From: Heterotrichella gracilis
Taxonomy: Eukaryota; Sar; Xanthophyceae; Tribonematales; Xanthonemataceae
Reading direction: 5' to 3'
Length of the DNA: 64,000 nt
Assembly (NCBI GenBank): GCA_032358255.1
Contig: JAULBX010001114.1
Span: 186,001-250,000 of the forward strand
Position 1 is the first letter of the stretch; each line of letters opens with the position of its first letter. Under the pieces are notes generated by a model. That model had not been told where the DNA came from, made no database searches, and worked only from the letters and a program-made list of their open reading frames with translations. A program made the translations under genes and the position numbers. Shown here piece by piece: positions 1-64,000 of this stretch.

Positions 1-3000
1 AGGGGCCTGCGCCCCTGGTGAGGACCTCCAAGGGCCCCTCGGTGGCCCCCCAAAATCCCAGAAATGTGGTCCGAATTCGGCAGCCCAGCAAGAAGGAATT
101 CCAGGAACTGCACAGGGCGCTGCTGGCGTATGGGATCCCCAGGGATGGAGCCAATCCCGAGGTGAGCGGCGTGGGGATTGGGGGATGGAAGGGCATGTGT
201 AGGTCTTGCAGCAATGGATGCAGCTTTTCCCCCCAGCATATTGCTTGTGATGTGGAGAGCTGCGGCAGGTGCTCTGGTATTATGTTCAATCTCATCCATA
301 GGCCGCAGGGAGTTCACAATGCAATTATTTTCAATTTCGTATGTAGGCCGCAGGGAGTTCACAATGGCCTAGCAATGCAAAGCTTGTGCCATGGCCCTAC
401 TCCCTACCCCACACCCGCAGGGCGCCCCCCAGTGGCAGTGGCTGATCTCGCGTGCCCGCCTTGACCCCCGCCCCGACCACATTATTGGGGCAATGGTGGC
501 GGCGCTGGTGGAGGAGGCGGAGGGCCTGGTCAGTGCAGGGGTGGAGGCGGCCAAGAAGCGCAAGGGGTTGGTAAACACAGAGGTAGGGGATCTGAATGCA
601 GGGCTGAACCCAGAACCCTGAACAGGTCCCGGCCGTATCAACCGCAGCGGGGGAATTTAAGTGAAACATGGCCCTGCACTGCTTTCGGCAAGGTGGAGTT
701 CTTTTGTTGGTTGGGGTGTATCTCTCAAGACAGAAGTTTGCTCATTTCTCTAATAAACAGCTGTCTCGTATACTGGGCAAAGGGCAAAACACACCCCCCT
801 GCCCGCTCCCCAGGAGTCAACACCCGAGGCCCCGCCAGGCGAAGCAGTGCAGGGGTCCACAGGCGGGGGCGCCCTCCCCTTGCTTCGCCCCCCTGGCCTG
901 CTGACAGCTGTCACCGCCGTGAGGCTCAAGGACAGGCTGGCGCTACTCGACTGCCTTCGCCAGGCGGTGGCGCTGCTGGATGTGGACTGGGAGCAGGTGC
1001 GCAACCCTAAGGAACCCTAATAGAACCCTCATGGAAACCCTAGTGAAACCCTACTGGAAATCGTAAAGCACAGGCTGCTACTGGACTGCTTGAAATCCTA
1101 GCAAACCCTAACAAAACCATAGATTAAGCGTAGTGGGTGCCAAGGTACTTGCCAGTGGTGGGGCTGGAGACCTATATCAAAGCACGTGTTGACAATTTTT
1201 AAAAACCCTAGGGCAACCTTATGCAACCCTAGAAAGCGGTAGGCAACCCTGGTGCAAATCTAGGCTGGGAACATGTTTGTGAGTGCGTGGTGCGATATGG
1301 CTGTGTGTGTGCAGGGCGGTGTTGACCCAGGCGCCAACGTGCAGCAGATGCCCATGTGGTGGACCGGGTGCCACGACAGGTGGGTGCAAGGGTGGGAGGG
1401 GGGTGATATGGGACATGGGATGGTGAGCAGCATTTTGGCCGGGGGCGCATGGCAACAAGGGGTCGCATGTGATTGAATGTGGGGTCACATGTGATTGATT
1501 GTGGGGTTGCATGTGGTTGAGAGGTGGTATGTAAGGGAGGAATGTGTGATCGAGGGGCGCATGCGATCGTTGAGTTGCATCAGGGATGTACCACTGGAAC
1601 GTGTAACATGGTAGTACAGTAAGTTAGTTAATATTCCCTTATGATTAGGAAGCTAGTTTGCCGCTGGTTGCATGTGGTCGAGGGACGCATGTGGTCTGGG
1701 GTTGCCTGTGACCCCGGGGACGCTGCGCAGGGATTTGGTGCGCGGCGTGCTGCGGCACGGTGTGGGTGCATGGGCGGCGGTGCAGTCAGACCCCAGGCTC
1801 TCATTCCTTGCCACAGCCCAGCAGGCAGCGCGGAACCAGGTGGAGGGGGGTGGGGAGGGGGGTGCAGATGGGGTTGCAGAGGGGCAGGAGGAGGGGGGCG
1901 TGGCGGAGTCGACGCCCCCCACCGGTGATGGCGAGGTGGAGGGGGAGGGGGAGGGGGTGGCGCCCATGGAGGTGGACGGTGGGGGTGGTGAGGGGGGCGC
2001 GCCAGCAGGGGAGGGCGAGGAGGTGGAGCCGCCTGGGGAGGAAACCCCGCTCCCTGGGGCTCCAGCGCTGGGCGAGGGTGGGGATGAGGGTGGGGATGGG
2101 GGTGGGGATGGGGATGGGGATGAGGATGAAGGGGAGGATGCAGTGGGGGAAGACGGGGAGGAGGAGGGGCCAGGTGGCAAGGGGGGCACTGGGGAGGAAC
2201 CGCCTGTGAGAAAGTACAAGATTGGCGGGTGGGCCCCCCCTGGGCGCGTGGATAGCCCCCCTGGTGTGCTCCCCCTGCCCCGCCAGTGCATCAAGAGGCT
2301 GCGCCACCTTAGCCATGCGCTCAGGTGGGAACTNNNNNNNNNNNNNNNNNNNNNNNNNNNNNNNNNNNNNNNNNNNNNNNNNNNNNNNNNNNNNNNNNNN
2401 NNNNNNNNNNNNNNNNNNNNNNNNNNNNNNNNNCTAAACCCTAAACCTTAAACCCTAAACCCTAAAACGGTGCATCAAGAGGCTGCGCCACCTTAGCCAT
2501 GCGCTCAGGTGGGAACTCTAAACCCTAAACCTTAAACCCTAAACCCTAAAACGGTGCATCAAGAGGCTGCGCCACCTTAGCCATGCGCTCAGGTAAGTAG
2601 TCTGACCTCCCCTGTCTAGTCCTGCTAAAATGTACCCCATTCTGATTTGCTGTCCCCATTCAGTGCTTGCCCGTTGTACACGTGGTGTAACGGCGACCGT
2701 TGATGCTAAGTTGGCGGTCTAAACCTAGCCAAGTCTCTAAACCCTAACCGTGATGCTACCTCTAGCGGTGCCTAAACCCTACTTCCTAGATCTCACCCTC
2801 ATCTGCCTCACCCCGCCCACCATCCAAGCACCTGCATCCTGATTCTCACCCACCCCCCACCCCCCACTCACCTGCACCCTAGACGTCACCCCAACCCACA
2901 CACCCCACCCCCCACCCCACCCGCAGGCGCCTGGTGAAAGCCCGCCTGAAGCACATCCACAGGCAGCGCGCACCCCGCACAGTCGGCAAGAGGGAGGTGC

Positions 3001-3209
3001 CGACAGCGGAACCAACCCTGCTCAAACCTATGGTGGATTTCGTGGTGGCGGCAGCGGGGGGTGGGGGGGAGGGACTGGGGGAAGTCCTGCTCACTGTGGT
3101 GGAGGCAGGGGGGGCTGCCTGCACGCCTGCAACAGGGGAGGGGGCTGCCAGCCAACCTGCAACAGGGGAGGAGGGGAGTGGAGGAGGGGGAGAAACCCCT
3201 CAAGAGTAG
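1..3209 (+). CDS. CHD-type chromatin remodeller, C-terminal part (5' end outside window)
   Basis: Partial gene entering from the left edge. Phase-consistent exons are 1-161, 421-570, 814-996, 1315-1379, 1731-2324 and 2927-3209 (TAG). The first two exons give PSKKEFQELHRALLAYGI followed by QWQWLISRARLDPRPD, resembling the SANT/SLIDE-like region of CHD6-9 proteins (WSKREEADFYRVVSTFG... in CHD7). Next comes MPMWWTGCHDRDLVRGVLRH plus GVGAWAAVQSDPRLSF, the WW-CHD-LL-G-xxHG-DPxLSF signature of the same family. About 100 residues of Glu/Gly/Asp-rich low-complexity sequence follow, then RQCIKRLRHLSHALR and a basic helix. The chromodomains and helicase motor would lie upstream. An exon could be missing between 996 and 1315, where intron-like sequence near 1150-1185 also reads open. 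The donor at 2324 (CAG|GTGGGA) is weaker than the copy at 2592 (CAG|GTAAGT), but reading on from the first copy meets a stop inside the telomere-like spacer. Family assignment is from motifs only; subclass is inferred. Confidence 0.72.
299..366 (+). repeat. Intronic direct repeat (45-bp period)
   Basis: The stretch TAGGCCGCAGGGAGTTCACA occurs at 299-318 and again at 344-363, in the intron between the first two CHD exons. Similar TTTCAAT-rich sequence lies between. It is a small tandem duplication with an AG just inside each copy. Confidence 0.8.
2287..2592 (+). repeat. 84-bp tandem array copying a CHD exon end with telomere-like spacers
   Basis: The exon end beginning TGCATCAAGAGGCTGCGCCA occurs at 2287, 2471 and 2555. 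Between copies lies a spacer of CCCTAAA/CCTTAAA units (2434-2468 and 2518-2552). The period between copies 2 and 3 is exactly 84 bp. Copies 1 and 2 are 184 bp apart, which is 84 plus the 100 Ns. Copy 1 is preceded by coding sequence, copies 2 and 3 by the telomere-like spacer. All copies end in CAGGT, so each carries a potential donor. Confidence 0.9.
2334..2433. other. Assembly gap (100 N)
   Basis: Exactly 100 Ns, a conventional placeholder of unknown length. It falls on the boundary of an 84-bp repeat unit, so the assembler most likely broke on a longer copy number of that repeat. Confidence 0.97.
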
Positions 3210-3988
3210 GGCATAGCTTGGAAAGTGGGTTCATCCAGGTGTTGATGGATGATGTGAGGGAATGGGGCTGGTGGGTGGCGAGTGGATGGCGGGGGCCACA
3301 TGGCAGCTGGAACGTGTTTGTCAGCTCATGGTGGGGGGTGGGGGCGTGTGTAAAGTTTTGCAGGGGTTGAGAAGGGACACATGTCCCCTGTGTGGGTTGT
3401 GCTGGGGACAGACCGAGCTGTGCTGGGTTATATGATACCCTTGCTAAGGGTTTAGCTGAACCCTAGGGGTGACCATGGTTGAGCGCATGTGCAGCGGATA
3501 TCAAGCGAAGCTGTTGAGGGTTTGGGTTTAATTGGAACTTGAGTGGGGCATTTCAGTGGCCTGCTTGCACGTACAGTAGTACCATGCTGCATGCCTCAAT
3601 GTTGCGATTAGGCAGCTATTGGACGACTAGCCAGGGCACCCAGTACAATAACGTATGGAGAAAGAAAGGCATGGCATGTTTACAGGGCACAACTCACCTC
3701 GTACCGTTAGTAGTGCAACACTCACCCACAATGCTGGCGTCAAGGAGCATAGCAGGTGCAATGTGGCACCACTCCTGCCTGTGAAGGGGTAGTGCAGCAA
3801 TAAAACGCCCCCGTGGCAGCCCCGTGCTGAAAGGTCCAAAAATTGCCAAGGGTTTTTTTAGGCTCCTGTACGGTCTAAGGCTCGCACCAGCAACGCAAAA
3901 GCGCTTAAGCAACCCCGAGCTGCTTTGAAGGCGTTGATCCTTCTGGCTTGTGCGTGTGACGTTGCGTGAAGTCCGGCCCAGTCCCGCC
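3210..3988. other. Intergenic: CHD 3' UTR and formamidase promoter region
   Basis: Holds the presumed CHD 3' UTR with TGTAA at 3349 and the upstream region of the formamidase gene. I see no further coding exon, RNA gene or mobile element. Confidence 0.6.
3349..3353 (+). terminator. TGTAA poly(A)-type signal of the CHD gene
   Basis: TGTAA, the usual chlorophyte polyadenylation signal, lies 140 nt after the CHD stop codon. Position and family habit support it, but a five-base match is weak on its own. Confidence 0.4.
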
Positions 3989-6900
3989 ATGCCGCCCAAC
4001 ACTCCCATTCCGTTGATCACGGTAGATATCAAGAAAGGAGCTTTGGAGCAGGAGAAGCCGCTGCATAACCGATGGCACCCAGACATACCGCCGGTGAGTG
4101 CCGCCGGTGTTGGGATATGGTGGGCATCCGCGGTTGTATAGGTTGTATCGCGGTGTGCGATGCATGCATGCATATGCCACACTGGTTTACCCTTCTGCTC
4201 ACCTCTCCTGCATGTGATCCTGCTATCCCTCTCCATGGTTGTTTCATGATCTCCCGTTCACGAAGGGGCACCCCGGCATGAAGCGACATCGCACTCAAAC
4301 CTTTGGCACACAAGCATCGGCAGTACACGCAAGTGTGTGGGGTCGAAAACAAGCACCACCGCGGCCCACAAACCACAAACACTTGCAAAGAAAGGTTATC
4401 GAACCACGACCTGATCGCATCTTTGTTCGCAGGTCGCGACGGTGAAGGAGGGTGACCTGTTTCGGGTGGAGACGGTGGACTGGACCGGGGGGCAGATCGC
4501 AGACAATGATGACGCGTCCGATGTCAAGACGGTGGACCTAAAGCAGGTTTGAACCCCTGGCTGGAAAGCGCGTGGGAACCTTTTTAAAAGTGTGGCGCAG
4601 CTATGGTCGTGTGGACGTCAGCAGAGCAAGGGCTACGGTCGTGGTCTGACATGTGTGCTGGCCAACCCTAGCTAGGGGCCAGGCCTGCCCAAACCTTTGC
4701 ACCAGCAAGGGGTCTCCCAAGTGTACTGTATTAGCCCGTATACCTGTAATCACCTGCATATCTCTCTGTGCAACCCCTTTCAACCGCTGCCCACCACCAC
4801 CACCACCCACCTCCACCACCACTACCACCACCATTGCCACCACCACCCACCACCCACCATTACCACCCACCACCCCGCAGGTCCATTACCTGAGCGGCCC
4901 AATCCGCGTGCTTGACCCCGAGGGTGCGCCTGCCTTGCCTGGTGACCTGCTGGTGGTGGAGATAAGCAACCTGGGGGCGCTGCCAGGTGCGGGAGGGAAA
5001 CCCTAAAACGCCAAACTGGAACCCTAACACTGTGAACTTGGAACACCTAGTATGTACAACGAGAGTGGGCAGGCGGCATTGTACACAAATTTTATGCTAA
5101 AAACCGGTGTTTGTACCAGCGTGCAAGCCAACTTAGGGTGGGCGGACGGTATGTACCATGTTTGGTGGACAATGTCGACATTTTCATGTCCCGTTTCCAT
5201 ACCCACCCGCAACCCTGAACCCACACCAAAATGTACCAGCCCAGAGGTGTATAGACACTGTCACTGGGCAGGCTGTTTTAAACCTCTGGTGAACCCCTTG
5301 CGTGACCTGCGATTGCAGGCGACGAGTGGGGCTTCACCGGCACATTCGACCGAGAGAACGGGGGCGGCTTCCTCACCGACCACTTCCCTTGTGCCACCAA
5401 GGCGGTGTGGCACTTTGACGGAATCTTCGCATCCTCGCGCCACATCCCCGGGGTGAGGTTCCCCGGCCTCATCCACCCGGGACTGATCGGCACAGCACCC
5501 TCCCACGAGCTTTTGAACATCTGGAACACCAGGGAGAGGGCGCTGGTGGACGGTGGGCCGGATGCGGTGACCTTGGGCGGGGTGCTGCACACGCGGCCAC
5601 TGGGTGAGTCGCCATCGCATGAAACCCTAAATCCTTGGGGGCAAACCTCACATCTGATGGGTGAAACTTCTAGTGGTGTTAGGTGCTTGCCGGCTGCGAG
5701 GGGTGGGTTTTTAGTGGTTGGGCCGGATGCGGTGACCCTTGCGGGGTGTTGCACAAACGCCTACTGGGTGAGTCGCCACCTAGAACCCTGGCAGGGACAT
5801 TCTAGAACGCTGCCTGTTGCCCATGGCACCACACTCACCCACGCATACTGCCTACCTCAAAACCCCTGTATATACCATTAACTCATTTTCATAGACCCCC
5901 ACCATATTTTAATTATATTCTTTGTTTATTTTCACAATCCCCCATCCACAGCCACCCTACCTCAGCCTGAGGGCGCCTGCCTAGGCCTCATCCCCACGGG
6001 GACTCCGGAATGGGATTCTGTGGCGAGCGAAGCCGCTCGCACAGTCCCTGGGAGGGAGAACGGCGGCAACTGCGACATCAAAAACCTGACCAAGGGGTGT
6101 AAAGTGTACTTCCCGGTGTTCGTGGAGGGCGCCAATTTGAGCATGGGGGATATGCACTTTTCTCAGGGGGACGGGGAGGTTTCCTTCTGCGGGGCGATTG
6201 AGATGAGCGGGTTCTTGGAGCTCAAGTGAGTGGTGGGGGGCGAGAATTGGGTAGGAATGGAGAAAAGTAAAAGCCTGAGCATTTGATCCATCAAATTTCA
6301 AACGCACGTCATAATGACGTCGTCATTACAGGGGGGCATATGCGGAGAGGGCATATGACTGGCAGGGGTCATGTATGCATGGGGCCTCAATATCCGTTAT
6401 TAGCACCTGAACACCTGAAAACAGCAGCAGTATTGGCAGCCATGGAACTTAATTGCATGGTTGGCGAGCTGTCTGTGGTAATAACATGGAACATAGGGTC
6501 CTAGATCGCCATCCCAATCCACTAAAATCAACCTCCCATTGCCCCTCCCAGGTGCGAGATCATCCGAGGGGGTATGGAGAAATACCTGACCCCCATGGGC
6601 CCCACCAAGCTGCACGTCAACCCCATCTTCGAGATTTCACCCCTGGAGCCCCGCTTCTCGGAATGGCTTGTATTTGAGGGCATCTCGGTGGATGAGGCTG
6701 GCCGGCAGCACTTTCTGGACGCCTCTGTGGCCTACAAGCGGGCGGTGCTGAATGCGATTGACTACCTGTCCAAGTTTGGGTACACCAAGGAGCAGGTGGG
6801 TGTAGGGTTGAGGGCTGCTTAGGGTTTAGGGTTAAGGATTATGGGTACAGCAAGGAGCAGGTGGGTCAGGGTTTAGGGATGTTTAGGGTTTAGGGGATAG

Positions 6901-7772
6901 GATTTTGGTACAGCAAGGAGCAAGGAGGTGGGTGCACTACATGTGCCTAACGTGATGGGGGGTGCGATGTGGTAAGGGCACGGAGGTTGCAATGGAGGTT
7001 GCAATGCGTTTAAGGGACGCATGGTGTGGAATGGCAAGGATGATTGGGGCGCCATGTGATGGCAGAAATTCATGGTGTACCTGTTAAAATTGGGGTTGAT
7101 TGAAGCTAGCTTAGGGCTGTAAATGTGACAATAGGGTGCGGGTTTTGCCACAGCCTGCTGTCTATGAACCCAATAAACTGTATTGCTCAACTTCATACAT
7201 CACCAGGCCTGCATCATGCATTATAAACCCCCTTGTGTTAATCCCGCACACCTCCCCATCCCTGCAGATCTACCTGCTGCTGTCCTGCTGCCCCTGCGAG
7301 GGGCGCATCTCGGGGATTGTGGACATCCCCAACGCAGTGGCCACGCTCGCAATACCCGTGGCGATATTCGACCAGGTGTGCTTCACTATGTGTGCCACGT
7401 AGACCATGTGCAATGTGGGTAGGGGAAACAGTGGACAGAATGGCATTGCCCTTCCCTTCGCTAAATCCTCTTAGCCCACGCGCCTGTTCAAGGACAGGCT
7501 GCGTAGATATCTAGTTATTTGTTTATATTCATTTGTGCAATGGCAAGCAGCAAAAACAAAGGTCAATGAACATGCCCCACGTAGTGTTCTCCCCCTTGTG
7601 TTCCTACCCCTCCGCACATGGTCACCCCACCCACCTCCCCTACCTGCAGGACGTGCGCCCCAAGAAGGGCGGCCCCCCCACCGGTGTGCAGCTGGTGCTG
7701 CGGGGTGATGTATGCAAATGCACGTACGACGGCACTCAGCCTCGCACACGCAACCCGGCACTGGATGCATGA
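3989..7772 (+). CDS. Formamidase/acetamidase (FmdA/AmdA family)
   Basis: Hydrolyses formamide (or small amides) to the acid plus ammonia; probably cytosolic nitrogen scavenging. Eight exons: 3989-4093, 4433-4546, 4881-4986, 5319-5603, 5952-6225, 6552-6795, 7268-7375 and 7650-7772, with consistent phases. Family motifs in order: EKPLHNRWHPDIPP near the N terminus, HPGLIGTAPS in exon 4, GGNCDIKNLTKG and GDMHFSQGDGEVSFCG in exon 5, YLTPMGPTKLHVNP and FGYTKEQ in exon 6, and DVRPKKGGPPTG at the C terminus. The start at 3989 is chosen because MPPNTPIPLITVDIKK matches where the family begins; an earlier in-frame non-ATG extension is not needed. The last 20 or so codons (to TGA at 7772) do not look conserved, so the final exon end is the least certain part. 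No transit peptide is evident. Substrate preference (formamide versus acetamide) cannot be told from sequence by eye. Confidence 0.88.
5720..5780 (+). repeat. Echo of formamidase exon 4 end
   Basis: Diverged copy of 5555-5615, 165 bp further on and inside the following intron. It includes GGGCCGGATGCGGTGACC and a duplicate donor CTGGGTGAGTCGCCA. CCCTAAA-like sequence (AAACCCTAAATC) lies just after the original. Confidence 0.85.
6843..6933 (+). repeat. Two echoes of formamidase exon 6 end with telomere-like spacers
   Basis: The exon end GGGTACACCAAGGAGCAG|GTGGGT (6778-6801) is repeated at 6843-6866 with a nearly identical donor, and again, more diverged, at 6906-6933. AGGGTTTAGGG-like tracts fill the spaces between copies. 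Confidence 0.85.
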
Positions 7773-8306
7773 GCGGGTGGCGTGCCCTGGGGTACAGCGC
7801 AACCCGTGGATCATCCGGGCCACCTCCATCATGGGCAAACTGTCCAGACAACAGATGATGTCAACTTGCCAACTCCAAGTTGGCTGACTCAGAGCTAAAA
7901 ATTGATTTCATTTACTAGGGGCAGGCGGCAACTTGCAATGATTGAATTTTCCACCAAACTGCTATTCAACTCGTGATAACATGCTATCTATCATGTCTTG
8001 GCTGATGTATATATGCCTCAAGGCGGTTGCCGGAAATTTGCCAAAACGATTATTCCTTAATGGCATTTGGACTCCTAGATGTGACCCATCGCTATCAGTG
8101 GTTCAGGATTAATACCACGCGTGCATACACTCCGTGCTTTTTGCCTCAGCGGACTGCCAGTGGGTGCAGAGCACCATTGCCTCGGTGTGCTAGTAGCTGA
8201 ACCCGAATGGCAGCTAGTAGCATCCCAGCTGGCAGCAAGATTTTGCCGCAGCGGAAAACTAGACCCTAAACCCTAAGCAGTTCAACTTCTTCAAGACAAT
8301 CAGCCT

Positions 8307-8311
8307 TGTAA
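8307..8311 (+). terminator. TGTAA signal, formamidase 3' UTR
   Basis: Lies 535 nt after the formamidase stop, the most likely signal before the opposing RPL10 transcript. Weak on its own. Confidence 0.3.
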
Positions 8312-8389
8312 GGGCCAGCATGCACATGTGCTTTTGGTGCCAGTGGACTGACTGGAATGTCTCAAAGTTGAGTGGAGTCAGGTCATGTG

Positions 8390-8394
8390 TTACA
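8390..8394 (-). terminator. TGTAA signal, RPL10 3' UTR
   Basis: TTACA on the plus strand reads TGTAA on the RPL10 strand, about 155 nt past its stop codon. Another occurrence lies closer, at 8496-8500. Confidence 0.35.
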
Positions 8395-8546
8395 GGCTTG
8401 TAGAGGCACATGGCCATCGACAACTACAGTAGCGACAGATGGCGCCACCACATCAATCAGGAGGTGCGCCATGTGCGCTAGGAGCTAGCACCGCGTTACA
8501 CGCCCCCCCCTCCCCTGCCCAGCAGCAGCCCCCCTTGGCGGGGCGC

Positions 8547-10938
8547 CTACACGTGCACTGGGGTGGAGTTGATGCGGGCTGCGATCTCAAAGATCTCGCC
8601 TGGCTGGCGCTTGGCAAGGGGGCCCTTGTTGTCCAAGATCTACAAGGGAGGGGAGGGGTGGGGTGAGGGGTCAGTACAATGGGGCGCACAACGGTGGGGT
8701 GCTGGACGTGCATGAACGGGATGCATGTGTGTGGGAATTTCACTGTTGCGACTGTTGCGGGGGTTCCAAATATCATACTTGTGCTGCTGTACCCCCACAG
8801 AAGTTATGCCAAGAACATAAAAGGCTGCGCAGTGACGCCAGGTGCTCATGCACAATGCCACAGCCAGCCAGCATGCATTTGGCAGCATGCAGTACTGCTG
8901 CTTAAGCAGACAGACCCTACCCCGTGCAGCCACCCGCTAAACACCCCACCCCCACCCCATGCCCGTGCTTATTTCAAAGACGTACATGCGTGCGGGTACC
9001 CTATGCTGGTGCAGGGGTTCTGTGTTGTACATGCAGGAGCATGGCCCCTTTCTTGCAGTACTACCCCAAGGGTACTAGTACCCCACCGCCCTAGCCTAGG
9101 GTTAGTTGCCACTCACCCGTGCCACCACGCCGTCGTTGACCAGGCGCCCCTCGCGCTTCCACGCCAGGTAGTCGTCGCGCAGGTAGGGGGTGAAGCCCCT
9201 GGGGAGGAAAGGAGAAGGGGGGGTCAGCTCATGTGTGTGCATGGTAGTGCTGCGCGGTGTGGAGCAGAAATGTGCTAAGCTGGCAGTCGGCAAGTCCCGG
9301 CAAAGAAATTGGGACATGCAAAGCTATGCCAGGGGATACTGGGAATTTCGTGAGTGCCCCTCCCAATCTTCTTCCCATGCGCCCCATCCCGCAGGCAAGT
9401 GACCCACCAGGCCCACACGCCCACCAAAAGACAACCCACTGCCACTGCACTGCCACTGCATGCGCGCCGTTCCCAGCGTATGGTAGTACGGCCGCTATGC
9501 CGCTTATGGTAAAAAGCACGTTGATGGGCGTGCTCGTGATAGAAGAAGCGGCACTTGAGCGCGCTGTCCTGTCCCCATCTGTTTCCGCTACCCCCTGTCC
9601 CAGAACCCCAACCACGTTGTTGCCCCCACAGCCACCAGGTGCTAACCTGGCTTTTCTGGCATGCCTATAACCAAAAAGCTGACTGCCCCACTCACCAGTT
9701 CCTGCTGGCCACGATCTTCTGCCTGCCTGGGAACTTGAACTTGGCGCGGCGCAGCGCCTCGGTGGCCATCGCCTGGTGGGTGTCCTTGCACCTCACAGAC
9801 AGCAGGATCTGGCCGATGGACACGCGCGCGCAGGTGCCCAGGGGCTTGCCGAAGGCTCCGCGCATGCCCGTCTGCAGCCTATCCGCCCCAGCGCAGGAAA
9901 GCATCTTGTTGATGCGCAGCACGTGGAAGGGGTGCACCCTCACGCGCAGGTGGAAGGTGTCCTTGCCCGCGTTCTTGACCATGTACTTGTTGCAGGCAAT
10001 GCGGGCGGCCTCCAGCGCCTCGGAGGAGATGTTTTCCTTCTCCCAACTGCAGGGAAGCCGTGAAGTGAGCAACATGAGCAGGATGAAATATTGAGCCCTC
10101 GCAAAACCCTGGGCTGAGCCTTGCGAAACCCTGGTATCGGCCTCCCAACCTTCCACGATAAGTTTCTACAAGACCTAGAGGTAAACTCGCCTATGTATTT
10201 CAAGCGGCCCTTGTTCATGATGAGGCGGGATGCCATGAGCGAGCAGTGCACTGCAGACAGCTGTACGAATAGGTGATAGGGCGGAGATATGCAAACGGAG
10301 GTGTCCAATGCTGAGTAGCCAGCTGTACTGTTTTCTCAACCACTCCTTCGGTTGTGCATGCATGGATGCTGGAGAAGTTTTGGTGAAATGGAAGGGTCCC
10401 AGGCCAGCCCATGCATCACATCAAGGCCATACGTGAAGGCCCCTTCCCAGGATATAAATCCCAACACAAGGCTGTTGCTTCCCCCAAAAAGAGGGCCCAA
10501 GCCTTGATAGTTTTCGCTGATATACCCAAACCCACTTGAACACTCTCCTCTCCACTGCACCCCATGACGTCCGCTGCTTTGTAAAGCAAGCCTCCAAGGT
10601 AGTTTTCCATACCTGATCAGGTGGATGCAGAAGGGGTAGACGTCCACCTGTGCCCTCTTTGCGCCCACATCGTAGATGCGGATTTTGGGGTCTGGCACAC
10701 CACGGCAGAACCGTGACTTGGGGTAGGGCTTGTTCTTAATCTGCCTATAGCACCTCGCTGGACCTGCGCAAGTGGTGCAAACAGAACAGTTGTCAGGCAG
10801 GGCTGTGGAGGGCTCAACTCGTTGGTTGGGGTGGGAGGTGCAAGGTTTGCGGAGCTATGGGGGTGCATTATGGCTGCGGCGGCGTCATGGGCTGCGCAGG
10901 ATGCGGGTGGGGAGGGTGGGACACTTACGGCGACCCAT
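8547..10938 (-). CDS. RPL10: 60S ribosomal protein L10 (uL16)
   Basis: Cytosolic large-subunit protein needed for 60S maturation and subunit joining. Five exons on the minus strand: 10938-10929, 10763-10613, 10046-9696, 9198-9117 and 8639-8547, totalling 228 codons plus TAG; the family is usually about 215-220. The first coding exon is only 10 nt (ATGGGTCGCC), giving MGRRPARCYR across the splice. Signatures visible: [76 protein letters not shown] and [16 protein letters not shown]. The C terminus ([13 protein letters not shown]...) carries the family GPLAxRQPG motif but then diverges. The loop after VYPFCIHLI (SWEKENI) replaces the usual VSDEYEQL. All phases are consistent. Introns of 165-566 nt show no snoRNA I could recognise. 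Confidence 0.96.
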
Positions 10939-11090
10939 CTTGGCCCACTGCTCCCTCCAACGGGTTCCAGTAATCCTCTGAAGAGAACGATTGCGTCGGC
11001 GGCTGGAGCTTATAGAGCTCTGGGGAAAGTTCGCAGCTGCCCGCCAGCCCCACTCCCCCGTTTGTAGAGGATTATGATTCGTTTTGCCCT

Positions 11091-11099
11091 TTTCCCGCC
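11091..11099 (+). promoter_or_regulatory. E2F-like motif TTTCCCGCC upstream of RPL10
   Basis: Exact match to the E2F/DP consensus, about 153 nt upstream of the RPL10 start codon. E2F sites are palindrome-like and work in either orientation. A nine-base match can occur by chance; function is inferred. Confidence 0.3.
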
Positions 11100-11217
11100 A
11101 AATTGGGCAGGGAGAGGGGTGCAAAATCACGCCCCCGCCAAGCAAAAGACCCCAGAGGAAACCCTTGACAGCCCCTTGGTGCAGAAAAATTCACCGAATC
11201 CGGGCAAACTTACTGGG

Positions 11218-11261
11218 AAAGCGTATATACGGTATATGGGCGTATACCGTATATACGCTTT
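11218..11261. repeat. Perfect 19-bp inverted repeat, 6-nt loop
   Basis: The left arm AAAGCGTATATACGGTATA (11218-11236) is perfectly complementary to the right arm at 11243-11261, around TGGGCG. It lies 280-323 nt upstream of the RPL10 ATG. Confidence 0.95.
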
Positions 11262-11953
11262 AGCATCAAGCATCTGATGGGCAATCAGGGTGCACCAACA
11301 GACGCCTGTGCACCAACACACGCCACAGGAGTGTCCACCTCTCTCACGCATGCATGCATATTGCTCCAGCCAGCTCCTGAGGAGGGTCTTGGCCCCTCCT
11401 GAGCAGAACCAGCGTTGGTGGCAACGTGGGAGTTCTTGCAGAGTACTTGCATCCCTCTGAAGTGCCGTCTAACGTGTAAGTGAAGCACAGGGCACTCTGT
11501 GGGCTTGGGGACCCAAGGCACAGCCAACCTAGCCTCAAAGGTAGCTCTACCCCGCTGGCATAGGAAGGAAAGAAAGAAGGGAGCCTCCACACAAGCGCAA
11601 ACGCCTGTGCAGGTTGTGTGGCACGTGTGTATGTGTCAGGGATTATCACCCACAGACATAGGCAGGTGGCCCGAGTGCAAGTGCCAGCCTAGTGACTAGC
11701 CATTTGCGGCTCTGTATTTGTGTCGCAAAACAACAATTGCAGGCCCATTCACTTGGTGCACCCAGCCTATCATGACGGCCAGTCTTTGAACCGTGCACCC
11801 AGTTCAGTCACCCGGGGTGCACAGCACCTCACAGCGTGACAGCACGACAACCACAGCGCAGTTCACCTGCTACTTGTTCAATATGCCAGTGGAGCGTGTG
11901 CAGGGTTTGTCAAGGTGTTTTAGACTTGTAAAGTCATACTTTGTAGTGGCGGG

Positions 11954-11958
11954 TTACA
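11954..11958 (-). terminator. TGTAA signal, ThrRS 3' UTR
   Basis: Reads TGTAA on the minus strand, about 680 nt past the ThrRS stop. Other signals could be used; low weight. Confidence 0.25.
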
Positions 11959-12635
11959 GTCAGCTACTGACCACGCCAACCCGTAGTGTCTCTGAGAGTC
12001 ATATACTAGCGTATCCCATACAATAATTGCCCACGTGCAAACGTTTGCCCCATATTGCTGCCGCACTTGGGTTGTGGTTTGGAAACAAAGGCAACGCCCA
12101 CATAAAAGGTGGCACATCACAAACAGCAGTCCTGAAATACACAGACCCGGGCAGCAAACCATTGGAACATGGTTAATGAAGGATAGCACAACCCCTTTCT
12201 GCAAAACCCCTAAACCCCTAAACCCTAACACCTGGCCCTCCCTTCAGGCCTCGCCAGCCACTCAATGCCACACTCATCCTGTTCGGCTGTCACCCCAAGC
12301 TCGCCACCCCCTTCCCCCCTTCACACCTTTCCTCATTGTTACCCGTGTGCACACCGCCACGTCTACTCTAACGCCCCACACCGTGGGATGCCTTGCTGCC
12401 CTAGCACCCTACACCCCCTACACCAGCCCCAAGTTGCACAAAGGCAACCCCTGCACCCCACATCCACCAGACGCCGAGCGCACACTCTGACAGCTCCCCA
12501 AAAGCATGCTTTGCCCCCCCACCCCTCGACCTCCCCTTTCCGGGGGGGTACTTCTCTCCCCACCCTTCTACCTCCCCTGCCAGGAGTCCACCAGCACCCA
12601 GCACCCAAGGGGAAGCTGTATCAACCCCACCCCTC

Positions 12636-15600
12636 TCAGAACTTGCCCTTGCTTGCATTGGCCGCCACCACCCGCTGCACCACCTCCTCCACCCCCACCA
12701 CCCCCACCTCCCCGTCCGTGTAGCTGCGCACCGCCAGGGTGCCTGCCTCCGCCTCCTTGGCACCCACCACGCACATCACGGGGGTCTTGGCGCGCTCGGC
12801 GTTGCGGATCAGCTTGGCGATGCGCTCGCCTGCGGGATGGGGGAGGGGCGTGGGTTGGATGCGGGATGGGCTGGTGGCAGGCAAGGGAGTCATGGAGGTA
12901 GGGTGAGGGAATGGGGTCAGGGAGAACGGTGTTGTAGTGGTGTTGATGTTGTGTGTGTGGTGTACAGCCCATCCCACAGTCTCCAGCCTTCCTGAAGGGC
13001 AAATGCCACACAACCCCATCATGTGGGATGTCATATCTCGTGGATGCAAATCTCTGGGACAGGCATGGGACTGTGATTGTGACCCACCTGACTGCACCTC
13101 CACTCGAATGCCCTCTGCGCGCATCTTCTCCGCCACCTCCTCCACATAGGGCATGACCGCATTGGTGATGGGCAGCAGGCGGACCTGCACAGGGGCAAGC
13201 CACAGGGGGAAGGCGCCTGCGGGGGAGGAGGGGAGGGGTCAGGAGCGGTGCAAATGTGTGTGTGTATGCACACTAGGGGAGAATAATCATGTGAGAAAGT
13301 GCCAGAGAGCCGTTTATGAGGGCGTCCATAGGTTTGCATGGTCTAAAACTTCAAGCTGACCATAGTAACGCAATGCCAATAGACAGACCCCTGCAATCAA
13401 TTGTCCCTAACTGACTTATCTACCCCCATTCAGCACGCCCTCTACGATCCCCACAGGGATGGTGGCCAATGAGCCCATGATTCCCCCCACACCACACCCC
13501 CATGCCCACGCCCACGCACCCGCGTAGTTCTCAATCAGGATCCCGAAGAAGCGCTCCAGGGATCCCAGCAGCGCGCGGTGGATCATGATTGGCCGCTGCT
13601 TCACATTTGCCTCATCCACGTATACCAGGTCAAAGCGCTCAGGCAGGTTGAAGTCCAGCTGCACCGTGGAGCACTGCCACTTGCGGCCGATGGCGTCCTG
13701 GATCTTGATGTCGATCTTGGGGCCGTAGAAGGCGCCGCCGCCCTCGTCCACCACGTAGTTCCAGCCCTGTAGGATGTGGTTTGGGCAGGGTTTGGGGAGG
13801 GTTTGGGGAGGGTTGTGGTAGGGTTCAAGGGTGGGCAGCATGGCGCCTGCCCTTGTGGCCCACTTTGTTCCAGGCTCTGGAAGGTAAGCGTATGGTTATA
13901 GTTTGGTGAATGTAGGGTTTAGGGCAGGGTTTTCTGATCCAGCAACCCACTTTCTGCTTCTGCTCCCTTTCTCCCCACCTTCACCCCACCACCCACCCAC
14001 CGTATTCTGCAGCGCCTCCACCAGCGCCTGCTCCGCTGTGTGCCACATGTCACCCCCCACCTATTCCCAGCACTACAGGGTACGCGTTAGGTATTGGTAG
14101 GGTTTGAGTAGGGTTTTGGCGAGTATAAGCGCGGGGTTTAGTACCATTGCCCCCACCTTGTTCTGCAGCGCCTCCACCAGCGCCTGCTCCGCCGTGTGCC
14201 ACATGTCGTCGGTGCCCACGCTCTTCTCTGGGCGCGTGGACAGGTTGACCTCGTACTTTGTGAAGCCAAAGGTGGTCATGATGAGCTGCGTGAGGTCAAG
14301 CACGCGCCGGATCTCCGAGGCAATCTGGGTGGGTAGGCAGAACACGTGCGCGTCGTCCTGCGGGGGGTTAGGGGAGAGTGAGGTGTGTGTGTGGGTGGGG
14401 TGGGTGGGGTGGGGTGGGGTGGGGGTTGGAAAGGGTGGAGAACAGTCAGTACAAATGCCAACGCTAGGACATGTAAAAGCACAAACCAAAGCCAATATGG
14501 ATATTCGTAGTATGTTGAATGCAATTTCCAGTTACATTTTAAGTACACTGCATAAAAACAAGATATCCGCCATGGTATATGACTTTACCCGTGGTACAAT
14601 TAAGTACAATGAGTGTGCATGATGTAATAGAATGAGTGGCATGACAACCCCCTCCATACCATGCGCATTCCACCCCACCCCACCCCCAGCCCGCACCTGT
14701 GTGAATCCCCGCACCCTGAACAGGCCGTGCATGGTGCCCGAGCGCTCGTAGCGGTACACCGTGCCCAGCTCCGCCCACCTGAGGGGCAGGTCGCGGTAGC
14801 TGTGCTGGCCCTGCTTGTACACAGTGATGTGGAAGGGGCAGTTCATGGGGCGCAGCTGGTACTCCTCATCCTCAACCTGCAGCAGGGGGTGAACGGTGTG
14901 GGAGACTGTACAAGGAGGGCATTTGGAGACTGTTTTAAAAGGGCTTTGGAGTGTAGAGAGATGCTTTTCATCGCCACTGCTGATCAGTAATGATGCCATT
15001 GCCACAGGCAAATTCACGGCTATTTGCAGGACTTTGATATAGACATGCAGGCATGCAGCACCAATGCACCCGCGCCACCAACTACCATTGCCCTCCCCCC
15101 ATATCGCCCCACCACCATCACCAATCTCACCCCCAATCAACACACAACCCCCTACCTTGATCTGATCATACATGTTCTCCTTGTAGAACTCGTAGTGGCC
15201 CGAGGTCTTCCACAGGTCCACCTTGGCCACATGGGGGGTGTACAGGAGCTGGTAGCCGGCCCGCAGGTGCACCTCCTTCCAGTAGGACTCGATGACGTGG
15301 CGCACCATGGCGCCGTTGGGGTGCCAGAACACCAGCCCGCCCCCCGCGGCCTCGTTGTTGATCGAGAACAGGTCAAGCTCAGTGCCCAGCTTGCGGTGAT
15401 CTCTGCATGGAAGTTACAAACAGGGGTTTGGACAGCAGTTCGAGGGTTTCATTAGGTTTTGGGTGGCCATGGGTTACGTCTGCAGCCTCAACGGGCACAG
15501 GTTGATGATTGGCACCCACCTGGTGTCAGACCCTGCCCAAGGGTTTCATACCGCCATACATGACGAGACGCATTTTTTAAGGCCCAAAAGTGTCAAGCCA

Positions 15601-17812
15601 TACACCCTGCCACAATCCCTACCACCAGACCCTAACTAAGGCTCCTGCCAATCCCAACACAGCCCTACCTGCGCGGTGCCTCCAGCCTCTGAGGCGACTC
15701 CCACGAAACCCTACAAAACCCTAAGCAGCCAACAAAACCCTACCTGCGTGCTGCCTCCAACTTGAGCTCCTTGTACGCCTCCAGCTGCTGCGGCGACTCC
15801 CATGCAGTGCCGTAGATGCGCTGAAGGGCAGCCTTGGTCTCGTCGCCACGCCAGTAGGAGCCTACGGGGTGGTGGTGGTGAGGCAGTGAGGTCGTGGTGG
15901 GTGGGGTGTTGTCGGTGCGCGCAACCTGTGTACATGTTCCGTGTCCGCAGATGGTGCACACGAGGCAATTCCATGCCCTCCAGATAGCCCTAGCCCAATT
16001 GCCACCGATAGTCTTTATCCGCAACGCCCCACACACCCTTTCTCCCCACACACCAACCCCCTCACTGTCCTCACCCATGCACCCACCACCCACCCCCACC
16101 CACCTGCCACCGTCTCCAGCTGCAGCGCCTGCGCATTGATCTTCCCTGTAGACTCCACATGGGGGCCTGCGCACAGGTCCCACCAGTGCCGCGGGTGGTC
16201 GTTGTTCCCTATGTGGTAGATGGTGATGGGCGCGTCAGGGGTGCGCGCCAGGATGGAGTCCAGGATTTCGGCCTTGTAGGGCTCCTTAGCGGCTGCGATG
16301 CGAGCTGCGGCTTCTTCGGAGGGGAGCTGCGGGGGATGGGGGGAAGGGTGGGTGCTAGTTGCAGGGAGGGGGCATAGTGTGGTTAGTGAGGTGGGGTGTG
16401 CCCCAGAATTGGCTGCAGGTTGCGGATTCATCTGATGGGAGTTGCGGTGGGAATTGGAGCGGTGGGAGCTGAGTGGATGAGCATTGCATGCATGTGGCTC
16501 CATGCAAACCCATGCGCAGCGGGTATGACGGGTTTTGAATTTTTTCCAGCCGCCCCGCACCTCCTCCCGAATGAATGGCAGGTCCATCTTGATGATTTTG
16601 GCCATCTCCTTCTGAATAGCCTTGAGGTCCTTGTCCGTGAGCGGCGTGGGGATGTCGAAATCGTAGTAGAATCCCCGCTCAATCCATGGACCAATGGTCA
16701 CTTGTGCCTCGGGAAACAGCCGCTGCACAGCCATGGCCATAATGTGCGCGCACTGCGGGTGGTGGGTGAGTGCGGTGGGTGGTGGAAATGGGGGAGAGTG
16801 GGTAGTGGGTAGTGGGTGGCGGCAGGAGTGAGGGGTGGCTGGCTAGTGGGTGGCTGGGTACAGCCGCTGGAGTGCCAAGGCCACGGTGTGCACGCACTGC
16901 AGCGGTGTGTGTGTGGGGTGGGGGGTGCGGGGGCCGGGTTGCACACCATGGCCAATGGTGTGCGCAAAATACAATTGTGGGGTGGGTGGGAGGTGGCTGG
17001 CTGGTGCGCCACGCATTGAAGTGCTAGGGTGGGAATGAAACGGTTGCAGTCTTGTTGTGCGGCTGCGCCTTGGCGGGCATAGGGTTTAGGGTTTAGGGTC
17101 GCGGTTATGTTGTGGGCCTGCGCATTGGCGGGCATAGGGGTAGTCCAGTGTGCGTGCCTATTCGGACTGAGACATGATAATATCTGCAGGCACACAGCTT
17201 TTAAAGCGGGGTACTTTAATTGCACGCCCCCAATAGCCATAGAGGGTGGCAAACTGTGAGGAGGCCATGTGCATGCATATCCCCTTGGATGCAAACCCTA
17301 CGCCACGAAGCCCCACGACCACTGCACGTCAAAAAACACCCCTACAGACTGGTTTTCTCGATAGTCCTTCCCCAGAGGCGCTGCTCAATATGCTGCAAAA
17401 ACACGTCCCCAGAAGCTGCTGCCTCAGCTACCATGGTGCATTGCACTTGCACAGCCCACCACAACCCGCCACCACGTACGCTGTGCCGTATCCTCAGCAG
17501 CTGCTCCGATTCGTCAGAGGTGGGAAGCTCGATAGGCGCCGCCTCCGCCACCACCTCCGCCGGTTTGACCTCCTCCAACGCTGGTGCGGCAGAGTGCACC
17601 TGGAGCTGTCCCCTCGGCACCATGGGTGTAATGTTCCCGAATGCTGACCTCTGGCCACGGCTGCCGCGTTGGGCGGGCTGGGCTGAGGCGCAGGCTGGTG
17701 CCAGGTGGGTGTGGAAGGCTTTAAAGGGCTTGTGCGGGGAGCACCGGAGCGCCAGCCTCAGCAGCGCACTGCCCCGTCCCGCCATGGCTGCGGTGTCCGC
17801 CCCTGCTGACAT
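12636..17812 (-). CDS. Threonyl-tRNA synthetase, organellar (bacterial-type)
   Basis: Charges tRNA-Thr in chloroplast and/or mitochondria. Ten exons: 17812-17480, 16752-16561, 16326-16104, 15861-15744, 15402-15156, 14876-14697, 14357-14157, 13766-13520, 13216-13088 and 12829-12636, all in phase, giving 687 aa (678 from the second ATG at 17785). About 60 N-terminal residues are Arg/Ala/Ser-rich and look like a transit peptide. The body then follows plant organellar ThrRS closely: [57 protein letters not shown]. Zinc ligands are visible as Cys in RPMNCPFH, His in TQDDAHVF and His in [14 protein letters not shown] (which is also class II motif 3). Motif 2 is [14 protein letters not shown]. The anticodon-binding domain begins [14 protein letters not shown]. 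There is no N-terminal TGS domain, as in plant organellar enzymes. The ATG at 17785 has a better start context (GCAGCCATGG). No second, cytosolic ThrRS is in the window. Confidence 0.95.
14005..14051 (-). repeat. Echo of ThrRS exon 7 end
   Basis: Copies 14161-14207 with one mismatch by eye over 47 bp, starting TTCTGCAGCGCCTCCACCAG. It lies in the downstream intron, 156 bp from the original, with GGGTTTGAGTAGGG-like sequence between. Confidence 0.88.
15664..15703 (-). repeat. Shortened echo of ThrRS exon 4
   Basis: Plus-strand CTACCTGCGCGGTGCCTCCA ... GGCGACTCCC matches the two ends of 15740-15803, with the middle missing. Between the copies lies AAACCCTACAAAACCCTAA. Confidence 0.75.
16856..16960 (-). 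repeat. Degraded echoes of ThrRS exon 2 start
   Basis: Plus-strand CAGCCGCTG(n)CCA(A)GGCCA(n)GTGTGC occurs in the real exon (16718-16752), near 16860-16900 and, more degraded, near 16937-16960. All lie in the intron before exon 2, so several diverged acceptor-side copies appear to be present. Confidence 0.6.
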
Positions 17813-18504
17813 CACAGCATGCACGCACCCACTGCCTGCTGGAAGAGCGGGGGGTAGAACCAGGGTCCTTTGCAGTAACTCAACTGTGTCTAGCACTGTA
17901 TAACAAGGGAGAGGGGTGTGGTTGTGTCCCCACTTGAGTGGGCTTTAGTGCAAAAACAATGTTGGTTTCGTTCGGGGACAGGCCGGAGGCAGCTGTTATC
18001 AAGCCCTAACCAACGGGAAACCAGGGCTTGACGTAGGAAGGCCGAATGTGCAGACGTTGTCCAGTTTGTGCCGCAGCGAGGCGTTTACAAGCTGCCAAAG
18101 GGCGTTTGGAAGGTTATCCACACATCTTTTCTGCGGCAGGCATGTGAGACATTGGCCCAGATTTGTAATGCAAGTGTTGGATCATCTTCACGGGCTAATT
18201 TAGAACAAAGGTTGGGCAGCGGCATTGCACATTCCCAACCAGCTTTCAACGGCAACGTGCCACACTTCAAGCATACCGTGACCTCCGAAAGCCCGGTTTG
18301 CTCCCTACCCTGTATGCTATTCGTGCCTCCCTTGTCTCACCTCGCCCCGCTGAGCACTGCGCCATCGGCGCAGCCTACTAGCCAACGTATAAGACCGCCG
18401 TTGTGCGTGCAACCAAACACCAAGCTTGCCTGTAGAGCCGTGTCCTTAACCCAGCATAAGGCACTAAGGGGAGGGAGGTGGACGGATAGTTGCTGTTGGG
18501 GCCA
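17813..18504. other. Divergent promoter region between ThrRS and the Tim17-family gene
   Basis: The two genes are transcribed away from each other from this 692-bp stretch. It holds a 9-bp inverted repeat (TCAAGCCCT at 17999-18007, AGGGCTTGA at 18023-18031). A long open frame at 18068-18508 lacks an ATG start and resembles nothing I know. Confidence 0.5.
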
Positions 18505-20755
18505 ATGAGGACCCGGTGCCTGGCCAGCGAGGGATGGCAGGAGCGGATACAGAATAAAGTGGCGATAGCAGGTAACCATGATTGCGTAGATTCACCTCAC
18601 ATTGGCTACAGGTTCTGGGCTTCGTTGCCGTGATGCATGCATGCATGCTTGATGCATGCATTAGTGATTGCACTGCTGGTGCACTGCGGGCGGCAACTTA
18701 GGCACGCAGCCTCCCTCCTCTTCACCCAAATGCTTCACATGTATCACTGTCTGTTCACCCTAGTTCACCGCCTATCACGCACAACCCTCTGCCACTTGGT
18801 CAACCACCCATCCATCTGCACCCGCATGCAGCCTATTGGCTCCACGACTCTGTGCTTCACTCTTCTCCTGTGCAACCCCCCATTGCCCCACCACCTACCC
18901 CACCTTACACCCATCTGCACCCACATGCACCCTATGGTTCTTCCGCAGCTTGCCTTTTAAGACACTCACTTTTCTTTCCTACCCCCCCAACACCCCAACC
19001 CCCGCATCCCCCACCCCCCACACCTCCACTGCCCCACACAGGTGGCGTAGGCCTGTTTGGTGGCAGCAGCTGGAGCCTGTTTGCGCGCAGGCCCTTCCTG
19101 CGATACAGCTTGGGCACTTCCGCTAGCTGCATGTGCGTCATGGGCTGCTTCGCGGGTGAGTGGCAGGGGATACCCGTGGGGGTGGGGGGTATGGGAGGAG
19201 AATGTGCCCTTGGCTGGGGCTGGGGATGTCATTAACTATGTCCACTGTAGGTTTAAGATGGCGATACTTGCATTCACTCGTTTAATGTAAGAAATTCCAT
19301 GTGAAATTTTAGCCATGGGGAAGCATGGAACGACTGTCATCGTCAAGATGCATCCGTCAACTACTGTGATAGGTGCATTCGATGCAGTGGCCTTGTCACC
19401 TGCTGTGTGTGGGCCTCTGCTCCCCGCCTCACATCGCTGTGTATCACCCGCCATGGCACGTCGGAGGATCCAGCTGCTGCACATGCACACAAGCATACAC
19501 CCCCTCCCCGTTTCACGTTGATGTTGCATCATCACAACCCACCTTGGTGCCACATGGCAGGGTTCCAAGAGATCTCCCGCCGCCTGCTGTGCAAGGACGG
19601 GCCGGTCAACAGCGCATTTGCAGGGGTGGCGGCAGGCACGCTGCTGCATGAGCTGTACCGTGAGTCAAACCCTAACCCAACAAACCCTAAACCCGCCATC
19701 CAAATGCATGTACAGGCTGTCACCCGTGGGCGTTCCTTTATTTCTTTCTTTCTACAAATAGCGGCAGGGATGCTGCTGCATGAGCTGTACTGTGAGTCAA
19801 ACCCTAATCCTAAAAACCGTAAACCCTAAATCGTCATCCACATGAGCGTACCGAGGTGCCGACAGGGACAACGCTGCATGAGCTGAACCATAAGTCAAAC
19901 CCTGACCCTACGTCGCAATTCACATGTGTATACCAAGGTGGTGGCAGGCACCCAGGTGTACAGGTACGTCAACCCGCACGTTACTCATGGTAGTGTACAC
20001 GTTTACCTACCGAGGACTCTGGGGCAATGAATAGGTAGAGTCAAGGTAGGAGACAGACCACCTCACAAGTGACGTACCCCCACCCATGTGTGGCGCAGGG
20101 GGGCGGGTCCACCCGGTCCAGGCGGCGCTGGTGTGGGGGGTGGGGGGTGCGGTGCTGCACTCGGCGTACGACTGGTTTGAGCCGCGCTTCAGGAGGGGGC
20201 TGGTGGAGCTGGATTTGCTGGATGCGGGTGGGTGGTGGTGGTGGTGGTGGTGGAGGTGGTGTGTGGGGGGTTGTCAGGGGGAAATTTGTTGTACATTAGA
20301 TCGTCTGCTGAATGGTACTGTGCATCTGGTCTGCATCTCATTATTCCCACGCATTGCTGCCATGTGGCCCGCCTGAGCCGCCACAACCATTGGCATTTGC
20401 GTAGAATGGGGGTGTAAGAGAGATGGCAATCACAGGATGTACTCCACGTCACTTAAAATACCTGTGTCATCTTTCAATCCCCTATCACCAGCTACCCGTT
20501 CTAGCCTCAATTAAACCCCCATGTCACCCACACATCCCATGTCAAATACCCCCATGTCGATTTACCCCCCATGTCATACACCCTCCAGATGCGCTGCGCC
20601 AGTTGGAGGAGGCCGAGCGTGCGCGGCGGGGGTACGGCCCCCCCGAACCCCCAAAACGTACCTGGTTGGAGATGATCCCAGGGGTGACTAAGATGAGCGA
20701 CGAAGAGTGGGTGGAGTACCAGGCGCGCAAGCAGAGGGAGTTTGAGGCCAGGTAG
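18505..20755 (+). CDS. Tim17/Tim22/Tim23-family membrane protein
   Basis: Five exons, all in phase: 18505-18571, 19042-19155, 19561-19659, 20099-20227 and 20589-20755 (TAG), 191 aa. The small first exon gives MRTRCLASEGWQERIQNK followed by VAIAG and splices into GVGLFGGSSWSLFARRPF. Gly-rich hydrophobic segments typical of the family follow: SLGTSASCMCVMGCFAG, then FQEISRRLLCKDGPVNSAFA with GVAAGTLLHELY, then VQAALVWGVGGAVLHSAYDW, suggesting three or four membrane helices. The R(x)LxxKDxPxNSxxAGxxAG stretch matches the Tim17 signature. The C terminus is charged (EEAERARRGYGPPEPPKR). Such proteins sit in the inner mitochondrial or chloroplast envelope membrane as translocase or solute-pathway components; which one cannot be told here. 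Intron 3 carries three echoes of the exon 3 end. Confidence 0.72.
19761..19908 (+). repeat. Echoes of Tim17-family exon 3 end with donor
   Basis: The exon-intron junction at 19629-19675 (GCGGCAGGCACGCTGCTGCA ... TACC|GTGAGTCAAACCCTAA) is repeated at 19761-19807 (donor GTGAGTCAAACCCTAA kept) and, more diverged, at 19861-19908. A partial GGTGGTGGCAGGCACCCAGG near 19940 may be a fourth copy. Every copy runs into a CCCTAA/CCCTGA motif. Confidence 0.88.
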
Positions 20756-21802
20756 GAGCAAAGCATGTGGTGGTTGAAATCACATGATTGTAATTGTGGT
20801 TTGCGTATGTCTGCGAGCGATTGATTGGAAGCCTGCGTGCGTGGAAGGAATTGCTGATTGGGGCTGCTTACTCCGTGATCCTCACGACCTAAAGATGATT
20901 ATAAATCTTTATATATATACCCGCGTAGCCACTTCGTAGCGCCTGTGTGTGTGTGGTGGCACGCAAGACCAGTGGACAAACCCTAAACCCTTATTGACGG
21001 CACCTGATCCCAGTGGCTAGGTTTTGTGTGCGTTGGCAGTGTCAAAACCCTGAGTCAAAACCCTAATCGGCATCAGCTAACCCTAGCGGCGACATGTTGT
21101 GTGCAGGGGCATTTCTCAGTTGTTTAGGAAGCCTGAATTTAAAATGATTAGCCTCATCGGTCCCAGCTGACCCCAGGGGTGTGTGATTGCGCAGGACTAA
21201 TGCCACAAGTCAAGGGGGACTACCGGCAATGGTGCAGAAGGCAGGGGAGGAGAGGGCGGCCAGCAGATCGCAATAGCATGCAGCAGAATCTGATCACCTG
21301 AATAGCACACGCCACACCACAATGGGGTGTAGCGGAATTCCGCCCGGTCCATGACTTCAAGTGTGGTGCTAATCTGCCAGTGTGCAAAATATCCTGGTTG
21401 CCTTGACATTGCTCTCATGTGCCCTAGAGTAGAGTAATAGAGCTTGGGACTGACTGTGTGTGTTGAACATGCTAAGTGTGTGTGTGTTATATCCAATGTG
21501 AATGTGGGGGCATGCGCAGATTGCAATGCATGCCGTGCCTTCCAGGCATGGAGATTTTTCAAGGCAAAGATCATCTGTGTAATATATTCTATGTGAACCT
21601 GGCAAAAAAGGTGGCCTCCATGCCTGCCGTTTGCGCCATAGTGGCACAGCCCCCACCCACCGCAACCCCTCACACTGCCCTGCAGCCGCCCCACCCCCCT
21701 GGGTGCCCTCCACTGCCACACACATGCTATGCTACTTACATGTAAATAGTTATGAGCAAGTGCGTGCTCCTTTTAATTGCTTCATAAACTGTTTCATCCT
21801 GC
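20756..21802. other. Convergent intergenic region
   Basis: Lies between the 3' ends of the Tim17-family gene (+) and F-box gene A (-). A minus-strand TGTAA at 21736-21740, 63 nt past the gene A stop, is its likely signal. Open frames at 21197-21725 show no recognisable family. Scattered CCCTAAA motifs are present near 20978-21085. Confidence 0.5.
20790..20794 (+). terminator. TGTAA signal, Tim17-family gene
   Basis: Lies 35 nt after the stop codon. Confidence 0.35.
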
Positions 21803-24800
21803 TCAGCCTTCTGCAAAGCAAGTGACAAACATTGCCTCCACCGCCAGCGCCTCCGCCTCCCCGCCACCCCACCACCCCCCAGCCACCTCCCCACACATCG
21901 CCCTGCACTCGCACCGCCCCCCCGGGTACCCAGCGCTACCATCCAGCAGCCTGCTGCAATTGGCTGCATTGCCCCATGTCAACTGCCGGGTGGCATGCTC
22001 ACCTTGTCCCCAAGGGGCCACCTCCAGCCCGTACCACGCGCCATGCCTGCCCAGCATGCGCACTGAAGCCCCCGCCTGCCCTGGCAACCACCTGAGGGTG
22101 CATGTCAGGCGGGAGGCGTCTGTGGGCAGGTGCATGTCCAGGTTGACCTGGCCTGGTTCGCTGTGGCAGAGCTCCTCCTGGCAGGAAGTGAACATGTTAT
22201 AAATAATATTAATAATTATGATGTTTAATTAATTGCGTGAATGATGTATTGCAGGCAGGTGCATGTCCAGGTGAGTTTGCCCTGGGCCGCATGGGTACCA
22301 GATTTTCCTTGTAAAAGAAAATTTTATTTAATGGAAGTCATGCGGGAAGTCATGCATGAACATATTAGTGGGTATGCAATGCAGTGGGAAGATCTGTTGT
22401 GATTTATACTACACCTGGTCCAGAAATGTTTAGTCCCTCCTCCCGTGATGACCCGCACCACTATTGATTAGCAGTGCAGGTCAACGCGGGAGTAAAGGCT
22501 GAACATTTCTGGTGTCATATTTATCACAACAGATCTGATTGATGTGCACTGCATGATGCAAGCACACCGCGTACCCCCTCCACCTCCTCATCCTCCGAGT
22601 ACTCATCATCCACTGGTCTCTCCACCTCCACAGGTCCTCCCACCACCACCTCCAGGGTGTGCAGGCAGGGCAGGTCAGGGAGCATCAGGGAGCATCAGCT
22701 GGACAAGCAATGAGGGGAGGTAAACCACAGGTTCTACATACAAGGGTTAATATGCAGCAAACATGTGTGCATCTGGGATGAGGGTATAACAGAGTAGTAA
22801 AATGGTTGTCAATGCAATGCTACAAGCCAGGATCAAGTCTACTTCTGGTGTATAGTATGAAAACTCTTGGAAGTTCGTAGGGCCTAGACAACCCTTGGAA
22901 GTTCGTAGGGCCTAGACCCTATGCTAAGGCCTTTTTTTAAGCATTACGCCTAGGGCTTACCTTCAAACCTTGGAGCAGTGGCTTTAGAGTCCCGCAGGCG
23001 GAGCACTTCCAGCGCACACATGCCTGCCAGCGCACGCTCAAACTCCGCCCCAAGCAGGGGCCACAATGGGCACAGGTGAAGGGAGGTCAGGCGGGTGAGT
23101 GGCGCCAGCGCTGCATACAGCTTGGGCAGCGAATCAGCTGTACCGTCCACCCTATCTAGGGTCAGCTCCCTCAGTGAGGTGGGGAGGCTGGTGACGGTGA
23201 ACGCCCCTCCCAATCCGCATTCATTGCTGTACCCCACCTCCAGCCTGGTCAGTGCCTCTAGGGCTATGAAGCTGACTGGATCAAGGCCTCCCCTCTTGCA
23301 GGACGTGATGGACAGCCTACTGAGCAGGGGAACCCTCGACAGGGCTTCCACCCACCCCGTCCCCTGGTGGGATGCTATCGTTGCTGCGGGTTTCTCCAGG
23401 TTAGCTAACCTAGGCAGGGGCGGTAGGCTGACCAACACCCCCAGATCCTCGAGGCCCAACAGCGCCAGGCGAGTCAGGCTGACCAGGGGCGCTAGCGCCT
23501 GCAGCGCCTGGTGGTATTGCTGGCTGTTGGCCAGGCGCAGGCCCAGGTCTAGTAGGGCGGTGAGGCGGCCCAGGGCTGAAAGTGACTGAGGGTCCCTGTG
23601 GAGTGCGTGAGCGATGTGCTCAAGGTCCAGGCGCAGGGTGTGTAGCCTGGGCAGCCGGCATACTCCCTGCATGGGAGGGACCCATGTTACGAACATGAAT
23701 TTAGGTACATATATAAATTTGTCGTAAGAGCGAATTACTTGTATTCAGGTACAAAGCCTGGGTAGGGCTGTACATTCCCTACATGAAACAACATGATGAT
23801 AGATGAAATAACATAATGATAGACGAAATAACATTATAATGATAGATGCAGCGCCTGTCACAGGCCTTACAAACTGCTGCCAAGTTCCGCGAAACGGGTC
23901 TTGACCTCATGGAGACATTTTGATTTGCAAGGGAAATTCCAACAAGGTACCTACAACGATACACCAGAATCTCACCTCCAACAGCACGATGCCATTCTCG
24001 CCTGCCCTCACATGCCCCTCATGGTAGATTGCCACCCCTTCCAAGCCGGGGTCAGGGTCTGTCTTCACATCCACCTCCAGGTGGTGCAGGTCCGCCAGGG
24101 CACACACCGCTTCCACGGTGGCTACCGAGGTGCGCCAAGCCTCAGGGACCCAGAACACCTTTTCAGAGGTGGGATTTCTGCCCTCTGGGTGCACCCCTGC
24201 GCCAGGACACGGATTTCAGGCGAATGTTTTTTGGGGTGTAGGGTTTCCAAGTGTAGGGTTTTAGGGTGTAGAGTCTCTGCCCTCTGTCCAAGCACCACTG
24301 CACCAGGACACGGATTTATAAGCCTATAGGGTGTAGGGTACAAGGCAACTCCAAGCAACTTCTGCACGCTGCTTGCGCCACAGCTCTGTGTGAGGTTTTA
24401 GGGTTAGGGTTAGGGTTTAGGGTTTAGGGTCCTCACCCTCCGTGACCTCCTCAAGGACCTCAGACCCAAACTCCACCGTCACCCCCCTCAAGCTGTGCAA
24501 GCCAGCCGGGTCCACATCTCGCAGCAAGGGCTGCATCCGGGAGTCGCCCCGCGGCAGGTGTTGGCTAGTGGTGGCCGCAATGCGTGGTTGGGTGTAGGCC
24601 CCTGTGTTTGACCAGGTGGCACGGCACAGGACATGGATGAGTTGATGTGCTGCTTCATGCCAGGCTCTGTCCTGCAGCATCCTTAGGTGTTGCTCCTGCT
24701 CCTCGTTTTCCTCTTCCTCTTCCTCTTCCTCTTCCTCTTCCTCCTCCTCTTCTTCTTCCTCCTCTTCCTCCCCCTGCTCGCCCAGCTCCTCCTCCCCTGC

Positions 24801-25417
24801 CCCAGGTTCCTCCCCCACCTCTGCTTCCTCCCACATCTCCTCCGCCACCTCCCCTTCTCCCATTTGCCCCCCCTGCTGCTGCCCCTCCCCCACCACCTCC
24901 TGCTGCTGGTGGAGTAACCACGACCGGGGCGCAGCAACCTGCTGGCAGAGAGCCTCTCCTGGTCCACCTTTTGCTGCTCATCCCCCTCCACTGCCACCTC
25001 CTCCGTTGTCTGGTCCTCCTCACCCACCACCTCACCCTCCTCCCACTCTTCCTCCTCCCACTCCTCTTCCTCCCACTCCTCTTCCTCCCACTCCTCCTCC
25101 TCCCACTCCTCCTCCTCCCACCCTTCCTCCTCTACCACCTCTTCCTCCTCGTCCCCTTCTTCCTGAGCGATCGTGCAAGGCGCTGGGCGCAGCAGGCAGC
25201 ATTTCTCCAGCAGCTCAGCTTTCAGCTGCTCAAGGTCCACGTCAGCCCACGCAGGGCTGGGCCCACCAAGCGCTGCCCTCCACCGCTTGCACACAAGCTG
25301 CGACCTGACACATTCGTCGACGGGCAGCTTGCCCAACACCACCTGCAGTACCTCGCAAGGCAGGTCCAGCAAGGTGGTGGTCTGCTTGGACCTCTCAAAC
25401 CATATAGTAAGATGCAT
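21803..25417 (-). CDS. F-box/leucine-rich-repeat protein A, possibly decaying
   Basis: Paralogue of gene B at 25999-28599, in opposite orientation. The start ATG at 25417 gives MHLTIWFERSKQ, then an F-box: LLDLPCEVLQVVLGKLPVDE followed by CVRSQLVCKRWRAALGGPSP. F-box proteins link SCF ubiquitin ligases to targets. Recognisable exons: 25417 to about 24900, about 24900-24437, 24158-23976, 23666-22961 (LRR block with LPRLHTLRL, LTALLDLGLRLA, LTRLEVGYS), about 22690-22570 (LPDLPCLHTLEVVVGG) and 22177-21803 (MHLPTDASRLTCTLRWLPGQ). It differs from gene B by a large acidic insert of EEEEW repeats and a Glu run. The frame changes within that insert near 24900-24940 without a convincing intron, and the splice into the 22.6-kb exon does not keep phase because of a small duplication (GGGAGCATCA twice). 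So either my model is wrong or the gene is decaying. Exon borders are approximate. Confidence 0.6.
22250..22285 (-). repeat. Echo of F-box A last-exon sequence
   Basis: GGCAGGTGCATGTCCAGGT at 22253-22271 repeats 22126-22144 within the adjacent intron and continues with a similar CCTGG-rich stretch. Confidence 0.7.
22390..22536. mobile_element. Foldback element (MITE-like), about 147 bp
   Basis: Nearly the whole stretch is one imperfect inverted repeat. The left end AGATCTGTTGTGAT pairs with ATCACAACAGATCT at the right end, and inner parts also pair (CCAGAAATGTTTAGTCCCTC with the complement of GAGTAAAGGCTGAACATTTC; CCGCACCACT/AGTGCAGG near the middle). It sits in an intron of F-box gene A. 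No clear target-site duplication is visible. It could equally be a long-hairpin small-RNA precursor. Confidence 0.7.
24396..24430. repeat. Interstitial telomere-like tract
   Basis: Mixed TTTTAGGG/TTAGGG/TTTAGGG units on the plus strand, just inside the intron after the 24437 exon end of F-box gene A. Confidence 0.9.
24706..24780 (-). repeat. Glu-coding (GAA/GAG)n run
   Basis: Plus-strand TCC/TTC triplets that read as a long Glu run in F-box gene A. It is absent from paralogue B. Confidence 0.85.
25036..25130 (-). repeat. 15-bp tandem repeat coding (EEEEW)n
   Basis: Six to seven units of CCACTCCTCTTCCTC-like sequence on the plus strand, which read WEEEE repeats in frame on the minus strand, inside the acidic insert of F-box gene A. 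Confidence 0.88.
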
Positions 25418-25998
25418 GGCCTCTCGATGTTGCAGAGTTGTAGCATACAGCAGGACTTGTTTCAACTAGATTCTAGGCTACAAAAGTGACATGAGTAACG
25501 CTCTAGCCTTGGTTCAAGGCGCTCCAAAGATACGTTATCCGAGTTGCTGCAGAGTCCTGGACCGTGGATACGTTTTCATGCTTTTACTGGAAAGCGAACC
25601 CACACAGCAACCCGAAGCTGTCGCAATACCACCAAATATGAAAGCCCAAGACGCCCAACCGTCCAATTAGCCCAGAAAAGCTCAAAACTTGAGCCCACCA
25701 TAAGCAAATGCATGCATGCCGTTCTCCCTGATGGCACATTTCATTTTACCCCTGGAATATGCATGCATTGCCGATGGTCGCCGCGATGGTCTGTTCTTTC
25801 CGAAGCAAGTAGGACGGCTTCGCTTTCAGGTTAGTCTATGAAGCGAGTGATTTGGGCGGTCGTGGTTATAGGTTTTCCTCTGTAAATACCGTACTTAGCG
25901 CGCACGCATCCCAGTAACCCTGCAAACCGGTCCTCGACTATTTCGGACGCTGTGTGGTGTCCCCAGTGACCCTATTGGTGATCCCAGTCCACCTCCAG
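25418..25998. promoter_or_regulatory. Shared upstream region of the F-box pair
   Basis: A 581-bp stretch between two start codons pointing outward, so it presumably carries both promoters. No specific element recognised. Confidence 0.5.
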
Positions 25999-28599
25999 AT
26001 GGCTGAGATTGAGAATACTGTGCAAGTCCCTGCAAGCTTGCCCCAGGAGGCCACCACCAGATTGCGGGACCTGCCACTCGAGGTCTTTCGGGCGGTGCTT
26101 GGCAAGCTTCCCGTGGAGGATCGGGTGCAGTCGCAGCTTGTGTGCAAGTGGTGGAAGGAGGCGCTTCGAGGTCCCAGCCCTGCCTGGGCGGACGTGGACC
26201 TGTGGCAGCTGTGCACCACCCTGTACGAGTATGCCAACCCAGGCCCCAAGTCTACGGGCGACTACGACGACTGGCTGCAGCACGAAAGCGCCTGGCGTGA
26301 AGCAGCAGCTCAGCTGGCCTGGTTCCTGTCCCTTGGCTCCCCGCTGGAGGCGGGGGCAGATGGCCAGCCACGCCTGGCAGCCACCACCAGCCTGCGACTG
26401 GATGGCTCCGTGAGGATGCTGCCCCTGCTGCAGGTTGTGACAGCTCCTTGCTTCACAACCCTGAATTGCGCCCATCAACTCCAAACCCGTGCTGCAGGTT
26501 GTGGCAGCCCCCTCGTGTCAGAACCCTAAACCCGCCCTTACAACCCTACACCCTTGCTGCAGGAGGTGTCGGCAGCTGGCCTGCTCAGCTTGAGGGGACT
26601 GACTCTGAAGTCTGGTGCTGCAGACTACAGGGAGTACCCAGTGATGTGGGACCACCAGGTGGCCACCCTGGAGTCGGTGTGTGGTCTGGTGCACCTGCAG
26701 CACCTGGAGGTTGAGGTGAAGACAGACCACGCCAGTGTAGACGAGAGCGACCACGCCAGGGTAGACGAGCTGAGTATCAGAGCCCTGGAGGTGCGTGTTT
26801 GCTGCGGGGTGCTGAACTCGCCTTTCATGCTGGATGTCTCGACGTCCTTGCTTTTCCTTGCACAGTGAGTTGCCTACCTCAAGGGTGGGCACCGCTCCGC
26901 CCGGGGTTGCCTGGGGGTTGGAAAGACTGTGGGTTGGAAAGACTGTGGGTTGGAAAGGCCCGGCAGGCGCTTCACCTGTTCCATAACTCACTGTGTTCTG
27001 GATGTTTTCCCTCTGTAGGAAGTGTGCCGGCTGCCCAGGCTGCGTACCCTGCACCTGAGCCTGCCGAGGAGCTGCCGCGCACTCCTGAGGGACCCGCAGC
27101 CACTCTCAGCCCTGCGCAGCCTCACCACCCTACTAGACCTGGGCCTGCGCCTGGCCAGCACCCAGCAGTACCAGCAGGCGCTGCGGGCGCTGGCGGCCCT
27201 GACCAACCTCACTCGCCTGGCTCTGTCTGAAGCCGAGGAGCTGGGGGTGTTGGAGAGCCTACCGCCCCTACCCAGCCTCGTGAATCTGGAGACAGCTGTA
27301 AGCAACCGTCCATCCAATCCAGACTGGGTGAGGGCCCTGGCCCAGCAGCCCCGGCTCAGTGGCCTCACCATCGCATATTGCAACAACAATAGAAGGTGGC
27401 TGGGGGGCCCTGAGCCAGTCAGCTTCTCAACCCTGACAGCCCTGACAAGGCTGGAGGTGGGGTATACCTCGTACAGTGACAACCTGGCAGGGGTATTCAT
27501 CATCACCAGCCTCCCCACCTCACTCAGGGATCTGACCCTACAGAGGCAGAAGACGGACGAGGCGCTGCAGCAGCTGTTTGCAGCCCTTGTGCCACTCACC
27601 CGCCTGACCTCCTTGGACCTCAATCCGCTCCGGGACCTGACCGGTCCCCAGGCTGGGGCATTCGAGCGTGCGCTGGCAGACCTGCCTCAGCTGGAGGTGC
27701 TCCGCCTGCACGACTCCTTTATTGACTCCATTCTAGGTAGGAATGGGCAGATACGTGTTGGTCAAAACCCTGAACCCTGAACACGTAACCAGTAAGACTG
27801 TGTGCCAGGAGCATCTGACATGCTGTGTGTTTCATGTGAAAAAATTGGTGCACCCATACATATTGGCCAGTAAAGCATGTCCATTGGTCAGCCCTTTGGC
27901 AATGTTTTCCTTTTTATTTTCCCAGAAGAGTATGTGCGGCGTATGCATACTTAGGTGCCTCCCCCTCCTGCAGCCCCATATGACTGCAGCCTGACGCTCC
28001 CCGACCTCCCCTGCATTCACACCCTGGAGGTGGCTGTGGGGGACCCAATTTGGAACCTCCCCGATCGGCGGGGGAGGACAACGGATGTCGAGTACCCGGG
28101 CCAATTCCACCTGGAGATGCACCTGCCCACCGATGTCTCCCGCCTGACGTGCACCCTTAGGTGGTCGCCAGGGCAGGCCAGGGCTTCTGTGAGAATGCTG
28201 GGCAGGCATGGCATATGGTGCGAACTGGAGGTGCCCCCACGCAACCCCCAGGGGCCACCTCCGCGGACCCACCGCCGGCTGACATGGGGCCACCCTGCCA
28301 GATGCAGCAGGGTGCTGGAGGGCAGTAATGGGTACCCAGGGGAGGGGTGCGAGTGCAGGGCAGTGTGGGGGGAGGTGGCTGGTGTGGGGAGTGGTGGGTG
28401 GGAGGCGGAGGCGGAGGCACAGGCGGTGGAGGCAATGTCTGTGACTTGCTACGCTCAGGTTTTCAGTAATATGGCACCCCCTGCAGCTCAGATGGGCTCC
28501 AGGTGCAGGCCATGCCAAGCCCCAGTTGTTGAATCACCAGGTCACATCATGCCTACACGTATTACTGTGCCAATCACTCAGACAGACGAGGACGGATAA
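25999..28599 (+). CDS. F-box/leucine-rich-repeat protein B
   Basis: Four exons in phase: 25999-26433, 26563-26790, 27019-27736 and 27974-28599 (TAA), 668 aa. N terminus MAEIENTVQVPASLPQ, then an F-box at about residues 22-65: LRDLPLEVFRAVLGKLPVED with RVQSQLVCKWWKEALRGPSP. The middle (exons 2 and 3) holds degenerate leucine-rich repeats such as LRTLHLSLPRSC, LTTLLDLGLRLA, LTRLEVGYTSYS, LTSLDLNPLRDL and LEVLRLHDSF. The last exon (LPDLPCIHTLEVAVGD, MHLPTDVSRLTCTLRWSPGQ) is a C-terminal region shared only with gene A here. Likely role: substrate receptor of an SCF ubiquitin ligase; target unknown. Unlike gene A it has no acidic insert and its frame is intact. Sequence from 28455 on, covering its final codons and 3' flank, is repeated at 35804 as part of the arrestin segmental duplication. 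Confidence 0.8.
26427..26575 (+). repeat. Threefold echo around the F-box B exon 1/exon 2 border
   Basis: GCTGCAGGTTGTGACAGC at 26428-26445, GCTGCAGGTTGTGGCAGC near 26492-26509 and GCTGCAGGAGGTGTCGGCAG near 26556-26575. The first is the exon 1 donor, the last the exon 2 acceptor, and the middle copy can serve as either. ACAACCCTGAA and GAACCCTAAACCC lie between. Confidence 0.8.
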
Positions 28600-29352
28600 G
28601 AGCTTGACTCGATAACTGTACAGTGTACATGTGTCACGAGGAAACGACACACAGTGGTACTGTTTGGGAAACCATGGGCCATACATGTGATATTGTCATG
28701 TCATGTCGATCATTGATCGAACCAATGACAATAATTTAAAATCATGATGAAAGTAAAAACTGGGATGAGCCACACTGCTGGTGTGCACATCATGTGTCAC
28801 TGAGGTGTTCCCTGAGGTGTTCCCTGTCAAAATCTACAGAAGTAACTACTGTATGTGCTTTCAAAATGTCATTGAGTACCCTTGGCAAGTCCGATGCAAA
28901 ACGCCCATGCTGCAGCCGCTGCTGCTAAATGATTGGTTTAATAATATTACGGCAGCTGCTGACCATCATCAACTGAAGTATGAACTTTTGTCTGAAGGGG
29001 GACCCTGGAAAACACATGACAGCGTACCCAACAACAACAACAAAAAAGAGTGTTTCAAAATTGAATACATAATACAAAGTTTCCAAACAACAATCAAGAG
29101 TCCAGACTCTGTGGCAACTAGAAGTGCTCTGTCCCCTGCCTCTGAAAGATGCAGGGAGACCCGGGGCCCACCCTCCACCAAACACCCAACCCACAGTTTC
29201 CACCGGCAGTGCGCCCTCCCCTACCCCAATGCAAACGCACACTCTGCGTCTGATTGCCACGACGCCTTGGACACACTGGGGATCCCAGCCTGGCCATGTA
29301 CCCTCAGGAATGATTCCCTGAAACCCAAAGGGGATCCCCAACCCTTCCGCAA
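28600..29352. other. Convergent intergenic region with duplicated sequence
   Basis: Between the F-box B stop and the arrestin A stop. AT-richer than its surroundings and similar to 35.9-36.9 kb. A long plus-strand open frame here (28781-29569) lacks an ATG, runs antisense into the arrestin A last exon, and is not believed. Confidence 0.6.
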
Positions 29353-32300
29353 TCACACCATTGAAGCACCTCCCGGTGGCGGCGCCAGCACAGACGCAGT
29401 GGGTGCCCCACCCCCCATCTGGAAGGGGGCCCCCATGGATGACGCCATGGATGCGGTGGGGATCCCCGAAGTCCCCATCGAGGACGCCATGGACGCGTCG
29501 GGGATCCCCGTCTGCATCCCCGCCATCCACGGCACTGGCAGGCTTGCCCCCTCGGGTGTGGCTGCGTAGGTCCATGTGGGCTGGTTGGCATGCAGGTTTG
29601 CTGTCATGAGCTCCGAAGGAAGGGGGGGCGCGCTGGGCAGGGCCACCGCCGCTTGCTCAAACACCTGCAGAGGGGAGGGGTAGGGGTTTAGGGTTGCCAT
29701 GAGCAGAGGGGAGGGGAGGTTTGGGATTTGAGGTTGTCATGAAAGCTGATGAGGAGGGGTAGGGGCGGGGTGCAAGGCCATCGCCGCTTGCTCAAACACC
29801 TGCAAGGGGTAGGAGGGGTTTAATTGGACTACGGTGTCATAGGCTCTGATGGGAAGGGGTGTGTGGTGGGCAGGACCCCCGCTGCTGGCTCAAATATGTG
29901 CCAGCTAACAGGTGTGTGGCACCCTTTTATGACACATGCCACTCCTCCCCGGGGGCAAGAAACGGGTCTGACACCACCATCCGCTGCCCCACGACTGTGC
30001 ATTCATGGGAGCCACTCCTGCCCGGTTGGGATCTACACAAGTTTACGGTAACACAAGGGTTTGTATAGGGTTTAAAGGTTCTAGTGAAGGGTTCCAAGGG
30101 TTCTTCGCACCTGCGGTTGCCACTCCGGCGACACCAGCACCTGCGCCTGCGCCACCTGCTCCTTCCCAGATGGGCTCTACAAGGGTTTAGGGTTTCCAAC
30201 CACCCACCACCACCACCACCCCACCTGCGGTTGCCACTCCGGCGACACCAGCACCTGCGCCTGCGCCACCTGTGGGGTGTACACCTGCAGCGCCACCCAC
30301 AGCTTGACCGATGAGGTCACCCCACCCCCCACCAGCTGCACCTCAACCAGGTAGGAGCAGCGCACGTACTCGCCCTCGGTGCCGGGGGGGGCGTCGGGGG
30401 GGATGGGGAGGGTGAACTGCCTGGGATGGGGGAGGTGGGTTGGGGATTGTGAGTTACTGCCGCGTTTGAATTCGCGCTTGGTGATTCACCCTCAATTCAG
30501 AACAGTTGAATTGCATGTGCTCCTCCCTTTCCTCGCTACATGAAAGGTGGAAAAGTGCCCTGTGTAACCTACAATTGCCTGCAGGGCATCAAACCACTGC
30601 CACCACCACCGCCGCCACCACCACCACGCACCTGGCCCCCGACTCCCCCTTGGCCAGCCCCGGTTGCTGTTGCTCCCCCAGCGTGGCCCACACCTCATTG
30701 TCCTTGGGCGCCCACCCACCCCAGCTGCTGGTGGCATGCGCCTTGAGGGAGCGAAGCAATTTGACCTGGTGGAATGGGGTAGTTGGAAGGCGCGTGTGTG
30801 GTGCACAAGCGGGTGTAGTTAGGATGCCACCACCACTGTTTAGGGTTCAACTAAAAAGGTGCAACTAGTTAGCGTGCAACTATTTGGGGTGCAAGTGGTT
30901 AGGATGCAACCGCCACTGCCACCGCCACCGCCGCCATCACCACCATCACCACCACCGCCACCACCACCGCCACCACCATCGCCACCGCCGCAAACAAAGT
31001 ACAAGCTCCGCCTTTGTTATATTTGTCTCTGGCCCTTTTACCCGGGTGAGAGGAGCTCCCGGGGATGGCTACGGCGCTGGCACCCTGGTCAATTTTCTAC
31101 CTATCTTCAAGCTCCATCGCCCTTCTGACCTCCCCCCCCACCCGCACCCACCCACCTTGACCGATTTCAACTCTGCCGTCGAGTTGTTTGTCACCTCATA
31201 ACTGCCCTGGATGGCCTGCCCGGGGTAGTACCAGTCCCTGTCAATGACCACCCGAGCATCCACATGGCCCTGGCCAAAGCAGCAGCAGGCCTTCACTTCG
31301 CGCGTCTGTGGACATGGAATTAGGGTTCAGGGTTTTAGGGATTAAGGTGAAGGGAACGCAGCAGCAGGCCCTGTGGAGGTGGGTTTTAGGGTTTAGGGTT
31401 ACGTTTTGAAGGGTTCAGGGTAAGCAGCAGCAGGATTTCACCTCGCTTATCTGCAAGGGTGGTATTGATGAGGTAACGGGGGGTGGGTGTTTTTGGGCAA
31501 CTACCATGGGTTTCCGGGGAGTGCAACACGCAAACCCGGTTGCTCCTGGCATTGGGTGTTGCAATTGCATGCGCGTCCACCTGTAGGAAAGGGCTTCCCA
31601 TGTCACAGGGATGTTGCATTGCAGGTGCAGCGATGGGGTACACAAGCACGCTTGCACAAGCATGCATCTGCCTGTATCGCCCCTCCTTCATCTCCACCTG
31701 CTTGACCTCCCCTGGCGCCTGGCGGTGCACCGGCACGTGCACCTGGTCCAGGATTTAGGTCCTACATTAGGGTTTAGGGTTTGTGTCGCACCTCCTTCAT
31801 CTCCACCTGCTTGACCCTCCCAGGCGCCTGGCGGTACACAGGCATATGCACCTGGTTTAGGGTTTAGAGTCTATGGTTCAGGGTTTGTGTCGCACCTCCC
31901 TCATCTCCACCTGCTTGACCGTCCCTGGCGCCTGTCGGTACACAGGCACGTGCACCTTGTGCTTCACCTTGCTGTTTTTTAACACCCCCTTCACCTCGAT
32001 TTCTGCCTTCACCTTGTAGTAGATGGCGGCGCTGTGACCGGGGAAGTATAATAGTAAGCAGGGCAGGGCATATCAGACTGTGGGACATGTGGGACACATG
32101 GATGATTAGGATCCAGCCAGGAGTTTACTGACTATATTCACTACTTAGTACAGTTAGTATACCCCTCGTCCCGCAGCTTCCTGGCGCCGCACGTGACCCC
32201 AAGGGTCCACACAAGTCCCCTTGACGATGCGCGTTAACCCTAAGGGAACCCTCAGGGATAACCAGCATGCACTGACGCCAGGCGTCGGTTGTAAGCGTCC

Positions 32301-33280
32301 CCCGGAGTGCACCTGATGCCGCGCATTTACTCTAGGGTCCAGCTGCCCAGCTGTCCAGCTGCCCTGCCCTGCCACAGTGACATATATCCTACTGCGTCTG
32401 ATGGCCATGGGTGTGCCCAGCGGCTCACTCTAATGGCCAAATTACCCCCATACAACCAACACAAAAAGAACAATTGAGCTGGCATCCCGTACACCAAATG
32501 GCAATAAAGTCTGCACAAGGCAATACCTTTGAGGGTCCACCTGATGCCGTCCATAAACCCTAAGGGTCCAGCTGGCACAGCCCACTAACCCTAAGGGGCC
32601 CCCGAGCCCAGCGCACTAACCCTAAGGGTTCCCAAGCACCGCACCTGACGCCGTGCATTTGGTCCACATAGGTTGAGGGCAGGTCCTCTGGGAGGCGCAG
32701 CACAAATGGGTACTGGTACTGGCCAGGGGGGATGCCGCTGTTGAAGGTGGCCAAGGGGAGCTGTGGACGGGGGTTTAGGGTATTTTGGGAGGGGTTGGGG
32801 AGGAGTGGGGGAGTTGAGCACAGAAATGAGGACGGGGAATCCATGGGTATCATAGCTACTTATACCCCCGCTACTGTTGGGGGGAGGTCCAGCAATTGCT
32901 TGGACGGACTGACGTACTGTCAATGTCCACCATCCATGACGTAGATTGAACTGCAACATGTGGGCTGGCAGATGTGATGCGCTGCTGGTGAGGTGCAGTG
33001 GTTCTAAGCCAATTTGCAGAAGTATCACGCGACAGTGTACTCAACCAGACCTGGCGGGAAGTGTCCCTGGGTTGTCCAACTGCAGGGCGTTTCGGGGCTG
33101 CTATTCTGTGTTGCACCCCTGACACACTGTGCCTTTTGGCTGTGGGGCTCACCTTGATTTTGAAGAACTCCTTTTTGGAATAGTAATTGGCGTGCCGCGA
33201 CTCGTTGTTCTCGGTCCAGTGCTCATCCCAGTTGCACTTTTCTGTCCCCTCAACCTGGGGGGGGGGGGGGGGGGGCGGCC

Positions 33281-33349
<69 letters not shown>

Positions 33350-33852
33350 TCAGTGCCACCGGCTCAGTTTGAAACTTGCGTAGTGCACCAGCCAATAACA
33401 GGCTGGGAACCAACACATTCTTTCAAACTACCCTTCTGTGGCAGCAACGACTGGGCTGGCTGATGACACACACTACCAGGGCTTTCAAACCAGGTCGATT
33501 ATTGCATCACATCACCTCATATCCATAAGGCATGAGGAAGTGCAAACGCCTTGCAGTTGGGACGCCCATTGGCCACGGGTTGGGCCCATTGACCACGAAT
33601 GGGCGTCGCAACCCTCACCCATGACTGACAGTGGCCACGGTGTCATGCCACAGTGCTCAAACAAGGATGTACAGAATAGGATGTACCAGAAGTTGAAGAA
33701 GTTTGAGGACGCACCTTGAGGACGAGTGCATCACTGTCCAGTCGTTGTACGCAGTTGACACACACTGCACCCTGCACAACGTCTCCTGGGTAGTACACGG
33801 GCTTCTCAAGCTGGACCAGCACCCCGTTGTCCTTGGAGAAGGACTGACCCAT
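29353..33852 (-). CDS. Alpha-arrestin-like protein A
   Basis: Eight exons, all in phase: 33852-33715, 33254-33153, 32760-32645, 32031-31896, 31305-31156, 30765-30632, 30420-30225 and 29664-29353, 427 aa. The N-terminal arrestin fold shows VLVQLEKPVYYPGDVVQGAV, KCNWDEHW, LPLATFNSGIPPGQYQYPFV and LRLPEDLPSTYVDQMHG. The C-terminal half shows KACCCFGQGHVDARVVIDRD, WYYPGQAIQGSYEVTNNSTA and FTLPIPPDAPPGTEGEYVRC. The order (strand with YYPGD, short linker, FPFxLxLPxxLPSSF-type motif, second PGQ strand) is that of ARRDC/alpha-arrestins, adaptors that recruit ubiquitin ligases or trafficking machinery to membrane proteins. The tail is low complexity with a repeated (D/T)ASMASSMG. I see no PPxY motif. 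Introns carry several exon-edge echoes, CCA/CCG microsatellites and a large poly-G/poly-C tract. Confidence 0.85.
29776..29905 (-). repeat. Echoes of arrestin A last-exon start
   Basis: The acceptor region GCTTGCTCAAACACCTGCAG (29651-29670) is repeated at 29788-29807 and, more diverged (CTGGCTCAAATATGTGCCAG), near 29884-29903. The surrounding GGGAGGGGT text is repeated too. Confidence 0.8.
30107..30168 (-). repeat. Echo of arrestin A exon 7 end
   Basis: CACCTGCGGTTGCCACTCCG and the following CACCAGCACCTGCGCC text match 30222 onward, about 114 bp away. AGGGTTTAGGGTTT lies between the copies. Confidence 0.85.
31363..31458 (-). repeat. Echoes of arrestin A exon 5 start
   Basis: The exon edge GCAGCAGCAGGCC(TTCACTTCGCGCGTCTG) at 31279-31307 is partly repeated at 31360-31372 and at 31426-31454 (TTTCACCTCGCTTATCTGCA). 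TTTTAGGGTTTAGGGTTA separates them. Confidence 0.78.
31681..31858 (-). repeat. Two echoes of arrestin A exon 4 end
   Basis: The exon end at 31893-31960 (CACCTCCCTCATCTCCACCT ...) is repeated at 31789-31856 and 31681-31746, about 105 bp apart. GGGTTTAGGGTTTGTGTCGC leads into each copy. Confidence 0.92.
33257..33348. repeat. Poly-G(19)/poly-C(65) tract
   Basis: 19 G at 33257-33275, a short CGGCCGTG bridge, then 65 C at 33284-33348, in intron 1 of arrestin A immediately upstream of exon 2. The paralogue has only a short G run at the matching place (about 40001-40011). Confidence 0.9.
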
Positions 33853-36800
33853 GGCTCACAGGTTAGCCAAATGGCCCACAGGTTGACCTGGCTTGGTATT
33901 TCGAGAGTGTGAGAAGGAGGGGAGAAGAAAAGCAGGCCGGGTGCCTGCTAGTTATGGCAGCGGCGCGGCGTGATGAGCTTTCTGTTCGTGGTCCTGCCGC
34001 AGGACCTTGACTATTGCATGGCGGAACTTGTGGAACACTGTTTGAAAGGTCGTGGACGCATGCATGCATTATCAAAGATATCCACAAATTGCATCACTGG
34101 ACTAGTGGAACGCAACATCAACGCGGACATCAACATCACAAACTCGTGCAGCGCTGCTTATGAAGAGGCCCACCCGGGAACAGTATTTGTAACAGCCAGG
34201 CGCGGGACGGTTTACTGTTACGGTGGGCAACTATCGTTACTGGCTTCGAATTCCACTTTCTTTTCGTACCGACAGCCATTGGTGCTACTGGGGGTCAGCT
34301 GGAGTCAAGCGTATGCTCGATCTCCGCTCCTATCGGCCTCTGGCATGTACATGCCACTATGGTGACAAGGCATCATGTGGCAGTGGTTGACTCTGCTGCT
34401 TTAGTTCAGCGGCCCCGGGCTGGCAGCACACAGACACCAATAAGGCAAACAACAAACCATGCAGCTGGAACCCTTTGGAAAGTGCTTCCACAGGTACAGC
34501 AACCACAAGGGCGTGGTCTTGTGTGATGCTCTGCTCTCACTTGTGTGATGCTCTGTTCTCACATGTTGGAGTGTGATCACACTCCAAGTTATCACCTGTG
34601 GTAGCGCGGGATAATGAAGCAAAATCCAACCCCCCTTCCCTCCCTCCTGTAAGTCCTACTGGCTGCCATATTATGGCGTGAACCTGTCTTAATGCAGTTT
34701 GCTGCAAGCAACACCAACCCCATAACCCTACTGGCTCCCGCACTAATAATCCTAGAGTTTTATTATCTTTTTCCCCACCTGCCAGACCGCCCCCACCCTC
34801 GTTCCCCTGCCACCCGGGATGCACATCCAGCATTTAACAAAATGTGCTACAATGTTTCTTGGTAAATTGTAGCCAATATTGCATGGATGCTTTGATTAAT
34901 AAGTCACTTTGTTAATGAAGTTGTTCTCCGAGGTTCACATCCAATCTCAGGCAGTCCCGCACCACATCCCCAGCCCCAATGTCCCCGCTGTCTGTGCGCA
35001 CTGCAACCGCAGCTGGTAGTTGGGGATGGCCTGCGGTATGGGGTTCGCATGTTGGCTTGCAGATGCATGCGTGTATTTCGGGTGTGTGAGAGAGGAAGAA
35101 AAGGAAGAGCACTTGCCTGGCACGGTGCCTGCTAATTATGCAGCGTGGCTGTGCTTTTTATTTGTGGCTTGACTACCCATATGGCAAGGCGGAACCTGTG
35201 TACACTTTCTGCTTGCTTGCATGCATGGATCAAAACCATCCACTGCTTGCGTTGATCTTGCCCACCCATTATGTGTCTGTAACAGCCAGAGCGGAGCGGT
35301 TCACTGATACGGTGGTCAACCTGTCGGTATTGGCTGGATACCAACCTCAAAGATAATAAGCCAGTGTGTGACAGGGCAAACGTGTGGAGTGGTCGGCTCT
35401 GCTGCTTCAGTGCAGGTCCAGACACATGTCGACACCTCTGTCAAGGGGGATAGCAACCAGTTGAATTCCCACCAGTTGGAACTGTAAGCTCCCCTGGCTC
35501 ACATTTAGACTGTGGACTTACGTTCAGGGTTCAGGGTTTCTAGGGTATAAGCTTGAAGCACCCCTCGCTCAGCCCAGTTCAGGTACAGCACTCACTACAC
35601 CGTGGTCTTGTGTGATGCTCGGCTCTCACACTCAATGTTATCACTTATATCGCTCATGGTAGCACAGGATGGAAGCACAATCCAAACCCCTCTCAACCCT
35701 AATGAACTTCATTAGGGCTGAGCCCTACTGCTTGTACAGTACCATGTCGTAAGCTATGGCGTACACCTGTCCTAACGCAGTTTGCTGCAACTCAACCCCA
35801 GGGTTTCAGTGATGTGGCACCGTAAGGCTCAGATGGGCTCCAGGCTGCAATGCGTGAGTGAGTAATAGTGCAGGCCAAGCCTCAGTTGTTGAGTCATCAG
35901 ATGTCTATATGAATATGTATTACACTTAGCGTCACACAGATGATAATGGACAAGAACATAACTAGTGTTGATAGACTTCATAAAAACACACGGTGTCATG
36001 AGGAAACGACACACAGTGGCACTGTTTGGGAAATCATGGGCCATACATAATGACAATGTCACTGACAGTGATGGAATCAAGGACAAGTCATTATCAGAAA
36101 ACAATTGCGAACCTGAGAAATTGACATTGATCACTAAGTGATACTAGTCTAGTAGCAATCACTATGCAGATGGGGGTTTATTGTAATGACCACGGTCGAC
36201 CGCTCATCACGCGTCACAGCTCACCCAGTCTTTACTTACTATAAGTAAGCTGAGCTGAACAACGTGTGCACATCATTGTGTGGTGTTCCTAAGGTGTTCC
36301 CCATCAAAAGTTTACCTTTATTATTATCTACTGTGTGCTTTCAAAATGAGTGCCCAAATACGATGCAAAACTCCCAGCGGCTAAATGATTGAAGTGTATG
36401 GCACCACTGTTCATTGATGGTGATAAAAAAATTGCCCTAGAGGGGGACCCTTAAAACCACATGTGCAAGAGGACATATAGAACGAGCTTTCCAATAAATA
36501 GAACACAAAAATCTCAAACCACACTCCAAGAGAATACAGTCAAAACTGCCGCAGTGCGCTGTCTCCTACCTCTGGAAGGTGCCACTTGCAAGCCTCATGC
36601 CCACCCTCCACCCACACACCCACCTGCTACCATCACAGGCAACCCACAGCTTCTCCTGGTAGCGGCATGCCAATTATTTCCCCCTGATGCAGTGACACAA
36701 TCCCCATCTGATTGCATGACGCCTTGGACACACTGGGGATCCCAGCCTGGCCATCTGTCCCCAGGGATGATTCCCTACTCTCGATGGGGATCACAAACCC

Positions 36801-36991
36801 CTCCCGCAATCACACCATTGAAGCACCCCCTGGCGGCAGCGCCAGCGCAGACGCAGTGGGTGCCCCACCCCCAACTGGAATTGGCCCCCCATTGACGATG
36901 CCATGGAAGCGGTGGGGATAGAAGAAGCCATGGAGGCGTTGGGGATCCCAGTCTGCATCCCCGCCATCCACGGCACTGGCAGGCTTGCCCC
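33853..36991. other. Duplicated intergenic block between the two arrestin genes
   Basis: Contains the arrestin A 5' flank, a spatacsin-tail fragment (34569-35035), a second arrestin-type 5' flank without its gene (about 35110-35790), and the copied F-box B tail and flank (from 35804). After 36800 it still resembles the coding tail of arrestin A. I see no intact gene. Confidence 0.7.
34569..35035 (-). pseudogene. Fragment of the spatacsin 3' end
   Basis: Matches the last exon and 3' flank of the spatacsin gene (41160-41490). Shared text includes CACCCTCGTTCCCCTGCCAC, CACATCCCCAGCCCC and CAGCTGGTAGTTGGGGA. About 90 bp of unrelated sequence interrupts it near 34834-34918 and no upstream exons are present. 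A dead by-product of the segmental duplication. Confidence 0.85.
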
Positions 36992-39900
36992 TTAGGGTGT
37001 GGCTGCGTAGGTCCACGAGGGCTGCTTGGCATGCAGGTTTGTTGTCATGAGCTCGGAGGGGAGGGGGGGGGCGCTGGGCAGGGCAACCGCCGCTTGCTCA
37101 AACACTTGCCGGGGGCGGAGGATAGGGTTTAGGGTTGTCATGAGCTCGGAGGGGAGGGGGGCGCTGGGGAGTGTCACAGCCCCTTGCTCAAACACCTGTT
37201 GGGAGTACATCGGTTGGCGTGCAGGTTGGTTGTCATGAGCTCCGAAAGGAGGGCCCCCCCCCCACCACTTGCTCAAATACCTGACCGGGGGGGAAGGGGG
37301 GTGCCAAGTGCCCTGACGGGGAGGGGGCGGCGGTGGGCAAGGCCATCGCTGCTTGGTCATGCACCTGACCGGCTGTCCTGCTCCCTTCCCGTTGGGCCCT
37401 ACAAGGGTTTAGGGTTTAGAATTTCACAAGGGTGAAGGGTTATTAGGGTTGTCCACACCTGCGCTTGCCACTCTGGCGACACCACCACCTGCGCCTCCGC
37501 CACCTGTGGCGTGTACACATGCTCCTGCCCTGAACAGTGTGACAAGGGATCAGTTTTTTCCCATCACCCACCACCACCACCTCACCCACCTGTGGTTGCC
37601 ACTCCGGCGACACCAGCACCTGCGCCTGCGCCACCTGCGGGGTGTACACCTGCAGCGCCACCCACAGCTTCACCGACGAGGTCACCCCACCCCCCACTAG
37701 CTCAACATCCACCAGGTAGGAGCAGCGCACGTATTCGCCCTCGGTGCCGGAGGGGGCGTCGGGGGGGATGGGGAGGGTGAACTGCCTGGGGTGGGGAGTG
37801 GGGGATTGGGAATAAGTGGCACGCTTGGATTCGCTGTGGGTGATTCACCCTCAATCCAGAACAGAACAGTTTGAAATGCATGTGCCCCTCTCTCTCCTCA
37901 ATCACCGCATGAAAGATGGAAAAGTGCTAGTACAACATACGCTTGCCAGCAGGGCACAACCACCAGCACCGCCACCACCACCACCACCACCACCACCACC
38001 ACCACCACCACCACCACCACCACCGCCGCCACCACCACCACCACCACCACCGCCGCCACCACCACCATCACCACCGCCACCACCGCCGCCATCACCAGCA
38101 TTATCGCCGCCACCACCACCCACCTGGCACACGACTCCCCCTTGGCCAGCCCCGGTTGCTGTTGATCCCCTAGCGTGGCCCACACCTCCTTGTCCTTGGG
38201 CGCCCACCCACCCCAACTGTTTGTGGCGTGCGCCTTGAGGGAGCGAAGCAGTTTGACCTGGGGAGGGGGAAAGGGAGACTGAGGACGAGGGTGCGACGCA
38301 TGTGGGTGTGGACCGCCACAACCACTACCGCCACCACCACACTGCCCCTGGTGCACATGCGTGTCTAGGTAGAGTGCTACCACCAATGCTCACGGTTCCA
38401 TTTGCAGGGTCCCATTTGTTTGGGTGCAACTATTTAGGGCACAACCAACCATTGCCGCCGCCGCCACCACCACCACCACCGCAAACAAAGTACAAGCTCC
38501 ACCGCCCGGCCCCCCCAACACCCCACCCCCTCCATCCTCCCCTCCCCCTCCCCCACACGTTTGCACACACCCACCTTGACCGACTTGAACTCTGCCGTCG
38601 AGTTGTTTGTCACCTCGAAGCTCCCATGGATGGCCTGCCCCGGGTAGTACCAGTCCCTGTCAATGACCACACGCGCATCCACGTGGCCCTGGCCAAAGCA
38701 GCAGCAGGCCTTCACCTCGCGCGTCTGTGGAGGTGGGTTTTAGGGTTTAGGGTTGAGAATTAACAGCAGCAGGCCTTCACCTCGCACGTCTGTGGGGGTG
38801 GGAGTTAGGGTTTAGGGTTTGAGGGTTGAGGCATAAGGGTAAGGCAGCAGGCCCTGACCTTGCGCATCTGTGAGGGTGGGGGTGGGAGTGCGAGAGTGAA
38901 AAAATGAAACAAAATGCACGACTAATGATATAAATGCACTAATAATGATGATCTATACACATAAACCTCATTTCCAGTCCCCAATGCATCTGCCTGTATC
39001 GCACCTCCTTCATCTCCACCTGCTTGACCTCCCCTGGCGCCTGGCGGTACATTGGCACGTGCACCTTGTTTAGGGTTGCAGGGTTTAGTGTTTAGGGTTT
39101 GTATCGCACCTCCTTCATCTCCACCTGCTTGACCCCCCCAGGCGCCTGGCGGTACACCGGCACGTGCACCTTGTGCTTCAACTTGCTGTTCTTCACCATA
39201 CCCTTCACCTCAATCTCTGCCTTCACCTTGTAGTAGATGGCGGCGCTGCGACCCAGTGGGGGGATAGGCCAGGGTCAGCAACAGACAGGGAAAAGTGACC
39301 ACCAGCGTTATCTTAACCCTTTGGGGCCGAGCGATTTACTCTAACTGCCACCCCCTTCATCTGAACCCTCTGATTGCGCTTTGCAGTGGGTGGCCCCGCT
39401 GTGGCAGCGCTTATTATCATGGGGGAACAGGTGGTGCGTGGATGAACAAGGGCAGAATCAGCGCCCACTTGGCAAGATGTGTTACCCTAAGGGTCCACCT
39501 GACACCGTGCATTGACCCTGAGTGTCCAGCTGACATGCCCAGTAGCCCTCAGGGTCCACCTGACGTGCGCATTTACCCTAAGATCCCCCCAGCACCGCAC
39601 CTGACGCCGTGCATTTGGCCCACATAGGTTGAGGGTAGGTCCTCTGGGAGGCGCAGCACAAATGGGTACTGGTATTGGCCAGGGGGGATGCCGCTGTTGA
39701 AGGTGGCCAAGGGGAGCTGTGGAGGGGGTTTTAGGGTATTTGGGGAGGGTTTGGGGAGGAGTGATGGAGCTGAGCACAGAAATGGTGTATAAGTATATAC
39801 CCCTGCACCATCCGGGCCTGGGAAGTGTCCCTGTGTTGTCAAACTTGAGGGCATATTGGTGCTGTGGTGCACCCCTGAGGCACTGTGCTGTGGGACTCAC

Positions 39901-40678
39901 CTGGATTTTGAAGAACTCCTTGTTGGAGTAGTAGTTGGGGTGCTGGCCGGCCTTGGTCCCTTGCTCTTCCCAGTTGCACTTTTCTGTCCCCTCAACCTGG
40001 GTGGGGGGGGGTATTGCCACTGCTTGACATGTCACTGCAGCGGGGTGGCAATAGTTTGGCACTTGCAAGTTTGAGACTTGCGTAGTGCACCAGCCAATAC
40101 CACGCTGGGAAGCACCAACTTCTTGCAAGGGTACGTACCCGGTCTGGCTGGTGATCACCTGATCAGCTAAAGCACCCGTGTCAGCGGGCCCGCCGTGTAG
40201 TACTAGTCATGACACACACTGCCAGGGCTACTAAACCAGGCCGATGACCACAAACACCCAGATATATGGCGCACGGGGAAATGCAAACGCCTTGCAAACG
40301 CGAAGCCAATTGGCAATCCCATGCTCGTCTCATTGGCAATCCCAGTTGGGACGCCCATTCGCCACGGGGTTGGACCCATCGGCCACGGATTCGGCGTCCC
40401 AACCCTCACCCATGACTGACCGCCCAGTGGCCACGGTTTCATGCCGTTGTGTTCAAACAGATTGGCAGTATACAATGTAATAGCATGTACAGCTCAGAAT
40501 AGGATGTACAGCAGGAGGTCAAAGGAGTTTGACGACGAACCTTGAGGACGACGGCATCGCTGTCCAGTCGTTGTACACAGTTGACGCACACTGCTCCCAG
40601 CACAACATCTCCTGGGTAGTACACGGGCTTCTCAAGCTGCACCAGCACCCCGTCGTCCTTGGAGAAGGACTGACCCAT
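36992..40678 (-). CDS. Alpha-arrestin-like protein B, with altered C terminus
   Basis: Paralogue of arrestin A with the same eight-exon structure: 40678-40541, 39996-39901, 39716-39601, 39245-39110, 38724-38575, 38257-38124, 37785-37590 and 37195-36992, in phase, 389 aa. Exons 1-7 match A nearly residue for residue (MGQSFSKDDGVLVQLEKPVY; KACCCFGQGHVDARVVIDRD). Exon 2 lacks two codons relative to A. The first intron starts GTTCGT, a weak donor. The last exon differs: the original acceptor is damaged and the next usable one belongs to an upstream echo, so the exon contains VFEQGAVTLPSAPLPSELMT, a stretch TLNPIL coded by telomere-like sequence, and then the normal VFEQAAVALPSAPPLPSELM. It stops at TAA (36992) where A has Glu, losing the roughly 65-residue tail. 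Function presumably as A; whether it is expressed is unknown. Confidence 0.82.
37189..37275 (-). repeat. Echoes of the arrestin B last-exon start
   Basis: GCTTGCTCAAACAC(C/T)TG occurs near 37093, 37184 and, as CTTGCTCAAATACCTG, 37267. Each has a GAGCTC(C/G)GA...GGGAGG context, about 90 bp apart, with AGGGTTTAGGGTTGTCATGA between the first two. Confidence 0.85.
37963..38118. repeat. (CAC/CCG)n microsatellite in arrestin B intron 6
   Basis: About 150 bp of nearly pure CCA/CCG triplets directly beyond the exon 6 donor. The same intron of arrestin A has only about 30 bp (30598-30630), so the tract expanded or shrank after duplication. Confidence 0.92.
38764..38880 (-). repeat. Two echoes of arrestin B exon 5 start
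   Basis: CAGCAGGCCTTCACCTCGC(G)CGTCTGTGG at 38702-38729 is repeated near 38766-38796 and, diverged (CAGGCCCTGACCTTGCGCAT), near 38846-38872. TTAGGGTTTAGGGTT sits between copies. Confidence 0.88.
38993..39069 (-). repeat. Echo of arrestin B exon 4 end
   Basis: CTGTATCGCACCTCCTTCAT ... GCACGTGCACCTTG matches 39101-39172, about 107 bp apart, with TTTAGGGTT-type sequence between. Arrestin A has two such copies at the same border. Confidence 0.92.
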
Positions 40679-41326
40679 GGCTCACAGGTGGGTGATGCAA
40701 GTGACGGCGTGTGGTAAGTGGTACTGCGCGCGAGACGGTGAGTAGGGAGGGAAACTAGCAGCAGCACAGCGCCTGCTAGTTATGACAGCGGCGTGGTGGC
40801 TGTGGTTCCTGTTTGCCCTTGACTATAGCATGGCGGAACTTGTGGACACTTCCAGAATCTTCGAAAACTGCCAGAGTCTGCGAAAATTGCGAATGCATGC
40901 ATCAACTGCGATTGCATGCATGCATCAAAGTTATCGCGCATGCAGCACTGTTTCAGGTCCAGCACGCAGGTCGAAATCCTATATCAAGAGGGGACAACAG
41001 CCAGTTAAGGTAAAAAAGCTGGAAGCGTGGCATGAGCTCATAGGTACAGCGCTCAGTGGAATGTCGACAGTTTAGGGTTTAGGGTGTAAGCACCCCTGGC
41101 TGGCTCACTCACGAGCCCTCACGAGACTGTGGTCTGGTGTGACGCTCCCCTCTTACGCTCATGCTATTACTTGTAGTAGCGCAGGGTGGTGAAGCGAAAT
41201 AATACCCCCGCTCCCACCCTACTGTAAGCCCTACCGGCAGCAATGCTGTGGCGTAAAACCACCTGTCCTATCGCATTTTGCTGCAACTCAACCCCAACCC
41301 ATAACCCTACTGGCCCACTAAAAACC
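40679..41326. other. Arrestin B upstream region and spatacsin 3' UTR
   Basis: Tandem minus-strand arrangement. Similar in pieces to 33853-34780 and 35110-35790. Contains ATGCATGC-type short repeats and one AGGGTTTAGGG motif at about 41070. No gene seen. Confidence 0.6.
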
Positions 41327-44300
41327 CTATTTGTCTCTCTCCCCACCCGTGGTTGGACCGCTTCCACCCTCGTTCCCCTGCCACCCGGGATGCACATCGA
41401 GGACTTTGAGGCAGTCCCGAACCACATCCCCAGCCCCATTCCCCGCTGTCTGTGCGCACTGCAGCCGCAGCTGGTAGTTGGGGAGTGCCTGCAAAAACTC
41501 CTCGTATTTCTGCTGCAGCAGCGACCCCTGGTTGGTCCCCGGGGATTGCGGCCCTCCTTGCTGGGATCCCCACTGCTCCCGCAGCTCCCGGTACATGACT
41601 GCCAGCTCCAGTGCCTGCTGGTCGTCCAGGGGGACTGCTGCCTGCGGGAAAGAGGGGTGCGTAAGGGTTGGGAAGTAGAACGGGATGCTGCAAGGGCGAT
41701 AATAACACGTCACACAATCCTCAGTACAATGCACTATTGGACCTGCTTGTATGGCAGCATGCGTCCCCCCCCTCCACTCCTGCCTCCCTCCACCACTTAC
41801 CAGGAAGTCCCGCAGGTAGCCCCGCCACTGCGCCAGCGCCGCCTCCCGCTCCGCCCCCCCACCCCCTCCACCCTCCGCCGCCGTCAGCCTCTCCCACAGC
41901 AGCGTGAGCCAATCAGAGGGGGCGGTGGCACCGCATGCAGCCGCCACCACCGCGGCCTCCCGGAAAGAGTCCAGGTGGGGGAGGAGGTCCCGGCAGGCGG
42001 ATGGGGATAGGCTCAGCAGCTGCAGCCGGGGGTAGCGCACCTGCGCAGGGTTTTGGTGGGGTTGAAGATAGGGTTTTGAGTTGGATGATCGAGCGCGAAC
42101 AGGCGCAGCGCACCACGCGTGCGGTTGCTTGTCCTCCATATTCTAGATTTATAGATTTTGGTACTTTCAACAGGGTCTGAGGTTTCTTTTAGGGTTTTTT
42201 GTTCTCTTCCCTAGGGTTTTCTCACCTGCAGCGCCAGCAGCTCCGCCAGCTGGCAGCACCGCAGCAGCGCCCCCCCACAGCCGCTCGCCTCATACCCCTT
42301 GGCAGCCGCCACCAGCCCCCCCATGCAGTCAAGCAGCACCAGCACCTCCCCAGGCCCCAGCGCAGCCGGCTCCCCACCCCCACCCCCACCGGCGGGTGGT
42401 GGTGGGGGGCTACGGGTGGATGTGAGGCGCGCAATGCGTGCGCGCGCGTCGCGCTCTGCGTCTGCTGCTATGTCCCGGGTCATGCGGAAGTACTGATGGA
42501 CCATGTGGGCGGCCGCTGTGCGCGCTGCAAAGGGATGGAGGGTGGGGGTGAGCTACTCAATTCCATGCATTCCGGTAATGCTGACTATAAACTGGCTGCA
42601 TTCCGGTAACCGCCCCAATGTTTGCTCATGCTTTTCTTTATCATTTGTTAAATTTTTGGGCTTTGGGCTTTTGCTTGCTCCTGCTGCAGCCCCAACCCCG
42701 CCCACCCACACACACGTGGTGGCGGTGCGCTCCGCCATGCACATGAGGGGTGCGCTCCCCACCTTCCTCCGTCTCCCCCCTTGCTCGATTGCCGCCAGCA
42801 GCGCCCCCCTCATGGCCCTATTTTGTGTTTATTTCCAGTGGAGTTTGGCCTTCGCTTTGCTTCTTTGACAACCCCAACCCCCTCGCCCACCCACACCCAT
42901 GGTGGCGGTGCATTCCCCACCCTCCGCCCAACCCCCCCCCTGCTCACCTTCCTCTGTCTCCCCCCCTTGCTCGATTGCCGCCAGCAGCGCCCCCCTCATG
43001 GCCCTTGGCCCAGGCCCTGCACCCGAGTCTGCGCCCGCCCCCCGCTTGCGCAGCAGCAGCTCCAGCTGGTCGCCCCGCACCAGGTGCTCCAGTGCGGGGC
43101 GGAGCTGGCGGTAGCGGCCCAGGCCTGCGGGGGATTGGTCAGAGACTTTAGCATACCCTGTTTTTCAAGATATTCAATCCTGTCTATTTTTAAAGCAAGT
43201 AAGCTGTTAGGCTTTTGATAATGGCCCAGGCCTGTGGAAGATGGTAAATTGGGGTTGAAAGTGGGGATGTCCAGTGAGGTTCCCTTCCAAAACCCAGGGA
43301 GGTGTGAGCAATGTAGAAGCCATAAAACGAAAATCCCAATAAATCACTAGAACCACTCCGCCTTAACATGATAGATCATCGCATTTTCCCCACCTGTGAC
43401 TATGAGCACCAGGCTCTTATAGTCCCCCTGGGCAGCGTACTCCCCTGCCCGCTTTGCCGCCAGCTCAAGCAGCATATCGATGCAGTCCTAGGCATGGCAC
43501 GCAGCATAAAAGCAATACAACTACAGTCCCAATAAGTTATTAGATTCAATCCGACTTAACAAGACTATTCACCGACTTTTTTGTGTTTGCCCCACCTGTG
43601 ACCATGAGCACCAGGCTCTTGTAGTCACCCTGTGCAGCGTACTCCCCTGCCCGCTTGGCAGCCAGCTCAAGCAGCATGTCGATGCAGTCCCAGGCATGGC
43701 AGGCAGCGTAGAAGTGGTGCGATGAAATGACCAGCTGCGCCTCTACCGGGGAGGGCAGGGCTGCCTGGCGCTCTAGCAGGATCTGGAGCAGGGCTGAGCC
43801 GAGGTCCAGGGGCTCGTGGAAGGCCTGCGGGGAGGGTTTGGGGTTAGGGTTTTGGAAGTAGGGTTTAGGGTTTTAGGGTTTTTGGACAGGCAGGGTTGGT
43901 AGAGGGCTGAGCCGAGGCCCGGGGCACTTGAAAGGCTTGCAGAGAGGAGCTGCGGTTAGGGTTTGAGGTATGGTTTTGGGCACACAGGATGCCGAGTTCT
44001 TTAGGGTTTAGGGTCGCCACCAAGTAATCATGGCACCCCCCTACCCCGTACCTGTGCGCAGGCCATAAACGCCTCTGCTGTCCACTGTTGCCCCGCCTGC
44101 TCCCCCTGGTCGGCCCCCGCGTGGTGCGCCAGCAAACCCTTGAGTAGGGTTTCTGCAAGCAGGCGCGCGGTGGTGGCGGTGGGCAGGCGGTGGGCGGATG
44201 CATACTCGAGGGCAACCTGGGGGAGAAAGAAGGGGGGTTGCTTGCGTGAAATCTGTAGAAATGGTGTCTACAATGCACACAATGCATGCGCCTGTAGGGG

Positions 44301-47300
44301 TACCCAAGGCAATCTTGAGCAGCCGAAGCAAAGTGGGTACCCTCCATACACATGTAGACAAGGGCAACACCCATCCACAACATCCCCGTTCCCCCTTCCC
44401 CTGCTCACCTGCCCCATGTCCCTTCCCTTGGCCAGCAGCAGTGCCACGCAGCTCTCGGGGCCAAGCGCCTCCACCTCACCCACACTCAACTGGAGGAGGC
44501 CTGCGGGGGGGTGGGGTGTGAGGGGGACATCGGGACGCATGGCCACAAAGTGGGCCAGTGGGGAAATGTACATATCACAGATACAGATGTACCGATATCC
44601 CAGATCCCAAATACCGATATCCCAGATACAGATACAGTATCTGAGCTATATTGCAGACAACACCAGCTTTTTGGAGCCACCTTTTTGGTTCCATTATCAA
44701 CGAGACACCACCGCCACTGCTACATACAGCACAGGCACACACGGTCTCCTCCCGCACCTGCCGCCCTGAGGGTTGCTGCCGCACGCCCCGCCAGCCTGCG
44801 CCCGTATCCGTCTCTGCATGCCTGTGCGCATGCGTCAACCACGTCCTGGGCAGAGCTGGTGCCAAGGTCGCCAAGTGCACCCTGCACAAGGGTTTGGTCA
44901 GGATAATAAACAAATCCTGGAAGTGGGGTGAAAAGGGGCTAAAGAAACGGTTTCAGAGATGAATTGATACCATCTTCATACCCTATTGGCTTGAGTACAC
45001 AATCCACCTACTGCAAGGATCCCACCGGGGGGAGGTTAGTAGCACTCGCGCACTGTAGGAAGGGTTCACGTAGGGTTTCTTGCGCGCACCTTGCGCTGCA
45101 GAAACCCTAGCACCGCCCTCTGCACCAGCCTGGACAGGTCGGGCTGGCTAGGGTTTCCAACCAAACCCTCGCTTGGTGGTTGTGGCTCGGCTGCGTAGGC
45201 CCTTAACACCCTAATGGCCACCTCCACCAATGCCAGCTCGATGGGGGGTGCGATGAGATCCTTAGCTAGGGTTCTGGCGGCGGGGAGGTTGCCTTGGTCT
45301 AACAGAATGCGCACAGCCTGCAGATGATGGGGTGGCCAATTCGGGCATTATTTCTCGTGAGTTATCCAAATTGTTGGGGTGACAATTGACAGTTGCACAT
45401 GTGGCGTGAGCCAAGCACAACTTGCATTGATCAGCACTGGGCAAACATACAACAAACAGCAAGGGCCACTAAATAGATCATTGTAACCTTCAACAATGTT
45501 ACAAAAAGAATTTAAAAAATAAAACCATTTTAATTTTGTTTTCTGTAAGTTTATTTTATTACATTTTGACTAGGCAGTGGTATGCCAGTGCAGAGGATGC
45601 CTTAGAAAACATGACATGCACACATGGCGCATACTAGTACATTCTGTAGCACACACCGGTCGTCTTAAATGGGACATTTAATGGGGAGTTGGTCAATTGA
45701 GGACAGTGTGCTGTGCGCAATTGCGTCCTTTTGCGCACACAATTGTGCTCACTTCCATGTTTATACGTAGCGTTCCTAACCATATCCACATGCACATGCA
45801 CACGCACATTCAAATATGGTTGGACTGTGATTCCCATTCACATCCATTTTCACAGCCCTATCTTCACTTACTGGTGTTCACGTTTACGTTTACCTACCTG
45901 CTGGAGCTGCTTGGTCCCTGGCTTCCCCGCCACCTTCCTGATGCTATCATACATCCCCTGCCAAAACCCTAGCTCCTCTTCGGTAACCTCCCCATCCACG
46001 GACAGAACCCCAGGGACCGCATTTTGGGACCCGATGGGAAGCAGGGATTTTCCGGATTTTGGCGACACCGTGAGGAGTGATCCCTGGGACTCCAAGGAGC
46101 CCGAGGGTTTTGTTAGGGTCAGGAGGGAGTTGCTGCTGGTGTGGTGGCTGCCCCGGGTGGGATAGGATTGCTGCACCTGGTCATGAAACACACATGTCTG
46201 TTTGGATGACAGGATGAAAAGCAGGGAACGAGCCCCATTTGAAAATTACTGAAGCCTTAATGGTCCCCCACCGCACCTCTTCCTCCACGCTCTGCAGCTT
46301 CCCCCCTAGGGCAGCCCCGCCCCCCTCGCTCCCCTCCCCTGCCCCCTCCCCCTCCCCTGCATCCCCTACCCTCTCATCCCCCGCCCCCGCCCCCCCTGTG
46401 ATCTGCTGCACCAGGGGTTTCCTCCCCGTCACCTGCTCCACATCCTCTTCCACCTTGGCCAATAATAGCTGGAGGGCACGAGCCAATTCGAGCAAAATTG
46501 CGCGGGGGGTTTGCGGAGAGGAATAGGTCCCGTCCAGCCACCACAGCGCCTCCTGCAGGCGATGGGATGAATAGGGTTATATGGGGAGCACCCTAGGGTT
46601 TGCGAAGACCATCCAAAGGATTTTGAGCAACCATCTCCTGGGCAATGAGCACTGCAACCGATTTCAAGGACTGCCAATGCCCCCAGATCTGCAAATATTG
46701 TCATAGGGTATCAATAGATATTTCACAACAAAGAGATGCACCATGACCGGCTACACTGCTGGGGCAGCAATTAGAGTTTGGTCGGGGATTTGCCAGGGTG
46801 CATTTGCCGCCAAAACCCCGTACCTGCAGCAGCATGCACTGCTCCGCATAGCGCTGTGTTTTGTGATTCGCACTGGACCACATTATAAGGGTTTTATTAG
46901 GGTTTTGGCAAGGTGAATTCGCCGCCAAAAAATCGTACCTGCAGCAGCACGCACTGCTCTGCGACAGTGATGTGCTTCGCGGTCCCTAGCCGCTGCGCGA
47001 GGGCCACAAAGTACTGGCCCGCGAGGTGCCCCGGGAGGCCAAACTCCAGGAAAACGCGGTTGATGTCGTCCCAGGCCCCGTCCCGGAATTTGGGATCCCA
47101 TGCCAGCTGCTGCCACTGTCCCAGGGATGCATCTGCCTGGGCCAGGGTGATGGTGTCTGGGGATTGGCCAGAGTGGAGCGCCCAGCTGAGGACAAGGGGA
47201 GGAAAGTTGAATAAGCAACAAAATATGATTTGCCCTCCTTAATGCTGCAAACTCCCATGTGTGACCCGGGGAGGATCACGGCAAGAGATGTACCTCAGAA

Positions 47301-50300
47301 TACCCCATACAGTGTGCATTCCTTCGAAACGGCTACAATTTATCCTTTGAAACGATCACAACCTCAAACAATACATCAGAAACCGCATGCAGTCACCCAC
47401 AAAAAACCTCAGAAACACCCTTCAACACCCTCCAACCCCCACCTGCGCGCCTCCCCCCACTGCTGCCGGTCCACCAGGTGCGCCACCACCGCTGCAGTGT
47501 TTACCCCTTGGTGGAAGGGGGTCATAGCATCGGGGTCCAGGGGGCCGGAAATGTGGGCCAAATCCAGGAAATTGTGCACCTCCTCGCGCAGCGTTTGGTG
47601 GGCCAGAAGCAGCAGCCTGGGGGTGTGTGGGGGGGGATTTCTGCGTTGATCAGATTGCAATGCATGTGAGATGCAGAAGCGTGCCATGTGCAAACTTGAC
47701 TGCATGGATTGTGCCAACAGCATTGTGCAACTACGTTGCAGCAAGATGGGTGACAAGAGAAGGAAATCCGTACCCATAACGGTCACCCCCGTTGTACTGC
47801 GGCGGGGCCCGTATTTGCACCAGGAACTCCAGCAACTTCAGGCGCTCAAACCAGCTGTTTTTGCCCCTCAACATCTGCTCAGATAGCCTCCACACCACCT
47901 TCATGACCCAGGCCAAAACCTCCAAGTCCACCTGCTTGCTGGTGCTGGGTTCCTCCCCTGGGGGTTCAAATTCGACGATGGGCTGGGGTGGGGCGTCGTC
48001 AGATTGGGGGAGGGTGGCTTGAAATGTGCTGAAATGCTCGCGGGCGGCCGACATGTGGCACTGGCCAATGGCCTGCAGGGAAGGGAAGTAATGGTGGGAG
48101 ATTGGCATAATACAAATGGGGCTGCAGGAATGTGGGACAGTTGATTGCAGCAACACAATGTATTTTTGCAAGCATGGGCCTGAATTTCATGGTGATAGTA
48201 TATTGCGAACACAGAAGGTGGAGAAATAGAATATCGATAAGAACAGGCGTGATGGTAACCAGTTGGTCTATGTCCTGGAAGGGGGGAAATGAAGTGCTCA
48301 GCCCAATCAGTCCAAAGGGGATGAAGCCCCACCTTGAGGAATTGTATGTAGGGCAGGAGGGGGCTGTCCGGCATGATGAGCCCAAAACCCTCCTCCAAAA
48401 CCCTAAACTCCCCCCTGGCGCACCCCGCCTCCACAACAGCCCCCAGCTGCTCCCACCCGCCCTCATCCCCACTCCCCGCTTCCCTCTCCATCCGCATAGC
48501 ATCCTCCCCTGGCATCCCCTCCATCTCTTGGATGTGTTGTTGGTTTTCACCACCACCCCTGCTCGCTTCAATCCAGGTGGCTAGTGCTATCGCGCCCCCC
48601 TGGCCCCCTGGGTATGCGCATGCTGCTAGCGCCAGCAGCGGCCAGTGCAGGCGGGTGGCGGCTGAGAGGAGGTAGGCGGCTGCAATGGGTTGGGGCTTGG
48701 TTAGGGTTGCAGACAGGGCGTGGGTAGGGTTATGACCAGGGTTTAGTGAGGGTTGTGGAAACGAGCTCTAGCTTTTAATATATTTGAGGGCTTCAAGGGT
48801 AAGGTGCGGGCTGCCAGACATATATTTCCCTCCTCTTAGGGTTTCCTTACCTGGGTCAGCCCTGCGCTCAGCCTCAGCAAGCAACGCAAACAACTCCCGG
48901 GGTGGTTCTGCAGATTCTCCATCCCCAACCCCATCCGCATTGCCATCCCCAGCTGCAGGCCGCATCACATGGGTCACATGGAATCGTAGGCTGGGGCTGG
49001 AAAAGGACCCCTGGGCGATTTCCCGAACCAGATGTGGGGGATAAGCGCCTGATTGCGCCTCTGCCAGGAAATGGATCCAGTCCAAATTGGCGCCAAACTG
49101 CAGGAGAAGGGGTGGAGAGATGTAACAAATGTCAGAATGTGAAAAATTGGCAAGTAGCATGCATTATATGGGATGCATTTTATTTTGCCCCAGCAATGAG
49201 GAGACTTTCCTTCACACTTTAAGCCAGATGTGTCCGCAAGAAGGACCAGAGCAATTGCCGACACCGAGGAGGGGTCTTCACAGTCATCCATAACACACGA
49301 ATCTGCCAAACACTAGAATAGGTATTAGGCTAGCCTGGCTTTGCCAAGCCATGCAATATGCCTATTTTATGCACACTAATCACCTGCTCCAATAGGCGTG
49401 TGCTGGGAGGCAGGCCATGTGCAGAGCACAGCGCGTGCACCCAGGCCCACAGCCGCATCTGGTGACGACACATGGCGCCGCTGCAGGCACCCCCACTTGA
49501 ACTCAAATTCGAATTTGAATTTGAATCCGAGCTTGCATCCGCAGCAGGTTTGGCCTGTGGCAGCGCCAGGATGGCATCCTCCAGCTGGCGCAGCAGGGAT
49601 GACACCCCCTGGCCCTGGACTATTATTTCCACCTCGTCTGCACCATGGGGGGAGCATACGATTATGAAGCATGACCTGTTTAGGGTCTAGGCTTTAGGCT
49701 TGAGGGCACAGCATGTTGCAGAACTGTTATGCAAGCATAGTAGGTATGGCACTAGTGCAAGGGGCCCTACACCATTTGCACCAGACAAGGGCAACTTGCA
49801 TGGATCAATCACATTCATTCACATGCTGCGCCCAGTGCATCAAGTGCGAAACCCTCACAAGGTTTCCACCAACCCCACCTTCTGCAGGGCTCTCGAGTGC
49901 ACTCCTCCAATCACTCTTCAGGGCAGGGAGCAGCTGCTTGTAAATCCCTGGGAGGCACCATCAAGGCGTATTCAAAATCCGTATGCCAAAGTGGGGCGAT
50001 CATAATAAGCAAAGCTAGTGTGGTACCACAAAGGGGTCGTAACCCTCCTAAAGCAGTCAATAATGAACACTCAACAAGGACGCGCATTTCATTGACACTA
50101 GGATAGCAAGGAGTAATGCGTCCAAAAACTGCATCCAAAGTCTCCAATGACCCCAATTTCCAATCCAGATTCAAGCATCCACTTTCGGAAATTACCACTT
50201 CCGGACATGTGGTACATTCCTGCTACCCACCTGGCGAGTACCTTCCCCTGACGAGGGAGCCAGGGGGCGAGGGTGCATCATGTGTGGGGGGGTGGCACAG

Positions 50301-53300
50301 CTCAGCTACCAGTCGTAGGCAAGCAGCGTCTGTGCGCAGGGCCATGGGAGGGAGGCGCAGCAGGTAAAAAAATGCCAGGCAGGAGGCCAGGCCCTGCATG
50401 AAAAACGGGGGCAAGGCGTCAATGAGGAGCACCAGATGGTAAGAGCGTTCCAGATACATTCCAATTACTCAGTGCAGCATGTGCAAAGCAGAATTTCTCA
50501 TTCTAGCTGCATTTGCCACAAAGTAACCTACAAATATGCCCTGTTAGCTGAGCTCATTATTGCCCCCCCTTAACTTTCCCCCCACCTGCACATCCTGGAA
50601 GCTATCCAGTGTCGCCAGCGCCGCCACCAGGTACCCCCTGCGCTGGGCGGATTTTGAAATCCCAAACCATTGGTCGTCTGATTCCCAGGTGAGCTGCGGG
50701 CTGTCTGCGGGGACCGGGACCTCCTCCCCGTCCTCCCTGCATTTTGCCAAATACGCCTCCAGGGCTGCCAGGGGCCTGCCTTTACGCAGCAGCTGGTCCA
50801 CATTTACCAGGGAAATGTCCTGGTTGTGGGGGGTGCAGAACTCCTGGCGCACGGCCTGGGGTGACCGTGGGAGTTGGGGATGTGAGAGGGGAGGACAGGG
50901 TGGAGGTGGGGGGGATCGGACCCCGTACCGTGATGGATGTGAGAGGGGAGGACAGGGTGGGGTGGGGGGGGATCGGACCCCGTACCGTGATGCATTGCTA
51001 GATGCGAGTTTCTAGATGCACATTGTCCTTGCAAAGGCTCTGGCGCATGAGCATGTTGGGGATGCAAAAGGCAAGGGAAGCAGGCAGCAGGGGTCAGGGT
51101 CTGGAAATCGCCGACAAAAGGGACTAGGATACGATCTACTGGATAATAAGTAACGATACAACCCTCACGCGGAGCGGTGGACAGGGAATATCTGGTCATG
51201 GTACAAGCTGTCCACCACTCTATGTCAGGGCTGTATCAACAAGGAAGAGATCAACAAACATATAATCAGACCTTTGGGGCAGAATTGCTCACCTGAATAA
51301 CTTCCTTCTCAAATGCAGCCACCTGGTCAGCTGAATCCCCCGGGACATTCTGTCCCTCACCCCCCGGCCGCCCAAAAATGAGCGTGTGCAGGAAATCCAG
51401 CACCTGTGGGGGGGTGCTTTTGGAAAACAGCTGCAGGAAATCGATGTCCCCCTTGTCAGAATTGAAAATCCCCTGCTTTATGCTCAACCAGTCCCTGTGA
51501 CCGCTTTCTCCCCCGGGATTCTGCCTGCCAGCCACAGCCGATTTCAAAATTGGCCAAAAGGTGGGGTACATTTCCGCCAGGGGGTCCAAAAGGTCCAAGC
51601 TGCAGCGCGCCTCTGCTGGCACCCCGTCTAAATCCCCCACATTTACAGGGTCCCCCTCCCCCGCCGCAAGGCACTCGTCCATCGAAGCAGGGGCCACCGC
51701 GAGAGTGGCCAGGGCTGCCATGGGGGACACAAATGTGGCCAAATCTGCCACATTTCTGATGGCATCGCCCCCTTGCTGCTGGACAATATAGCTCCCATTC
51801 GCCAGGGAGGCGTCAAACGCGAAATCTGGCGCCCGGTTGAGCACCAGCCACCTGACCCAGCTGCAATCCCCAGCCACCTGCGCATGGCAAATCTGAAAAA
51901 CGGGTATGCAAGGCGCCTGGCAGCTCATGGCTGCACTTCATGAATCATCCAAGGCCCATGCGGGCGCTGGGTGCCCCCTTCTACACCCCCCTCCTTGAAA
52001 CGGCACACAAGGGAATACACAATGCACAACAACGATGCGCACTGCGCGCAAGTGGTTAGATTCACCACATTCCTCCCCGTTTCAATCCTTCCCTTACCTG
52101 GAGCCACCTCAGCACGTCCTCTGGGGACTGCGCCAGGCCATGCGCATCCAGGTACTTGGCCAAAACCCTAGGGACCCCAGCGCGCACGCAAAACCCTAGC
52201 ACGCAGGCTTGGATACCCTCCACCAGCGCAGGGTTTCCTAGGAAGGGGTGTAGGGTGTACAGCAGGCCGGTCTCTGCCAGGAGGTGAATGAAATAAGAGC
52301 GGGAGGGGAGGGAACTGGTGAGGAAGATGCCTTGTTGGAGGAGATGCAATTCCATGCGGGAGGCCAGTTCTGGGGATGGGTCGGCTGAAAAGACAATCCC
52401 CAGAACACGTGCGCCGGGGAGGATGACGGCAGGCTGCGCTGGGGAGGAAAGGTAGAGTGAATGTGGTCTGATAGGGTTTTCAATGGGTTCTACAAAACCC
52501 TTGTCTGATCCAGCTGCCAGCAATGTCTCCTCATCCATGATTGACCCATTGGGGGCATCAGAGCCCAGATCTGGTGAATCTGCCCCCACTGTCACATCAG
52601 CACTCCCCACATATTCTTCCGGGATTTGACTCAGCAAATGCAGGGTCTCGTCCATTAGGCCCTGCGCCACGCTGTGCTGGATTTTGACCACCCACGCCAC
52701 GTCCGAAATCTCGTCCAAATGCACCCCCCGGAGTAAATGGCCCCGCAGTAAAATGTTCTGGAATTCCATCTCTGACAGCTGTGCCACCCAGCAGCCACAG
52801 GTGCGCAGGTAGCCCTCGCTAGGGGTTTGGCTGGGGTCTGTAGGGTTCTGACGGAGCACCCGCTTGCTGGGTGCGGGATGGTGGTACATGACGCTGGCCC
52901 ACTCGCTAGGGTTTTGGGAATACCCTGTAGGCCTTGTGCACCACTGCGGAGGGTCCACCACACCTGCACAGGCACACAAGCAGTCAGACAACTGGTCTGC
53001 AAGCTACAAACTAGCAGAACCCAAGTACAATCAGTGTGCAGGGATGGTCATAGGTACTCAGGCAATCATGGGCGAGCAATGGCAGATTGCGGCCCCACAA
53101 ATGCTCCACTATAGGAGGTATAATGACAACATCCCCAGTAAATGCACCTCAATGTTCCAACAGATTGCACATCTAAGCACTAGCACCCCAGCCCATGGCC
53201 GACTCACCAAGAACCTCCCCTTGCCCCTCCATATCATACACCCCCTCCAGCTGCCGCAACCTCCCCAGCGCCACCGTGCTCTTGGCATCCACATCCCCCC

Positions 53301-56300
53301 TGGCGCCCACTCCCCCTCTGCTCTCATTCCCCCCCTCCCATGCACCCCCCACCCCCATTCCCTCTGCAGCATGCCGCCGCACAGCCGCGTCTAGCGACCC
53401 CATGCACAGCCCCAGGAGCAAGGCGCTTGGATCGGCTCCGATCGCATGCATGATCGGGAGGGCTTCGCCCACCTTCCCCTCCCATACGAGGCTGTAGATG
53501 CGCTGGTGACAGGCGTCCATGACGGATGAAAAAGGGAGGACCCTGCAGGGTTTTTGGGGGGAATTGAGGGGCTGTTGGGCGTTCAGTCACCGAGAGAGAA
53601 TGAAAATATACCAGGGAGGTGATTTACGTAGTGGGGAGGAGAATCTGGATTGGTGTGGATCCTCTCCCTCGTCCTAGGTGGAGTTGCAAGTCTAAATCCT
53701 AGGATTGTTGCCCAACCCTAGGCAAGGGTTTGCACCCGCACCAAGACACTATGCAATCGTAGTGCACGTGCATGTGCCACTGCGCTATGGCTACCTGCTT
53801 TGCCAAATCCTACCTGCCCAGATCTTGCGCCAGCTGTCCCAGCACCCTGCTGACATCACCACTCAGCACTGCACCCACGATGACGTCAGCAGTGGCCTGT
53901 GGTGGGCCGGTGCTGACATCAGCAGCAGGCAGAGGAGTGGAGGTGGGGATGGTGCCCGAGGTGCTGGGGGTGGGGCTAGCAGTGGGGTTTGAATTCGTCG
54001 TCGGGGATGCGGGCTCTGGGTTGGAATCCCCAGCGGTGTCGGGAAGTGGCTCTTGGGGATGGCTGGGAGAGGGACTGAACTCTGCAAGCATTCCAGGTTC
54101 AGGGTTTAATGAACCTCTATATGGTGTTACATTTAGTATAAGCAGTTTCTAAACAAAGTGGCATTGGCGCTGACAATAGCGGTCCATATAATGAACAATT
54201 GATGACAGCGCGCGCACAAAAAGAACACCAATTTCAGCCGCCCACCTGGCAGACGCGCCATGCCACATTGCGCCTGCAGGTAGATGCGGCGCAGCTGGCG
54301 CCGCTGTGCCCCATGGAATCGCTGCATTTGGTCGGCATTTCCCACACCTCCAGCCCCACCCTGGACATCTGGCAGGCGCAGGAGCGAAGAGAGAGGATCA
54401 GCATACACGTGGAGGTGCAAAAGCAATGCGATGGCATGATGTTGATGATGATGACAAACAAGTATATGCAACACAGTACTGAAACTAAATGAGACTGGAA
54501 CCAAACAAGTGGTTCCAAAACCCTTCCGCTGACTGTATCAATACAGCCCAGGTACTGTACACTGTCTTCCCAGGCAATATCTCAGGCAAATGCGCGTAGT
54601 GCTCATTTGCCAACCACCCTTTTTTGCGTGCCAGTATTTTAACCAGGCAATCACAACCCTTGAATTCCCGACGCACCTTGCAAGAATGTGGTTGCTGCGT
54701 CAAAAATCTCCCCCGGGAATTCCAACCCCACCAGCGGATCCCTAGCAGTGTCTGCCAGTGCCAGGGCCACACATTGCATGGCCCAGGTGGCCACATTCCA
54801 AGCAAATTGGGGTCCCGACAATATAGTCCCTAGGGCCGCTGCGACTCCCCTGCCATCCTGCTGGCGCAGGGCGGTCTCCAGTGCCTGGCAGGGCAGGGTC
54901 TGGGGCAGAACCCTAGGGTAGGGTTGTAGGGTTCTGGTGAGGGTGCCAGTGCTGCTGAGGTGGAGGGCGGCAGCGGTAGCCGAGATGGCCTCTGGGGTGA
55001 AAATGCGCACCCCTTGGGGACCCAATTCCACCACATTTCCTGCAAAGGCCAAAGGACCCACTGGTCAGCACTGAAGATAAGGTGCATGATTTAGGGGGTT
55101 TGCAAACTCAGGAGGCAATGTAACAAACACATTCGGCGTCTACATGACGCTCAAACATATCATCTTCCCATCAGTCCATTGCCACACCCTGCGCGCCCAC
55201 CAACCTCGCACACTGTGTAATGCAAATCCAGCAATGCTAAGCTACTTATAAAAAGGTCCTAACAACACAGGTACTTGTCTTCTCTGTTATAGAAAATCAC
55301 TTACCCTGAGAAGAATCCACCAGCATGCCCCTCTGCAGCCCTCGTGACCCCACACCCACTCCCTCCCCCCCTTCATCATCGCACCACCGCTCCCCACTGT
55401 CCAATCTGAACCAATGCACAGCCCCACCACCTGTGACCATGCCATTGGCTGCCCAGCCAGCCACCGCCAGGTGGCGGTCTGACAGCGCCAGGAGCGGAGG
55501 GGCGCTAGGGTTTTGGAGGAGGGTTTTAGTCGCCAGGTCCAGCAGGATGAGCCTTCTTAGGGTGTGGCGGGGTATCAAGGGGGTTTGCGGATCAGCGCCT
55601 GCAGCACATGCAACAAGTGTGACAGGTGCACCCCCTCCTCAGGGTTTAGCATGCAAGAGTGTTGCACTGCATTTGAAGGGTGCAACCAACCCCAAAAGGT
55701 CAAACCCTACACAAAATCCCCGACAACACACACCTTCAGCCAGCAACCCACTCGGCGCCATTGTGTCCATCCCCCACTCCCCCCGCTGACTCCCCACACC
55801 CCTCCCATCTGCCACCACCCCCCGCCACAGCCTTGACTCCTGTGCCTGCTGCCACCTCAGCAGCTTTCCCAAATTATCCCCCTGGGGGTGGCGGCCCCTC
55901 CCCTGTTGGGAAACACTCTTGAGTGTTACATTTCCCTTCTGCAAGGGGAGAAAGTAGGCAAAGCCACGGGAGTGGAGGGCGTATGCGCAGGAGGTTTCGT
56001 CTGTGCCCCTGTCGTGTGATGCCACGGCGAGCCAGGAGGGCGGGGGGGGTGGGGGGGTGTTGGGACCATCATTGGGAGGTGGTGCCTGTGGGGGGACAAA
56101 TGGTTGGTGGTTGCTATGTTGACTGCGTATGTTGATGTTTAATGGTGACCACGATAGCAACATGGGATCACAGCCCATTAAAGAAACAGCGTGAGGATTT
56201 GATCTGCATGACGCTAGCCATCCTGCAACAAACCCGGATGATCCTGGCAAAGCCTGCTTCCACAAACGTTGCAATGCACCACGCAATCACCAGAAACACT

Positions 56301-57803
56301 TCCATGCCCAGCACAGCATATCACAGTAGTGCAGTGCATCACAGGTACAAGAAAACAAACGCAGCATCCCCATGCCAGCATTTAGACCCTTCATGCACAT
56401 TCCTTGCATGCACCATGAGCAACTTCTTGCACTGAACTTTTGAGCGAGAATGCAATATTAACGCATTGTCACAAGCCAATCCCTGCACTAAGTGCACACC
56501 ACGCAGCCTTGGCTAGCCACTTACCAGCGCGGCCGCCTGAATCCTAGTCAGCACCAGGCCACGTGAGGCATCAACCACCAAAATTTCCTCCCCACGCCAC
56601 GCCACCACCACCTCCCCCCTTGCTGCCAGTACAAACTGCCACGTGGCGCCAGCTGCCAGGTCCAGGCCAAACCTCGCCCATGCACGCCCCCCCCCCCCTG
56701 CCACCCCCATCATGACCACCAGATGTGACCCATGCCCTTGTAGGTTTTTGGCAGGGTTTTTATTGGCTGATCTAGGCTGTGACGGGGTTTCCAGCACCAC
56801 TGCCAAGTGTCCACCCGCTGAATCCGTTGCCAATGAAGCAATTCGACATCCTGGACATCCGACACCAGGGGATCCCAGGAGGAGGTTGGTGAGGGGAATA
56901 GTGACCGTGTGGCATCTGAAGGGGCCCAATTCCACCGGTGCTGACTGCAGCGTGATGTCCTCCCCTGGGGTGTCCTGCTCACCGCCTGCTGTGTCTGACT
57001 GATAGGGGAGGAACACCGAGAACGGAGAGGGAGTCGCAGCGGGTGGTGGCGATTGGTCACCAGTGTCCAAAGGCTGTGCCACGTCAGCTTGGCTCTGACT
57101 GGTGCTCAATCCTGGTGTGCTGCCACTGCCAATCTCACTGCCCTCTCGCTCAAACCCTTGCAGGGTTTCCCCTTGAGGTGGAGGTGTTCTGAAACCTTGT
57201 GGCACATGCGCGTCTGGCTCCATACTGGAATGTGCTGCTTCTGGGGATGCTGATGGCAGCTCCCACCCCCCGAGAAACGCCAGTCCATCCCCAGGGGTGG
57301 CCACAGCCAGCACATCAGTCCCTCTGCCCCAGGGGGGGTAGAGCACAGCTAGCCATGTGGGCAGGGAGGTGCCAGAGGGCAATGAGACGCGTGCGCCGGA
57401 GGGGATGTCGACCACTGATGACGCAGCGCCGCTGATCCCTGGCATCCCATGCAGCACACAGGGTGTCAAATACAGCCAGTCAGGTCCATGAGGTGTGCCA
57501 GTACAGGGACGCGGTAACAGTATTGGGGTTCAAAGGAACTTGATGCAGAATCACAGGTTGGGGTCACATTGTTTCCATAGTAAGGATGGCGCACCGAGCC
57601 CTTCCACACGTGCCCCAGAGAGCACACAGGACTAGGCCCTGTATGATCCCCCACATGCGTCTCCACCATGCGCTTCAACCCCTGACCCAATCCCCACCTT
57701 CCTGGCCATGCACCAGCAGCAGCCTCCCTGACGGGGAGGTCTCCCCGCATAGCATTCCCCCCTTAGCCAGCCCCTCCCCCCCCGCCTGTGCCACCTCAGC
57801 CAT
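41327..57803 (-). CDS. Spatacsin (SPG11) homologue
   Basis: Very large protein, 2881 aa from 29 exons with consistent phases (human spatacsin is about 2440 aa). Exons: 57803-57698, 57438-56525, 56085-55734, 55598-55305, 55039-54677, 54368-54246, 54081-53814, 53542-53208, 52963-52098, 51892-51293, 50855-50586, 50393-50231, 49637-49384, 49097-48851, 48679-48333, 48072-47774, 47616-47443, 47185-46939, 46552-46277, 46176-45898, 45317-45090, 44881-44758, 44500-44409, 44216-44052, 43824-43596, 43124-42948, 42524-42226, 42040-41801 and 41641-41327. The C-terminal Spatacsin_C domain is diagnostic: GLGRYRQLRPALEHLVRGDQ with LELLLRKR, preceded by HHFYAACHAWDCIDMLLELA and followed by AKGYEASGCGGALLRCCQLA. 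The N-terminal third looks like a beta-propeller (VLAVATPGDGLAFLGGWELP; RLILLDLATKTLL). Spatacsin works with spastizin and AP-5 in lysosome reformation and endosome sorting. The first exon and start (MAEVAQAGGEGLAKGGMLCG) are the least certain. Family identity rests mainly on the C terminus. Confidence 0.85.
42765..42823 (-). repeat. Echo of the spatacsin exon 26 end
   Basis: CTTGCTCGATTGCCGCCAGC and flanking CACCTTCCTC(C/T)GTCTCCCCCC at about 42759-42818 repeat 42945-43004, about 185 bp apart, in the following intron. Both copies contain a donor (CACCTT on the plus strand). Confidence 0.9.
43391..43508 (-). repeat. 118-bp echo of the spatacsin exon 25 end
   Basis: Matches 43593-43710 with about 10 differences over 118 bp, 202 bp away. 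The donor CACAG|GTGGGG is kept in the copy. A stop codon in the coding frame (Trp to TAG) shows the copy is not a coding exon. Confidence 0.93.
43885..43955 (-). repeat. Echo of the spatacsin exon 25 start
   Basis: GGGCTGAGCCGAGG(T/C)CC(A/G)GGG(G)C and the following GAAAGGC(C)TGC match 43793-43826. GGGTTAGGGTTTTGG and GTAGGGTTTAGGGTTTT lie between. This is an acceptor-side copy of the same exon that has the donor-side copy at 43391. Confidence 0.85.
46822..46860 (-). repeat. Echo of the spatacsin exon 18 end
   Basis: CGTACCTGCAGCAGCATGCACTGCTCCGC at 46820-46848 repeats 46934-46963, with the donor retained. GGGTTTTATTAGGGTTTTGG lies between. Confidence 0.88.
50880..50995 (-). repeat. Intronic tandem repeat in spatacsin, about 57-bp period
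   Basis: GGATGTGAGAGGGGAGGACA occurs at 50878 and 50935, each followed by GGATCGGACCCCGTACCGTG. It is next to exon 11 but does not copy coding sequence. Confidence 0.9.
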
Positions 57804-59323
57804 GGCTAGCAGCTGGGTGCCATGTCAGGCACTGGAGGATCCAAGGGGCACCCTGTTGCAAGCTGGGCTCGGTGGCGTGCATGCCTCATGTTGCCTTGCC
57901 TGCAAGGAGATGGAGTGTGGTTTGATACCTCAGATTGTGATATATGTTGTGTTGTGCGGACTGTAGGGGCGGTGGAAGCACGGGTGGGCGGTTGGGGGAG
58001 GGGAGAGGGGGGGGCCAAGGAGGAAATGGGGCCACGGGGCCTGCTTCATAGCGATGCAAATTATGCGATACGTGGGACAGACAGACAGCTGCATGAAGGA
58101 AAAGGAAAAGGCAAAGGAGGACTGATTGCACCGCATTTAAAGGAGGGAACTAGGGGGCGATCCTGGACGCAGAGATGCATGCTCTGGACTGTGACCACTC
58201 ACCCCTGTTGCTGCCCTTGGGCATTGAAAACAGCACAAAAACCGGACAACCAAAATAGCACAGTGTGTTGGGTACCAAAGGAGGGTACAGCAGAAATCAG
58301 GGCCAGGGGGTTCAGGACAGGCTGTGCACTGGCAACCCTCGCCAAGTTTAACAGGCAATCTCGTTGACCGAAGAGCAGCACCAGGGCGCAGAAAGCTCTA
58401 GCAAGGTGCGAGGTCAAGTCCCGCTGGTGAGCATCAGCGGGCAAGCTGGGCACCTTACCTCGTACAAGTCCTCGAAACAGCTCCAGGACGCTTAGGCTTT
58501 GATGGCGTATCTGGGCGGTGCGCAGCTTTACTTTCTGACTGTGGCGATATTAAACGTGTGTAACGAACCCTCCTGTGCAGCGAGAAGCGCGTCCGTTTAC
58601 AGCAGTTGTTGTGTTTCTGCATGCATGCATGCATGTGCCATGCGTGGTTCAAACGCCCTGTTTGGAAGAAGCAGCAACAGCCGCAACACGTTGAAATACA
58701 GCAGCCTTTGCGTTCACGAACAAGGGTTGAAGGTCAGGCTTTGAGGCCTTCTGCTCTATAAGATTAAACACAATTAGTTTACAAACAAAATGTTTATTTT
58801 AAAAAATTCTTCGAATCCCTGCCCGTTCACATTCCTTTCACTGTCCCCTGCACACGAAAAAATTGGACGAACGCCAGACGATTGACAGCTTTGAAGCAGC
58901 GACCAGAAGCTCAACAGGAGAGTACAATTCAATGCAACCCTCTCCTTGATCAACGTTCAACACCGTGCAAGCTGTAGTCTCGGCCCTCACTGCTCGTGTA
59001 TTCCAGATCACGCTTCCTGTTCGTATCAGCCAAAAACTTGTGTACACAATGACCCTCTTTGCCCCAACCTGCGAACCTGAAGCCACTGAGCATTCTGTCT
59101 AGTTTCTGGTAGGCTCTCCAAAGCCGCTTGCTTGTTCAGTTAAGCGCGTCGGGGTCAGGGGTGCTGCAGACAGACCTTGGTGGGTGTGAACAGACGCTGG
59201 GCTCTCACTCCCTCTTGGGTAGATACCTTTCAACCGGCACAACCAGCTTGTTCACGACCTATCACTGCCGCTCTGTTGCTCTACAAGGTCCTATTTTCTC
59301 GCCATACGGGCGTGCTGTTGAAC
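57804..59323. other. Divergent region between spatacsin and the patatin-like gene
   Basis: Presumed promoters of both genes and 5' UTRs. Contains (ATGC)n at about 58619-58635 and an AT-rich stretch at about 58760-58810. No ATG-initiated coding exon is convincing; the open frame at 58499-58744 is isolated and unfamiliar. Confidence 0.5.
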
Positions 59324-62300
59324 ATGTTTCCTCAAACGAGCCAACGTGGGGTCTTCCTGAGCTACCCACCACAGATCACCCAGCGAACGGCCCGAAATGG
59401 CAGAACCCATACTACCCACGTGGCCTGTCACACCAAGCGTTCTTCAGAAACAAACGGTGAGTTTTAACCCTCTAAAACCTATAGAATACCAGTGGCATCG
59501 AAGTTACAATGGTGGGCAAACGGCTTACCCAACGTTGTCCCATGTCCAAGTGAGTGGTCAAGGTGCCTATTCGGCCAACGGCTCCCATAGCTCGCACATA
59601 TCCTGGGTCTATGGCCCAATATTGTAAAAACATTTTCCAAGAAGTGTTATTTGTCTTAGTGGACGAATTCAATGGTTGTATGCAGTGGTTTTCAACCTGC
59701 AAAAGATACCAGCTGGCCCAGTTCGAACAGTGCATGGCGTCTGTCGAAAGCACGCCCTCCATGCCCACTAGTGGTTGCTCCCGTTCCGTTTCAGCCACGT
59801 ATTTGTGAACCTCACTAACCTGGAGCTGAGCTTTTTGGCGTCTGCGTTGTCCTGCTCTTCCTGCATCTCCTTCCAATTGTCTGCAGATCAGTTTCCACCT
59901 TGCCCGCTGTGCCATGCACCCCTTCCAAAAGCACCAAGGTTGTCGTGCCTTTTGTCCTGTGGCAAGAAGTATCACTCGAAGTTGATACTGGTAGCGCCTT
60001 TAAATCGTTTCGTCCTTTTGTCAGGCAGTGGGTGTTGAGTTGAACCACAACTGCTGCTACATGACAAAGGACAGCTGAACAACTGCACCCAACTTGTGGC
60101 CGGGTGTCACTGGGGGATGTTCTAGGTTCATTTCATGGGTGTAATAGTAGGACAAAGGACAGACCATGCCAGTGCTGTCCGAGCATAGAGCAAGAAATCC
60201 AGTTCACATTTGGGATTGCAACGCTCCCTAGCCGGTAGACTCACCCACGCCACCTGCCTTGTGCCCTAAACCCTAAACCCTAAACCCTAGACTCACCACG
60301 CCACCTGCCGTGTGCCCCACAGGCCGGAGCTATGACCTGGTGCTGTCCAGCGGCTTCCTTGCCTTTGCAAACCATGCAGGCTTCTTGCGAGCTGTGGAAG
60401 AGGTAGGCGCCACCCTCACATTCCTGCTGTACCTCCCGGTAAAAACATTCATCTGTATCCTTGGCGATATGGTCACGAGATTGCATTGTACAGCAGAGTT
60501 GTAAGCATGCTCTACATCATTACGAGCATCCAGTGCAAGGCATGCAGCATAGCAAAGCATACGCATAGGGCTTGGTACTTGCCTCAGCCACTGCAGTCAT
60601 TGCAAATTGTTCGTGTGCAAGGGTGTCAGCTTTGCGGCTGAGTGCTGCCCCTTGCCAACGGCGTGATCATCAACAAAGGCCCCACCTCGTGACGTCATGA
60701 TTATAACCTTTCCACCTTGGTGCATGGGATCGTAAGCTTGTAACCTGCTCAACATGTTCATGCCATCATTATCCTGAACCCTAACCCCTCCATATCCTGC
60801 GGCAGGCGGGCATCCCTGTGGGTGGTGTGATGGGCACCTCAGCAGGTGCCATAGTCGGCAGCCTGTACTGCGCGGGGTACTCACCGGAGGAGGTGCGTGC
60901 AGTGGAAATAGTGTTTTGTTTCAGGATTTCGCATCTATCACGGTGCTACCTCCTGCATGCACCTCGGGATTGCAAAGCACGAATGTCGGTTCATGTCATG
61001 CCTAGGACATCCTGGCATTGTTACACCAGGCGCTGATCTTGCGCAATCAAATGTCGTTCGGTCAGTTCAGCCCTGGCTACACATGCTGAGAAACCACCCC
61101 CATTTGCATGCCAGGCACTTGGCTGCATGAGCTGATCCTAGTTTGAACATCCTGCATAGACAGAGGCATATACTTGTCAATCGCGGTGCACATGGAATGC
61201 ATAGCTTGTGTGGACCTGGTAGTACGAAATCCTGCCCCTGTATAAATTCCCCCATTCAGTTTCCAAAATATGCGCTCTATATTATTTCTTTTTCATTTTT
61301 CACTTTTCATCTGTCCAGGCCGCTCGGGAGCTGTCCCGTGACCCACCCATCAACCTGCTGCGCCCTGAGCTGGCCCCCTGGAAGGGGGGGATCATATCAT
61401 TGGAGGGGGTGGTGGAGCGGCTTAGGGAGCTGCTGCCCCCCACATTCGAGGACCTGGACCGGGAATTTGCGGTGGGGGTGGCCACCCGGGATGGCGAGCA
61501 TCTGCTGATCGATGCGGGACCCCTTCCTGAGGCGGTGGCGGCCAGTGCGGCCATTCCAGTGGTGTTTTCCTCGGTGCATGTGCCAGGTACGCTGCAGCTA
61601 GGGCGTAGGGTTTGAGATGGTGGGCTAGGGTAAGCCTGCTTATGGGTGGTGGGGGTTGGTGTGAGGTTTACGCTGGCTTGAGGCAGTACATTGGGTTGTG
61701 CATTTGAGAGGACAAAGTGCCAGGTGATCGGGCGGGGTAGGTTTGAGATGTGGTCATGGGACTGTACGACCTGAATTATCTGTGATGTCTTTGGCGCCAA
61801 AGGGTGAGCGGGTCGAAATCGTGGCGGCACGAGTGGTGAGAAGCAGAAGTGTTCCCAATCTTCCAATATTTCAGAAAATGGCACGCTGCACCAGCTTGTC
61901 ATGTGCCATGGGAGCTGTACACCGGGTTTGAGGAGCCACCGGGGATGGCTATGGTGCTGCTGCCCCTGTTATCTTCCTAGTCCCTGTTCCACCCAGGTGC
62001 ATGCACATTAACATGCACTTCTTCATCCCTCTCACATCCCACCTCACAGGCGCTGCCCAGGGCCCTTTTGTGGATGGAGGCGTGATTGACCGCACCGGCC
62101 TGCGCGCGTGGCGGCACAGGCGAAGGAGCCAGCTGACAGCCAGCGGTAGCCCTGGTGCAGCCCTGCCCCCTGCCCTGGTGCACCTCATTCAGCGCTCATC
62201 GCCATTCTCAGGGGAGGACGATATGACGCGAACAGGTGGGGAAGAAGGGGAACATACGGGGCCACATACACATGGGGCAAAGGCATTACTGCTTGCCATG

Positions 62301-62815
62301 CCCTAGTGATTACACATGCAGCCAGGTGGTGGTGGTGGCGGTGTGTTGACCAGTGAAATCGGTGAGACATGCGGGCATACACCCTTCTCCCCCACCCTCT
62401 TGGATGCGCTTCATTAAGTTGCAAATGCGCTCAACAATGTGCATCCTCTCACCCCACTATCTAACGCAAAGCCGCCCCCTTTTCCGCAGGCGAGCACGGT
62501 GTGGTGGTAGTCCCCTCCCCTAAGAGTGGGGTCTCGTTCCTGTCCCTGGGAGAGTTTGACAGCCAAATGTACGGGGCGTACCACCGAGCCAAGCCCTACC
62601 TGGCGCACGCTATGGAGGGGGTGGTGTTTGCAAACGGGGCGCAGGAGGGGGCGGATGGGGTGGTGTTTGCGAGCAGGGACAAGGGGGGAATGGAGGGGGT
62701 GGTATTTTCAGCGGGTGACCAAGGGGTGGTGGAGGCGGTGGTGTTTGCTAACGGGAGCCGTGGAGGGGTGGGCGGGGAGGTGGCAGAGGAGGTGGCTGGG
62801 GCGCATGCAACCTAA
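59324..62815 (+). CDS. Patatin-like phospholipase, probably plastid- or mitochondrion-targeted
   Basis: Serine lipid acyl hydrolase with a Ser-Asp dyad. Six exons in phase: 59324-59456, 60323-60402, 60806-60892, 61319-61586, 62050-62235 and 62490-62815 (TAA), 359 aa. The first exon gives MFPQTSQRGVFLSYPPQITQ and further Arg/Thr/Ser-rich, acid-poor sequence, a likely transit peptide; it is the only ATG in an open frame starting at 59144. The catalytic core begins SYDLVLSSGFLAFANHAGFL (oxyanion region, where patatins usually have a Gly-rich DGGGxRG; here SSGF) and continues VGGVMGTSAGAIVGSLYCAG, with GTSAG as the nucleophile elbow. The catalytic Asp is in FVDGGVIDR (DGG). The C-terminal 60 residues contain four loose repeats of VVFA(N/S)-type units of about 14 residues. 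Intron 1 is 866 nt. Overall size and the short N-terminal core resemble bacterial/algal RssA-type patatins. Lipid substrate unknown. Confidence 0.85.
60238..60316 (+). repeat. Echo flanking four CCCTAAA units before patatin exon 2
   Basis: AGACTCAC(C)CACGCCACCTGC(C)TTGTGCCC at 60238-60266 and again at 60289-60317, separated by CCCTAAACCCTAAACCCTAA-type repeats at 60264-60290. The second copy leads straight into the CACAG acceptor at 60322. Confidence 0.92.
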
Positions 62816-64000
62816 AGCAATTGGGGACAGAAATTCGGGGACCAAGGGTGTCATTTTGTACAATTGACCACGTGGGTCGTTTTAGATCAGCAAGCAATTC
62901 CCCATATGTACATGGGTCATTTTAGGCAAGGTTATTGCACAGTCATTTGGAATTGATTCCATGGAATTTACAGGGGAGAGAAGCACATTCACATTGTTGG
63001 GGCTTGAGTTCTGCAACAGAGCTCTGCATTGTATTTTCAAATATATCACACCTGCTCACTTTCTTATCGCCAAGGTTCTGAAATTGAATACTGTTTTTTC
63101 CTCCAAAGGTAGCCACACATATACCGTAGCCAGTTAAGGCCACCAATCACAATGATTTGCCAGTATTAACGTTGCTCCTAGCCACGTTTAGGTCCTGTAC
63201 AAATATGGCGTTTGTTGTGCCAATGTACGATTGGGTGCCACCATCATGGATGAAATTCTGCTGCAGCAATGCAAATTCTAGTTACTACTGTAGAGTCCTG
63301 CCAGCCTGAGGATCAAACGAGTGGGGTCTCCGGGCTCGTAGCAATAATGGGCAGACCATGGCAATGACCAGGTTATCGTGAAATTAAACAATTTCGAGCA
63401 ATATGGATTCAAGTGCACAGTCAATCAAGACACACCATGGTGACCAGCAGATAATAGCAGGCTGCGTTTTCAAACATAGTATGGTAGTATATATGGGTGG
63501 TTAAACTTGGACCAAGCCTCTGAAATTGTCTGCATGGTTGAATTTGATGGTCCAGGACAGTGTCACGTGTAATGTGCACTCAACTCTCACCAGTTGGTTG
63601 AGCCCTGCAGCAATATTATAATAGTGCGTGGATCACTTGGAGTTACTGTAGTAGCTGCTGCTACATGGGGTCACCTGATGCCGTACCAACCGTTGGCTGA
63701 GCCACTGTCCAATTATCAAAGCTGTACTTGTAGCCCTGGCAAGGATGTCAATAATGTTGCCAACCCCAGCCCTGAGGGCGTGGCAGGAGTCTCAGACAGT
63801 AAACATGAAAGGAGAGCCAACTGCGCACTAATCAAAAGAGAAGGTGTGTATGCCCCAGTACACATAAAAAACGGGCCTCTGGCAGCAATGGCCCGTGGCC
63901 AGCAACGCTCTAGTGCTAAAATGACGGCAAATTGAAAGAGAAAGCAATTGATGAAAATTTCAAAGATCTTAATTAATCCAAATTGTAAACCTAAATAGAC
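62816..64000. other. 3' flank of the patatin gene; nothing recognised
   Basis: AT-richer than the rest. An open frame at 63594-63935 has no ATG start and no family resemblance. No RNA gene or mobile element seen. Confidence 0.5.

What the first reader, a model, noticed from the sequence alone, without database searches (positions are those of the whole stretch)
299..60316. Exon-edge echoes: recurrent tandem copies of exon borders inside adjacent introns
In the CHD, formamidase, ThrRS, Tim17-family, both F-box, both arrestin and spatacsin genes, with a related flanking repeat in the patatin gene, stretches of about 20-118 bp that span an exon edge and its splice site are repeated in the same orientation in the neighbouring intron, one to three times, 45-200 bp apart. 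Copies are diverged (about 1 to 25% by eye), which argues against an assembly artefact, and most are separated by CCCTAAA/TTTAGGG-like motifs. Both donor-side and acceptor-side copies occur, sometimes at the same exon (spatacsin exon 25: 43391 and 43885). I know of no named element that does this. One reading is template switching or telomere-motif-guided repair of breaks in introns; another is ongoing intron growth through junction duplication, which would also supply spare splice sites.
Basis: partly seen in the sequence, partly recalled or inferred. Interest (0 to 1): 0.88.

Follow-up and report, generated by a model that had tools for sequence, protein, structure and literature searches.

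The report
Telomere-spaced exon-edge echoes in introns
In this green alga's genome, many introns carry a near-copy of the end of the neighbouring exon, usually separated from it by a scrap of telomere-like DNA, which looks like scars of DNA breaks mended with telomere-making machinery and may be a way for introns to grow.

Summary
In the window and 17 further 10-kb stretches of the same 68.5-Mb green-algal genome, 38 of 164 predicted introns carry a same-strand copy of a flanking exon edge (24 donor, 22 acceptor edges). Controls at the same score: antisense 0 of 328, far ends of the same exons 1 of 272, unrelated introns about 0.15%. Thirty of 46 copies are separated from the edge by TTTAGGG/CCCTAAA-like filler. 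In 20 of 21 such pairs of at least 85% identity, the duplicated block ends between 6 nt before and 11 nt past the splice site. TTTAGGGTTTAGGG occurs 5,629 times, its reversed control 5 times. Of 40 such tracts, 19 lie within 15 nt of an exon edge, against 5.4% of non-exonic control positions. Echoes decay as non-coding DNA. Best reading: staggered breaks filled in on both sides (the echo), telomerase-type addition to one end (the filler), then end joining; some units later expanded as minisatellites. The ingredients are known; the combination was not in the search listings seen. Why the filler sits at splice sites is unexplained.

The parts
2286..2594 (+). CHD-like gene: exon end 2286-2324 plus donor, 100-N gap 2334-2433, exact echoes 2470-2517 and 2554-2594, CCCTAAA-like filler 2434-2469 and 2518-2553 (84-bp unit)
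   Evidence: abuts an assembly gap, not among the scored introns
5554..5614 (+). formamidase exon 4 end with donor (splice after 5603), outer copy
5719..5778 (+). echo of formamidase exon 4 end in the intron, identity 0.88
6777..6801 (+). formamidase exon 6 end with donor (splice after 6795), outer copy
6842..6866 (+). echo of formamidase exon 6 end, identity 0.96; TTTAGGG-type filler 6802-6841; a third, weaker copy follows near 6906-6936 (by eye)
   Evidence: (64-bp unit, 2.3 copies)
14161..14207 (-). ThrRS exon end (donor at 14157), outer copy
14005..14051 (-). echo of the ThrRS exon end, identity 0.98
19629..19666 (+). Tim17-like exon end with donor GTGAGTC (edge read by eye at 19659)
   Evidence: Pfam Tim17 E 1.6e-4, below gathering score
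19761..19798 (+). first echo of the Tim17-like exon end
   Evidence: 92%
19860..19896 (+). second echo of the Tim17-like exon end
   Evidence: 76% to the first echo
24177..24317 (-). F-box gene: acceptor-side edge 24177-24216 and echo 24276-24317
   Evidence: 83%
26422..26563 (+). F-box gene: 65-bp array of CTGCAG acceptor units upstream of the exon starting at 26563
   Evidence: by eye; not among the scored echoes; Pfam F-box-like
29602..29904 (-). arrestin 1, last exon: acceptor-side edge and two echoes (29733-29806, 29833-29904)
30108..30158 (-). arrestin 1: echo, identical 51/51 to the exon end at 30222-30272; TTTAGGG filler between them
31274..31456 (-). arrestin 1: acceptor-side edge with upstream echoes
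31670..31957 (-). arrestin 1: donor-side edge (31883-31957) and two echoes, 75-bp copies with CCCTAAA filler (sense)
32309..32660 (-). arrestin 1: donor edge 32641-32660 with echo 32309-32328
   Evidence: 0.90, 20 nt
37036..37290 (-). arrestin 2: acceptor-side edge and two echoes
37456..37653 (-). arrestin 2: donor edge 37587-37653 and echo 37456-37522 (88%)
38698..38880 (-). arrestin 2: acceptor edge and two echoes
38995..39172 (-). arrestin 2: donor edge 39100-39172 and echo 38995-39067 with CCCTAAA filler (sense)
39496..39621 (-). arrestin 2: donor edge 39598-39621 and echo 39496-39518
   Evidence: 0.91, 23 nt
43790..43940 (-). spatacsin: acceptor edge 43790-43828 and echo 43903-43940, CCCTAAA filler (sense)
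   Evidence: 0.87
46791..46977 (-). spatacsin: donor edge 46906-46977 and echo 46791-46861
   Evidence: 0.77
42663..43005 (-). spatacsin: plain tandem duplication across an exon edge, no telomere filler
   Evidence: 0.76
43314..43714 (-). spatacsin: whole-exon tandem duplication, about 200 bp, no filler
   Evidence: 80%
60236..60316 (+). patatin gene: 29/28-bp direct repeat flanking CCCTAAA units, wholly intronic, just upstream of the acceptor

Best explanation
Scars of staggered DNA breaks at exon-intron borders. Two nicks on opposite strands, one close to the splice site on the intron side and one typically 28-50 nt inside the exon, leave complementary overhangs. Both overhangs are filled in, which duplicates the exon edge and its splice site. 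A telomerase-type activity adds TTTAGGG repeats to one 3' end first, and end joining seals it as edge / telomeric filler / edge. Splicing from the outer edge still gives the normal mRNA, so the event survives and the intron grows. Some units later expand as minisatellites. Shown here: the duplications, the filler, its place at the splice site, the non-coding decay of echoes. Inferred: the nicks, telomerase, fill-in and joining, and use of the outer splice site (no RNA data).
For: Echo rate against four controls. Telomere hexamer coverage of spacers 0.192, flanks 0.094 and 0.092, sample 0.030; 54 of 76 spacers hold a hexamer against 32 and 29 of 76 equal-length flanks; 25 of 29 pairs of at least 88% identity have one. 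Near-identical events with filler between the copies and none just outside: L021 22/22, L040 56/56. For telomere-spaced pairs of at least 85% identity the block ends from 6 nt before to 11 nt past the splice site in 20 of 21, the last at 47. Of 40 tracts chosen by sequence only, 19 lie within 15 nt of a facing exon edge against 5.4% of controls, and 9 have flush flanking repeats against 1.7%; 7 of these 9 have an edge within 25 nt. Whole-genome runs of at least 14 nt end, on the G strand, at a T in 6,971 of 10,358 (67%; 43% if phases were equal); primase starts opposite a pyrimidine (PMC8355091, passages), and T is the only pyrimidine of TTTAGGG. Contig C173 ends in a TTTAGGG array, so this is very likely the organism's telomere repeat (L028).
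Against: No related strain, reads or RNA were available, so no empty site was seen. Several arrays also have telomere motifs beyond the last copy, which fits slippage of a motif already in the intron. 16 of 46 echoes lack a telomere hexamer in the spacer. In the unselected sample the 3'-end bias is modest (36 of 52 runs of at least 12 nt, p 2e-4; 5' starts 25 of 50), and at 14 nt or more the two sides are alike (22 of 35 and 21 of 34); genome-wide only three of seven 5' phases were counted. The control is non-exonic, not restricted to introns, which makes the excess look larger than inside introns. Interior intron duplications exist: 29 of 431 segments. Masking telomere hexamers shortens the measured intron extent in arrays. 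The model does not explain why splice sites are preferred.
Confidence: 0.5

Rival explanations
1. Minisatellite birth: telomere-like motifs already sit near splice sites, perhaps because they help splicing, and replication slippage or unequal exchange at these G-rich motifs duplicates motif plus exon edge.
For: Telomere hexamers are concentrated within about 60 nt of both intron ends, and more weakly so in 116 introns without an echo. Several arrays repeat edge plus motif with the motif also after the last copy (L020, L025, L019; Tim17). Near acceptors almost only the sense CCCTAAA orientation occurs.
Against: In some near-identical events the motif lies only between the copies (L021, L040). 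The telomere-spaced block stops at the splice site instead of running on into the intron, though masking of the motif contributes to this in arrays.
Confidence: 0.25
2. Polymerase-theta or template-switch repair copying nearby DNA and telomeric sequence as templated insertions, with no telomerase.
For: Direct local copies next to filler are typical of such repair (general knowledge; PMC5730883 seen in search listings only).
Against: The internal telomere 14-mer exceeds its reversed control 5,629 to 5, so one sequence is strongly favoured, and no inverted exon-edge copies reached score 16 (0 of 328).
Confidence: 0.12
3. Intron gain: each case is a new intron made from inserted DNA with a long target duplication (introner-like or Rogers-type tandem duplication).
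For: Edge copies with AG before and GT after them occur (L040, L031, by eye); a boundary-crossing tandem duplication made a new intron in potato (PMC4974935, passages).
Against: No echo is flush with the far splice site: 0 of 46, nearest 77 nt. Echoes evolve as non-coding.
Confidence: 0.05
4. Assembly artefact.
For: The CHD array abuts a gap and is exact.
Against: The 46 scored pairs range from 71 to 100% identity, one being exact, and occur in the window and 8 of the 17 stretches.
Confidence: 0.02

Closest known systems
Interstitial telomeric sequence insertion at double-strand breaks in mammals (PMC2246262, PMC7215372; passages read)
   Same: Short telomere-repeat stretches inserted at break sites; telomerase invoked; direct target duplications at some loci, attributed in the horse paper to staggered breaks.
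   Different: Duplications are a minority there (6 of 130 rodent, 4 of 25 primate, 3 of 66 horse loci, plus complex cases), and none of 229 human loci lies in an exon. Here tracts look far denser (the thresholds differ: two repeat units here, four there), often sit at a splice site, and 9 of 40 have flush repeats.
Small tandem duplications by CST-guided Pol alpha-primase fill-in of 3' overhangs (PMC8355091; abstract and passages read)
   Same: Duplications spanning 43-49-nt overhangs of staggered breaks, made by a fill-in complex that also serves telomeres, then end joining.
   Different: No telomeric filler and no splice-site position were described in the passages read.
Repair-mediated proximal duplications in vertebrates (PMC2671141; abstract and one section read)
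   Same: Short local duplications from break repair, a few including exon/intron borders.
   Different: Only 4 of 824 donor sequences were partial exon/intron; no telomeric spacer in what was read.
Intron gain by tandem duplication (potato RdRp case, PMC4974935; passages read)
   Same: A tandem duplication crossing an intron-exon boundary.
   Different: There a new spliced intron resulted; here echoes sit inside existing introns and decay.
Plant telo boxes (PMC3022908; passages read)
   Same: Short telomere motifs scattered in genes.
   Different: Those are most frequent in 5' UTRs and the first introns; no exon-edge duplications appeared in the passages read.

Membership tests
Telomerase-mediated interstitial telomere insertion | Telomere-repeat stretch absent from the orthologous empty site | not testable with these tools
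   No relatives are held for this genome.
Telomerase-mediated interstitial telomere insertion | Repeat matches the organism's own telomere | tested here: met
   Contig C173 ends in a TTTAGGG array (L028); 5,629 14-mers in the genome against 5 control (telomere ends included).
Telomerase-mediated interstitial telomere insertion | Primer register: bases at the break in phase with the added repeat | not tested
   Needs the empty site. Only the phases of run ends were counted.
Tandem duplication by overhang fill-in | Direct duplication of tens of bp | tested here: met
   Exon part median 35.5 nt at >=85% identity, 26 pairs.
Tandem duplication by overhang fill-in | Dependence on CST/Pol alpha-primase and end joining | not testable with these tools
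   Genetics needed.
Introner elements | Many similar intron-sized copies at unrelated sites, each a whole intron | tested here: inconclusive
   One 301-bp query only: besides itself, 7 matches on other contigs, all within its echo/telomere-like part. Exon edges match unrelated introns at 0.15%. Whole introns were not compared across the genome.
Intron gain by AGGT tandem duplication (Rogers model) | Echo flush with the far end of the intron, so that splicing removes one copy plus insert | tested here: not met
   0 of 46 echoes lie within 12 nt of the far splice site; nearest 77 nt.
Minisatellite (tandem repeat expansion) | Unit repeats head to tail including the spacer | tested here: inconclusive
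   Met in some arrays (CHD, formamidase exon 6, arrestin 1, L020, L025), not in two-copy events such as L021 and L040.

The most novel reading that the evidence does not exclude
Telomere-making machinery acts routinely at DNA breaks made at exon-intron borders, perhaps by structures that form during transcription and splicing, so that an alga's introns keep growing by copying exon edges with telomeric filler between them.
Probability: 0.25. Interest if true: 0.9.

Novelty: new variant of a known kind. Interest (0 to 1): 0.75.

Why it matters
It would give a natural system with thousands of telomere-repeat tracts for studying how telomerase and fill-in act at internal breaks, and a concrete, dateable mechanism for intron growth. 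If the splice-site position is a mutational preference, it points to breakage tied to exon borders, for which I know of no accepted explanation. It also warns that gene finders can mistake echoes for exons: mine did, in the arrestins.

Tried and rejected
Considered and set aside: introners, Rogers-type intron gain and assembly artefact (see rivals and membership). Echoes as alternative coding exons: not supported, since mismatches fall on all codon positions (0.143, 0.128, 0.204) and 65 of 74 indels in the aligned pairs, intron parts included, are not multiples of three; the third-position excess (p 6e-4) is what synonymous change in the exon copy would give, but a trace of constraint on some echoes is not excluded. 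First gene-finder settings over-predicted small exons and were replaced. One script stopped on a cache error after printing its first table; the rest was rerun. The listing was cut in the output; its stored table was used in later calls. Run-end phases include loci chosen by one 14-mer rotation, which biases phases; I use the genome-wide counts and instead. Rfam at gathering score and ARAGORN (bacterial settings) found nothing in the window. The formamidase search listed green algae and land plants as nearest (83% to Myrmecia bisecta; the highest bit score was a coconut record at 78% over 77%), but did not name the species.
Full report
SETTING. The window is part of contig C13 of a 68.5-Mb, 903-contig assembly. 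Protein similarity places it among green plants, most likely green algae (species not identified). Genes supported by Pfam: formamidase, threonyl-tRNA synthetase, arrestin, patatin, spatacsin C-terminus, F-box, ribosomal L10/L16; Tim17 is below Pfam's cut-off, and the CHD-like fragment had no Pfam match at E 0.001. Exons come from my own self-trained gene finder, without RNA evidence. Trained on the hand-read formamidase, it recovers that gene's eight exons; the final settings shorten one of them.

IS IT THERE? One search finds 58 near same-strand repeats in the window, many of them simple repeats. One search, after masking telomere hexamers and simple repeats, finds 129 local pairs in the window plus 17 stretches (L010-L027 without L014, which is withheld; L009, of 36% GC, was left out). 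The stretches were taken at one fixed place of contigs C2-C20 (C13, which holds the window, left out), not drawn at random.

For 164 introns between well-scored exons (from the window and 16 of the 17 stretches), each exon edge was compared with the neighbouring intron. Score 16 or more: donor 24 of 164, acceptor 22 of 164, 38 introns in all, 8 with both. Antisense: 0 of 164 and 0 of 164. Far end of the same exons: 1 of 134 and 0 of 138. Edge against other introns: 0.15%. At score 14 the controls rise to 1 and 2 of 164, 2 of 134 and 1 of 138, and 0.52%, against 24 and 27 of 164. By source: window 13 of 65 introns, L025 9 of 12, all other stretches 16 of 87.

EDGE VERSUS INTERIOR. Of 77 duplication loci, 71 are genic. 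Telomere-spaced ones touch a predicted exon edge in 35 of 46, against 17.6 (sd 3.1) for random shifts; those without telomere spacer in 19 of 25 against 14.6 (sd 2.2); leaving out the window and L025, 23 of 34 against 16.4 (sd 2.6). The random shifts include places inside exons, where duplications would be selected out, so they understate the expectation. In introns without an edge echo, 29 of 431 interior segments have a partner (each pair is seen from both sides), against 46 of 328 edges; in introns with an edge echo 44 of 196 do, echo-echo pairs included. So the edge excess is real but not absolute, and part of it may come from slower decay of the exon copy.

ANATOMY. Across 46 echoes the gap is 28-138 nt (10th to 90th percentile), and 30 have a telomere hexamer in it. 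Telomere-spaced pairs end close to the splice site; plain ones run on into the intron (Mann-Whitney p 2e-4). At 85% identity or more: telomere-spaced, 20 of 21 between -6 and +11 nt, one at 47; plain, 6, 15, 37, 67 and 80 nt. Masking telomere hexamers shortens some of these measures in arrays. The cleanest events are L021 (22 bp repeated exactly around 23 bp of filler) and L040 (56 bp repeated exactly; the exon piece reads like a protein-kinase segment, by eye). No echo is flush with the far splice site (0 of 46).

TELOMERE TRACTS. The 14-mer TTTAGGGTTTAGGG occurs 5,629 times on both strands, overlapping matches and contig ends included; its reversed control 5 times. Forty tracts were taken by place from the 100 listed, all on contigs C3-C8; those on C2 and C9 and several others (near contig ends, in fetched stretches, or close together) were not taken. 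19 of 40 lie within 15 nt and 22 of 40 within 25 nt of a facing predicted exon edge; 240 random non-exonic positions give 5.4% and 9.2% (Fisher p 1e-10 for 15 nt). In 167 introns the motif is densest within about 60 nt of both ends; beside acceptors it is almost only CCCTAAA in the sense strand, as expected if AG-bearing TTTAGGG is selected against there (inference).

POLARITY. Genome-wide, runs of at least 14 nt end on the G strand in phases T 1610, T 1978, T 3383, A 1095, G 614, G 896, G 782. Start phases counted: T(first) 1406, A 1861, G(second) 826; four start phases were not counted. Internal repeat variants add to some of these counts. In the window and 17 stretches, after dropping runs that go on as variants, 3' ends fall on T in 36 of 52 and 5' starts in 25 of 50 at 12 nt or more, but 22 of 35 and 21 of 34 at 14 nt or more. 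I treat this as weak support for primer-directed synthesis, not as proof.

FATE. Mismatch rates between edge and echo are 0.143, 0.128 and 0.204 at codon positions 1-3, and 65 of 74 indels are not multiples of three, so echoes decay largely as non-coding DNA. Splice dinucleotides in echoes: 35 of 37 and 34 of 38 kept, not above the pair identity. The two arrestin paralogues share all four echo sites compared; at one, exon and echo are identical in one paralogue (51/51) and 88% alike in the other, which suggests later copying between exon and echo or renewed duplication.

MECHANISM. Passages of PMC8355091 report that small tandem duplications at breaks with 3' overhangs depend on CST-guided Pol alpha-primase fill-in and end joining, and that primase starts opposite pyrimidines. 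Adding telomerase extension of the overhang before fill-in would give edge / filler / edge, filler in either orientation depending on which end was extended, and tracts ending at T. The combination is my inference. The position at splice sites is not explained by it. Possible causes, untested: breaks at the borders of RNA-DNA hybrids or of exon-placed nucleosomes, or selection favouring telomere-like sequence beside splice sites.

LITERATURE. Ten searches in an open-access library: none of the titles and abstract openings listed describes exon-edge duplications with telomeric filler. The listings held at most 20 rows each, and most subscription papers are missing from the library.

Noticed in passing
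window 2334-2433: A 100-N gap lies inside the CHD-like array; the units beside it are identical, so the true array may be longer.
   Followed up: partly
window 28781-40850: Two arrestin genes in tandem, sharing the echo sites compared; whole-region similarity about 65%.
   Followed up: partly
window 43314-43714: Whole-exon tandem duplication in spatacsin without telomeric filler, a second kind of event.
   Followed up: partly
window 33284-33348: A run of 65 C in an arrestin intron.
   Followed up: no
window 8547-10763: Ribosomal protein L10/L16 gene on the minus strand; no exon-edge echo was scored in it.
   Followed up: no
L028 (end of contig C173): The contig ends in a TTTAGGG array with variants such as TTCAGGG, probably a true telomere.
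   Followed up: partly
L009 (C1:50001-60000): GC of 36% on an 894-kb contig, the longest seen, against 52-57% in the other readable 10-kb stretches; perhaps organellar or foreign.
   Followed up: no
L025: One stretch in which 9 of 12 scored introns carry an echo, a strong local excess.
   Followed up: no
window 50878-50992: A 57-bp tandem repeat, two copies, 96% matches, between spatacsin exons and without telomere filler.
   Followed up: no
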